Assembly: GCA_014871385.1 (NCBI GenBank) | Contig: CM026426.1 | Coordinates: 41,068,023 to 41,132,022 of the forward strand | Source: Ceratodon purpureus | Taxonomy: Eukaryota > Streptophyta > Bryopsida > Pseudoditrichales > Ditrichaceae | Reading direction: 5' to 3' | DNA length: 64,000 nucleotides | Part shown: one piece after another, positions 1 through 64,000 of the stretch | How positions within the stretch are numbered: position 1 is the stretch's first letter | Layout: every line of letters starts with the position of its first letter | The notes under the pieces: generated by a model | What the model saw: the letters and a program-made list of their open reading frames with translations, nothing else | Database searches by the model: none | What the model was told of the DNA's origin: nothing | Made by a program: the position numbers and the translations under genes

Positions 1-153
1 AAGCATAGCCGTAGGGTCAATGAGTAAATCATATATTTGAAGGCCGCACAAACGGATCGACCAAGTCGGCGGGCAGGCGATGGAAGGTGTTCTGTTGGTC
101 AGGAGGAGGAAAGAAGTGCAAGTTGTAGGCGAAAAAGTCCGCCTAACTCAATC

Positions 154-823
154 CTAGCAAACTTCAGTCCAGTCCACTCGTGCACGTCCAAACTTTCTCG
201 CAGCTTCAATTGCCCAGTGCACTTGCCCGGGCCCATACGCCTGCGCCATATACTCCGGTACAGATCCAAACTTGTGCAAGGGATAAACCAGAGGAAGGAT
301 ATCTGTAGCAATGTTAGGTATAACGCCGTCATCGTTCGGAAAGTTTAGATGACCCTGAAAAGGCCAAGGAATGTAGCACATACAGTTTGGTGTCCTCCTC
401 AATGACCTCGAGTCAACATCCACAAATAGCACCTGATCTAGTTTGCAGACGTTACGAGACTGTACCTTGGAGCAAACTTGACCTAACGTCTTATAACTCC
501 AGGGGAAATTCTCCCGGTCGATAAGGTCACTTCTGCTATACACGAAGGACAGCCTCTCCATTACACGGGCCGAAGAATATGTGTGAGTAAAGGCTTTAGT
601 TCTCCCAAGGGCATCTTCGACCACAGCCAACATGGAAATGCAAGAAAAGCATGTCGAAAAGCTTCTTCAAACCTGGGCGCTTCACTACATTCCGATGCGT
701 ATCCCATGGCAAAGCCTCTATCCTGGGATCCACATAGCAGAGAAGGCCATTGACGCATAGGACAATACATTTCTTGACATGATGGGGTGGACCGTGAAGG
801 CATTTGAAATAAAACAAGGAACC
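154..823 (-). pseudogene. FCP1-like (NIF) phosphatase unit A, broken
   Basis: This is the most downstream of three tandem FCP1-like units. The N-terminal half (about 596-817) holds KKCIVLCVNGLLCYVD and then VVKRPGLKKLFDML, which match the first strand and following helix of the NLI-interacting-factor (FCP1/SCP) phosphatase fold. The C-terminal half (154-633) holds LDQVLFVDVDSRSLRRTP, the position of the family's (L/I)(L/V)DD(S)P block. The halves lie in different frames, so about one frameshift sits near 620-640. The catalytic DxDx(T/V) is replaced by CVNG, so neither Asp of that motif is visible. A likely splice acceptor (CTTCAG, ending at 824) precedes the domain. Palindromes sit on both sides (65 and 906). 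Family membership rests on its resemblance to units B and C; activity is unlikely. Confidence 0.6.
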
Positions 824-1130
824 CTGAAGAATATGAAATGCAATCAGTGAAGGAAATCAAGGAATAGGACGAAGTATATGAAAGAAATGGACTATATTTA
901 AAGTCGTCGGCGACCCGCCGACAAATCGATGCATTGAAGAAACCTCAAAGGTAAATGTGCAGCAAGGGAAATCTCATGCATGGATCTACAAAAAGAAGTA
1001 CCGAACTGCAGCATTGGAAACAAATGTGTGGTGCAGGGAAGTTCAGAAAGGGAACAGTCTTAGCGTATTAAACTAAAGAGTGTAGAGTATCATATGTCAT
1101 TTTTAAAACAAGTGGCGCCTGGTATAGGCT

Positions 1131-2232
1131 CTAATCAGTCGGCTGCCCGTCGACGATGGAACTACCAGGGGCCTCCGGAGGACAAGGTAAATTAACAAAC
1201 CAAGATCCAGGATTACCCGGGACGTCAAACCCGCATGCATGAGAAGGAATAACCTCCCTATACTTCTGGTATTCGCGAGATTCTGGAAAAAGACGTGGCT
1301 TCCCCACGCTAGAATTCTTCCTACAATACTCCTGGACATCCAATCCAGACTGCTTAAGGCCTGCAAGGAATGGTGTAACTACCCTAGTTAAATAGGGATT
1401 GGGGGTGGATTGAGGTTCTTTGCACTCTGCAGAGTCCCAGAAAAAAGAATTAGGATGGACAACGCTAAATGGATGATAAAGTACATTCCTATAAGGCCGG
1501 TCGTCAACCAGTAGGGTATTCTAGACAGTGGCACCTGATGGAGCCAGTAGCCTAGTGTCGCAGAAAAGTCTATCCAGACGCTTCAACAAGTACTCCCGTT
1601 TTCCATTCGAATTATTTCTTGTTGAGATATCACACCAGTATCCTGGAAGGCGTCTGTAATTGCTCCTGAGCAAAGGATGAATGGCTAACAGCTTCTGGAA
1701 GTGACGATCGAGATTCTTTTCAGAAACCGTGGACCAAAAGACTACCTCGAAATTCGCCGTGCAGAACTCTAGAAATGAAAGAAGTCCTGGTCTAGCCCGG
1801 ATATGAATTTTTGTCTTCAGGTTATCACCGATATACCCGTGGTGCTCCGCGATGAGCAATCCCTTAATGTCAAGGACAAGGTAGTATCGTTGGAGAGGTA
1901 CCTCAATATTACGCGCACTAATCTCAGTGCTGACATTGACGGAATCATCGAGCGGAGAACCAGTGCGCGGGATCGCAACGTTGGTCTCGACGAACGAGGT
2001 GGAAGCCATAGCACACCGGCTGAAGCTATGTGCAGCAGACAGCGTCGGCGGCCCGCCGACAAGATAGTCGTACTCGTCCTCGCCATCACTTTCGTTCTCG
2101 GCTTCCGCTCCCGGAGACTCTTCTCTGTGAGCATCACCATCAGGAGATGTTGGGTACTGCTCCAAGAGCGTACTAAAAAGGGAAGGTCCCTGGTGCACTT
2201 CAATTTCAGCGTCATCCTCCAGTGACTCCTGA
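1131..2232 (-). pseudogene. FCP1-like (NIF) phosphatase unit B, one amber stop
   Basis: A nearly continuous FCP1-like domain. An acidic N-terminal region (DGEDEYDY around 2070) leads to YYLVLDIKGLLIAEHH (about 1840-1880), then RPGLLSFLEFC and FEVVFWSTVSEKNLDR, the classic strand-helix-strand of NIF phosphatases. After a single in-frame TAG at 1521-1523 the same frame gives NTLLVDDRPYRN, the second Asp-rich motif. The first catalytic Asp is present, but the second of DxD is Lys (DIKG); plant relatives often carry Asn there. A TTGTTCAG acceptor at about 2233 suggests an upstream exon. The frame ends SSIVDGQPTD, made partly by the palindrome at 1138; another palindrome at 2044 is read through. 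It is probably a protein-binding or weak phosphatase relative acting on nuclear proteins, by family analogy only. Confidence 0.72.
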
Positions 2233-2485
2233 ACAATGAAGGACAAATTCCAAGTAAACATGGGTGATCAATCGCGTGCTCACAATTCATACTTGCTCTA
2301 GTGTACAATAGGAGATACAATAAGACACCTACGACAGAATACATTGTCTCGACACTGAGTTTCGTTCTCATATATTTAAAAGGAGGAAAACTTTATTTAC
2401 TGTATAAGTCTAAATACATGAAGATCCCATCGGCAGGCAGCCGACTGAATCATGTGCATGTTCTCAAAAACAGTTTCTACTTCTC

Positions 2486-3286
2486 CTATGTCCTCTTTCG
2501 TTTAGGGCAATGAATGTGTGGAGAGAAGAGACTATTAGCCTTATCCCCCGAAAGCAGACAATCGTGACCAAATTCGGAGTGTTTCTGGTAGTACTCGGGC
2601 ACGGGGAGTTTGGATTCTTTCAAACTTGTAAGCCAAGGAATCAATTCTCCCACCAGGTAATTTGTCTTATTTTCCGACTCCTTCGACTCTAAGGTATATG
2701 GTGTAGGGTGCACAGCGTTCCAAGGAGTGTTTGCGACATTCTAATAAGGGGAGTCATCAACCAAGAGAGTGTTAATTGAAGACGCCCCCGTCCCCTTCAG
2801 CCCGTCATCGAGGTCGAAGAGGGTCTGGAGTCTCTTCAAATAAAACTCCCTACTAGCCTTATGTACGCAAGTCTCGTAGAAACTCTGGTCGAACTTGTAG
2901 CGCACTTCGTCATCTAGACGAGGACAGCGCTACTGCAACACTGTCCACAGAATCTCGAACCTCTTTTCCTGAACGCAGCTCCAGAAGACCACCTCGAAAT
3001 TGTCCAGGCAGAACTCTAGGAACTTCTCTAAAGTCGGTCTAAGTTTAGTATTCCACCTAGTGCCCTGCTTCGTCTGGACTAATAGCAGGCCGTTAATATC
3101 CAGAACCAGAAAATACTTCAGCACTGGATGGTGTACCTGAGTACCAGCCTGTTCCAGGGCTATGTGAAGTGAATTCAGAGGTGGAGGTCCCTGCTCCAGA
3201 ACTGCACTAAGTCTGTCTTCGCGAAGTTTTCCATGGACTTCCTTCACCGCGGACTCTGGAGTGACAGAAAACGAAGTTGAAGACAA
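2486..3286 (-). pseudogene. FCP1-like (NIF) phosphatase unit C, two amber stops
   Basis: First of the three tandem units in transcription order. The frame gives YFLVLDINGLLLVQ (about 3080-3120), RPTLEKFLEFCLDNF, EVVFWSCVQEKRFEI and NTLLVDDSPY (about 2742-2775): all core blocks of the NIF fold in the usual order and spacing. Two in-frame stops, both TAG, lie at 2930-2932 and 2741-2743; the frame is otherwise unbroken for 800 bases. The motif is DIN rather than DxD, the variant common in plant FCP1-like proteins. Palindromes flank the unit at 2429 and 3307. The C-terminal PHIHCPKRKRT is basic and could be a nuclear signal. It lies downstream of, and codirectional with, the ParB-like gene. Confidence 0.74.
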
Positions 3287-3487
3287 ACGTGACGGTTAGG
3301 ATGACGGTCGGCGGACAGCCGACTTGCAAGCAACACTATTTGGAGAAAGGGAGAGCGTACAACTTGGCATTTACCGAAAATTTATTCATATTTGGCAGTA
3401 CAAACATCTAACACAATCCTAGCGCCGGAACACTACACTAATTTATCAATGCAGGCATTTAAAAGATGGACTGGGCCACCGCCTGAT

Positions 3488-4567
3488 TTACTGACTTCCG
3501 TCTTTGTGCTTCTTCGACCTAGGCTCCCGTTTGGATGCCCGCACACGTGACAGAACGTCCTCTGGAGCGTCCACATTTTTGGGACTCATGTGCTGTTCCC
3601 CAGATGTGCCCTTCTTGGAGGAAGTCTTCTTCGAAGTAGCCTTCCGTTTGCCCTTCCCAGAGGACTCCTCCCCTTCCTGAACCCCTGAGGAATCACGGGA
3701 TAAGTTACCCACAAGAGAGGAATCCTGAGCAGTACCATCCATCTTACTTCTCTTCAATGCTCGTGTCTTGCCCAGAGGGTTCTCATCTGGGACTCTCATC
3801 CGAGTTGCGCCCTTCACACCCTGAGTGACGAATGCGATTGACTTCCCTGTCAACTTGGACTTGGCAGAGGGGTTAGATGAGGTTTGCTCGTCTGCCGTTG
3901 GCTGCCCGCCGACGGCAGCAGGAGGAAGAGGCCCTTCAATGCTCACTGCAGGCTCCTGGGTTGGTTTATGGACACGGACAACCACTTCATTGTCAGGCCT
4001 CGATGCTAGAGGAACCTCCATCTTCTTTGGAGGCCCCGCCTGGTCTAGGTCACGTTCTGGCTCGGCGAGAGGAGTCTCCTGCTCATGTAATATAGGAGAA
4101 TTAATACCGAAGCCGAGGAAGTCAGTTCCTTCCTTCCCTGTAACTTGCGACAGCGGTGGGTTCACATAACGAGGATTTGATTCTTCCATTGGTACCACGT
4201 CGGGTTCTGGTTCATAGTCTAAGTCCTCCTTGTATTTCTCAGCTACCTCTGCATCTCCAGTTGGAATGCGAGCCTCAGCTTGGTCGTCCTTGTTTCTTGG
4301 CTGTTCCTCAGCATCTCCAGTTGGAAGGTGAGCTTCAACTTCAACGTCGGGGTCGGGTACATCTGGTGGGTCCTCGTCGACATCATCGTCGGAGTCCTGA
4401 AAATTCTGTGAGGGAACCCCCGCACTCTTTCCTGAACCCATACATCCACCCTTTCCGACCAAATGGGCCTCCTCCGCATTCACACCCAAGTCGGCAGGCG
4501 TGAGAGTGCCAGTCCTGCCTCTAGCAGAGGCGGGGACAGACGGCCCGGCCCAAGACTAAGTGGTCTA
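3488..4567 (-). CDS. Charged, low-complexity C-terminal tail with nuclear signals
   Basis: An open frame of about 334 codons, extending upstream through two TAG codons to about 4615. It is rich in Asp, Glu, Pro, Ser and Lys: DSDDDVDEDPPDVPDPDVEV near the start, two similar blocks with LPTGDAEEQPRNKDDQAE and IPTGDAEVAEKYKEDL, then basic clusters KGKRKATSKKTSSKKG and SKREPRSKKHKDG at the end. These look like bipartite nuclear-localisation signals on a disordered tail. The internal palindrome at 3897 is translated as VGGQPTAD. It could be a separate gene, but its frame continues upstream into the end of the methyltransferase-like exon, which favours one protein. Confidence 0.5.
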
Positions 4568-4611
4568 AACTGGAGCTTCGACGGGCACGTTATAAACGCC
4601 CGGAATGAACG

Positions 4612-6149
4612 TCATATTCCGAACCCGACAGTGGCTTCGTATCTCTCTTCCTCGGTACGCACGATCTCAATTACAGTCAAATGGTTTTTCTACAGAAGAA
4701 CAAGACGAAACGGTTAAGGAAATCTTGTACCCAAGAAACACGAAGGATGCAATGAGCGTCGGCTGCCCGCCGACGATCGGTGAGCAAAAAGCGAAGGCAC
4801 CAGAAGAGACAGCAGTGACTTACCAGAGCAAGGGCCGTGACGTTCCCCCCTCCCCAGCAATTGATCACCTGAACGTCCTCTAACGGCATCGCTTTCTCCA
4901 GAAGAGATTGGAGGAAAGAGTAACTAGCGTGGCAGTCTCCATTAGACCAATCCTCCCCAAGACCATCTTCTCCTTCGTCCACATAGGAAGGAAGCGGACG
5001 TTTCCAACCAATGAAGTCCGAGAAGGTATTCCATGCATCCCCGGGCGTTGTTTTTGGATACATAACGGACACATGAACCTTGGGTCTAGAGTCAATGAGA
5101 GAACTCCTTTCAAACCCGTCGGAACTATCAGGGAAGTATTGCATAGTATGCACCGTCCACGAACTACCCGTCAGCCTTGACACGCCTTGAAGAATGTAAT
5201 TCGACTCAACATCGAGTAGCCACAAGGAAGGGGTGGCAAGCTTATTCACCTTAATTGTATCTACCTCCCCATCCACCTGAATGACCTCCTCCTCCACCTC
5301 ACGGTGAATCCTCTTTGCGACAGTTAGAACATGTTGTCGCAAGTTCGGCATCTCCTTTCCTGCTGGATCGTAGCCAAAGACTACGAACATCTCATACAAC
5401 GCCTTGTCGAAGGAGAACGCTCCGCGAACGTCAAGAGTTGTGCACACTTCACCTAGGTCCTGTGCAATCCTGGCATCGAACTGTACAGACGACTGCGAAG
5501 ACTGGTCCACATCCGACTTCCAGTATTTCTGCACAATGTCTTTGAAGAATTTGGGTGTTGGCCCGTGCGACGGCGTGAGCGGATGATTTCGTCCCTTAAG
5601 CCACTCCTTCCCCTCAGGACTATCTTCCAAGTCAGCCCGAATATTACTAATCATCGTATCATTGAACCCCTTCTCGACTTGAAGGGAATTCCAGTCATCC
5701 ATGCTCCACTCAATATGCTTCCCAGTCCCTGGCTTCCCAAGTGCGAAGCCCCTGTAAATGCACATAAGCTCATTTCGGACAACATACTCGTACTTCACAT
5801 GAAAACACCAATTCTTCAATGATATTCCATCCCATTGAACCACCTCTTTCCCAGTGACCTTGACGTACACTTTAAGGTCCAGAATTTCCTTGGCCAGCCT
5901 CTTGCATTCGCGGTCCCGAAGACCGATCACGTACTGCATGTCGTTGAGTGTTATGTCCCGGCGGGCTGGCTTTAGGGGAAATCCTGGTTTTAAACTGTCC
6001 TCCGAGATGATCCTCCCCTCCTCCCAAGCATTGAAGACCAGTTGCCACTCGTTATATGTTTCGTCAGGCACGAAGACTAAGGGCAGCTTGAAGGTTTGGG
6101 ACATAGGGGACTTTCCGAGAATCGGACTGAGGTACTCCTTGCAGAACTC
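4612..6149 (-). CDS. Exons 3-4: methyltransferase-like region
   Basis: A 442-codon open exon with no stop, starting EFCKEYLSPILGKSP and using codons evenly. The first 250 residues are unrecognised: QWDGISLKNWCFHVKYEYV, then MDDWNSLQVEKGF, then TPKFFKDIVQKYW. Near the end, ALEKAMPLEDVQ-type sequence leads to INCWGGGNVTALAL, and across intron 3 to KNHLTVIEIVRTEEE. That matches the shape of methyltransferase motif I (FxGxG, helix, then a strand ending in an acidic residue) placed C-terminally, as in beta-class N4/N6 DNA methylases. I see no clear DPPY/F motif; the equivalent stretch may be VHVSVMYPKTTPGD, so catalysis is doubtful. The partner ParB-like domain in the same protein supports a DNA-modifying or DNA-binding role. 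The call is tentative. Confidence 0.5.
4690..4823 (-). other. Intron 3 of the ParB-like gene, 134 bases, palindrome inside
   Basis: Donor GTAAGTCAC, acceptor TTCTTCTGTAG, phase 0. It has the same length as intron 2, with the palindrome (4758-4774) at the same offset of 49-65 bases from the donor. Outside the palindrome the two introns are only weakly similar. Confidence 0.75.
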
Positions 6150-6283
6150 CTGCAAGGAAGAAGAAAATGAAATCGATAAATAAATCCCACTTCTACAATA
6201 AGGAAAACCACCTAAACTTCGGCGGGCCGTCGACGAGTTTCAACTACATGTAAACAACAAGAAAAGAGGAAGATGTGAATTAC
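6150..6283 (-). other. Intron 2 of the ParB-like gene, 134 bases, palindrome inside
   Basis: Donor GTAATTCAC, acceptor CTTCCTTGCAG, phase 0 (…FSAWK joins EFCKEY…). The palindrome variant at 6218-6234 lies 49-65 bases after the donor. The acceptor side is T-rich. Confidence 0.78.
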
Positions 6284-7682
6284 CTTCCATGCGCTGAAGT
6301 CATCCTTCTTGTCGATCCTATCCCTCTCGATCCATTTGGCGCGCATCTTCTCCAGCTGGGACCTAAAACTTACTTCGGCAACTTTATCCTTCACCTCGAT
6401 GTTTAATGCGTTAGAGACCTTAATGAGGGTATCCTTGTCATCAGAATATACAGGAATGATATCGTGGTTAAGGTAATACTGCCGCATAGGAGAGTCCAAT
6501 GGTTCCTTCTCTCCCAGTTCTCGACAAGCCTCAAACGTGTGCTGGCCCCCAATTATGTACCAGTGGATGAGCTCATCTTCATACCAAGGTACCAGCTTAG
6601 TTTGGCCGTCATCCATTGTATGTGAATACCTGATATTTAGGGCTGGCATAGGTCTAAGAAGTCCTTCCAAGCCTTTAAGCTTAATCTCGCCCGTCACTGG
6701 ATCCTTTACTCTGGGGTCACCACTCATAGGAAGGCAGTACAGCTCGGGCTTCTTCCCGATTGCTCCAAGTCCTTTGTAGAAAAGACTTATCTGATCATGC
6801 CTCTTCCTGAATATCGCTCTGTACTTAAATTGGTCGGGAGCTATGTGTATCCTGTCATATGGAATCTGACAAGGAAGGGCACGTTGCCCGTTGGGGAAGC
6901 AGTGCCCAAGTCCCTCCTCCAACGTCTGGTACATAGCAAGGACGTCGGTGTCCTTTGTTTTGGAAGTGAGATTGTTTGCGAGCATGAGAGCTTCCGCGAC
7001 GGTCTGCTTTTTCTCTTCCTTCGTCCCACCTCTCTTCTGTCTCCCACCCTCGCCCTCAGCAGCCGCTGCCTTTCCCTTCTACTTTCTCGATGACTCCCCT
7101 GTCGCCTATGTCTCTCCGGTCTCGGAAGTGACTGTACCAGTTCCTGCTTCTACGGCGGACTTGCGGCCGCCTCTTTTCTTTGGTGAAGGCTTAACCAAGC
7201 TCTTCGTCTTCTCTTCCATCACTTTGTCCCCGAGCGTATCAATCACGTCGAGTATGTCGTCACTTTTTAAGGTAGTGTTCTCGCCCCTGCCCCAAGGAGC
7301 CGCTTCCTGTACTTCCTTGGAGCACAAGCTGTCCATGCACTTCTTAGCCGGAATTACAACCGCGAAGCAGTCCACAGGAGTCCCCTCCGCCACAGGAATC
7401 GATGCAAACACCAAGCACACGTTGTCCTTATCCTGGCATTCCCTGACTCCAATAATCTTGAATCTTGGTCCACCCGCCATTTGCTTCTGGCCTATTTTGG
7501 TCACGAAGCCCAGTGACGTGGGAGTGTCACGCTAGGTGATGCCCCACTCCGTTATCTTTGAATCAGCGAGGAATGTCACCCTCGGTTTCAAGCCCCGTGC
7601 AACTATTCTTCCTTCAGGATCAACAACCTTGTCACAGAGCCACCGTAACCCACTTGGTTTTGCGGTGGGGTCGACAATCGCC
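6284..7682 (-). CDS. Exon 2: N-terminal region and ParB/sulfiredoxin-like domain
   Basis: The exon starts AIVDPTAKPSGLRWL and carries an N-terminal region of unknown type (LKPRVTFLADSKI, then MAGGPRFKIIGVRECQDKD). A basic linker follows (KPSPKKRGGRKSA and GGRQKRGGTKEEKKQ). Then comes the domain of interest: GLEGLLRPMPALNIRY, WYIIGGQHTFEACREL (about 6510-6560), and IPVYSDDKDTLIKVSNALN. The GGQHTFEA block sits where ParB proteins have G-x-R-R-x-x-A and sulfiredoxins have GGCHR-x-x-A, followed by a valine-rich strand and a helix, as in that fold. The same block (INGQHSIVAS) recurs at 18.2 kb in element 2. The fold assignment is inference; a structure prediction could overturn it. Confidence 0.62.
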
Positions 7683-8106
7683 CTGCATAATCAGAATCAC
7701 AAGATTAGACCTTCAGATTCTCACTCCATCGGCGGACAGCCGACGGGGGGATGGACACTCCCTCCCCATCGGCGAACAGCCGACAAGGAGGATGGACACT
7801 CCCTCCCCATCGGCGGACAGCCGACGAGGGGGATAAACCCAAATCAGAAACCCTACATCGGCGGACAGCCGACGGGGGGGAAAACCCATGTGAGAAAATA
7901 GAAAATTGAATGACACAAGAAGGGATGGCGTCGGCGGACAGCCAACGGGGGGGACAAACCCATGCGAGAAAATACAAAACATGAAACACAAAAGAAGGGG
8001 TGGCGTCGGCGGACAGCCGTCGGGAGGGACAAACCCAAGCGAGAAAACGAAAACATGAAGGACTCAAGAAGGGGAGCGTCGGCGGATAGCCAACTGGACA
8101 ACTTAC
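7683..8106 (-). other. Intron 1 of the ParB-like gene, filled by the palindrome array
   Basis: The donor GTAAGT directly follows a 20-base first exon, and the acceptor is ATTATGCAG. At 424 bases it is the longest intron of the gene; almost all of it is the tandem array of seven palindromes. Phase is kept on joining. Confidence 0.6.
7728..8094. repeat. Tandem array of seven GTCGGC palindromes
   Basis: Palindromes start at 7728, 7768, 7809, 7857, 7930, 8005 and 8078, with steps of 40, 41, 48, 73, 75 and 73 bases. Spacers are not unique: the first two share GGATGGACACTCCCTCCCC, and the last three share an A-rich stretch with ACCCATG(T/C)GAGAAAA. The centre is mostly GGACA, always in the same orientation. 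This looks like local unit amplification inside intron 1, followed upstream by isolated half-sites (AGCCGACGC, five times in 8175-8280). Confidence 0.9.
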
Positions 8107-8126
8107 CCACTCTCGGAGGCAGCCAT

Positions 8127-9159
8127 GTCGTCGGCGGATGGCCTTTCACCGTCGGCGGATGATCCAAGGAACAGCAGCCGACGCGCGCTGGTGAAGGAGC
8201 CGACGCGTGCTGGTGAAGGAGCCGACGCCCTCAACCCTAGCAGCCGACGCAGGAAAACCTAGCAGCCGACGCGACCTCTGCGGAGCGCTGAGAAGAGGAC
8301 AAAAGAGAGCTGAAAAAGAGAAGGCTGGAAATGAGGAGGAAATGTCGAGGGTGGCGGGTGTATACCCTGCAAACCCCCACCTCCCGAGACTGAATCGTCA
8401 CGCCCGATGGGTCATGACGTATGGCTATGTACATACCATCCATGGATGGATGGTCATCCCTAACATCCGTCCTATCACGCCACGTAGGATGATGATGGGA
8501 CGTGTTTTGACTTTTTTTCAACCGGTCACCAAGTCATGATGGCGTGGGCATGTGATGTGACAGCTGCTCCAATCGCCACGTTCAAATTCGTAATAATGAA
8601 CTAACATTGTTCTGTGATGGCGGGGGTATCTCGCCGCCATGATGGGATCTTGATCTGTTCAAGGCGCGCAAAATTGAATTCGATTCTAGCACCAATTTGT
8701 ACTCCTGGGAATTCATAACTAACCCCCCGTCAGATGCGCATACTTCATTCTATTTCTGTCATTGCACTTTCGATTCCCTCTGAGAGTGCTCCTGACGCAC
8801 ACGTTTCCTGAGAGGATCGATATTATTCTTGCATGTGCTTAACTGTCCAGCACCTTCTGTTGCCGTTTCTGTTGTCTTCGTTTATCGTTTCTGATTGGAC
8901 AATTGAGAGGAGTCTCTGATTGGACAGGTTAGAGGACACCATACTGCTTTTCACCTAAGGTCCCCTGCCATTTCTGTCGGCGGACGTGTCCGTCTTCGTC
9001 GGCGGATACTATTTCTGTGCACACTCCCAGTTGTACGATTCGCGTCGGGTGCGCGCCGAGTCGTCTTCTTTGTCAGCGGATACAGTTTTCTCCGTCGGCG
9101 GGGACACTTTCTGTCGACCCTATCGGCGGTCCGCCGACGAGGTCTTCTTCTTCTATCCA
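8127..9159. promoter_or_regulatory. Divergent spacer between the ParB-like and DUF7869-like genes
   Basis: About 1 kb with no supported gene. Next to the ParB-like start (8130-8280) it holds a run of half-palindromes of the form AGCCGACGC. It then has the inverted CATCCATGGATGGATGG near 8438 and, at 8889-8936, two copies of TCTGATTGGACA followed by related sequence. The ATTGG cores are inverted CCAAT boxes facing the DUF7869-like gene. More half-sites and one full palindrome (9122) lie just before the plus-strand ATG. GCCGAC is also the core of the plant DRE/CRT element, so a regulatory role is possible. No clear TATA box was seen. Confidence 0.4.
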
Positions 9160-12100
9160 ATGGAAGTAGAGCCGATCCAGACGTTTCTAAGGAATGGCCG
9201 ATCAGAGCAATAGAAGGTTAAAAAGGGCGTTGTCGTGGCCCTTACTCATTCTGGGCCCTATTATGCAGGCAGGGCAGTGATCCAACGTGTTGTAGAATTT
9301 GATCCTATAGTGGTGATGGTAAAAGTGATTGAGGTTTCAGACAGCATGGTAATGAATATACCATTTCCGGATGAGGGTGTGAAGTCCTTGAGCGACTGCT
9401 TAGGACGCATGATATTGAGGGAGGCGGCAGACCTCAAGCCTTTTGGAGAGGTGGAAGACGATGACATCAACGCCGTCGGCTGCCCGCCGACAGATGTTGA
9501 AGAAGATGTCAAGCCCGTTCAAGAATTCTAGGACCTCGCAGAGCAGATGGAAGTTGCGCTCCTCGAGGAATCTGGAGGTTCAAAGCGTTGTGATGCCGCT
9601 GGAGTCATTTTGGAGTGCTCTCCTAAAGGAACGTGGGAGGGGTTCCTGATTCCCCACAGCTTCTTTCTAATAGTGAGAGTGTCGTCCGTCAATCCTGAAT
9701 TCTCTGAAACACCTGCTTTTTGCGAGTTATTGGATGTGTTAACGATCGGGTGTGCTGTGGGGCGATTAGTACTCTAGAGTGGATACAAGGTATGTCCACT
9801 TGTGAATGGCGCGTTCGCTGGCTCATGTCCCGTCGGCTGCCTGCCAACGGAACCTCACTTGGGGAACGACAATGAAAAAATTGATGAAAGCAACTCCGCT
9901 CCGTCTGAGCAGGATCTGGGGACTAGGTCTCCGATAAATATCAGCAGTGACGACGATGTGTCTGAACAAGGGAAATCCAACGTAGACACAGATGATCATT
10001 GTTGGGGTCCGGATTCCGGGACCTCGGGTACTCCTTCCACTCCAGATACTTCTTATCTTGACCACCGCTTCTAGAGAAATTGGTATGTCGAACTTCTTAA
10101 TGATGACCTATCAGTCCGTGGTAGAGCAATGATTCAAGTATGTTTACCGCACGAGGCATGTGATGATGAAGTCCTAGGAAATACAGAGGTTGGGGTTCTC
10201 TTCGTCTCTGAAGACGATCATCTGCAGATGACAACTCTCAGATGGCGTCTGACTCACACTCGCTTAGAAGGGGGTCACCTTCTCTCTGATATAATTACTT
10301 ACTGCTCCGAGAATTTAGCAGATGCCGATGCGGAGGATGGTCTGGATGGTGTCCCAAAGAATGCATATCGATCGGTGAGGAGGAAAGTTTGCGAAAAAAG
10401 ATGACGTCTCCTCTACTAAGCTTCGTCGAATGGTTGTTTGTGCTGAATGCTGCTTAGTGAGCTCAAAGCGGTGTTGCAAGGACCGATGTTGCTAGACTTT
10501 TAGATGGGAAGATACTGTGCGTATTCGTCGTAGATTTTACACGACAACATTCGAGGCGAGGCGAGAGATGTCCTTCGCTGTGCAAGGGCACTTACATACT
10601 GTACCCGGCAAGCGGAAGCTCTATGTTACTCTTGCGAACGTTGACGTATGTGAAGTGGCGTGGTATATCATTCACGGAGTATCGAAATCCGCGTACTACA
10701 GCTACAAGGCTTCGGCGCGAAGTGGCCGTGTCAATGGGAGTCACGGAAATTCCGGAGTACATCGTCCCCAGATTCACACAATCCAGGCCCGCGCGACGTT
10801 GACCACTATCGTTAATGAGAATGCCGACCAAATGCCCAATGAGTTTCGGATGATTGGCAAGAAGAGAGTGGCCGCACTCAAAGTACTCCCGTCTGCGATG
10901 AACTGGAATCACATGCGCAAAATGGCCAACGCCGTAAGTTCCTCCTCATCTTCTTTCACTTTGGATAGTTTATTGAATTGTAGTGATTACTATCGTCGGC
11001 TGCCCGCCGACTGGATGACAAACTTGCCAACTGATCGGCCTCACTCTGTGCTATTCAGGTCAATGAGCAGTGCAACGCGAAGCCGATTTCGCAGTCCTCC
11101 GTTAGTCGCATGAGGAAGGAGTACGTCCGCAACGTTGAGGTCAAGGCAGTAGGAAGTAATTTCTCCAAGTGCACTGAGTGTGACTTCCTCGTTGAACTCG
11201 TTGCCAAGTATCCTAGAGGGTCGGACGAGTGGCAGAGCTTGACAGAGGATAGGACCAGGCATTTGAACTATCAGCGAGCTTGTCGCAACATTTATTACGG
11301 ATGGACAACCCAATCTATACAGAGTCCTACTGAGTTCCTATGCATCATACACGATAAGATGGACACATCGAAAACACCGATCCCCCGCATGCAACGTATC
11401 ACGAAGGCTACGGCAGGGCTTGGTCAAATTCCGATTTCCTGTACTCGAATGCTGACTCACGATCACGGAGATGGCGCCTACGCACACTATGCAACTGCCC
11501 TGTGCCCAGGAGACCCAAATTTCACAATCTCCTCGTTGTGCAGGGTATTCCGTGCCTTGGAGAGACTACCTGTCCGGGAGTCAAAAGCACTCTTCGAGGC
11601 TCCGCCACAGAATGAATTCTTTGAAGCGCTAATGCATGGATCGTCACGTTGCATCCCCTCAATTCCACCCTCTAGAGATGAACCACTCACTCCACCTCTG
11701 CCTGGTAGGCCTGTTGTTCCTTTGCCGAAGAAGTTGTATCTCCAGCTTGACAATTCAGCGAAGGACAACAAGAACCGGTTTCTTCTAGCATTCTGCTCGT
11801 TGCTGACGGCGAGGCGAATATTCAAGGAAGTTACAGTTGGTTTCCTGATTGTCGGACACACACATGAGGACATCGACGCCCACTTCAGTCACCTGTCAAA
11901 ACTCATTAAGCGAAAGAACACATACTGCCTTGCCGACCTTATGAAGGCATTCATGGATTCTCAGAAGACAGTTGCCTTTATTCCAGAGGTTGTTCAGGAA
12001 GTGGCAGACTTCAAAAGTTATGTTGCTGATTTTCATCACGACGGAGGTATGCGATAGAAGGTCACAGTGAAATGCATCTTTTTAAGTTTTATGTAGTGGA

Positions 12101-12982
12101 GGATGGGGAGGATGCGGGGTGGCCCGTGATGAGGTACAAGAAGCGTGCAACTGATCCGTCATGGCTTCATCCTGGCAAACCCGTGAAAATGTGGAGGGCA
12201 GACAAAGAGGGTAAACCACGTTTGCCCGTCGGTGATCCCAAACCGGTTCCTCATAAGCACTTATGGGGTAGTGTTGAAGTCGATGAGGGCAAGAGGAACG
12301 CGGATAAAGAGGTGGCAAGGGCAGCGGAGTGTTCAGAGAAGAGAAATTTCATTAAAAGTGGATTATCTAAGTACATTGAGTACTGGAGAACTGGCATGGC
12401 TCGGGATAAGAAATACGCACAAGACATGTTACCATATGTACTGTATTGGGAGCGAATTTTAAAGGAGGTCAACGAGCCACTGCCCCCAATTCCGCCACCT
12501 TACAGGAAGGATTCTGGCCTATCTCAAACTGGAAGCGGGACCACGTCACCACATTCGATGGAGAGGACGATTATATATTGGATCCGGATATTCGTCCCGG
12601 TGACGAGGATGAGGTGGAGCCTTATCCTTTCTGCGGTCCAAAAAACTCTAGGCCGAAGTCTGTATTTAACCCATATCGTGACTTGTTTTTTGGCGATTGG
12701 GTGTTCTATCGTCCGAGTAAGGAAGACCACCTACCCATTTGGATGGGTAGGGCGATAGAGCCTGTTATAACAGAGCCTGGTCCTAATTACGGTAAGTTCA
12801 AGGTTGAATGGTGGACTCCGATGAAGGGCAAGAAGGAAGGTAAGAAGAAAGTTGCGAGAGAGTGCTGGACAAGACGGTGGGAAAGGGAGTTGACTCTTGC
12901 GGAGTGGGTGGAGTGTAAATCCGTCGTATACACTCATAGGACCAAGAAACAACGCATGAGGGCCCCCCAAAGTCCCATCTAA
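9160..12982 (+). pseudogene. DUF7869-like protein gene, copy 1 (element 1)
   Basis: I start it at ATG 9160 (MEVEPIQTFLRNG), in frame with all that follows. Exon 1 is 9160-10933 and exon 2 is 11059-12982. In order it holds an acidic N-terminal third, a Cys-rich cluster (CAECC and KRCCKDRCC, 10430-10495), AWYIIHGVSKSAYYSYK, TIQARATLTTIVNENADQ, FLCIIHDKMDTSK (11340-11372), YLQLDNSAKDNKNRF (11734-11778), FLIVGHTHEDIDAHF (11842-11886) and a C-terminal WVFYRPSKEDHLPIW...WWTP block that resembles a BAH or chromatin-reader domain. The LDN...NKN and GHTHEDID motifs are those of the widespread eukaryotic DUF7869 family, of unknown function with a possible RNase H-like core. In-frame stops at 9211, 9529, 9775, 10072 and 10493 are all TAG. 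About three frameshifts (near 10395, 12053 and 12515) interrupt it. Confidence 0.75.
10934..11058 (+). other. Intron in DUF7869-like copy 1, palindrome inside
   Basis: Donor GCC|GTAAGT, acceptor CTATTCAG|GTC, 125 bases, phase 0. Copy 2 at 30.85 kb reads straight through this point (INEANSML against ANAVNEQC after splicing), which supports the intron. A perfect palindrome lies at 10995-11011. Confidence 0.82.
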
Positions 12983-13084
12983 TACCCGAAGAGGTTGTGA
13001 TTGCTGCCATGGCAAACTTCGAATCGCATGGAATCTCGATGACCTGGAATGACGAGGAGGAAGACTAGTTGGCTGCCCGCCGAC

Positions 13085-13773
13085 GATTGTGATCTTAGCT
13101 GTAGAAGACGTAGGTAGTGATGGTTTCCTCTGTAAACGTTATAGTTGAATATTGTAAACACTGTGATTCCTTCGAATAAAAATTGTATTTTACCATAGAC
13201 CCAATACTAGTCATGTATTACGCTTTGTCTTCTATTTGTTGTTCTTATGCCTTACTTTTCCTTCTTCGGTGGTCGTCGGCTGTCCGCCGATGCCTCTAAC
13301 CATACTAGATAAGCATCATGATCGGTGGCTTTGTGAGGCTGGTCTATATTGTATGGCCTGTGATTTTTACGGTGGACACTGTTACACTAGTCGGCTGCCC
13401 GCCGACGCTTTCCACAACATTGGTAGAACCACTATGCGCTTTGAGAAACTGGGAAAAAATATTTATCCATTTCATTATATTCTTATCGGAGTACAACGGT
13501 AGTGTTCCGCCCTTTATATGTTACTTTGTATTGTGTATACATCAGAGATGCCACTACTTCTAAAGCCTCAGTAACAAATGCTAACCATGAATTCTACAAC
13601 TATCCGAGTGTGTGAAGCAGCTCTATTGAAAACGAGCTGGACAATTCTAACACACACTAATTCACCCTTAAGCCAAAAATCCAAAAAGCTTGCCCCGAGA
13701 TTAAAACCTCAGAGTATGTGCAGTAGTGAATGCCTACGAAGGCCGCTGATGGTGGATGGTGATACTTGAGAAC
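13085..13773. other. Gene-free spacer with two palindromes
   Basis: This is the 3' flank of the DUF7869-like gene. It holds AATAAA at about 13176, a possible poly(A) signal, and palindromes at 13275 and 13390. I see no coding sequence. Confidence 0.5.
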
Positions 13774-14571
13774 TTATTTTCGACCAGGAGGCAACAGTTC
13801 CTTGAAAGATGGGGTCAGGAAATTCGGCCCTAAGTAGGGCATAGCTCTCCAGCAATCTCTATATTCCTCCGACTCTGCAGTCAGCTCAAGACGGTCGGCT
13901 TCGTCCGCAGTGTGGTCTCGATCGCTAGAAGCCGCTGCCTCAGAATGCTCGGGGTTGAAATTATCCGAATCGGAGGTGAGAGAGGTATCTGCTACCGGGG
14001 GATGTTTTCGCCTTGTTGCTGAAGTGCGTGTGGCGTTGACGAGTGAATTGTTATCCGGCTTGGAAGACTTGGCTCGGACAGCACTACACCCAGTATCGAC
14101 GGATGGATGCACGGATCCAAACGACGAATACGTGGACTGCGGGCTTGCATTCCCTCCGCACCACTGATCTTGGCCAGAGCACCGACTTCCAGCACCCTCC
14201 AAGATGGCGTATGCTTCGCCAACAATGCGGAGCCACCCTACAGTTGACATGGTTTGCGTTGACACCTCCGCTGTGTGGCTGAAGTGAACGCTGCCAACAC
14301 TCTCGGACTCCTCAAACTCCTCAGACTCCTCCAATGTCAGTGGGAAGGCGATGCTGGAAGCGTCAGAGATCTCCAACAACTCTATGGTGTGAGCAATACT
14401 CCAAAACCACTCCGCACCTGGCTGCAGAATCTCACTGATGTATTTGAACGCAGGAATAGCTGTGTTGCGAGAACGGGCGACCACCGCCCTAAACCATGGC
14501 CGGAGCTCCTTGACTTCAGCAGGTGTCTTCTGATACTGCGGATACCACACATTGCTACCCCGCCTCTCCAT
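13774..14571 (-). CDS. Unknown 265-residue Ser/Glu-rich protein
   Basis: An intact frame from ATG at 14571, convergent with the DUF7869-like gene. The N-terminal third looks folded (ELRPWFRAVVARSRNTAIP, FKYISEILQPGAEWFWSI). The middle is acidic (LEESEEFEESES) and the rest is Ser- and Asp-rich (SDSDNFNPEHSEAAASSDRD), ending GPNFLTPSFKELLPPGRK. No signal peptide or membrane segment is visible, and I do not recognise a family. Unlike its neighbours it has no palindrome in the frame and no stop. Its place between the DUF7869-like gene and the CTAG-rich end suggests cargo or an accessory gene of element 1. It could also be the last exon of a longer gene, since the start context is ordinary. Confidence 0.45.
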   Translation of the reverse strand: MERRGSNVWYPQYQKTPAEVKELRPWFRAVVARSRNTAIPAFKYISEILQPGAEWFWSIAHTIELLEISDASSIAFPLTLEESEEFEESESVGSVHFSHTAEVSTQTMSTVGWLRIVGEAYAILEGAGSRCSGQDQWCGGNASPQSTYSSFGSVHPSVDTGCSAVRAKSSKPDNNSLVNATRTSATRRKHPPVADTSLTSDSDNFNPEHSEAAASSDRDHTADEADRLELTAESEEYRDCWRAMPYLGPNFLTPSFKELLPPGRK

Positions 14572-14639
14572 AACGACAAAATATTGGACAATATGCGATA
14601 TCTTCTACAGTATGCGACCTTCTTCTACAGTATCCCGTT

Positions 14640-15425
14640 GGAGTTCGTCTAGTAAACTGGTAAACGTTCTAGTAATCCACTTCTCTAGGGTTTTCTGGAC
14701 GACTACTTGCCAACGTGGACCTAGTCTAGTAGCCCCTACTCTCCTACTCGGCTGGTAGCCGACTAGGACTAGCTTAACTATCTGCAGCTAGACGCAGCTA
14801 GCCTACTAGCGCATACTCTCTTAGTCGGCAGGTAGCCGACTAGGACTACCTGAACTCGGACTAACCGAAGTAGAAATAACTTATCGTCTTTTGCATATAT
14901 TTATCTAAGCGTAATTAACCAATATTGTGTACTTCTCCTGGTATGGTCTACTCTTGAAGAGTACAATTTATCATATGACAACTTATCCCAATTTCTAATG
15001 TCAAGACCAGGCATTGTCTCCTTTGAATGCTCTTTTAGGCGAATACCCTAAACCCTGAACCATATGGGTAGTTACTTTTCTTCCTGATGTATTTTTAATG
15101 CATCACTATGTGACTTTATGTACTCATCATTTTTATATGTATTTCAAATTCCAGAGGTTGGTTCAGTGAGGAAGAGGTTGGCTCTCCTAGTCGGCGGCTA
15201 GCCGACTAGAAAGGACTTCCATTCGTTGTGACCGTGAATACTGTTCATTCTAAACGAAGACTCCGGAGTCCTCACAGACGGACACCCAATTCAATGAGAT
15301 GCCTGGCAGTCGTGTCCACTCAGCGGGTCGCCGACGATCTTCCCTTCACCCGCTTCACTTCACAGATCCACATTTTGCAGAGCAAGTATTTCCTTTTATT
15401 ATAACAGATAGATTTCTAAGGATAG
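14640..15425. repeat. CTAG-rich segment with extended palindromes, possible end of element 1
   Basis: The palindrome grows here: the copies at 14747, 14824 and 15190 are followed by TAG, and at 14824 and 15190 also preceded by TAG. The copy at 15190 gives 9-base arms, CTAGTCGGC and GCCGACTAG. CTAG itself is frequent between 14690 and 14860. There is no coding sequence. The last degenerate copy is at 15319. Confidence 0.6.
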
Positions 15426-15427
15426 GT

Positions 15428-15464
15428 TTTCTAGGGTTTAGGGTTTCTAGGGTTTAGGGTTCTC
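15428..15464 (+). repeat. Interstitial telomere-like repeat (TTTAGGG type)
   Basis: About four units of TAGGGTTT or CTAGGGTTT sit just after the last palindrome. The plant-type TTTAGGG phase is clear, though the units are imperfect. Confidence 0.65.
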
Positions 15465-15768
15465 AGTCAGCCACTCGCCGAGAGATTCGGCCATGACAGT
15501 GGGACTTGGATGTCCTATATTCAACATTATATTAAAATTCACTCAAATGATTTTATCCCTTGTAAGCGGAATGCATTTTTTCATAAATATTTGACATCTT
15601 TGTCTTTAAATTTGAAGGATAACACATGAATTGGACGTCTACTGATGATGCAAAGTAGTCCATAATTGAGCGTTTTGTCCATAATTACTTAAATACCCCT
15701 TCTAAGATCAGGCTATTAATAGTACAAATGTATTGAGGCCAATGTCTTAAAACTCCTACTTAGATTCT

Positions 15769-16122
15769 CTAAACATCTTTGCCGGCTGCACAATCTCTCT
15801 TTGCTGCCTCCGCTCCTTCTGTTGCTCTGAGTTTTGCAAGGCCTTTCAAAATATCATCTCGGCGAGAAGGATAATGCCGCCCTAATCCACCGAGAGGCAC
15901 GTTGCAAAGACTTTGGGAACCGCTGCCATTCCGCTTCAACATGCTAGTGTATTCAGGAATCTCGCAAGTTAGAAGAGATTTAGACCCTCGAGGGGGCAAT
16001 CTTAGCAGCATGGGATTCAGATATATTGGGAGCGGAAGTTGAGATCCAATTGAATTAGGGTCCACAGTTCTTGGACGATCTGTTAAATCGTGCGGACGAC
16101 AAAGCATGTCGACAAAGGACAT
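15769..16122 (-). CDS. Unknown 117-residue frame
   Basis: Begins MSFVDMLCRPHDLTDRP and ends AAKRDCAAGKDV. It is intact, with mixed composition and no low complexity; it contains LPLPIYLNPMLLRLPPRG and KGLAKLRATEGAEAAKR. The same frame is open a little upstream (YYVGALP), so it may be the last exon of a larger gene. I do not recognise it. It lies back to back with the coding remnant at 16200-16762. Confidence 0.35.
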   Translation of the reverse strand: MSFVDMLCRPHDLTDRPRTVDPNSIGSQLPLPIYLNPMLLRLPPRGSKSLLTCEIPEYTSMLKRNGSGSQSLCNVPLGGLGRHYPSRRDDILKGLAKLRATEGAEAAKRDCAAGKDV

Positions 16123-16199
16123 TGGGAGGGCTCCAACGTAGTACGAGAGACGTGGTCGCTTATTGTGCTATTGTTGCAAGATACCAAAAATCACAACCC

Positions 16200-16762
16200 C
16201 AACTAAACTATCCTTAGACTCTTTGTGCAAGGAGTGAAGGGCCAGGGCGGATTTTGGATCACAGCTGTGAACAATGCCAACTGGCGGCAACAGCTACGCA
16301 TCATCATAAAGGCAAGGATGCCTCAGAGCTTCCGTAATATGGAGGTTCAATTTGCGGACTATAAGGCAGTTTATTCCTAGGTTACGCAACAAGGACCCCC
16401 CGCGACTTGGAGATTCTTGTTTCAGCGGTGACGAGGAGCAGAGGGGAGTCCTTACAAGACCCCGCTTTGGGGGGCTGTCAACGACGCCGTTCTAGACATT
16501 TCCTCTGGAATAGTCTATGGCAGCCAAGACGGCGTCAGTGGCGGAACGCAACATGTAAGGCTTGGAATAGGGTGCCGTCTTACAGCTCCCCCCTTTCAAT
16601 TCGGACCCGATCTATTGCGGCTTTTCTCAACCGGAGAGGAGGCTCCTAATCATTTTGTAATTATAGGTTGGTTCCATGAAGTCACCTCCAACCTGCAGGG
16701 AGAAGGATCACACAAGTTCACATGTATAACATTCTACAAAAAGATAAACAGACAGCAATAGA
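16200..16762 (+). pseudogene. Unrecognised coding remnant
   Basis: One frame has strong coding character without an ATG: GFWITAVNNANWRQQLRII and MPQSFRNMEVQFADYKAVYS, then, after stops at about 16378 and 16429, AEGSPYKTPLWGAVNDAVL, GGTQHVRLGIGCRLTAPP and PNHFVIIGWFHEVTSNLQ. The last 110 codons are uninterrupted and end at TAG 16760. No family comes to mind. Both stops occur between well-formed segments, so this is probably a decayed exon of a host-type gene. Confidence 0.4.
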
Positions 16763-16929
16763 TCTACGGTTTTAACAAATCGCATTATGAACAAAACATC
16801 CAGCAGGAAATTGCATTATGACAAGGAAGGAGACAGTGCAATAAAATTGGAAATGAAAAATGCATTAATACATCAACTTAAAGTAGAAAAATAATATTTT
16901 TAAAAAATGCCTCGCTCTGTATATGCCAT

Positions 16930-17349
16930 TCAGAAAATGTTCCACATCCTAGGTTGTTGGCCCTCTATAACTAAGTTTAGGGCCGGCAGTTTGTATCGAG
17001 CCCTCACGGCCTCTGCAGAAGCCCTCATGGCGTGACGGATGTCCTCGATCATGTGTTGGTTGGGACCAAACGGCTTATTACCGAGTCGATTATCCTCAAC
17101 ATATTCACGCAATCTATCGTTGAGGCAGTCGGAATGGAGGCGTAGCAGCCAAGAGAGGAGTTCCGTCATAAGGACGTTGTCGGCCCGATTTCCATGATTC
17201 CAACTGTCCACAAAAATGGCATTCCCATACTCATTGCAGACGCTCTTATCAGGAGAATCGTCAATGAGAAGTGTATTATGCGTGTTAAATTTGTTGCGGT
17301 CACTACCAAACACGAATAAAGCTTCTGAAAGAACTTCCATACACATCAC
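16930..17349 (-). pseudogene. FCP1-like C-terminal fragment (element 2)
   Basis: The frame gives NTLLIDDSPDKSVCNEYGN (about 17220-17276) and IFVDSWNHG, the second half of an NIF phosphatase domain, then a helical tail (LMTELLSWLLRLHSDCLN). It corresponds to the C-terminal blocks of units B and C at 1-3 kb. The N-terminal half is not present upstream. It lies downstream of the ParB-like remnants, the same relative order as in element 1. Confidence 0.65.
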
Positions 17350-17452
17350 TTTACGACTGCGGTGATAGAATTTTCCAAGAGATATCTCGATTTTTCTGCG
17401 GTGCTCTTAACTAAGGATATTGTACGATGGCGGACAATCTCTAAACAAATAA

Positions 17453-17821
17453 TCAGCAACAAGTTCTGCATTGCGCTAGGTCATCGTCGTCCAAACTACG
17501 ACCCTGTTTGCGATGGTTGAAACTTGTCGCAGGAACCCTACGCTCTATCCAATCCTTGTGGGCCATGTTGTCGGGTACCAAGATTTTATATTTCCCGACG
17601 GACACCTTTGGATACAAAGCTCTACGATTTGGTGTTTCAGCGAGAAGGTGTTGCGCACATGCTCCAAAGTCCGTGTCCATGAAGTGACCAAAGTGCTTGA
17701 AGAATTTCTTAGTTAGGAATTTATCGTTAGTCTTGAATCCCTTGGTTTCCTTACATTTCTTCAACGAACGAGGGTCAATAAGATCCCCCTTCTCGTGTTT
17801 TTTCAAGAACTGTTTCCACAA
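17453..17821 (-). pseudogene. Remnant of the middle of the ParB/methyltransferase-like gene (element 2)
   Basis: It contains LWKQFLKKHEKGDL, KFLTKKFFKHFGHFM and KYKILVPDNMAHKDWIE. The FL-KKFFK-F block resembles TPKFFKDIVQKYW of the element 1 gene, and the position between the ParB-like and FCP1-like parts agrees. The similarity is weak; treat it as a coding remnant whose identity rests on order. Confidence 0.35.
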
Positions 17822-18007
17822 TTTATCCGTGATAAACAGCCACAGTTTATCCGGGAGATACGAAGAATGAAAGCTAGCAATATCATTGACTCAATGATAT
17901 GTGGAGGCTGTGCAGAATTCTTACCTTATACTTGTTCATGTAGAACACTCCTTTATTCTTCCTCGAACTGTCCTCATCACGCAAGTCGATTGGTCAATCA
18001 TATGCTA

Positions 18008-18580
18008 ACCTGATATTTCGGCAACTAATAATTTGGTTGCCCTATGACGGACGTGCATGGTCCAAGTGATTGGTATAGTTATAGAACTTTGAGATGTTCG
18101 TCAACTTGTTGCGATCAAGAGACCAAACGATGTACGCATCCAAGTTTTGAAACTCAATTCTTCGTGTTCGCCGCACCCTGTTACCTAAAGCTCTTGGGAT
18201 GCGACAATGCTATGCTGACCGTTTATGATCATGAAACGGCCGTATTGGATGTCCTCCCATTTGTCGGGCTTCTTTTTCAACAGATTGCCTTTCACATCGA
18301 TTGGTGTAAGGCACACCTTCTGGCACTGCAAGACGTCGATGAGTTGGATCAGTTCCTTCTTCACAGAGTCTACAATGTCCCTTTGCAATGTTCAAATAAT
18401 GTGCTTGTCCTTCGCCAGAATGCATTGTTTTATGTTCACAGGTTCTGTTCCCCTGTCTAGAAGGAAGCATTCCTTGTGCTCAGCCCAGAAGTTTCGTTGA
18501 ATGAGGGCCAACTTCTCGAAATCTGGTACTAGAGCTATGGACTTTGAAGGACCGGTGGACACTTTTGTGAGAGCTGACAT
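18008..18580 (-). pseudogene. ParB/sulfiredoxin-like domain remnant (element 2)
   Basis: The reading frame passes through FEKLALIQRNFWAEHKE, QRDIVDSVKKELIQLIDVLQ, YGRFMIINGQHSIVAS (about 18185-18235) and then AYIVWSLDRNKLTNISKFYN. The INGQHSIVAS block is the counterpart of GGQHTFEA in element 1, and the following YIVWS-D-NKL strand-helix parallels IPVYSDDKDTLIKVSN. It is broken by stops and at least one frame change. Two independent copies of the same unusual motif next to an FCP1-like gene are the best evidence that the two elements are related. Confidence 0.6.
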
Positions 18581-18599
18581 GGACCTGCCAAGATCAGTA

Positions 18600-19257
18600 G
18601 CTGCCCCTTAACACTTTTCCGTCGCTTTCGATAGGACTCCCCTACATCTAGCGAATTGGCAGTGCGCTTCTTTGGGGCTGACCTAGCGGTCCTACTTAGT
18701 GATCCTCTTCTTCCAGATCCAGCACTAGTAGAAGTAGAGGTGGCTACTAAGTCCTCAAATTGACGATTTGTCTGTGCTCCACCTCGAATTAAGTCTCAGG
18801 GTGTCTCGACATTCTCTAGAGTATATCGGTCCAACGTCAGAAAGAGTTGTCTTAGTCTTCTAGCGTTCGATTTGGCAGATCCATCGACCCATGGGATGTA
18901 GCCGATTTTCTCGAGCTATTCAACCAAAGGCTCCATTTGCGAGCCTTGTAGCATCGTCATCAAATCCTCCAAATCTAATTTACCATGATGGAACTTTATG
19001 TTGATGACAATCGAATGGACGTGGTCAATCTCTTTCCCGTCTTCATCAACTACTCTATACCCGATTTCTACATAGTCCTCCCGGATATCTTCGATGAAAA
19101 TGATCTTCTCCTTCAAATTCCATGGGAGATAATTAGTCTTCTCCGTGACGCGTTAGCAAAGGAACTCGTAGCTCTTCCAGCGACTCTCATGAAAACTCCA
19201 TGCTTCGATGTGTTCTTTGAATTCCTGCAGCGTCCCATACGTCTCCATTTCAGCAAT
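18600..19257 (-). pseudogene. N-terminal part of the element 2 ParB-like gene
   Basis: Minus-strand coding sequence starting METYGTLQEFKEHIEAW at ATG 19248. It continues through NYLPWNLKEKIIFIEDI, DYVEIGYRVVDEDGKEID and KFHHGKLDLEDLMTML, then to a Ser-rich basic segment (SAPKKRTANSLDV). There are about three stops (TAA, TAG and TGA). The direct 31-base duplication at 19227-19288 copies the start codon region. I cannot match this N-terminus to that of element 1. Confidence 0.45.
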
Positions 19258-19288
19258 GCAGCGTCCCATACGTCTCCATTTCAGCAAT
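19227..19288. repeat. Perfect 31-bp tandem duplication over a start codon
   Basis: GCAGCGTCCCATACGTCTCC plus 11 more bases is repeated exactly, at 19227-19257 and 19258-19288. It duplicates the ATG of the minus-strand gene. Exact identity suggests it is recent. Confidence 0.9.
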
Positions 19289-19397
19289 AAGTGGCTCATC
19301 TAGATCAGATTCAGCAAATGGCTATAGATGGTGGGTGTGACTGAGTAATCATACTCGACGTCTGTTAATTAATAGAGTATGCATGTTGGGTTTGATT

Positions 19398-20015
19398 TTA
19401 TCATGACTCGAGGATGACCATAAAAGGACTACAAGGTCATGTTATTACGAATCCTTCTTCCTACTCTTTTTTTTTTGAATATTGCCGGTGTTCATACCAC
19501 TCCCGATCCGCATCTCCCGATCCGCATCCCCCAAATGTTCGCTTTATCTTTGTAGCCTTGGTCCGTTTTGCAATTAAGGCTAGGTACTTATTACGAAATA
19601 AAGTTATTATGTTGAACTCAGGTACTTATTTATGTGTTTTCTAGCATCTTTATCAGATAGACTTACATTTTATACCCTTGAACCGAGGTACATATCGTCG
19701 TATCGAGGATAACTCCAGGGCTTCAGAGATCAGCTTGCCCAATGTTCTCCCGAGTATCGTCGTGTCGAGGATAAGTATATTGTATTTTCCAGAGACTTTG
19801 AAATCCGATGGTTTTGTTTGCCTATGTACTTATTAGGTGATTTTGTTATTATGCTAAACCTAGGTTATTATTTACTAATATTTTTGCATCTTCATCCGTT
19901 TTTGGACATTTCAGACCCAACAACCGAGGTACTTATCGTCGTATCGAGGATAACTCCAGGGCTTCAGAGATCATCTCGCCCAATGCTCTCCCAAGTATCG
20001 TCGTGTCGACGATAA
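19398..20015. repeat. Second palindrome family, left cluster, in a tandem duplication
   Basis: Copies start at 19398, 19693, 19755, 19934 and 19996. The ideal form is TATCGTCG-TGT-CGACGATA, perfect at 19996-20014; the others have one to three arm mismatches. A unit of about 240 bases is duplicated: the copies at 19693 and 19755 repeat as 19934 and 19996, with the shared GATAACTCCAGGGCTTCAGA between them. It lies just upstream of the element 2 minus-strand genes, where element 1 has its array. Confidence 0.8.
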
Positions 20016-21640
20016 TAAAGCTTAGCTTTTGGAATCAAGAACCCGGAACCTTAATTATGCTGCCTAAACCCTAATATCACGTTGAGTCTGTACCTGCGGG
20101 TAATATCTTCGACCTGTTTTCTTTCAATTCACCTCGAAATATCTTCGGCCTGTAAAAGAACACCCTAATTCGAATAAGCTTTAGAGGATAACTAAACAGC
20201 ACACCATCAAAATAACACTCTCATCAAAAGTACGATAAAATGCAACACAAAACATGTCTCAAGTGACAACAAAAGAAGTAATATGACTGAACACTTATCA
20301 TCAACATTCTTAACCTGGCCATACTCAGGCTCAGCAATTCAAATTAAATGCCACACGGAAATATTAGGCCATTTTCAAAGTGTACCAACATAGAGACTCA
20401 GAACCGAAAGAGAAGCTTTTCAGTGTCTACTCAGCGAACATGCACAACACCGGCATGGCCGCCTCAGGATCCTGTCCAAACCGAAAGCATGTAACTAAAT
20501 ACACAAGTACGGTACTAGCCTTCGGATGGAATAAAAGCATGCTTCAAAGTGCAATTCTACCCCGATCCAGGCTTTTAATCACATTATCTGCATCTGCTGG
20601 CTTGTATATCACAATATAATCACAATATCTGCATATGCAGAACACGCCAAGACCTGCATCGGTGCCCTACCCCATACAGAAGAATCCCAATACTGAAGAA
20701 CCGAACTACTTGGAGAGATCGCTTACCTTGAGAGGAAGCAAACAACGAGAGTCTTCCTCCACCTGCTGCTTCGTGTTTGCTATCGACCTCTTCTTGTCAA
20801 CCTGCAAAGCCACGGCACAGCGTATAAGCACCCTATTATTCGAACAAGAACTCTGAATCCACCGGTAACAGACCCTCCCGCAACCCTCCTTCAACGTCCA
20901 TCCCGAGAGATTCCTTCGATGCAACTCGGGAGCTTCTTCAAACATACACATAGAACCCTACCGCAAAAACAACACAACCCTACCATTCCAAATAAAAACC
21001 TCCCAGCTCCATAACATCTCTCCAAACCTGTAAATTGGAGAAAACCACAGCATAACACCACACACCCCCGACGATCGATTGCCCCTGAAACCACCCCCAC
21101 ACACACATTCCACCACCCGATATCCCCCGATTCATCATCACCACAAGAAGAGATATACGCACCAAACCAAACCCTGACATACGCAAACCCCTACTCCTGA
21201 CACGAGCAATCATCCCCGCGCCATCTCAACACATTACCCTCCTCCGAAGAAGCCGAAAGCTCAACCGAACAATCAAATCATCCGCCACCCTAAGCCCTGT
21301 CACCGCACACCCCACTTCCGAACACCTGTCTCACCCTCACGCACAGCACACTCCGCACCGTCTATGTCACCCTCACAATATCCGTCACACAAACCAACGA
21401 AAACCTAAGCAAGAAACACTACGCACACACGCTCAACCCGTCATCCACCACCTGCCTGTAAACACACAATTGACAGGAGCCACAAACCTGTAGCGCCGCC
21501 CTCACGCGCTCAAATCCGACTCTGAATTCGCGAACAGGCAACAACTCGGGGTCGGAAAAGCAAGCGATGAAGTGAGATCGGAGAAGCCGCCTGCAAACGG
21601 GGACTGCGTCCTGAGTGCAAAGAAAGTGATTTAATTGTGG
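20016..21640. other. Unassigned DNA, C-rich part, no supported gene
   Basis: The left part (20.0-20.7 kb) is ordinary mixed sequence. A minus-strand exon is conceivable at 20725-20800 (acceptor TTTGCAG, donor CAAG|GTAAGC, reading VDKKRSIANTKQQVEED), but nothing joins it. The segment at 20.9-21.45 kb is poor in G on the plus strand (CACCCC-type). It belongs to the roughly 9 kb that separates the two palindrome clusters of element 2. Confidence 0.3.
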
Positions 21641-24600
21641 TAATTTAATTGTGGACTTTACACAATTTATACAATTATGTTTTACTTTTTTTACAAACAT
21701 ATGAAACGTGGATATTTTTGGTTTGTTCTTTCTGCTCCTTTTTCATTTTTGATTGAAATTTTAAAAAAAATTATTCAAAGTAAAAGTTATGCTTATACAG
21801 TAATTTGTTTTTATAAAAAAAATCACGTACATGTTGAATTTAATTTGAAATAATATAGATTAGATCAATTGATACAAATCTAGATCAATTGGTACAATCT
21901 AGATCAATTGATACAAATCCAAATTAATGGATACAAACCTAGGTTGATAAATGAGCATGTATTTTTTTTCTCTTTTAAATATTTGTAATGTAACTAGAGA
22001 TATCTGATAAATGAATAATCTTATGATTACATATGGTTGTATACAAGCATATGATGAGGGGAGCAAGACAATTCACATTTAATCCACATAAATACAAGAT
22101 ATATTAATAAACATACATTGATAAGTTTTTAATTTAACTAGTTCTTAAACAATTTAACATGATTTTAACAACAAGGTTTATCAAAAACAAAACATTGAAT
22201 ATAAGGCCAATAATTTGCACAATAAGTTGTGACATTAAGAATCCAAATAAATAAACTATAGGAAATGGAACTTACTGACTTTCCTATCAAAACCATGGAT
22301 TCATTTGTAACGACACTTAAAATGAACATAAAAGTGCACAAAAATTTGAAAATTATACACTAACAACATAAGTATTATTACATATTATTGATTTATTATG
22401 TTCACACCCTACAACACGTCAATTGTTTTCTTTAAATGGTGTGCTAAATTCCACAATAATTGTATGTTACCTCAATTAGTAATTTCATTTAATACAAATC
22501 CTAAGCACATATAATTTTTTAATCCGTGTAATCTATCATTGATCGGTTGACATTGAATTGAATGAATAATTATTTATTAGATTAGACCCATTAATAATAC
22601 ACTAGAAATTAAAAACTCTAAGAGTGGGTTGCTTATATTTCTCGGAAATCTACTGAAGTCAGTTTTTATGATTGTATTAATATTATATCCCATATCTAAG
22701 TCATTATGGATAAAACTACTAATTATGGATTGCGTATTATTTTTTTAGGGGGCTGCCCTCAAAGTAGCAGGGCAATAATAATGTTTTTTTTGGGATATTT
22801 TTCAATTGATATATGCTCCAAAAACAGATTTTTGGCCTAAAATTCATTGTTTAGATTTTGATGGAGTGACAAATTCCACATTTGTGCATTTTTTTATTTT
22901 TATTCTTTTGGTGGATTTTTTTAAACATTCATCATTTTATAATTAATACGTATCCTAATTTCTATTTGAATTTACAATGATAAAATGTTATCTACTACAA
23001 ACACATTGTGTCGATGGAGGAGCTCATAACTAATTATAGACTTCAGAAAGTCCACAATTGCTTAAATATAAATTTAATCCTCAACATACAAATCATTAAA
23101 ATAATTTTCACAATTGTCATGTATTCACATATAGTAATTTCTCAGGATGGGCAGTAGGGAAAAACATAGGATTTACGTGCAATAAAATGTAGGGTCTTGT
23201 ATATTCATTCGTGGTAAAATTTATATTTATTTAGATCTACTAAGATGCTCTAGGATTGTAAAACATGATAATAATATGTAATAGAGCATTTGAATAAATA
23301 GAGGATAATTAAGTGAGTGTACATATAAAATAGCATTTCGAAAAAATGATAGTTGCAACAATTATTAAGTACTTTGTACTTGAATTGTTCTAGATTATCC
23401 AACATGGATGAAAATATGTTAAGTATTGTCCAAATTTGGTGGATGAAAATAGAGTCCCCTCGATCAACTAGGTTTAGAATTATAATAGTGGAAGTAAGAA
23501 GTAGTATGAAGAGAAATAAGAAGTATGAGGAGAAATAAGAACAAGTATGAGGAGAATTTAGATGAATTATAATGCGAGATAAAAACTTGGGCCATACTCA
23601 TCTGTCTAAACTTATGGACTACTCCTTGTCTTCTCCAATCACATAATTTAGAGTACTTCATTCGGATTACATCTTGGCACAATTATGGCAAAATAAACCA
23701 CTTGAATGTCATGTTTTAAATCACTCTTTAGGTACGAGAAAAAACATATGTTGAATTCGTAAATTATGGTGCCGTGAAAACCAAATTTTGGCCTAAAAGT
23801 CATTCTTTTAATTTTGATCGACTCACAAATTTCACATTTGGGTATCTTTGATTTGTTTTTTCTTGTGAATTTTTAAAAACATTCATTATTTATTGTATGT
23901 ATCTTATTTCCTATTTGAAATTTTGATGATTTCAGGTTATTTACTACAACAGCATTGTGATGATGGAGGAGCTCATAACTAATCATAGACTTCTAAAAGT
24001 CTGCAATTGCCAAAATATAGATTTAATCCTCAACATTCAAATAATTTTAAAATTATCACAATTGTCATCTATATTACAAATGAGCATGGATGTCTCACAC
24101 GACGGTTCCGCGGTGGAATCCATGGAGGAAACAAACCGAGTTGCGGTCAATGTGCTCAAGGGCATGAGTCCCACTAGTGTATTTACATATTCTCATTTCA
24201 TTTATTAGATATATGATGTATTGGATGATGTCAATTAAATAAATAAATAATTTTAATTATGTTGTGGTAATTTAATACGCATATCAAACTCAGATCCCAT
24301 AAACAAATACTAATTATACAAATATATTGTCAATATTTTTTTTAAAAAAAAAAACCTACTAGATTGCTCATATTTATTTTCCCCTCTATTCAAAAAAGAT
24401 GCATACAAAATTAAGTAACACGGATATCTCAATCATTTGTAATGTTAATAAATAATAATGATATTATTGTTATCCAATTTTATCTAAATTAAATTAGTTA
24501 ATAATTCACAGCTTTGTAATTTTTTTTTCAGCTTAGCCATATCAAAATAGTAGAAAGAAAAATTTCACAATATTTATTATCTTAGATTCGTAATCATTCT

Positions 24601-24715
24601 TTTTTCTAGTTATCAGTTATATTTAGATTATTCTGTGTCAATCATTCTCCACAAAGAACACTCAGTTCTGAAAGAACCATGACTTACAATATTTTTTCTC
24701 AAAGAACTAAATTAT
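21641..24715. other. AT-rich non-coding block with local repeats
   Basis: Strongly AT-rich with no convincing frame. It holds a short tandem repeat at about 21858-21945 (units like TAGATCAATTGATACAAATC) and a diverged direct duplication: roughly 22840-23110 and 23790-24070 share GATGGAGGAGCTCATAACTA and flanking sequence in the same order. The duplicate units are about 950 bases apart, which suggests old repeats of unknown family. Confidence 0.5.
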
Positions 24716-24717
24716 CT

Positions 24718-24845
24718 AGGCCCTAAAACCCTAACCCCTAAACCCTATACCCAATACTCTAAACTGTAAACCCTTAATCCTAATCCTATACCCTATTCCC
24801 TAGTGCAAGTGTTTAAAACACTATACCGTAAACCCTAAATCCTCT
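24718..24845 (-). repeat. Degenerate telomere-like tract (CCCTAAA type)
   Basis: A run of CCCTAAA, CCCTAACCC, CCCTATACCC and similar variants over about 125 bases. Orientation is opposite to the tract at 15.43 kb. It has decayed far more than a functional telomere would. Confidence 0.6.
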
Positions 24846-25560
24846 AATTTTATATTGACATAAACCAAAAACTTTAAACTCTGCACCTACCACTAGTTGA
24901 CTAACAATATTAAGAAAATAGAAGTGCCCGTTGGCCTTTCTTAAAAGTGACAGCCACTTGTAGGGAAGGGCGATAACTATGAGATTCCACACCGTTCTAG
25001 CGATAAAGCTGTGGAAAAGGCTTTTGAAAATCCATTTGCTGATAATATCAAGAAAGCATATTGGAAAGTTTGATGTTTTCGTTAGATATTTGAATCTTCA
25101 CAACTTCTCGACCATTCTGTTTTCCGCCCGCTGAATCTCACTCTCGTACTCGTCTCCCTCGTGCACTTCGACGTCGCATTTTTCCTGTGCTTGAGTTCAA
25201 CTTTGCCTCGGCTCAAATTGTCGGTCCGTTGCGACCTCCATTCTTAGTCCACTATGTTTGGTTTGTGATGATGCGCTTCTGTTATCTTTGTGGAGTAGGT
25301 GATGAGCTTGTGTGATCTTGCTTAGATTGTGTTGGTATAGTTCATATCCGGAGGTTTTGATTTTGGGACGCTGAGATTGACAGCGTTCTACTGCTCCTCT
25401 TCTTCCTCCATTTCGCCTCTCTAGTTGCTGCTCTGTCTAAGACATGTCCACTCTCTAGTTGCTTCTCTATCTTTGACATGTCTGTGGGATCCGAGAAACT
25501 CAGAATAAACGAGAAGGACCCCATCCGGAGTTAGGATTCAATTAAATTTTCATTTTTTTT
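24846..25560. other. Unassigned sequence, no gene seen
   Basis: Mixed composition. A T/C-rich stretch at 25.1-25.2 kb looks like a promoter or leader, but no frame follows. Short near-repeats of CTCTAGTTGCT lie at 25420-25465. Confidence 0.3.
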
Positions 25561-28500
25561 TGGTTATTTAGGTAAAAACTGGCTAGACACTAGCCGCATT
25601 AGGCGTTAACACAAACCGGATGCTCCAGAAACCTTAAAACAATTAACGCAGGAAGTATTCTCAGAACCTTGATTCCGAAACTCGGAAGAGGATACTCAGA
25701 ACGGGTTGACGATCCGAGAACTGACCGTTACTGTAACCGCGTTGAAGATCCGAAGCGACGCGGAAGTCATCATGACTCGGATAATGTCGAGCCCGGTACG
25801 GTGGCGGCTGCAATTACGCGCCGCTGCAGCGTTTATGGTGCCCTGGGTATATAAGCGGGAGTGTTAGGGTTTGGAGTTCCTTTTTGCGGACTGGGAGTAG
25901 AGAGTGAAGGAGCGGTGAGGTGTTTTTGTCTTTTCCGATTCATTGGCAGTTGGATTGCCGGGTTTCTTGCTGTCGGATCGTTAAGGGAGAGAAGTGAGGA
26001 GTAGCAATGTCGCACGTTCAGTGCAGAGTTCTTAGTCCCGCCACTCCGGTGAAAGAGTCGAAGATGAACGAGTTGATTGACGATCTCACCCGGATGAGGT
26101 GCGAGGGTTTGTTGTCACGGCCGTGGTTGCTGAAGGATGAGGCGATGGTGACGGAGATCCTGGAGGGACCGGACAATAGGTGGAACAATACGATCCGGGG
26201 CAAGCCCACACTATGGAGTGCGGAACCGTGGGCGGAAGTTTATGACTTCAAGCAGAACGGACTCCTTTGGGCAACCCGGACGGATAAGTACGTGCAGGAT
26301 AGGTTCCACGGAAAGATCCATAAGAACAACGGGTACGTGATAGACGCCTGCAAGGATAGGAGACAAAGACAGGTCCTAGCTTTCCTCGTTCCGATCTCGT
26401 ATCCGTTGAAACCGGAACAGGTCACCATCACGGTCGGGAACACCATCTTTGGAGCGTACACGGGGGAGCGTCCGGTGAATTGGGCCGCGCTCATAGCGGA
26501 AACCGTGCAGAAGATGGTGCCCTCGATCGGAAAGAAGCCGACCCCAATCACCCCTTTTCTCTTCCACCTCTACCAGTCCATTAGCTTGCTGATGGATAAG
26601 GAGGAGGAGAGTTATTTGGTTGCGAAGAACATACTCTGCTTTCAGGAGGTTCCGCCCGGGTTTGATGTCGAACCTCACGGCGAAACCTCGGATACAGCGT
26701 TCACGGAAGGGAAAGATGATACGGTGATCGTTCCGAATCCCAGCGGTACGAAGACCCATTCCAAGTCGCGATCGGAACTCGCTACATCGCAGCACGCGGA
26801 GCCCTCCACGGCCCGGGGAGATGCGGAACGGAAGGAGGTCAGTTCCGAGCGAGGATTTCCGGATGACCCGTTCCGGGCACTCAGGGAAGAAACTCACCGG
26901 GTGCAGGCCTCTTACTATTGGATTGAGACGTTGTTTCCGGAGAGTCTGCACGTCGCTCGGGGGCTGTTTACCGGAAGAGGTGAACCGAGAGGTGGAGCTT
27001 TTGAAGGACGCCCCGAAGCTTCAGAGTGAGAAGAAGCAGTTGGATTTTCAACTGCAGGAGCTTACCTCGGAACTGGCGACGAAGAGCGAGGAGATCCGGA
27101 AATTCCATGCTCAGCAGGAGGAGACTCTGGGTGAGCTCCGGAAGTTGGTAGGAGTTCCTGGTGATATAGTCAACAAGGCCCGGTTGTTCGACGAGAATGT
27201 GCTGCAGCCGGCGGATTTGGAGAATAAGCAGAGGATCATCACGATCCTTTCCAAATGCGAGCACTCGATGAACCAGATCCTGAAGCAGGTTCAGAAGTTG
27301 CTCAATCCGGGAGTCGGAAGTCCCAGTGTCGGAACCAGATTTCCCAGATCTCCCTCTCGGACTGTGGGAGGGGAATCTCGCGGTGTAGGGTTCAGGACCC
27401 CAATGGAGCGCAACCTCCGGCTTGAGGAGCAGATGGCGGTTGACTTGGATATCTTCAAACCGGCTCGGACGATCGCGGACCTGATCTGGGAAGTTCAGGC
27501 CAAGGAGGCGTCACCTGGAGCCTGTGCGGCTCAGCAAGGCTGCGCAATTCCCACCGGACAGGCAGAGGTGATGGGGACTACAGTCACTGTCAGGCGATCC
27601 GAGGAGCGGACGGTTACGGAAGAGGTAACCCGGCCAGTGCAGCCGGTTGTCTCCCCCGCACTAGGTGATTATTTTGTCTCCCCCGCACTAGGTGTCTCCC
27701 CCGTCGGTGATTATTTCGGTTCACCAAGGGGAGGTAGCCGGAGCGGAATGGAGAAGGTCCATTTCACCTACCGGACGTACCCGAGTGACTCAGGAGGGGG
27801 CACTCACCCCTTCACCCACAGCCCGGACCGGGATTGTGACTCCTACACCAACCGGGACGCCCATGGTGGACTCCCCCGCGCACAGTTCCGGTGCTCGGAT
27901 GGTTTTGTGGAAGAGGAAGGAACCGGCGGAGAAAAGGCCCATTACGATTTTTGGGTCTGACTCGGATACTCACGCGAGCTCTCCGGTTGGGACAGCCGGA
28001 ACTGAGACTCGAACCCCGACAATTGGAACCCCTCCCTCGCGGATGTTGCCCAAGTCTTCCAAGTCTCCGAAGACCCGGGTCGTTACCCGGCTTGCCTTGG
28101 AGACCAAGTCGAAGGAGTCAAAGGAGGAACGGAGTGCTAGTCGTCAGGCGGAGCGGGCCGCAAAGGCAGGAGGATCCGAGCCCCGGGTGACTCGGTCGAA
28201 GGAGAAGGACCAAGGGCAGGAGAGCCACAAGAAGACGAAGATGGGATAGATTCCTCACGCTGGAACTGGTAGTCACTTTCCGGATTTATAGGAGTAGATT
28301 TCGGATCGGGAGATCCGGTTTAGTCGTAAAGTAGGATTCTAGGTAGATAATTAGGAATTAGGGTTTTTGATTGAACTTCCGGCGCTGCCACTTTTGTGGA
28401 AGCCCCTGCTTACTTAAACGGGGCAGGCGATGCAGTCCGGGCCTTCGTTTTGCATGTTTTCTCCCTATATTCCTTATCAGTAAAGTATTCGGGTTTTGCA

Positions 28501-29180
28501 AGTACTGTGCGTGGTTTCCAGTTAAGTGTGAATAATCCGAGAGGATGTTGAGAGTTCCGCTGTAGCTCGGATAGGAAGGTGATGGGAGTTGTGACGAGGC
28601 TCGAACTGGAATGGTACTGGGATTGAGCGGAAAGATTTAGCGGATTGTCATAGGAGTGAAGCCTTACTGTTCCATCCCCAACCCAACCTCACGCGGAATA
28701 GCCGTCGCTAGGGTCGAAGGGGATCAAGGGGTACTTGATCGGGCTCCTTGAACTTCTGAAGAGGTTCCGCACTCTGTGAGAGGGGAATTCGGAACGTGGC
28801 ACGGGTTGCCTAGATATAATCGGATCTTGGTTCTCCCAAATCCGGATCGGTTTGTCGTTGTAGTCTCACGGATCGGGAGTGGGCGCCTGTGTGACCTGCT
28901 GACCAGAGTGTTCTAAGTCAGTTGTGAGGTAGTATTCTTTCCGAGACGTTGGGGTTGTGGACGAAATACTTGACTGTAACCGAGAAGCGAGTCGAAGAGA
29001 TACGTTCCGGAAACACTATCCGAGCAGTGACAAGGCTTGGAAAGATTGTGAGTAAATACTTGGTGAAGCACTATTGAATCCCTGGACGATACTCGGAACC
29101 CAGTGACAATACGGGAGTTTACGCTCATTTTGAGTGCTATCCGGATGTTAGTTGCGTTTCCGTGTTCCGACAATGTCAAC
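25560..29180 (+). mobile_element. Non-autonomous LTR-retrotransposon kin with accessory ORF (fossil)
   Basis: A 3.6-kb unit with its own base composition (rich in CCGGA words). It has a TATA box at 25848 (TATATAAG), a leader, and coding sequence at 26007-28249. It lacks protease, reverse transcriptase and integrase, so it would have been non-autonomous. Ends are approximate; I could not define LTRs or a target duplication. It is part of the DNA that splits the element 2 palindrome cluster. About two breaks are apparent in the coding part, otherwise well preserved, so it is likely younger than the Gypsy elements. Confidence 0.45.
26007..28249 (+). CDS. Accessory ORF: plant transposon-type domain, coiled coil, basic tail (fossil)
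   Basis: Starts MSHVQCRVLSPATPVKESK. The first 220 residues form a globular region (RWNNTIRGKPTLWSAEP, VPISYPLKPEQVTITVGN, TPFLFHLYQSISLLMDKEEE) whose shape resembles the 'putative plant transposon protein' type carried by plant Gypsy relatives. Next comes a coiled coil (EVELLKDAPKLQSEKKQLDF, ELTSELATKSEEIRKF) at about 27000-27150. A long Ser/Thr/Pro-rich region follows, then a basic C-terminus (RVTRSKEKDQGQ). Related ORFs lie at about 48.4-49.1 kb, 53.3-53.6 kb and, inverted, 58.7-59.9 kb. It may act as a Gag-like or chromatin-tethering protein, but function is unknown. It spans more than one frame. Confidence 0.45.
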
Positions 29181-29886
29181 TCTTTAATTGTTGCTATCGA
29201 GTCCTACATGTCAACTCTCTGGTTGAATTTTATGTAGTTTTTGGGAATTGTTCCTACTCCCACGGCCGTATTATCGAGTCCACACCACACGCAAAGCCAT
29301 TGATTCATTGAGTCAGTGATAAGGATTTCCGATGTGTTTATTGTAGTCCATGTCTTATTGTCGTGTCGATGATATGATCCGGTCATCCTGATTATGGAAT
29401 CATATACTGCTGCAATTTATTGTCAGGACTCAGATAGATGATAGCCTTAATAATTGATTGAATTCTACACTGAAACGGGTTATCGTCAACTCGAGGATAC
29501 GACATTCTATTAAATTAAAAATATCCAAATAAATTACTAGTATTGAACTTAGCGCAATCTAACAATATTGATAATGTACTAAAATGTATTTCATCCCCTA
29601 ATTCGTTATTAATGTTGAACTAGATTATTACCTTCCAATATGCTAGCAAATAGTAGTTGCTTATCATCATGTTGATGATAATAAATGTGTTAGCTCAAAT
29701 CAATTAGAGGTTCCCTATCAAGGAGACGATGATATGGATACTGTTTCATTTGCCAAGTCATTTCTTACCATCCATGATGATAGTATCCTCTTCAATTATT
29801 AATATTATTTTTTTATTTTTTTTGTATTGGAGTATCGTTGTGTGAGGGATAACAGATGGGTCTAACTTCTGTGTTTATTTACGAGA
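29181..29886. repeat. Second palindrome family, right cluster
   Basis: Copies start at 29355 (TTATTGTCG-TGT-CGATGATA), 29481, 29661 (arms TTATCATCA and TGATGATAA around TGT, a perfect 9-base inverted repeat) and 29833 (degenerate). Partial copies lie near 29190 and 29270. They sit directly upstream of the plus-strand DUF7869-like copy 2 and mirror the left cluster at 19.4-20.0 kb. No gene is seen. Confidence 0.72.
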
Positions 29887-32739
29887 ATGGATAATCATGA
29901 GGTTGTCAAATTTGCCATTCTTGCTTCAACAATACTCGTTGGTATTGGTTTATGTGATGGTATTCCACGCGCAAAGTGGAACACAAAGTACGTAACTCTA
30001 TGGAACGATGCAGATGTAGATGTTGCTAATGGAGTTTGTCAGAATGTCGATCCAAAGCTTGTTATCGACATGGATGGTAAACCTCTTGGTGACGATCGAG
30101 TTGCTGTACAGATAGCTGAGTCTCTTTGTGAAGCGCAAGTTCCGTCTGGCTAGGTTTGGTCGATTGTTTCTTGGTACATTAGACACGTGTTTCTGAATGG
30201 GTTTACATTGTATGACCACAATCAGACTTACATGTACAACACTGCCATGAACGCTCAAAATCAACGAGTTTGAAATGGGGTTTGCTCATACAAAAGTACA
30301 CGTCAGTGGATTGAGCCTGATGTCCCCCCCAAGAAGGAGTCCCTCTTCTCAGTAGAGGCCATTATCCAAGTCTCAACGAAAATGTGTTGCGAGAGAAACT
30401 GTGTACAGCCGTTTTCGTGTACCCAAACTCACGCAATCTTGGCTCAGCTGCATGTGAATGATAGGGTTTATGCTCGCAAGAATTGTCTTCTAGAAGTGCA
30501 TAGAAAAATTCACAAAGATGCTATTGGCAAGAAGTGGATTACCTTGAAAGGTCAAGAAGTGTGTCCCAAGGCATAGTGGACCATTCATGGAATTGGAAAA
30601 GCAACTTTCTATAGATATGTAGAGTTGGCCAAAGCAGGTATTCAAAGAGAAGGGCATGGTAATTTGGGATCCAAGAAACCTCCTCCACACACCTTGCAAG
30701 CTGCAGCCACGCTGAGGACTCTCATTGTACCTCATGCAGACAAAATGCCCCATAAGACGAGGACATTGGAAACTGGAGAAAAAGTCCCCGCCATGATTCT
30801 TCCTTTAACATTCTGTTGGAGTGACCAATTGCTAATAATCAATGAGGCCAATTCAATGTTAAATCTGGAGCCAATTTCTTCGAGTGATTTAAGCAACATA
30901 CGACGATTATCTTTTCTAGAATTTGCATCCAAGGCTCGCTGAGACACCTTTGCTCGGTGTGGCCAGTGCTATACATATAAGCAACTTAGAAGTGCTTGCA
31001 CACTGCTCTCAGACGTTCAGAATAAATGGTCCAATATTTTGAATACCCACATAGCTAGGCAAAGGGCGCATCGGGAACTTTACTATGGAAATAGATATAT
31101 TTCCGAAGAATACCCTGAGAAGATGTTGTGCATTATTCATGACAAGATGGATCACTCAAAAACCACTTCCCTACACTTTTCTCACAAGACAAAAGCAATA
31201 GACTCCTTCATGAAATTACCCATTGCTATAAATGGTTTGATTGCTCATGGGTAGGGCAATGTTCAATATGTGCACTACGGCCTTGGCATTTTCCCCACTG
31301 ACTTTAATTATACCATAGGGTCCATTGCAAAGTTGTTGCGAGATCTGGAAGCCCCTCCCAAAAATTCATCTCGCCATTTATTTTCTACTGAGAGGGACGA
31401 GTCCACATTGACTTTGGCGCTTCTGAATGATCCAAAATCTTGCTTAGACTCTCTTCTTCCACCTCCACCAAAGCCGCTTCCGGCTAACCCTCTTCCACCA
31501 ATTTTGACGTCGCAGTTGGATAATGCCTCCGGTGACAACAAGAACCAATGGGTTTTCGGATTTTGTTCTTTGTTGGTATACAAAGGGATTTTCCGAGAAA
31601 TATATATCAATTTTCTTATTGTTGGACACACTCACGAAGACATTGATGCTTTTTTCGGTCGTTGGAGCACTATGTTGAAAACAAAGAACTATCCAACACT
31701 TCGAAGGCTCATGAAATCTTTCATGGAATGTGAAACACTTCTGGTTATTCCTCATCTCATCGAGGTGGTCTCTGATTTTAAAACATTCCTACATAAATAT
31801 ATTGGTAGAGGTGGTGATTTTTTGGAAGGTCATTCTATGTCACAACAGTTCAAGTTTTATATGGATTCTATAGGATGGCCTTTGATAGAGTATAAAAATT
31901 TGTGCACATACAAAATTTGGTTGCCCGAGGATGGTAGAAGAATTCGCTTGTGGTCTGAGACAAAGGACGGGCGATCCAAAGTGCTAAGTGGAAGTCCAAC
32001 TCTTCTTGCTCCTCATCTAATGAAATCCCTTGACGAGGTTAAAAAAGGCTTGAACGGTTTCATTGCCCTTTGGAATAGAATGGCCAACAATGACCATTTT
32101 GGAGAATTCAGGCGGAAGAATGCGACAATTAACGACTATTGAAAATCTGTTAGACTTCTTTTGGATGCACCTCTTTAAATACGCGAGGCATTACTAGACT
32201 GATTTTGGCCGGCTTCAAGGATCATTAATGATAAGGCAGATTGAAGACATAGAGATGGCATCATTTATGAAGAGGATGCTGAGGACACATGTTTTGTTGG
32301 ACGGAAGCGTGATCGTCCACGAGCTTCGTTACGAGTTAATCGTGATACTTTTGCAGGTAAGTTTTTAGTAGTGCGCCCTGATGATGATGATCCTAAGCCA
32401 TTTGGGATTGCAAGAGCCATTACAAATCCTAATCTAGATCCACAGCACATGCACATGACAAATATTCAATATTGGACACCAACCTTACATCTCCATATTG
32501 ATATGGAAACTTATGATGGTTGGGAAACAAAAGAAGGAAATGTCTGGTGTGAAGATCGGGACATAGCTCCAACCTGCTCAAGCACAGATTGTATCATGAT
32601 GGCTTGGAAACCACGTTTCAGAGAGGGAACTTCAGACTCTAAAGTTGCAATCCCAAAGCCGCAAATTGACATCATCAAAGCATTGGTGATGGCTTTCATG
32701 TCTGATTCAAACAACACTAAATCTACATCGCAGGGCTAA
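29887..32739 (+). pseudogene. DUF7869-like protein gene, copy 2 (element 2)
   Basis: A single frame runs the whole length without an intron. In order: YVTLWNDADVDVANG, KMCCERNCVQPFSC (Cys cluster, about 30385), WTIHGIGKATFYRYVELAKA, HTLQAAATLRTLIVPHADKM, ARCGQCYTYKQL, MLCIIHDKMDHSKT (about 31120-31160), QLDNASGDNKNQWVFGFCS (31510-31570), FLIVGHTHEDIDAFF (31612-31656), then a C-terminal FLVVRPDDDDPKPFGIARAI and QYWTPTLHLH block matching copy 1. About nine in-frame stops interrupt it (30151, 30271, 30574, 30940, 31252, 32140 and three more before 32250): three TAG, five TGA and one TAA. It is fully colinear with copy 1 and lacks its intron. Confidence 0.75.
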
Positions 32740-33080
32740 ATAGCTTGTAGTTTCTGTCCGTAGGTTATTTGTTTTGGAGCATGCGTAGAATGCACTTGCA
32801 TGATAAGGCAATGATATCTTTTAGAAATTTTTTATACTATTACTATGTTCCTATGATGAGTATTTAAATAAAAAGTTTCAATTGTCCTTCTTTAAAATTT
32901 TTGACATGTGGATATTTGGATTTTATATTTATTAATAGAAATAGAAGTCTTACTTTACTGAAGAGTCTCAATTTAATGAAACCTTATTCCTGTCTAAATA
33001 TAGCACAGATTTAAAACAAGACTTCTTAATTGTCTCAATTTAACAAATAAGGCCTTCCTTGTATTCACATGAAGTTTGTT
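32740..33080. other. AT-rich 3' flank, no gene seen
   Basis: An AATAAA-like stretch near 32870 may be a poly(A) signal of the preceding gene. Nothing else is recognised. Confidence 0.4.
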
Positions 33081-33535
33081 TCCATAGTTTTGCGCACGTC
33101 TATTCACGCACCCAATCGAACGTGTTGGATCTCCTCAAAACGTGGTGTTTTTGAAAAAAAATCTTTACATTGCGCGCGAGCACCCATCTGCTCGCGCCCA
33201 ATGTCATCTGCGCGCGGAAGAGCTCCTGACTTTCAAAACGCTGGTCAACTCTCATTCCGTTTGTTTCCTTGGCGTCACGCATGGGTGTATTCACGCGCCC
33301 GTTTGACTCCGCCCATATACACGCGTCCGTATGATCATCGGCGCCAAACTTCCTCTAAAGCAAGAATGTTTTTTCCAAAACTCTTCAAACTTCTCGTGCT
33401 TGTGTACACGCGCCAAAGTGCTCTCGCGCGTCATTTGACGCGCGCGTGCGTACCCGTCACTTATACAGCCTTACCTTATTTTTAATTGCTTACCACTCTC
33501 TCAGCCAATTTCTCTTATTATTATTTTTTCACACT

Positions 33536-34145
33536 GCTCATCAATTCCATCCACTTATATTACATTCATCCACTATCCTTTGATTCTCTCTTCCATTGTT
33601 TCTTTTTTATTTATCCCACCACTCGTCCATCCTATCCCTCTTACATTTGTCTCTTCCCACTACTCTTTTATTCCATCATCTTATATTTTATTTTTCTACT
33701 ATTCTTAGATTCTCTCTTCCAATGTTTCTTTTTCATTTATCCCACCACTCTCCCATCCTATCCGTCTTATTTTTGTCTCTTCCCACTACTCTTTTATTCC
33801 ATCATCTTACATTCTATTATTCCACTATTCTTTGAGTCTCCCTTCCATTGTTTTTTTTTAAATTTTTTTATTCCACCACTCTCCCATCCTATCCCTCTTC
33901 TTTTTATTTTTCCCTACTACTCTTTTATTCCATCCCCTTATATTTCAATTTTCCACTATTCTTTGAGTCTTTCTTCCATTTTAAAAAAAAACATTTATTC
34001 CACTACTTTTCCATCCTATAACTCTTATTTTATGTTTTTTCCCTCTACTCTTCAATTCCATCCTCTTTTATTTTATTATTCCACTATCTTTTATTTCTCT
34101 CTTTCATTATTTTTTTATTTTTAATTCCACCTTCTTTCATCCTAT
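33536..34145 (+). repeat. Pyrimidine-rich minisatellite, about 125-130 bp unit, five copies
   Basis: The unit contains CTCTTCCATTGTTTC, then ATCCCACCACTC-CCATCCTAT, CTCTTCCCACTACTC and TTATTCCATC. Recognisable unit starts lie near 33585, 33709, 33837, 33969 and 34095. The strand is almost purely C/T, and its long open frames are artefacts of composition. Confidence 0.82.
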
Positions 34146-35058
34146 CCTCTCATTTATACTTTTCTTTTTTCTTTTGAACTCTGTCCCCTTCTTTTCGTCT
34201 ATAAGCAACTATTCTTTTTTCACTATTCTACTTTTTATTTATTTTCTTATTTTATTTTATTTTTATTCCTCCACTCTCACATTACCATAATTTATAAATT
34301 TCTTATCAAGTAACCTCACATTCTGTTTTTTATTTTCATTTTGTAACCTTTGTTATTTTAGAATTAACATTGACTTTCTTGCCTGTGTGCGCCCGAACGC
34401 TAGCGCCCGAACATGGGCGCACCAATTCTCCAACCTTTTACTCTCCTCGACAACTGCGTGCGCGCGCGTATGCACTTGCCCGATTGCAGGCGCTTGATTG
34501 CGAGCGTGCGCGTAGAATTTAGGAACGCACGTGGAATTCTCTAGACAGTTGACTACACGCACGCGCCCCATTGCAAGTGCCCAATTTCACTCGCCCAACA
34601 GCCCGCGCAAATTTGGGCGCGCTTGCATCCCGTTAAAACCGTTTAGCAGAGGAAGTCTTTAAGTTAATCTCATTAGTTTTGGTAAATCTGTTTTTGATTA
34701 ACTTAATAAGAATTACCATTAATTGAGTGGGCAGACACATCTGGAGTCTCTCACCCGCTTACCCTATTGGTCAAGTATGTGTGAATGGGGTGTGTCGTTG
34801 ATCAGCTTCAAATGTCTCGCAATGTGAAATCTAAACAGGATGATGAATATTTTTTGATGATTTCAGCCTTCATTGGAATGAAGGTTTAATTACATTGTAA
34901 TTGAGGACCCATATGTCAATTTATTTCTTAAAATACCAATCTCTGTAATTTCCATCCTTAATTTGATTAAGTTGCATGCGTTGGTACTTCAAGACCGCTT
35001 GCTTGCGCCCGCTTGCTCGTGCCCGTATTCACATACCCGCAAACACGCGTTCGCAAAT

Positions 35059-35336
35059 TAGGGTTGTTCACAGGACCTGAGGACTGGACCGTCGGTCTGG
35101 TCTGCATGTCCGTCCGTTAAGGGTCATGCCCGGTCTTTATTGGTCAACTTATGGTTGACCGTTCCAATCTTGCATATATTGAAGATTATATTGTACATAT
35201 TGAAGATATATACCTATTAATTTTTTTCTAGCAAACCGCTATGTCCAATAAATTTCAGGAACCGACCGGTCCGTCCGTCCGAAGTGCCGTCCGATTTGCC
35301 GAATTTTGCCCATATCCGTCCGTTATGACAACCCTA
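35059..35336. mobile_element. MITE with TAGGGTTGT inverted ends (hAT-like)
   Basis: A 278-bp unit beginning TAGGGTTGTTCA and ending TGACAACCCTA gives 9 perfect terminal inverted bases. Internally it has CCGTCCGT-rich arms on both sides (GTCCGTCCGTTA; CCGTCCGTCCGAAG) and a central GGTCAACTTATGGTTGACC hairpin. The ends resemble hAT-type MITEs. I could not find an 8-bp target duplication. A hAT transposase remnant lies 0.7 kb away, but nothing links the two. Confidence 0.6.
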
Positions 35337-35985
35337 CCTCAAACACGTGCTCGATTGAGGGCGCATGAAATAACTAAAGACTGTTTGTTTGTTTGTGGTT
35401 GCGTGTATGCCCTCGCATGAACAAGCCCGTGTTCATGCGCTAGTATGATTGCGCCCACGTCTACGCGCCCGACTTCCAACGCACGAGTGCTCGTGCTCGA
35501 GAGATCGCGTGCAACCTCGTGGTTGGAAATTGTTTTAAATTTTTGAGTTGTGGTATGCTACTTGCACTTGCCCGCAAACATGTGCCCGATCAATCGCGCC
35601 TGCGCGCACGCGCCCAAATGATCGCGCCCGTCCACTATCATACGTCCCATTTGCGCGCGCCCAATGGAGGCAAGCAGTATATAAACAACCCCCTTGATAA
35701 GACAACCATCTTTCCTCCATTGCATGTTTCATGTCCTGGGTCTCTTTGTAGGCTCCTTGCGGGAGTTTATGAGCTTAGGGAGACATTTGGTTTTTGTTGG
35801 GAGAATGTAAAAATCCTTCCTTCCATGAATCAAGTTGCCAGACATTTTATCAGACACACTAAATTTTATCAAATAATAATTTTCAGCTCTCAGTGATTCA
35901 ATATTTGGGTTGCGGTTCCAAATCTTTTGCCATAGAAGCGGTTCAAAGACTTGATACAAAAGAGTACTAGCCATGGTATAATTTC
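35337..35985. other. Spacer, no gene supported
   Basis: Its first part carries more GCGCCC words; the rest is ordinary sequence leading into the hAT coding region. Confidence 0.35.
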
Positions 35986-37998
35986 AATATCAGAGAAGCT
36001 ACATCGTCCAAGAAGGTTGCAGAATTTGTGTACTTCAAGAAGACCTTTTCCTATGTCAAGAAGAGGTGCCTCCAGAATTACAGTTGGGATTAGATATCTC
36101 CCTCGCAGATTTACCAAAAGGCACCTATCGCAGTAAAAAGAAAGTTTCAGTTCCATGGTCACGAATGGTCCCCAAGTAGTTGACAGTGGAAGAGATGAAA
36201 GGTAGTAGGCCAACATCCTCGGCACCAATTTAGCCTCCATGCACTAGTGCTTCCACACACAATACTGTGTTTGGTGGATCAAATCTCGATAACAATGATT
36301 GTCAAGAAGATCCAATTGATAGTAGTGTGGCGGCTAGTAGGGCTTGTTTGAATACCACAAGGAGTATGCGCCAACAGGATATGAATGAAGCATATCAGAT
36401 CACAAAGCAAAAGGAATTGGCCATGTTGTGGGCATCTTCTTTTTACGAGTCAAACGTGGCATTTAACGTGATTAGACATCAAGCATTTATAAAGGCATTG
36501 AACTCAACAGCAAATGCTAGATTTGACTACAATCCCCCTTCTTATCATGCGATGCAAACAACACACATCAAAGCAAGACAGAAGCAAATTAAAGCAACGA
36601 TTGATGAACGTATCAAAACATCAATGGAGTTATACGGGGCTATCATTTGTTCGGATGGTTGGGATAATGTGAATCACCGACCATTGATGAATGTCATGCT
36701 AGTATGTCCGGCTGACAATATATATCTTGGTTCAGTTGATACAACTGGCTAGAAGAAGACAACGGGTTACATAGCGAGAGACATGAAGAATAATATTTGA
36801 GGGGTTGGTCCTCAGTATGTTGCCCAAATTTGTACAGACAATGCAAGCAACCTACTTGAAGCCATGGATGATATTCTAGAGGAATATCTTCATATGTACA
36901 AACAAGGGTGCTGTGCTCATATTCTTGATCTTTTCCCAGAGGACAGGGTTAAGGAACAAATGGTGAAGGATCTGGTTATGAAAGCAAAATTCGTGTGTCT
37001 TTATATAAGGAGACATCATGTAACGATGGCACTTCTCCGCCAATTTTCACCAAAGTTGTCAGTGAGGATTCTAGCGGAAACCAGATTTGCTTGTAAGTAC
37101 TTAATGATACACCACCTCTTGGAAGTGAAAAGAGCCCTGGAGCAAGTGGTCATGGCACTAGAGTGGTATGAATATGTTGATGGACTATTCAACCAAGCCA
37201 AAGGGGTGCGTGCCCACGCATGCGCTGGTCAAGTTTGAGCCACAATCCGTGACAATTCATTCTGGATTCAGTGTATGAACTTTGTACACATGATGAAACT
37301 TGTCCTTGTAGCTTTGAGAACGTTTGATGGAGACCAGCGTGCAATGGGAAAGGCGTGGTTGACAATGAACAACCTTAAGGATCACGTGTACAAACTTCGG
37401 GATGAACCTTTCTATCTTGAGCTGGCAATGGCAACAAGGCTTGAAAGGCAATTCAATTGTAGATGGGACATGATGCATACTGATCTTCTTTACGTAGCGG
37501 CGCTCTCAAAACCTTGGTTGAAAACTAGTAGGAGAAGCGAAGGCAACATTAAGTCGTGTTTTGTATCGGGTGAGTGGTCAATTGGGAATTTCATTCGCCG
37601 AACTTGTAGCAGAAATTACCCAATATGATGAGGACCGTGGCTCTTACAGCCCAGAGGTGGCAATCGATATTCAAGAAGCAAATCTGGAACCCCATCAATG
37701 GTGGCAAAGGATTGGGAGTGGGGGCTTGACAATCATTGCAAAGCGTATTTTATCTCTGGTTTGCTCCGCTTCATCATGTGAAAAGAATTGGAGCATGTAT
37801 TTCTTTGTCCACAATAAGGTACATAACCGCCTGGGCGTGGAGAAGTCAGAGGCTTTGGTGTACATTTATACAAATAGCAGACTCCTCCGTGAACGACCGA
37901 GGACCAACCCTCTCCAATGGTACGAGAACAATGACTGGTCACAAGAGTCTAATCCTAAGGAAGGAGATACAAGCGAAGAGGACAATGATGATGACTAA
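35986..37998 (+). pseudogene. hAT-family transposase (DUF659 type), broken
   Basis: DNA transposon of the hAT superfamily. The N-terminal part is uncertain (CRICVLQEDLFLC at about 36020 could be a zinc-binding piece). The catalytic core reads AIICSDGWDNVNHRPLMNVM (first Asp, about 36640-36700), QICTDNASNLLEAMDD (second Asp, about 36830) and GCCAHILDLF. The C-terminal dimerisation region reads WWQRIGSGGLTIIAKRILSL and ASSCEKNWSMYFFVHNK, carrying the catalytic Glu, then NRLGVEKSEALVYIYTN. Stops lie at 36750, about 36798 and 37236, with a frame change at about 37550. Terminal inverted repeats were not identified. The next element begins 31 bases after its stop codon. Confidence 0.85.
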
Positions 37999-38028
37999 TA
38001 CGACATGCACGGTGGCCACGCATATGAT

Positions 38029-38835
38029 TGTTAAACGAAGAATTGAGGCAGTAGAATAGAGGGGCAATAAAACTGTAGGGGAGTAATAAAACTATTGTTA
38101 CTGGTGGAGGCAGTAAACTATTAGTTACTGCCCTGGCCTGTAGTAACTCTTTTTTGGATGAAAACTGCCAGATGGATGAAATTTTGGTGGTTGCATGAAG
38201 TTTGGTGGTCAGATGAAAACTGTTGGTAGTTAGGGTTTAGGAGGCGGCGGCTAAGGTTTTGGATGGGGTTGTGAGGATGGGGTTGTGGCAGCCCATTCTC
38301 TCTCTCTCTTTCTCTCTCTCTCTTATTCTCTCTCTCTTTCTGTATCTTTTGATTCGGAGCTATCAGATTTCAGTGTGTGCGTGGAGTTAGTGCATAGGAT
38401 AGGTTGTGGGCTGTAGAGCAGCTGCTATTAGAACAATTTTAGGGATCTTGGAGAATCCATGCAGTACTAGCAGGAGGGAGCAGAATTATGTACGGATTTG
38501 TAGTGATTTATGGAAAGAAATTGAATGTACTTGTGTGTAAATGTATGGAGATGCAGATTTGTGTGCTGAGGGACCATGAGAGTCAATTGGTTTACTGGTC
38601 TTGTAGATCTAGTGTACAAATGAGTGGGTATTGTAGATCAGACCAAAGAGAGTAGGAATATGTATCAGATCTGAGAAAATACCAGTAGGATTTGAGTAGA
38701 TCTAAATTGGCAGTTTCACATCTAGGACCAAGATTTAGGGCAGTTTCTGGGGCAGTATAGTAATTTTTGCAGGATTTCAAAGAGATTTAAGACATGATGT
38801 ATTTCTGAGAGAGTAAGGAAAAAACCTTTTTCACA
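38029..38835 (+). repeat. 5' LTR of Gypsy element 1
   Basis: Starts TGTTAAACGAAGAATTG and ends TTTTTCACA. The first 200 bases match the start of the 3' LTR at 50446. The likely primer-binding site TTGGCGACCATGC follows at 38836. A CT microsatellite lies at 38296-38340. Confidence 0.78.
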
Positions 38836-40399
38836 TTGGCGACCATGCTAAAGTTCAAACCTTGTGGCTCTAGTTGCACACACCAGGATAGCGCCGGATT
38901 CGTACTGCTCCAGGGGTGATAGGTACAGTTTCGATCTAGGGAATGTGAGGAGCAGATTTGTCAGTGGCACTGACCATTTTTGTGATAGTAACAGTGGCAG
39001 TAACCAGATCTGCGCCACTAACAGTGGGGTTGACAAGATTTGCACTAGTGGCGGTTTCAAGGCAGTGATGGGGGAGCAACCGATCAGTGAAGGCAGGACT
39101 AGTGCAGTCACAACCAGCGGGGAGCAACAACAGTCAATTAGAAAGGAGACGCATCCCAGGAGCTGAGGGCAGCTCCTAAGGAAAAAGGTGAAAGTCAGCT
39201 AGATCTAGGTAAGTTACTATTCACCACTGATCTGATTATGCATTGCAAGGAACGGTAGGCAAAATGTATGACTTGCAGTACAAAATGGAACAGTCAGTTA
39301 AACATTTGTAGATCTAACAGCTAGGTGAATGTATGGACAGTAAAAATAATGCAGTAAAAAATTATGGTAAAAATGGGGTAGTAAAAAAGAACACCTGGAT
39401 TAAATGGAAAAAAAGAACCTAGGGACCTGTGATAGGAATCAGGAAAGGAAATTTAACTAGTAAATCATGAGATCTAGGTAAAACAGTGAAAAGATGACGA
39501 AGAAAAAGTAAAACTGGACCAGATTCACTAAAAACTAAAGAGGGCAGGACATATCTCTAGGAACAGACTGTAAAATTGTATTGCTTTGAAATCTGGTAGA
39601 ATTCTAGACTATGGACAAACTTGACAACCTAAAGGCAATTAGGGCCCATCTAAGTAGGACCAATAGCTACCGATATATCCACAAAGGACGAGACTAGGGT
39701 GGCAGAAGGATGTACTGACAAGGACCAGAACTAGCACGCAGGAACCAGAGGAGGACTAGGACATAGATCTACAGTATCTACCCAAGAGATTACCTGGAGG
39801 GACAAACTTGGCTTATTGGAGAAGCAGACAGACTAGAAGATCACTACCAGGGAGGACCAAGAAGGAGAAGCAGTAATTGCCATATCATGGAAGGAGGCTA
39901 CCAAGGGTGGGACAAGGAAGACTTGGCTAGGAGACAAGCTTCAGAGAGGCTGGCCAGATACGAGCTCACGGAGCAGAGATGAGCAGTTGAACCAGGCAGG
40001 AAAATAGGAGGGCAGATCAGCTCTAAGGAGAGCATTGCTAAAATGAAGATCATGGACTTGATAGACACGGACTTGGTGGGAGAAAATTCAAGCCAGGAGA
40101 CACAGCTTGGAGTAAGTAGGAGGACATGATCAGCTATGGGCGAACCTGGTTCCAATTTCAAGAGCTAGCAGGAAGAAGATGAGATCAGAAGGTATGATGG
40201 CTCAATGCCATCACCAAGGACCAAAAGAAGAGAGTTTCTAAGACTACAAGGTGGAGACACTCAACACAGTTGGAACCCTCAACTAGAGACATTAGTGGCA
40301 TACAACCAGTTTCAAGAGAGGTAGCAGCCGACCAAATACACCAAGGCGAGGGGTGTAGACACCACGAGACTTCCTAGAGACTATGGAGGTGCTGATGAA

Positions 40400-43300
40400 G
40401 AGATTGGACTAGGTCAGAAATGAAGACAGGGCCTAAGGAGAAGCACTACCCACTTCAGATCAGACAAGGATCAGTAGACCACAATAAGTGACTACCATGA
40501 AGCAGACAGTGCAGTTTGCCTAAGACCAGTTGCAAGGACCAGAAGTGGACAAGGAAGAGGAAGACAAGAGGCAGTTGGAGGAGTTTAAGGCCCAACAACA
40601 AGCAAGAGCGCAAGCTGAGTGGGGCAGAAGGAACCAGCAGACCATAGAGGAGGTGTACAAACGCCAGATGGAGGAATTAGCACAAGCCACCTCGTTCAAG
40701 GATACTCTGGAGGCTTAAGAGGAAAAAAATTGGAAAGAACATAAGATGAATGAAGCCCTGAGGTTGTGGTGGAAGACCAACAGGATAGAAGAGCAGGATT
40801 AGAACAGACAAAGGCATGATGCCCTTAGATCCTAGCAGCGGGCTCAAAGGAGGGAAGAGATCAAGCAGGCAGCTGAGAAGCAGGAGGCCATACAGCATGA
40901 TCTGTTATGCCAGGAGGCTATGCGCCTCTGGCATGAGGCACAAAGACTTGAGGACCAGAAGAAGAAGGAGAAGGAGAGACAAGAAGCAACCCGCTAGGCA
41001 ACCTTGTACAAGTGGCAGGAGGTGTTGAGGGAAGAAAGCCAGAAGCTAGATGCCTTGCAGAAGAGGAGCCCGTGGTGAGGATATGACCAGTGTCGGGTAC
41101 CAGTGGGGAGACTTGGTCCATCAACATCAGCAGAGGTGATGGGAGTACTAGTTACAACGACTGTTGTACCTTAGCGACTAGTACAAGGCCACTTCCTATA
41201 CCAGACAAGATCAGCAGGTCCATTGGGAGGAGGAGGAGCACCAGCGACCTATGTGGATGACCTGACTGGTGATACATACCAGCCTGAGGCACCCAAGTTA
41301 GTGTACTCGTCAGGTGGAGGCACAAACATTGGAAGAGGAGCCCTAGTGTAGGGACATGGTTCCGAAGACCAGCAGAAGCAATTGGAGGGACATCATATAG
41401 GACCAGACCAAGAGTGGAAGGTGGAGTACCAGTGGCCACAGCAGCCAGCAATTACTCAGAAGAGCCGGTACCATTAGTTTAGATGTATACCGGTCATGTA
41501 TACTGGCCAGGTTTAGATTTAGGTTTTGCTGGGTCATAAAGATGGTAATTGCTCGTACTACCCAGCAAACCAGAGGGGATGAGGTTTTGAAGAATGAAGG
41601 AGATGAACCAGTAGGAGTGAATGAGGTGCTCGTCCCAAAGCGAGGAGCCACGTGCAATAGCAACTATATTTAGGGATAATAGAGGCCACCCAATCCTAGA
41701 GCAGGTAATGGCCAGGAAGGAAGTTATGGTGACAAGCAAGAATGTTGTTATTTGTGTGGTGGAACAGGACACAATAGTTAGAACTGCCCTCGAAACGCCC
41801 AGTAGGAACAGTTATTGGCACAAGGGGACCAGGCGACCAAGAAACATGACAACCATGTAAGGAACGTGGAGATTGAGCTACTAGAGGATCCTGAGGACCA
41901 GGTGAACGTGGCCCATATGACTAGGGTCTAGAGGCAGAAGGCATGACTGCCTTCAATTAAAGACCAGTTCAAGGTACCAGAACCAAGGAAGGCCAGGACC
42001 AAGGTAGACAGGAAGGAGGAGGAACAACTCAAGAATTCTATGCTAGAGACCCTGAAGGAAATTCAGCTCAAGGAGGAGTAGGGGGCCAGAGCAGCAAAGA
42101 TTTAGTAGGCAATGTGTGGGCTGAATTCCCAAATTCTGACCCCTTCAATAATAGCCGGAAGGAAGATTAAGTGGGACCAGAATTACCGGCACGGACCAGT
42201 ACAGAAGGGGGCCAGGAGCATTGCTATGCAGAGAAGGTGGGCAGAAAGGTACTCGACAGCCCTATCACAATATCTTTGGAGCAGATATTAAAGATAGCTC
42301 CAAACATCACTAAATACGTCAAGGTACATTTGTTCCCAAAGCTGGAACTAGACAAGTATTTTGGACCCAGACAGACACTAGCAGTGAAGCCGACGACCAG
42401 TATGACAGGTAAGCTAGATTTGATTAGCAGTTTGGCTATAGATGTTGACAAGGAACTGCCAGTGTTGAATGTGCAGGTTGACAACATTACCCTGGACAAT
42501 GTACTGTTGGATGGTGGTTTGGTGTCAATCCGATCACCGAAGAGGAGCGTAAGCATTTAGTACGGAAGAACCCTCAACCTGCACACTTCACACTGAGGAT
42601 GGCAGACCAGATAGTGGTAGACCTGGTGGGGATGATTTGGAACGTAAGAATTCACAAACATAGTATCCCTTACCTTCTTACTTTGATTGTAATTAAAAAC
42701 AAGGAGGTCAGTGAAGCATATAGTATGCTGTTAGGTCGTCCTTGGTTTATTGATGCTAAGGTGAATCATAACTGGAGTAATAACTTGGTCATAATTTGAG
42801 GTAATGCAACACTTAAAACTGTCTCAGTTAGTCAGAGGAAGGGGCCTAGGCCTAAATTGCCTGAGGTACTGGTTTGCTACAACTTTATTAAAGGACAAAT
42901 GGCTGAGGAGGAAGCAAGGTGGCTGAGTATAGAGCAGGATCTAATGACCATCGGGACGGTCACTCTGCCTCACCTAGACGAGGACCAAGACTAGTGCAAG
43001 GCCAAGGACCAAAATAAGGACCTGTTCAAGGGAGTACAAGGATGTGTTTGCCTGGACCTACAAGGACGTGAAGGGTGTTTTGCCTTCAATTGCACCACTA
43101 GCACACCAGGCCAGATATCGGATGAATCCAAACTACGCTGGTTTCATGAAGCAGAATCTAATCAAACTGCTCAAGGCCGGATTTATAGCACGAGTGGAAG
43201 ATGCCACCTGGTTATCACCCATTGTTATTGTGCCTAAGTAAAACAGAAAATTGAGTATATGTATTTATTTCACGAAGTTGAATGCTATTACTAAGAAGGA

Positions 43301-45720
43301 TCCTTATTCATTGCCATTTACTGAGGAGAAGTTGGATTCTGTGGCAGGACATGAGATGTACTCATTTCTGGACGGTTATTCTGGGTACCACCAGATTCAG
43401 ATAGCACCGGAGAAATGGTACAGGACAACCTTTGTGACAGAGTGGAGGGTGTTTGTCTGGGAGGTGATGCCATTTGGATTGAAGAATGCTCCACCAACCT
43501 ACCAGAGGGCAGTAAACACAACTTTTTGTGATTTCATTGGTGATTTTATGAAACTATTCCTGAATGACTTTAGTGTTTACAGTGACAAGACCAATCACCT
43601 GGTCAAGTTGAGACTGTGTTTTCAGAAATGTCAGGAGTATGGCATAAGGCTCAACCCTGAAAAATGTGCATTACTGGTGTTTACTGGTATCATCTTGGGC
43701 CACATTGTGTCCAAGGAAGGTAAGTTTCCGGACCCCAAGAAAATTGAGGCCATTGAGAAAATGCCTAGACCGCGGAAACTAGTTGATGTCTAGCTTTTCA
43801 ACGGTTATGCCCAGTTTAACAACTGCTACATCCAATCCTATGCTCATACCATGGAGCCTATCATCAGACTGATAAGGAAGACTGAGGAGTTCATCTGGAC
43901 GCTCCAGTGCAAGCAGGACTGGAGGAAGATTAAGGAGCATACCAGAATGCACCGATTTTGATTGCGTCCACGTGGGACTTGGAATTTCATGTGCATACTG
44001 ATACTCCGAATATAGTTGTGGAGGTGATGCTGGCCCTTAATCTAATAAAGAAGTGTGACCGGCCAATTTCTTATGTGAGCAGACTTTTGAATTCTATTGA
44101 GAGGAATCACAATACCACTGAGATGGAAGCCTTAGCCATGGTTTATGCTCTGAACAAGTATAGACATTATCTGCTAGGCAATAAAATTGTTTTCTATGTT
44201 GACCATATGGCACTGGTGTACCCGGTCAATAAGCCGCAAGTGTTGGGCAGGCTTGCATGGTGGCTACTGCTATTTCAGGAGTATAAGATCACCGTAGTTT
44301 ACAAACCAAGGAAGAATCATGGAGAGTAGATGCGCTATCCAGATTTCCTAATGGAGATTTAACAACTGGTCTGTAGGACTAGACAAAGGATGCCAGTTTG
44401 TTTTATGTTAAGTTAGAATGGTTAGATGATGTCAACTCTTACCTTTGAACTGGTCTTATTTGGCAGGATCTGACCAAGGTGGAGCAGCAAAAATTGATCC
44501 TGAAGGCACTACTCTATATGCTAATCTAGAGAGCTGGTCCTGAAGGTACTACCCTATACCTTGATCAACAAAGTGCTGCACAAGAAGGGCTGGGATCTGG
44601 TCCTCAGGAGGGTACAGGACCTGGTCCAGGTAGAGACGGTGATGAGGGAGATGCACTATGGAGCAGCTGGTGGTCATTTTTCACAAGAAGTAACCACCAG
44701 GAAGATTTTGGACTCCGGATTTTGGTGGCGAGCAGTCTACTGAGATATCTCTGAGTACTGCAAGGTCTGTAACAGGTGTCAGAGGGTGGAAGGTATGGCA
44801 AATACAGGACTGGCCACAGTGGTGATCAATATGCCAGCAGAGCCTTTCATGAAATAGGGACTGGATTTTATGAGACCAGTCAAGCCTATGGTTGCGATGA
44901 CAGGGAACAAGTACATACATGTGGCTACAAATTATGCCATCAAGAGGATGGAGGCCAGAGCGTTGAGAACTAAATTAGCAGCAGTGACTGCTAAGTTTCT
45001 ATATGAGCAGATACTCACCTGGTACGGGTGTCTATTGACATTAGTCAGTGACCACGGCTCTCATTTTATAAATGAACCCATTGAGCATTTGATGGAGCAT
45101 TTTCCGCTCCAGCACAGGACTTCCATGACCTACTACTCCCAGAGTAATAGCCTTGCAAAGTCAACCAACAAGGTAATTGGCGACCTACTCATCAAACTAG
45201 TTAATGAGAAGAGGACATACTAGAATGAACACTTGCACACAATGTTGATTTCTTACAAGCTTGGTATCAAGGTCACCATAGGTTATACACCATTCCAACT
45301 AGTGTATAGGTTACATCCATTGATGCCCACGGAATACTTAATTCCGATTAAAAGTAATTATCTGGACATAGAGTACATCCAAGTTCGGGTGTTGAAAGCC
45401 AGGATAGGAGACTTGGAGCAGATGGACACCAACGGACAAGATGCACAGGAGGTGGCAGGGACCAAACAGTGGAACATGTCTTTGTGGAGCCAGCAGCATC
45501 ACAAGAGGAAGGATTTTCAGATTGAGGACTATGTACTGTAGTACCCCAAGGGGCACAAGGAGCATGTGGGTAAATTCAAGAGCAGGTGGTTCGGACCTCA
45601 CTAGGTCCAATACATGCTGCCTAACAATACTGCTCTTTTCGTTACAATGTAGAGTTTCAAGCCTAACCCAGTGATTGTGAACATTAACAAGCCAAAAAAC
45701 TACATGTTTAATGACAAGGA
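40400..45720 (+). CDS. gag-pol region of Gypsy element 1 (fossil)
   Basis: The gag part is helical and Gln/Glu-rich (EEFKAQQQARAQAEWGRR) with a zinc knuckle. The protease region carries VDNITLDNVLLDGG and MLLGRPWFIDAK. The reverse transcriptase shows PYSLPFTEEKLDSVAGHEMY, FLDGYSGYHQIQIAPE and MPFGLKNAPPTYQRAVNTTF. RNase H shows HNTTEMEALAMVYALNKYRH. Integrase shows GGHFSQEVTTRKILDSGFWW and VSDHGSHFINEPIEHLMEHF. The order is PR-RT-RH-INT, which sets the Gypsy assignment. Multiple breaks are present. Confidence 0.85.
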
Positions 45721-48079
45721 CTAACTTGTTACTATGACACCAAACAATTCGACCAACGGATTGGTCGAATAGCAGAAGGGGATAATGATAAAAAAGGCCA
45801 GGAAGAGACCAGTTAAGGTGACTAGGGCAGTGCTAGTACCAGAGGAGAGTAGACAGCAGGTTATCATAACCAAGACAACAAAGGCCTGAAGGACCAGGAC
45901 AAAGACCAAGACAACATTTTTTTTAAGGACCAGGAAGTAGACAAAAACTAGCGGAACAGGAACATAATGGCCCTAGACAACAAAAATGAAGAGGGGCAAG
46001 ACAAAGATCAAGAGCAGCAAAACAGGTGGAAGGACAAACTGAGATCAAAAAGAGGAGATGAGGTTGAAATAAAAGAAATAAGAAAAGAAAGAAAAGGAAA
46101 TGATAAAGAAGAATGAATAATTTGGAAAGGGGAAGTAATAAAAGAAGGAGCAAAACAGGAAGAAAGGAAGCAACCACTAGTAATGTGTGGAGTAATAAAG
46201 ATCATCCCAGCCCAACAACGACATGTGACAAAGGCGATGCTATAATTAAGAAGGCCGCCAATAAAAGAGGAGGATGACGAAAATTCATCCGTTCAGCACA
46301 CTTCATCTACAGTGGATGAGAATAGGCGGCTAACCCTAAACAACAATTTTAGGTATTGGCTGTGCAGGGCGAACATATATATGCCAGAGGCAGAAGGGAG
46401 GTGGGTACAAGTTAATTGGAGCCTGCTAGAAACAGACGCAGCAAGGACCAGCAGCGGCAGTCTACCAGCAAGGAGGGAGCAGATAGGTTAGCAGTCAAAG
46501 GAAGGACCAGGGGTCCATCCATTCGGCCAGAGGGGTTCATCACTGAAGGATGGAAAAGGACGGCAATGGAGCAGGGCGAGGGAAGACTTCCTCAGCCTAA
46601 GTGAAGGCCTTTGTCTTTTGGAGGTCAAAGTTAGAGGAGCAGCAATCGAGCTAGGCCGGGGTTCTCAGGTGGAGCTTGGCTGTAGCAGCAGTAGAGGACG
46701 TGGGTGCTGGAGATTAGAGAGTGGAGGAGAAGGAGCGCTTGGTGACGGCCCGGACTAAAAGTAACAGCGGGCGGCACGGAGCAGCCAAGGTGGAGGAAGT
46801 TTAGGGTGGCTAGGGTTTGTAGACAGTGACTTAGGGGTTTCTAGCCGTAGCCCACATCAACAGTTGTTGTGGGAGCGGGAGGAAGCACGGCGAGCCGTTG
46901 GCCGTGAAGGTGAATAGTCAATAGGCGAAAGAAGAGGGACCGTCTGCTATGGAGCTCAACAGCCAGCTAACGAGGGAGCGCAGCAGCCAGCTGCACGTGG
47001 AGAGCAGTAGTCGACAAGCAAAAGAAGAAGAGCAGTTGACAATGGTGTTCTGCAGCCAGCTATTGATGGAGCGATGTAGCCAGCTGCAGGTAGAGGTCAG
47101 TAGGAAGCAGGCGGAAGTGAAGGACTCGTCAGCGGTGGTGCTAGCAGCTAGCCATCGGGGGAGCACAGCAGTCGCTCGCAGGTAGGGAGCGGTATTCAGG
47201 TAGCGGCGGTGGATTACTGCAGTTAGTCGATGGAGGAGAGTAGGATCGAGAGGGCAGCACTGAGAAGCATTTGGTGTGGGAAGGAGCAGGGCCGCCGAAG
47301 GAGGTTTGGGTTTCGAAATTGGGTGGTGATCGCTGGTGGTAGTTACAAGAGGAAGTCCGCAACAAGGGTAAGAAAGAGAACAGTGGCACAAGAACCCTAT
47401 AGCAACAACAGAGGACGTACACCAGCAAGGTGCCGCAAAAGAACAAGGGATACATGGCGGCAATCAAGGCCACAACATGAGCAGATCACGGCATAAGACC
47501 AGTTAGTGAGAGGATACCTTAACAGCAATTAGGCAGTGTGAGGGGAGGCATGTAGGGCGGCACTTGCAAATTGCAGCGGAAGGGGCGATCAAGGAGGCAA
47601 GACCGAATCAGGCCAGGCCAGTTTTCAAGAGTAGAGCAGCTTAAACATCAAGCAAGGAATCACCAGCACACGGCTCATTGTGCTTGGGGGACGTGAAGGC
47701 AGGGACAGAGGGTTAGATAGAGAGGAATTAGAGGAGTACAGGGGGGATACCTGGAGCCGTAGACCAACTGCACAAGGAGAGCCAACACCAAGAATAGGAA
47801 TTAGAGGGGAGAGACTAGTGAGGAGAAATTTGAGAAGGGGATCAAGGGAAGTTTTAAGCCAAACATCAGTCTTGACATTTAGAAATTGGGGCGAAGGAAG
47901 TAATTCAGAAGAAGAGGTGCAAACCATGAGAATTGTGGAGCACAAGAATAAATTAAGAATGAAAGAAAAATTTAAAATGGACCAATAAGAACTAAGAGCA
48001 GGAGTAGGTGGAGAATTCAGAGGGGTGCAGCACTAGGTGACTAGCAGATTTCTACTTACAGCAGAAGAGCAAGAGTGAA

Positions 48080-50110
48080 GGGTAACCTTTGACCTTACCT
48101 GCATGGACTAGGTGTAGTTTTACACCGAGAGAAGATGAAACTGCAACCGATGGAGGGGCAAGAACCCCCACAGTAGACTCAGGAGGGCCTACGAGGGGAG
48201 CCAAGGACGCAGAGACCAGTTGCTGGGAACACCACCAGGAAGAGGTTCACCAACGCCCTTGCCACGATCTCTAGGACGACCAAGATTGAGAGGAAGGTAG
48301 GTAGAGCTATTCAGCTGACATTCCCTCCCTTAGATCACTGGCAGGCTTGGAGAGATCTCCAAGATGATGTATGGTTAGAGAAGGTGAGTATAGGGGCGTT
48401 TTATGAGTATACCTGGCCTGTACGACGCACTGAGCTGTGGTGGCAGACTTGGTGGATTGATTCTAGTACATCAAGGGGGAGAAATCAAGTATACCATGTC
48501 CATTAGGGCCACAATGCGGGGTATACTTGTGGATATCACAGCATGGACCATACATCACTCTCTGGAGATAGTAGGGACCAGGACACCACAAGTTCCTAAG
48601 GCCAGTAAGGAGCTGAACAAGAAGTACATGACCATGTTTGGCCTGACGAGTGCGGACCACAGCACTGATGGGACTAGGATCAGGGGGTTCACAGAGGAGT
48701 ACCAGGACAAGGTCAAGGCGCTGGTGGAGATCATGTGTGCAAAGAAGAAGTCTATGCATGCCAGCACTGAGCTTTTGGAGAACCTGTACCACGTACTGAG
48801 GTATTGGGACCACAATCGGGAACCCTTTATTCTATCCACCCTCAGGAGGATGCTCATATGGTGGACACATGAAGAGGAGTATGTGGATCCAGCACCAAGA
48901 CGGGAGAGCTCTAGTGAGGAGATGGATGGTAGTGGAGGACCACCAGATAGGACATCAAAGCGCTCAGCAGATATACTGCCACTAGATGTGGGCAATGGAG
49001 AGGGCTCCAGGGTGGGCTATGAAACTCTGCTAGCTAGGAAGGAGGAGGACTGGGCTGCAGAAGTGGAGCGCCAATCTTCATCATCACCTGGACTGTTACA
49101 GTCATAGAGGAGGGGGAAGAGAAGATTATAGGTATCTCGAGTGGTACCTAGAAAGCAGGCTGGTTAGTTCAAAAGGCAGAGGAGGATGGAGGGTACAAGG
49201 AGAGCAATTTAGAGCCACTGGAGGTGGTTGAGCAACGAATTATCACCCTAGGATTAGGGAGATACCAGGTCAAGATGATGGGTGGGCAGGTGAGAAGTCC
49301 ATTACAGCTCTCCAGCAGCCCGAAGATGATTTTAGTGTTGGGACCCACCATGCGTCTGCCAGTAGTGAAGACCAACACCAAGAGCAGTCCTAGGAGCAGC
49401 ACTAGGACCAGGATTTTGGGAGGTCAACCACTTGAGCAAGATCTCATCAACCACTAGGATGGGCTAGTTGTAGATACATCCATAGCCCTGGTAGACACCA
49501 GAATCCTAGTCATACGAGCAGTGACAGGGCAGCAAAGACTAGGTGAGTATTATCAAGGAGGTAGGCCAGTTGGTTCAGCAGTTGCAGGTGGCGTCGGCAC
49601 ATGCATCTCGTGTGCACGAGTTGCAGGAGCAAGAGGATAGGTCAGGCTCAAGCTATCAAGAGCTTATCAGTCTCAGTTTTGGCTATGAGGAGAAGATTTG
49701 GGAGTTGACTGACTAGCTCCAGCCTGCTCAATAGCAGTTGGTGGCACTCCATGAGGACCAGGAGAAGGAGAGACAGGCTTGGATAGACCAGCGGGTCCAG
49801 GCAGAGGTAGTGAGGACATGAAGGTTGGAGTTAGAGGCCATGACGAGCACCAGGTTCAGGGATTTTGACAGGCTGGCTTTGGAGAACGAGCAGCTCAGGT
49901 AGAGAGTGGAGTTGGCTGACGCCAGTTCTACTCAGGCTTCTAAGGGGTTGACTAGACATCTAATGTCTACTTCCATGAAGCAGGCCCAGGAGCAGATTTG
50001 GATATATGTGGAGGACTAGGCTAGGTATTCCAGATATTTGATGAAATTTGCTGAGGCTTATCCATCTTTTGTTTACTACTCTGACGATGACCAGGATGAC
50101 GGAGAGGACT
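48080..50110 (+). CDS. Post-pol accessory ORF region of Gypsy element 1 (fossil)
   Basis: The best-preserved stretch (48403-49107) reads MRGILVDITAWTIHHSLEIV, EEYQDKVKALVEIMCAKKKS and LENLYHVLRYWDHNREPFIL, then an acidic Ser-rich region. A coiled coil follows (49.5-50.1 kb; QELISLSFGYEEKIWELT, then RLELEAMTSTRFRDFDRLAL). This plan of globular domain plus coiled coil is shared with the ORF at 26.0 kb and with the minus-strand ORFs at 52.0-53.6 kb. Function unknown. Confidence 0.5.
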
Positions 50111-50429
50111 AGGAGATGCCTTGAGTGGGGCAATCCATGGATGGTGGCGGAGCTTTGAGCAGTGGCCAGAAGACAACTTCAGGTATTCTATTCTACTCAG
50201 GGGTAGGACCAGCAGGTATCTCTCCTGCTGTATCACTAGAACCGACACCATCAGGATTAGTGGCAGCACTAGGAGGACCAGCATTAGCACTAGGAGGGGC
50301 GGCACCAGCTAGGGGCTTGACGTTGGAAGTAGGCCTGATCACCTAGTAGGACCAGTAGGACTTACTTTTTTGATTCCTTAAATTTCTTTAGTTAATCCCA
50401 TAAAATCGAGCATGTGAGGGCAGGTGTAG

Positions 50430-50650
50430 ACTAAAAGGGGGATAATGTTCACCAAGAATTCAAGGCAGTAGAATAGAAGGGCAAGAAAAATGTAGGGGAG
50501 CAGTAAAACTGTTGTTACTTAGGGGGGCAATAAACTGCTACATTTCCGTCTTGGTCTTGGCCTACAATAAGTCTGTTTGGTTGAAAACTGCAAGTTTGCA
50601 TGAATAACGTTTGTTGGACGAAATCTAGTGGATGGATGAAAAATGGTGGC
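50430..50650 (+). repeat. Polypurine tract and truncated 3' LTR of Gypsy element 1
   Basis: AAAAGGGGGATAA ends at 50445 and TGTTCACCAAGAATTC begins the LTR, which matches 38029 onward for about 200 bases with many differences. After about 50650 the sequence changes to that of the neighbouring repeat. Confidence 0.75.
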
Positions 50651-52020
50651 ACCTGGTAAGAAGAGGATTTAATCCTAAATCCTACCCTCTTCCTCAAAAC
50701 ACAGCAAAATTCTCAACACCTATCTCCTTTGATCACTCAAAGAACTCTACTAGTGCCGAATCTACATAATTGCAATTCAAGGAAAATAAAATGCTCAATG
50801 TATAAGGCAAAATCTGCCAAAACTATGGTACAGCCACAAAAATGCATGATCCTCTTTTTTTGGAGTCGAATGATCACTCATCTAGAAATCCTACCTCCTA
50901 TCCTCAGAACTCACTTGACCTAGGTCTGTACATCCGCAGTCCGCAGACAGAATACATCCAGGTCAGCCGACTAACTTCATCCACTGAACTGAGATAAAAA
51001 GTGTATTTGTCAGATCAAAGATGAGTAGAATCTAACTACAAAATTACGTCAAAAAGCTAAGGCAAAAAGGAAAAGATCTCTGGTTAACAGTATCCTCTTT
51101 TTCCAATAGTTCTGTCCCAATAACGCGATGGTCAAAGAGGTGGAGACGGAAAAAAAAAAATGCGAGGTAAAAGGAGTACCAAAAAATGAAAAATAGAGAA
51201 GGTGCTAAAGTTGAACAGTAAAGAGTGGAGGCTGTGGTCAATGTGTTGTCGATGCAGATATGAAGCTGTACTCTGCAGTTGGCCAGGCAGGTCGGTTGGT
51301 TGGAGTCGGCTGGTTTGAGGAGGTGGTGACCTTGTGGCGTGTGATGCGAGGAGACAAAGGAGGGCGCTGAGCAGCAGAGTCTAAGATGTGGAGAGATTGC
51401 TGGCTGAGGTGCTGTGCTGAAGGAGCCGTCTTGACATGGGTAGGCAAGGCCTCATTGTCTTCCTCAACTTGCAACATGTCTTCATCCTCCAGCCATGGTG
51501 CAAAATCAAGGTTGCGTTCTTCAAATCTGGAGAGCCAACGTTGCTTACAATTCTAGTCGGTGCAGTGGGCTCTATGGTAAAGGGAAGATTTAACCACTAA
51601 ATCCTAGCCTTCACAATCCCATCAAAACCCAACAAAACCCAACTAAACTAAGTGCTCCAAACCCTCACAGAATGCTAGAAATGTACAATTCAAGTGCCAA
51701 AAGAGGTCAAAACTGCATAAAATGGGTCAAAGCAGCCCCAAAATATGGTTCAGTAGCTCCGAACAGCTCCTAGACCTCTCTGACTCTACCTGCTCTAGTG
51801 TGGATTGATCTCCCAAAACCCCAAACCTGCCTCTTAAACCCTCTGAAAACTAACTGAATCATCTAGTCGGCTACGACAGAATTCATCCAGTCGGCTCCGA
51901 CAGAGTTCATCCAATTGGCTTTGATAGAGTTCATCAAGCCGACTGGATGACATTTGGGGACAGGGATTAAAAACTGTAAAACAGCTAGTGGAGACTAAGG
52001 GAGGAGAGATTAAGGAATCT
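50651..52020. repeat. Diverged direct repeats at the junction of the two Gypsy elements
   Basis: About 50651-51150 and 51565-52040 resemble each other in order: GGTAAGAAGAGGATTTAA against GGTAAAGGGAAGATTTAA, both followed by TAAATCCTA, and later ATCTCTGGTTAACAGT against ATCTCCAGTTAACACT. They may be LTR pieces of the minus-strand Gypsy element or of a lost element. No gene is supported. Confidence 0.45.
51867..51938. repeat. Three 24-bp tandem units containing GTCGGC-like words
   Basis: Units of the form TCGGCTACGACAGAATTCAT plus CCAG lie at 51867, 51891 and 51915, with increasing divergence, followed by an inverted GCCGACTGGATGA. Confidence 0.75.
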
Positions 52021-52024
52021 CCAG

Positions 52025-55000
52025 TTAACACTCTGTTAGAGCCGCCTCAATGTCTCGCTGCTTGGTGCTTGCATAGTCGCGAACGGTGCAACTCAAGTCA
52101 TGAAAAGGAAGCATTGTAGTAGCCGACTCCATGGCCAGCGGCTGATTCTCTAGAACCCAGTAGTCAACTTGCTCAAGTTGGCTGCTCAGACTGTGCTCAA
52201 GTTCCAGGCAGCGAACGGAAGGATCTTGTTTAGGTGGGGTCATGGCCTTGGCGGTTAGCTCAGCCTGTAGGGTCTGACTTGTAGCACGTAATTTTGTATT
52301 GTCACGGAAAAGCAAGTCCCAATCCATTGCAGTCGGCTATAGATGTGTGGACAGGGTGGCAACTTGGTCGGTTAATTCCGGAGCACGAGAGTGCACCTGG
52401 ACAGGACCTTCAGTGCCGCGCTATAGCGGATTGTTTTGAGGTTGCGGGCCGCAATCTTGGTTCGGATTAGTACGGTGGCCATGGATTGGAGGTGGCTCAT
52501 CAGCAACTGGAATTCATTGAGGGCTGGAATGGAGGTGTTGTGGTTGGATGAGGCCATTCAGTAGGCAACAGAGTGTGCTGATGTAAGGGTTCCGTTGCGG
52601 AACCAAGGCCAGTTGAGTGAGTCGAGGTCGTGCCCGATGGACCGGAAAATTCAACAGGTGGTGGTGCCAAAAGCATGGGGGGTTGCCACACCACCATTGC
52701 CATACATTGAAATGATTTTTGGGCCAGTGGAGGGACAGATGCTGACAAGGGAGAAGGAGGGGCAACCTGTTCAGCATTAGATCGATATGAAGGGTTAGTG
52801 TCTGCCAGGATTTCTGTTGTTCGTGCGGTAGACCCAAGAACATCCGACTCTGTAGCCTCTAGTTCGGCAGAAGAGCTACAGACTCGGAGGATGGAGGTAC
52901 AACTCAAAGTGCGGTGGAGGGCGAGAATAAGGTGCACATCCAAATCCAAAGACCCCCGTTTTAGACTGAAAGTCGGTGGTCGTGACCTCAAAGGGTAACA
53001 ACAGCTAGGAGACCTTGTCGGGTTGGTCGGTGGTGTCTCGCGACGTTGGCGTGGTGGAGGATTCTGGATAACGAAGTCGGGCTAACGGTCACGACGGACT
53101 AAGCGGCAGGGACGTCTGTCTATATCCAATGAACCCTCTAATGAGTGGGAGATCGGCTGTGTAGATTCTTGGTCGGATGCTATATATAGGTTGGTCGAGG
53201 TATGGTTGCCAATGACCTGATCACGAGCGTGGGTACCTAAGGGTTGCGCAGATATTTTGCTTGGTGGAGACCCTTTGTAACAGTCGTCCATCGCGTCAAG
53301 ACTAGAAGTGACCTACGTTGGCTCGATAATGTCCTCCCTATCAGGAAACCAGTAAGACAAAATGGCATCCATAACTGGAGCGCCATGTAATCGGCAAGGG
53401 CCCATAATAGCCGAGTGGATGTAGATGAGGTATTTACGGAGGTTAGTCAGCACGAAGTTTGTCCAATCAAATGTTTCCCGCTGATTTCCGCCTTCCATAG
53501 CAGCAAAGACGTGGTCCAAGAGGTCGTTACTGTTGAAGATCAAGCAATGTTTGAAACCAATAGCATCCCCCAACGCTTGAACACGCACTTGGTAGTCCTT
53601 GGCAAGTCCTTGAACACGCAATTGCTATCGTGGACGTGGTTACTAGCTCCCAAACCGTAGCGGGAGAACTTGCTCTCGAATCATCTGCCGACTCGTTGTC
53701 CTTCCAGGTCAACTCCACTTTCGAACCCAAAAGCTACACAAATCATATAGCCCATGACCTCGGCGAGCTTCCCGCAAACCATGGAGCGTATCGGCCCTCT
53801 AGCTTCGTGGATATTGTGGCATCCACACCGATCAAAGGATTCATATTCAAATCTTAAATGAAATTGAGGATCAATTTGGTTCGGGGTATCGACTAGGTGT
53901 AGTGGTAAAAAACCTCTAGGCTGGTGCGGGTGGCCCACTCATCATCCGCTATGGCTGTCCACCTTGCCCAGTGAGTAAAAGGTTCAAAGATGACCTCTAG
54001 CGCCGTAAAGGTATTCGGGGCACCTAAACCACCTTGGGGACACGAGCATCCACCTGGGTGAATTTTTGCTTAGCTCTGCGCTGATTGTCACACTAGGTAG
54101 GTTGTGTCCCTGGTGTGCTGCGGTCAGCTACCGGGGTCGATCAACTGCATCCATTGGTGGCGAATCTATTGCCAGTAGGATAGGGGCCGGGGTCAGAGAA
54201 AAAGCCATAGCCAGGTAAGTTGGTTGCGTAGAGTGTGTCATCTGCACGGTTATCTGGTTGTAGCGTACGCACCGGCGGTAGCTGACTAGGTCATCTCTCC
54301 TCTATATATTCCTGGCTGTCCGCACCTTGCAAGTGCTACCTAGCAAAATATTTCTCTAATGTCCCAAAGGTAGCACGTCGACATTGACGCTGAAGCCTCT
54401 ACTCTGGACTTCGAGTGCTGTGTACGGTGGGCAAGGGAACACTCGGTTGTGAAGGTAGAACTTGTGAACAAAAACGGGAAAATTGAGATTGTCGGAGCTA
54501 CTATTCTCTGTATGAGACCATTGTTCTCTAGAAGAAGGCAACTGAAGGTTAGTCTGACGGGGTATATCAACTATGGCAAGCACGGGCTCTCTATTTAACG
54601 TAATTTGAAGTTGACTTAAAGCAAGAGAAGTAGGGGGGCGGTGAGGCAGTGAAGGAGGAGGATGACTGACTATACTGAGGTCAAAGACGAGAGAAAGACT
54701 ATGCTTGATCGAAACACAGGGACGACAGACAAGCGGCTTGGCCGACTCTACCTTGAGTGTGACTACTAGATTGACCTAGGCATTGGAATTGAAAGAAAAG
54801 GCGAGAGGAATTTTTAGGGGACTGTAAGGAGACAGGCAAATACTTACAGCATAAAACGGACAAGGACCCGACGACACAATACAAAGGAGACTTTAACTTG
54901 ACTGCACTGATGAGTCAGAGTGGCGGCAAAAAGGAAGTGAAGGCCCCTCCGGTGGCGACGAAAAGCAAGGGTGAAACGGGAGGACACGTGGAGAAGCACG

Positions 55001-55824
55001 AGTGGTGTATCAAACTGTACATTGTGGAGGGCGTCAGGATGGTGCAGCCCTGGCGGAAGCTGATGATATCTGGCTGCGTGAACGGGGGCTGGTAACAACG
55101 TCGGTGGAGGCAGTGAGCAGATCGGAAAAGGAGAACATTGGGCGGTCTGATTGGCTAAGCCGCAGATGGTGAAGGGGATTAGAAATTAGAGGATGAGCAC
55201 CAAACCCTAGGGACGAAGTGTAGGTGTGCCGGTTGGGTGATAATTGCGTGACGCATTAATGACAGAAGGCTTGGATCCCGAACTCTTGGCGCTTGTTAGT
55301 CCTTGAAGGCTCTTGATAGTTGTGGTAGATTATACAATGGGTGAATTTGATGGCATAGTTCCCACCGTGAAACTTCCGACAACAAGGATGATAGGGGGAG
55401 AGTTGGAATTCTGTAAAGATAGGAGAGGCGGAGGAAGTGGGAGGTCTAATGGGAGTGGAGAGCAACTCACAACTCCGTTTTGGGCCAAGGTCAATATGGT
55501 GGGAGGTAGAACAGTGGCACTAATTGGCAATACCAGCGGAAGTGTCGCCGCCTTCGGGTTTAAATGCTCTAGATCAGAGAGGGTGGGGGTTGTAGATGTC
55601 TCAGACTCTGCCGTGGAGAATCCACGTGTCAACTAGTTAGGGCCGAGAATAACCAACTGCTCTTCAATGTAAAAAGTGTAAGGTTTGAGCTTGTTTATAT
55701 TTACGATAACAGGGTTGGGCTCAAAATTGGCTTTTGTTACCAATAAGTGTAGTGTTGTTGGGCATGCGTTTTTTACGTGGTAAGGCCCGAACCACCGACA
55801 CTTGGATTTTTGAATTTGCTCCAT
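52025..55824 (-). CDS. Integrase C-terminus and post-pol accessory ORFs of Gypsy element 2 (fossil)
   Basis: 55633-55824 reads CRWFGPYHVKNACPTTLHLL and NPVIVNINKLKPYTFYIEEQ, the end of pol, with a close counterpart at 45.55-45.72 kb. The accessory part at 53313-53621 (LAKDYQVRVQALGDAIGFKH, TNFVLTNLRKYLIYIHSAIM) parallels 48.4-48.9 kb, and 52025-52327 is a coiled coil (LRATSQTLQAELTAKAM). The segment at 54.3-55.3 kb has no supported gene. Confidence 0.55.
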
Positions 55825-56177
55825 TTTTCCTTTAGCGTATCAAAGGACATGATCATTGATCTGGAAGTCCTTTTGTCTAAAATGCTGTTGACTCTATAGA
55901 ACGCGCGCCCACAGTCAGTTCCCAACCTACTCTTGGGCAAATGCTCATTTGCTGTCCAACTGATATAAGTTTGCTATACGAGCTTGCAAAACACGTACAT
56001 GGGTGAAATCAATGCTGCCGTTCGTTCTTCGCATAGGAACACTCTACTCCGTTGGCATTAATGAGTGAAGGCCATAAACCAACTGAAAAGGAGTAAACCC
56101 GGTATTGACCTTGCAAGCTGTTCAGTAGGACAAGAGTGCCGTGGCTATATGCTCATTGCAATCACTGCGATGGTGTT

Positions 56178-56892
56178 AGCTGGGATCATAATATAGATAT
56201 ACTGGAGAGAGAGAAAGCGACGGACTAAGGAGCTAGAAGGAGAGGGCCTCGGGTTCAAGCAAGGTAGGCACGGTCACCAATATGGAATGTCATGGTTCCA
56301 AGACTTAGACCGTTAAGGATGGAAGAGTAACCGAGGGTACCCTTGGCAGTCAAAGACGAAACGACCCTCGAGACTAATTAGGTTCTCACTGCCGCGACGT
56401 CTGCCCTAGTCTAAGTGTTTCCTTGGGTTTCCAAGGAAAGCAGAAGCGAGTGATACGTGTATTGGATTCTAGGGTGAGAAGGAAAGGCAGGAAGACAAAC
56501 ACACAAATCATAGTGGGTTATGGTTAAACAATTTGTAGACACAGTATCAACCAGGAAGGGAAAAGCGAGATGGGGTTATAGCATGCAAGAACAAGAGGGT
56601 AGTGTAGTCTCAATATTGATAAAAGAGGGAGTCTCGGCATCCAAGATCACCAAGGGTTCCGGTACAAAACGGTGTTCACGCTACCTAAACTAAAACTTGA
56701 CTCGGCGGCAAAATTGACGAGTGTAAGTGCTTCCTAGCTAACCTGTTTATTCTCTGCTGCTGTCATATTTTCCTACTCTACAACTGCTAGTTCCTTCCTA
56801 AGATTGCTCCTTCTCCTACTGCAACTGGTAGTCTCCTCCGCCCGTAGCTTCCTTCGTTATCATGGGTGAGGTCGGTAATAGGTGGTTGTTTA
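56178..56892. mobile_element. Roughly 0.7-kb insertion in Gypsy element 2, type unknown
   Basis: Integrase-like coding sequence stops at about 56892 and resumes at about 56178. The inserted stretch has no frame. GGGTTCAAGC at about 56247 resembles a tRNA B box, but the possible A box (TTAGCTGGGATC near 56180) lies too far away for a standard tRNA-derived SINE. Limits are approximate. Confidence 0.35.
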
Positions 56893-57038
56893 CTAACTTT
56901 GTCAACAGCCAATCTAAGACTTTGTTTGTCAACACAACTTGTTTGTTGCTGTGGGGGTAATAGGTGGTGGGTGTTCTGTGTTGCTGCAAAAAGAGTTGTA
57001 CAAGGTAGTTAATTGCCTCATTGATAATATGAGACCTC

Positions 57039-60000
57039 TGTAACATGGCCTGGTGTCTATATTCCTCCGGAGAGGACTTTGTTGACACTAAATACCCTCC
57101 AAAGTAAACCACTCCGCGTTTGTTCTCAGGAAGATCTATGGTTTTCCTCCTTTTAGACAAAAACGGTAATTAACGGTCGAGTTTCTACCGTTTCCAACTT
57201 TCGGATTTTTAGACTAGTTGCCGGTTCTCACTGCTCCGTCTATACTTTCATGTGGCTGGATTTCCACCGTCCGGAGACTTAAAGTGGCTGGACAACCCAC
57301 TATTTCCACACTACCATTCAAAGAGGGGAAGTGCTGATTCCGTATGTCTATTCACCCGGTTTGGATAGCTACTTAACACCGGTTACACGGACGGATTTTC
57401 TACTACAATGCATTTGCATTACGGCTGCCCACTATCCTAACTATTTTATCCCTCTTCCGGACTAGTTCTTAATAAATAATCCGGCTTGTATCCTATCGTT
57501 ACGGAGCAACCGGTCGTATCTAGAATTCCAGTGTACACACAACACTTCGTGTCCTTAAAACTACGAGTCCCTGTTGCAGTACGCCTTTCCTTCCCTCCAG
57601 GCTCCTTTTGGACGTTGGAAATCGTCAACACTACACGCTTGACACCTTTCCACTCCCTGGGGGCGCTCTCCACATCATCACACTATTTAACACTCTTCCG
57701 GAAATCTATTAGAGACAATAATACGAGTAACCAATGACTGCAACGGACCTATCCATGCAACCGTTCCACGCAACAAATCCAAAAGTATATTCTCAATTGC
57801 ATAAATCAAAACGGTGTACAAAAACAAGGTCCAAGCCTTGGAAAAACATTTGCCTTAAGTAATGTCTCGTATCCGGGGTTCTAGAGGACAAGTGGCCAAC
57901 TAAGATCTCAAAGTTCCGGATCTTGGATCCCATCAATTCCGGACCGGTGGCGGCCTTCTATTCCTAGTTACTGCCACTAACTTTTGAGATTGGCAGCCAG
58001 GTGCAACTCAGCTCCATCGTCAATTGCTGCCATTTTATCCGGTACCTAATCTGCTCCTAATCCTTCTCAAACCCTGGGCATCGTCAAGCGTTGTCTGGTC
58101 TATCCGGCTGCTTCTCCTGATTGCCTCTCTTCAGCCGCTTCAATGATGGACTGGCCCTGCGAGTTTTCGGCACTAGTTCCGGTCGGTCTCTTGGCTTCCA
58201 AGTGCGGATCACGAGACCAGTCGGAGACGGCGAACGTGTAGCAACAAGCTCTGCATTAATGACTTTTCGTGCCGGGTCGGACAAGGGGGACGGGGTTCCT
58301 TGTATGGGAGTGAATTTTGGTGGTGCGTTCCTCGAGGGTGACCAGAGTGAGACACTTCACTCCAAGTGGATGACACCCGCGTTGAACGTATCCACTTCGT
58401 TCAGAATTGGAATGCCTTGAAGACTTTCAAAGGTCTCCGGAAGAGGATTTGCATCTGCTGAGCGTGCCTATTGCGGCTGAGCAGGTGATCGGTTTGTGGA
58501 CCGGATGGGAGACTGAGCTGGTGGTAGCGGGGCTGGAGCCACCTCCGATGCTGGCTCCTTTGGAAACTTCTTTGCTTCTTGATTTCACGGTGGAACATTC
58601 GGATCTCATGACCCAGCCCGCTCAAACTTGAGGCTTGCTACCAATTCCCTCATCTTTGTCCAGGTCCTCTCCATCACCTCTATCCGATCGTGCATAAACT
58701 GAAAAATGCTTTTCTGGGTGGGATCTGGTTGGCGGATTAAGAACTGCTAGTAGACGGCGCACTGGTTGGCAACGTCCACCCGTAGCACAAGGGTATCCTT
58801 AACCTCCACCAACCTGCGGACATTCGTCGCGGCCTGGTCTCGAGGCTTTTGAAAATCTACCTAGACTTCATGGAGATCCTGTTGGAGTGATCACTTGCTC
58901 CTCCAAACTCCCTAATTGTTTCTCGTAGGCAATGCTCCAATCGTTTATGTTCCGGAAGCTCCTAAACTTGGAAACACATTCCTCCACCCGGGAAGTCTTT
59001 GTGACGGCTATCATCTTCTGAACCACCCAGCATTCCTTCTTGGTGAGCTCTTGTAGGTAATCTGCTCGGCTAAGTGGGTCAAGTCCACATAGGAATCCAT
59101 AATGTGTATTGGTGGGCCAATGGGCTTGAGGGCCTCTGTAGCCAACGTACGTTTAGCCGGAGTAGATGTATGCAGAGTCCCGGACGGCTAACTTACTATC
59201 GGAGTAGGCCTGCTCTTCTTGGTGGATGTGGGGGAAACCTCCTCTACGTCTTCCTAGTCCGAGAAAACTTCCGATTCTACCTTCGCGTTCTTTTGGAGGC
59301 TTTTCAACAGATTGTACTCCTCTATCTCTTTCAGTGTCACCAAGTTGTTAGCCTGGTAGAGGTGTATGAGAAACGTCGGAAGGCAAGTGCCACTCTTCTT
59401 CAGCTTCTTAAGTTTCTAGACCTCTCGGTCGATCATCGTCTTCATCATGGCCCCCAAATCGATAGTGATCCTTCTGTACATTGCCCCGATGAAGGTGGAC
59501 GCCTACTTGATCGTCACCCGTTTGGATTTTTCCAGTGGAAGATTGGGTTGAAAAACCCTATCATTACCCGGGCGTGGGGCTCCAATACGTGGTCCAGAGT
59601 CCAACCCTCTTTCTCATCGCCTTCTGTCTTGATGTACCGGTTAACAAATTCCGATCTATATTCCGGTGTTGAGATATCACCCAATCTCAGGCCATATGTA
59701 TCTCTTCACACCTGTGCCATCCATTGCTCCGTATATCCTCATTGAGTCTCTTTCCACCGAGGGTCCTTGACCAAAAGCTCCTGGGCCGTCCGGGCTTCCG
59801 TCTACGCCCACGCCTTGTCCAAAAACAACAGACACCCCATGATGTTTTAGAAACTCCTAGAAACGCCTCTGGGTGGCTTCCTCTAACGATATCAACGGCA
59901 TGACTTTTTGGACCTTCAACAGTGGGGCATCTTTCGTCTCTCTTATCGCTTAGGTATAGAGTGCAACCCACCAAGCAAAGCATACGGCTCTGGCGCACAC

Positions 60001-60412
60001 AAGACGACAAAAGAAAAAATGAAAGAACTTACTTGACCTCCCTTCCTCCTTTGCTACCCCCTTTCAACCCCGGCCATTTGAAGCCCTTCATTATGACCGG
60101 TCGTAGCTTGCTCATCATGGACGGTTGCGACCAGTGACGCTTGAAATGTTGCCGGACTCGTACAAATCAATGCTTCCAGCCGCTGCCCTACATCCGACCG
60201 GTTCCGGATCCGCTCCAACTGGTTTTATTGGCCTGTGCAGAAGCCCTCCTAGTTCTTCCGGCTATTCATTTATTGAGCAAACCGGCTTAACCGGTAGTTA
60301 CTACATTCCAAGTAACAAACATACTTACAAACATGACGGAATCTTTGACTTTTTCAATTTTTGGACCCGAAATAGGTTTCCGGCCGATAAACAGTGAAAA
60401 TCACTTTCCACA
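57039..60412 (-). mobile_element. 3.4-kb element nested in the Gypsy integrase region (fossil)
   Basis: Ends TGTAACATGG and CTTTCCACA (TG...CA), flanked by ACCTC and ATCTC, a 5-bp target duplication with one difference. It carries on the minus strand (about 58.7-59.9 kb) a decayed accessory-type ORF with CLPTFLIHLYQANNLVTLKE, matching TPFLFHLYQSISLLMDKEEE of the 26.0-kb ORF, and the same CCGG-rich composition. No LTR pair was seen, so it is probably a non-autonomous or end-trimmed LTR relative. It inserted after the Gypsy element did. Many breaks are present. Confidence 0.65.
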
Positions 60413-60650
60413 ATCTCTGGTCACTGACTAGAATCAAAGGGCATCCATAGCAAGTCAGGATATGGTCATACAAAAATTTGGCAGTGATAGCTATTGTGTT
60501 AGTGCGTAAGACCTTAGCTTCAACCCATTTAGCTGCATAATTGATGGCGACTAGGATATATTTGTTCTTGGTATGAGCTGCCACCGGCTTTATAGGCCCA
60601 ACAAAGTCCAAGCCCCACTTCATTAAAGGTTCTGCATGTAGGCTGGTGAC
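60413..60650 (-). CDS. Integrase part of Gypsy element 2, right of the nested insertion (fossil)
   Basis: Reads [38 protein letters not shown] and [20 protein letters not shown], the catalytic core start of a Gypsy integrase. The frame meets the nested element at 60412. Another part of the core lies at 56.89-57.04 kb. Confidence 0.82.
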
Positions 60651-61155
60651 CAGTTAGGCCAGTCCAGTATTGGCCAAGCCGCCCACCCTCTGGCACTTAT
60701 CACAAGCTCGACAATATTGGATACATCCCAGTGTAAGGTTGGCTACAAGTACCTTGCATCTAGAATCTTTTGAGACGTGATGTCTTGTGAAAAATGTCCT
60801 ACTACAGAACCGTTGTTCATCTCCCGCATAACAACTTCGACCTGCCTCGGTCAAGATCTAGACCATTTTTATACAACACCCCCTTAATAAGAGTGTAAGG
60901 AAGGGCCCACAAAATTAGCTTGCGTTTATCGTCTTTGGGCATAATTTCATTTAGTTCGTCCATTTGGAGGTAGCTAATGAGGTCCTACAGCCATTTGAGT
61001 TTGACATAAAACAGACCAACGTTGAGAAGCTGATCTGGTACTCTTGTAGGTGGCTCCCCATTTGATAGTCAACTCAGCGTGTTGGCTGCTCCATGAGAAC
61101 GGCCAAGGTTTGAAAACCACTGTGAAGTTGTATTTCTGAAACAGCAACAACCAAC

Positions 61156-63997
61156 TTACAATACGCCACGACACTTGGGGCTTGTCGACCAAATAGTTGA
61201 TGCCCTGTGGTCTACATAAAATATGAGTTTGTTTCCAATTAAGTAATGAAGATACTTTGTTAAAGCATACTTTATAGCTAAAGCTTCCATTCTGGTTGTT
61301 GTATAATTCTGCTCAGCTGAATTTGATAATAGGGAAGCATAGGAGATCGGCTGATCACACTTCCCTGTTTGATTTTGAGCCAAAATTGCTACCATAGAAA
61401 TATCCGAAGCGTCTGTATGAACATGAAAGTCGAGATCCCACTGTGGTGCCACCAGGATTGAAGCGTTAGTGTAGCTATCCTTGATGTCCTGCCAAGCAGC
61501 CTCGCATTTGTCAGTCCAGTCAAACTCTTCAGTCTTCCGCATTAGTCGAGTGATCGGCTCCATGATGTGAGCATAGGATTTAATGTAAATCTTGTTGAAC
61601 TCGCCAAAGCCATTAAACACTAGAACGTCAGCTGCGCGTCTAGGCCGCCTCATTTCCTATATGACTTGAATTTTCTTAGGGTCCGGCACTTTTCCTACTT
61701 TGGAACAACATGTCCTAGCATAACCCTTGAGTTTACCATAAAGGCGCACTTCTCTGGGTTCAGACAGATACCGTACTCGCGGCATTTGCCGAAATACACT
61801 TCTAATTTGGGCAGGTGGTCAGCTCTGTCACTGTAGACTGTGAAGTCATTAAGGAATCACTTCATGAAATTGCCCAAGTAATCTTTGAAAGCCTTGTTCA
61901 CAGCTTGTTGGTAGGTTGGTGGTCCATTAGTCAACCCTAAGGGCTTCACCATCCTAACAAAGACCCCTCGGTCAGTAATGAAGGCCATCTTATGCCGATC
62001 TTCGGGAACAATCATGATTTGGTAGTAGCCAGACCGGCCATCTAGAAAGGTGTACATCTCAAAACCTGCCACAACATCGAGCACTTCCTGAGTAAAAGGC
62101 AAGGGATAAGGATCCTTTTTTGTGGCTGCATTCAACTTTCTGTAGTAAATACAAATGCATAATTGACCATTCTTCTTAGATACAATAACAATGGGTGAGA
62201 GCCAAGTCGCCTCCTCGATTGGTATGATAAAACCCGCAGCCAACAGTTTGCCAATGTCTTGCTTGACAATACTAGCATAGTTAGGATTCATCCTGTATCT
62301 TGCTTGATAGATGGGAGGGATTTCCTTGTCCAATACAATTCGATGTTGAGCCACTGATGGAGGAATCCCCTTGAGATCCTTGTACGTCCTCTCAAAGACA
62401 TCGGTATACTCCCTAAGAAGGGCTTCGGCTACTTGGGCTATAGTCGGCTCTAGATGAGTGTTGATCTTCATGAATTTTGGGTCCTCTTCGGTGCCAATGT
62501 TGAGTTTTCGCAGTTGCTCGGCTTGAGTTAGATTCCACACCGGCACCTTCATGGACCCCAACTTGTCCCTAACTGGTGTCTCATCTATTTGGATCTCCCC
62601 CTCCATGAAGGTATAAATAGAATCTGGATAGGTAAACATGGCATTCTTAGGGTTCCTTTCAAGTCCAGAGTCGGCTATTGATGAGTTGACTGAGTCCTCT
62701 ACGTTGGCCCCTAGAGTTTCAGGCAGCATAAGTGTTCCCACTACAAACAAATCATCCTCTGTTAGCAAGAACCCATTCTCCTCTTTGTCGGTTAGCCCTT
62801 CTGCAAGATTGTAGTAGACCAATACTTCACGCAGCTTAGGTAAAGGTCATGTCCTCTAAATAAAAGAAATGGTCTTTACTCTGCCATTCCCTCAGATTGT
62901 TCCTAGTTTGTTCCCCCGGTCGTGGGTGGCTTTGGCATCAATGAGCCAAGGTCGGCCGAGTAACATGTTGTAAGCCTCATTGACCTTCTTATTGCGAATG
63001 ACCGTTAGACTAATATTGTACGGGATACCATGTATGTAGATTTGCACATTGCGGACCAACCCTACCGGCTCAACAACAGCCTGGTCAGCCATTCGTATCG
63101 TGTAAGGGGCCGGAGAAGGCACCTTCAAACCCAACCGGATTCGTTCTTCTTTTGTGATCAAGTTGACCCCTAATCTGCCGTCTAAGAATACATTGTCGAG
63201 GGTTGAGTTGTCCACCTGCACAGATCACCAGGAGACCCCGGTCAATATTGACTTCACCAACTACTAGTTTAGGATTTACCTCTGAACCTGTGTCACTATA
63301 GAGTGACGCGTGACTCGAGGTTGGCTATACAATGGGTGGTGTGTGCGGGTGGTTCGCAGTTTGAGGGGCGCAATTGGTTGGTGGGGTGACTAGTCGGGAA
63401 GTGTTGGGAAACACTTTAGCTTTCACATATTTGGTTATGTTAGGGGCCACCTCCAATAGCTCTCCCAGAAAAATAGTGATAAGAGTCTCCAAAATTTGTC
63501 CGCCGACATTTTTCACTAACTTCGGGGGTTTCAGTAGAGAAGGAGTCTCAGTCTGGTCGTTGGAGGTCTTTTGTACTAGGTCTTGGAGACAGTCAGTGTT
63601 TGGAAAGCCAACCCTGTCACCATGCAAGATGGGACCCTTAGCCAATTGTATACTAAGCCGGCTGTAGCAGTTTTCTTTCTGCAGTTCCTTCCTCCTCCTT
63701 TCGCGCGAGCTCAATCTCCTTGTTAATCTCTTGTGTAAACGCAAGGAATTTGTTCTTGATGCGTTCCTCTTTTGCCCAATCCGCTTGAGTCTTTGCCTGC
63801 CTAGGTTCTGGTTCCTTGACTTCCTTATCCTCCAAAGGATGGTCAGCCTTGGCGCGCGGAGCTCTTTTCAACATAATTGCTACCTCAATGTCTTCCAGTT
63901 CCTGCAGTTCCACATTGTTAACATCCACTCTGTTAGTTTTTTGCTTTTCAGCCTCTACTAATTGTCGGTACTTATCTTGCAAGTGACAGTTACGCAT
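61156..63997 (-). CDS. gag end, protease, reverse transcriptase and RNase H of Gypsy element 2 (fossil)
   Basis: The gag end is charged and helical (QAKTQADWAKEERIKNKFL). The protease region has MQVDNSTLDNVFLDGR and AYNMLLGRPWLIDAK. The reverse transcriptase has IPPSVAQHRIVLDKEIPPIY, PYPLPFTQEVLDVVAGFEMY, FLDGRSGYYQIMIVPEDRHK and PTYQQAVNKAFKDYLGNFMK. RNase H has NYTTTRMEALAIKYALTKYL. The match to element 1 is high block by block. Confidence 0.88.
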
Positions 63998-64000
63998 TTG

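Follow-up and report, generated by a model that had tools for sequence, protein, structure and literature searches.

Within the 64,000-nt stretch of DNA analysed here (the window), two neighbouring regions, which we call E1 (~0.1-15.5 kb) and E2 (~16.9-32.7 kb), raise the question of whether they are copies of one mobile element or a block of genes that never moved. On balance we favour the first answer, if by no wide measure: E1 and E2 are probably what remains, broken and long diverged, of a single type of giant class II (cut-and-paste) transposon. The candidate for its transposase is the protein that the plus-strand DUF7869 gene encodes, and the proteins encoded on the opposite strand, one with a ParB-type GQH motif and others that are FCP1-like, would be accessory. 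The order is the same in both regions, namely one or more FCP1/NIF-like genes on the minus strand, a minus-strand gene with the GQH motif (the GQH gene), palindromes, and a plus-strand DUF7869 gene, just as a sequence-only reading of this DNA had described it (Table 1).

Table 1. Features of E1, E2 and the DNA that splits E2, in window coordinates.
Feature	Position	Strand	Details
E1 palindromes GTCGGCNNNNNGCCGAC	65..15482	.	29 of 30 window matches
E1 tentative third FCP1-like unit	157..786	-	VLCVNGLL-type stretch; frame change near 633
E1 FCP1/NIF-like unit B	1152..2267	-	one internal TAG; Pfam NIF, likeness to unit A
E1 FCP1/NIF-like unit A	2484..3242	-	internal TAGs; Pfam NIF, tblastn
E1 charged low-complexity reading frame, past GQH blocks	3491..4624	-	frame changes near 4630
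E1 GQH gene	4590..7690	-	blocks 7690-6284, 6149-4824, 4689-; core motif at 6562
E1 GQH gene, putative introns	6150-6283, 4690-4823	-	134 nt each, GT-AG
E1 tandem palindrome cluster	7728..8094	.	7 copies, between divergent genes
E1 N-terminal reading frame of plus gene	9166..10401	+	4 internal TAG; no known domain
E1 DUF7869 gene	10379..12979	+	frame changes near 10395, 12055, 12495; Pfam, E2 homology
E1 DUF7869 gene, putative intron	10934-11058	+	125 nt, contains palindrome; removal restores frame
E1 further reading frame	13774..14604	-	inside palindrome range; no Pfam match
E2 FCP1/NIF-like remnant	16930..17571	-	Pfam NIF; tblastn to E1 unit A
E2 GQH gene remnant	17453..19152	-	changing frames; core motif at 18235
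E2 palindromes TATCGTCGTRTCGAGGATA-like	19580..20015	.	4 copies (raw count) in two direct repeats
Other DNA splitting E2	20100..29400 (putative limits)	.	long frames 25998-28249 gag-like by eye
E2 DUF7869 remnant	30274..32739	+	blocks 30274-30939, 30943-32142, 32245-32739

Both plus-strand genes belong to the DUF7869 family (PF25273), matching it well above the curated Pfam cut-off of 26 bits with 127.9 bits in E1 (E 4.6e-37) and 125.2 bits in E2 (E 3.2e-36), the latter reaching 139.5 bits (E 1.3e-40) when TAG is read through. The two proteins are 39% identical, and their homology falls into four blocks with scores of 215, 496, 112 and 97 against null means of ~30, none of 300 shuffles being as good for any block. 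The conserved acidic motifs of the protein (HDKMD ... QLDN ... GHTHEDID) appear similar to a DD(E/D) core of the RNase H-like kind, and DUF7869 may be related to Sola-type (Sola1) transposases. A PDB sequence search returned nothing relevant to an RNase H fold, the AlphaFold model of the DUF7869 protein had a mean pLDDT of 34.5, too low for use, and no paper in the literature searched names DUF7869 or describes a function for it. For the N-terminal reading frame of the E1 plus gene, no E2 counterpart was detected (285 of 300 shuffles were as good), and the DUF8039-like repeats suspected there by eye had no Pfam support.

On the minus strand, Pfam profiles place genes of both regions in the FCP1/NIF family (PF03031, curated cut-off 21.8 bits). 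With the standard code E1 matched at 1521-2267 (E 2.9e-6, 27.5 bits), and with TAG read through it matched at 1068-2267 (E 4.2e-9, 36.7 bits) and 2450-3295 (E 4.4e-12, 46.4 bits); the E2 match at 16930-17406 (E 1.7e-4) scored 21.8 bits, exactly at the cut-off. E1 may hold three FCP1-like units, two of them supported by Pfam and a tentative third that had no Pfam match when 154-666 was searched. Among the tblastn matches listed, E1 units A and B were 38% identical (E 3e-32), and unit A matched E2 at 17571-17137 with an E value of 1e-4 and the third E1 unit with one of 1.7. The second catalytic aspartate of FCP1-like proteins has presumably been replaced in these genes (LVLDINGLL, LVLDIKGLL).

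The GQH gene had been called ParB-like and methyltransferase-like, and the first of these names holds at the level of the core motif, which is present in both minus-strand genes, but not at the level of domain profiles. Among 127,882 six-frame positions, a 20-column profile of the phage ParB core ranked the E2 motif first and the E1 motif third, at sites that the sequence-only reading had chosen beforehand, whereas a 36-column ParB profile singled out neither (E2 rank 277, E1 outside the first 2,000); the GxH(R)-type core motif of the ParB superfamily is recovered with 20 columns and not with 36. As a control, 11 of 98 phage-profile stretches had their top window match inside the two minus genes. 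The GQH core can be aligned with the AGHGR core of phage ParB-methyltransferase proteins (L001-L007), at an hhalign probability of 1.1% and a P value of 0.048. Searches of Pfam, PDB, PHROGs, NCBIfam and PADLOC gave no match to a ParB-type domain and no support for a methyltransferase domain, and the methyltransferase motif suspected by eye had to be given up, with motif I at rank 67 of 127,906 and DPPY (motif IV) absent, unlike in the phage proteins. Pairwise similarity between the E1 and E2 GQH genes was not significant (13 of 300 shuffles matched the best piece), and the E2 GQH region was the third-best region of the window in the comparison with the E1 gene. The AlphaFold model of the GQH protein had a mean pLDDT of 38.8, again too low for use.

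The palindrome GTCGGCNNNNNGCCGAC is 17 nt long and has 30 matches in the window with up to two mismatches, against 0.83 expected by shuffling. It is confined to E1 except for a single match, with two mismatches, in the remaining 48.5 kb, where it lies in a gag-like frame of the DNA that splits E2. A palindrome cluster had been claimed for both elements, and each does have a set between its divergent genes, but the two sets are unrelated in sequence, and in E1 the tandem cluster is one part of a set that extends through the whole element. In E2, the direct repeats that carry the TATCGTCGTRTCGAGGATA-like copies are ~80% alike, and the copies are a raw count, many single inverted repeats being listed besides them. 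When palindromes are counted regardless of sequence, the perfect ones show no concentration in the elements (20 of 93 lie within the first 16 kb). Coding blocks make up 0.71 of E1, yet only 4 of the 29 E1 palindrome centres fall in them and 25 fall outside; such a depletion from coding DNA is also expected from selection on genes alone.

E1 and E2 are both broken, long-diverged copies. The top blastn match between them is 39 nt long (79%, E 0.005), and since the best DNA match is this short and the DUF7869 proteins are 39% identical, they are not a recent segmental duplication. The kept gene order with near-absent DNA similarity is easier to explain by an old element whose genes travelled together than by a recent duplication, in line with the suggestion of the sequence-only reading; its further description of the element as undescribed is not supported, as the basic plan is already in print. 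Sola1-1_Ec32, a giant DNA transposon of Ectocarpus (21.5 kb), carries a ParB-like/methyltransferase gene and its transposase on opposite strands. It resembles E1 and E2 in its large size and in this layout, the candidate transposase here standing in for the transposase; for giant families the same paper also reports insertions nested in one another and transposases that are broken (PMC12477816). An N4/N6 methyltransferase domain is predicted for the Ectocarpus gene but found no support in the E1 and E2 GQH genes, and E1 and E2 have FCP1-like partners and element-specific palindromes, whereas the main text of the paper mentions neither FCP1 nor palindromes (PMC12477816).

An ancient tandem duplication of a stationary, non-mobile gene block, whose halves then diverged and decayed, would explain why E1 and E2 lie next to each other and point the same way, and it agrees with the search at their possible ends, which found no transposon ends, no convincing inverted repeats and no target duplications (the left end of E1 may lie beyond the window). 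We nevertheless regard it as unlikely, given that the palindrome families differ wholly between the halves, that neither half has an unbroken DUF7869 gene, and that the published similar arrangement sits in a transposon (PMC12477816). We would be surprised to find that the DUF7869 gene alone is the transposon, with the FCP1-like and GQH genes being chance neighbours or host genes captured once before duplication. FCP1/NIF is a common eukaryotic family and the E2 GQH gene compares weakly with that of E1, but FCP1-like and GQH neighbours recur at the same place and on the same strand beside both DUF7869 genes.

If E1 and E2 are indeed transposon relics, the GQH protein may bind the palindromes of its own element, which are mostly non-coding and stand in tandem between the divergent genes, and the bound protein would either keep the chromatin of the element open or mark it for transposition. 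The FCP1-like proteins might have the transcription machinery as their target. The Ectocarpus authors propose that ParB-like proteins of this kind bind the element that encodes them and modify it, section 5 of their paper naming no site (PMC12477816). A named palindrome would make this idea directly testable. The VANC anti-silencing proteins, which Arabidopsis VANDAL transposons encode, have targets in non-coding DNA that are often tandem repeats and differ between related elements (PMC5735166), a pattern like that of the E1 and E2 palindromes. By analogy with these VANC targets, we propose that the E1 palindromes may be self-recognition sites for the GQH protein. The transposon reading, if true, would connect DUF7869, a eukaryotic domain of unknown function, with mobile DNA and would give the ParB-carrying transposons already described from algae a partner that is FCP1-like. 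It would also supply a concrete binding-site hypothesis in which the E1 17-nt palindrome is the target of the E1 GQH protein.

The palindromes allow a different account that is compatible with the transposon reading and that we hold to be a serious possibility, a little short of even: the E1 set would be an independent spreading repeat, tolerant of sites in non-coding DNA and in disordered parts of proteins, that has no tie to the GQH protein. Palindromic repeats have spread in this way in organelle and Rickettsia genomes, and the E1 palindromes occur within reading frames (at 2044, 3897, 9475 and 9832) and in all three putative introns. The lone imperfect match outside E1 speaks against such a repeat, as does the presence in E2 of its own palindrome set at the same relative place. 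A much more ambitious idea, to which we give little credence, is a self-recognising eukaryotic transposon with lineage-specific palindromic tags in its non-coding DNA, introns and even proteins, and with a ParB-type protein of its own that reads them; tags and reader would co-diverge, and the element would mark or shield its own copies only.

Searches seeded by short peptide patterns confirmed no relatives in viral contigs or in bacterial and archaeal genomes, none were found in phages, and plasmids gave no relative of the GQH block and one unconvincing match (E 0.3) for the next block; the collections searched are non-eukaryotic, and missing relatives therefore say little. Rfam gave nothing in the window at gathering score. 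For a suppressor tRNA, the window was searched with bacterial-code settings and yielded no tRNA. Two of the gag-like frames in the DNA that splits E2 were compared with Pfam and had no match. These long gag-like frames hold 26 CAG, 3 CAA and 0 TAG codons, compared with 51 CAG, 30 CAA and 11 TAG in nine E1 blocks, and a genome-wide reading of TAG as glutamine is therefore disfavoured, on a count of few codons.

The two adjoining blocks in the window, E1 and E2, have one plan in common, as the sequence-only reading had described it: FCP1-like genes, a minus-strand gene with a ParB-type GQH core motif (the GQH gene), palindromes and a DUF7869 gene, found by profile matches and motif reading. In E2, roughly 9 kb of other DNA lies between the palindromes and the DUF7869 gene. 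Homology between the two DUF7869 genes extends over four blocks. Their local scores are 215, 496, 112 and 97, whereas shuffled sequences average near 30, and in none of the four did any of the 300 shuffles score as well. The core identity of the genes is 39%. By blastn, E1 and E2 share at best 39 nt at 79% (E 0.005), located at the GHTHEDID motif, and three further matches each have an E of 2.7. Because the protein homology stands with so short a best blastn match, we conclude from the sequences that the pair is no recent segmental duplication. For the N-terminal frame of the E1 plus-strand gene (9166-10401), compared with a single E2 frame, no E2 counterpart was detected (285 of 300 shuffles as good). 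Among the matches listed, the FCP1-like parts of E1 and E2 align at E 1e-4, the identity of units A and B within E1 is just 38%, and the tentative third E1 unit has a tblastn E of 1.7; this third unit had no Pfam match over 154-666.

Positions of the two blocks, their parts and other elements in the window
Feature	Position	Length	Remarks
E1 block	about 0.1-15.5 kb		FCP1/NIF-like (-), GQH (-), palindromes, DUF7869 (+)
E2 block	about 16.9-32.7 kb		FCP1/NIF-like remnant, GQH remnant, palindromes, ~9 kb other DNA, DUF7869
E1 FCP1-like unit A	2484-3242		minus strand
E1 FCP1-like unit B	1152-2267		minus strand
E1 FCP1-like unit, third	157-786		tentative
Predicted E1 intron	4690-4823	134 nt	GT-AG, from sequence
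Predicted E1 intron	6150-6283	134 nt	GT-AG, from sequence
Predicted E1 intron	10934-11058	125 nt	GT-AG; removal restores reading frame to match E2
Long overlapping frames	25998-28249	343 and 410 aa	gag-like by eye; in DNA splitting E2
Repeat of ~126-nt unit	33492-34217		units 74-79% alike
hAT-type transposon remnant	35982-37998		DUF659 and hAT dimerisation matches
Two inverted reverse-transcriptase stretches	43107-44307 and 61107-62306		67% alike

We read E1 and E2 as probable relics of a single kind of giant cut-and-paste transposon, with DUF7869 as candidate transposase, the GQH protein as candidate reader of the palindromes, and FCP1-like proteins that would be accessory. DUF7869, which may be akin to Sola transposases, is the candidate because the motifs conserved in both blocks (HDKMD, QLDN and GHTHEDID) appear to resemble an RNase H-like acidic triad. 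The giant transposon Sola1-1 of Ectocarpus carries a ParB-like gene on the strand opposite its transposase, and giant families there are reported to have broken transposases and nested insertions; the main text of that paper mentions neither FCP1 nor palindromes (PMC12477816). No paper in the literature searched names the DUF7869 domain, and among 10 of the 13 papers matched by a search on giant transposons with accessory phosphatases, no title or abstract opening concerned FCP1.

Allowing up to two mismatches, the window has 30 copies of GTCGGCNNNNNGCCGAC where 0.83 would be expected, and 29 of the 30 lie at 65-15482; the thirtieth (26526, two mismatches) is in the DNA splitting E2. Perfect palindromes of any sequence with 7-nt arms do not gather in this part of the window: of 93, the first 16 kb has 20. 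Coding blocks, delimited by hand from the other analyses, make up 71% of E1 and hold 4 of its 29 palindrome centres (P 3e-10), or 4 of 23 when the tandem cluster is taken as one (P 2e-7). Selection on genes by itself would likewise exclude palindrome insertions from coding DNA. For palindromes read by the GQH protein, a functional parallel would be Arabidopsis VANC, whose targets are often tandem repeats varying between related elements, with VANC21 placed in non-coding regions (PMC5735166). Both blocks have palindromes at the corresponding position upstream of their GQH genes, but the E2 set differs in sequence. It consists of four sites resembling TATCGTCGTRTCGAGGATA, carried by a pair of direct repeats with about 80% similarity; lying in a duplication, the four amount to two independent sites. 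Many single inverted repeats are also present in the E2 palindrome listing. Palindromes at 2044, 3897, 9475 and 9832 lie within reading frames, where they encode added peptides, VGGQPT and VGCPPT among them; palindromic repeats that insert peptides into reading frames occur in some bacteria.

The GQH gene, whose motif is GGQHTFEA in E1 and INGQHSIVAS in the E2 remnant, had been called ParB/methyltransferase-like. Pfam, NCBIfam, PHROGs, PADLOC and PDB sequences gave no ParB or methyltransferase match. Seven ParB-methyltransferase proteins from phages (an eighth, L008, was left out) supplied a profile whose 20-column core ranks the E2 motif 1 and the E1 motif 3 among 127,882 six-frame window positions, both sites having already been chosen by the earlier reading, but over a 36-column stretch the E2 motif ranks 277 in register and the E1 motif is outside the first 2,000. 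As a control, the phage profile was divided into 98 overlapping stretches of 20 columns, and 11 of these have their best window match somewhere in the two minus genes. The best hhalign alignment also falls on the GQH motif, but with a probability of 1.1% (P 0.048). We therefore let the ParB-like label stand at the level of the core motif only. Methyltransferase motif I ranks 67 among 127,906 positions and the motif search did not find DPPY, and the methyltransferase-like label is therefore unsupported. Direct comparison of the E1 and E2 genes did less well than these outside data: the motif piece has no significant pairwise score (equalled or beaten by 13 of 300 shuffles), and a further three pieces fall lower, at 62, 52 and 99 of 300. 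Among 4,896 six-frame tiles, the E2 GQH region came third after two chance regions under BLOSUM62 and tied with another region for third place under BLOSUM45.

E2 has no insertion at the place of the E1 intron 10934-11058. Each of the three recognised E1 introns carries one palindrome. Non-coding palindromes scattered at random would produce this pattern with probability 0.077, so that it is a hint only of non-randomness. Since E2 is without the third intron and each intron has a palindrome, intron gain linked to palindromes is possible.

We regard the genes of both blocks as relics. Frame changes occur near 10395, 12055 and 12495 in the E1 DUF7869 gene, near 633 in the third FCP1-like unit and near 4630 in the tail of the GQH gene, and both the GQH and DUF7869 genes of E2 have stops and frame changes. 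The change at 12055 is in a conserved stretch without space for an intron; unrecognised introns could lie behind the others in E1.

Twelve E1 gene blocks (1152-10933; 3,262 codons) contain 14 TAG, 0 TAA and 0 TGA in-frame stops, whereas their codon content predicts a TAG share of 47-50% (P 2e-5 to 6e-5), with blocks and frames partly chosen for few TAA or TGA, which favours a TAG excess. A stop-blind coding scan of E1 gave 10 TAG, 3 TAA and 3 TGA, the TAA and TGA at or past gene ends. All other segments of that scan gave 39 TAG to 41 others, from which the E1 block count differs (P 2e-4); for the raw stop-blind E1 count there is no such difference (P 0.41). Deamination at CAG, decay or reading of TAG as sense may each account for these stops. 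Deamination of the CHG type would have this effect on CAG, but CAG loss in E1 is slight (0.94 of expected). A tRNA search of the window found no suppressor tRNA.

Among the other elements, the gag-like frames had no Pfam match, and the two reverse-transcriptase stretches are probably from LTR-type elements.
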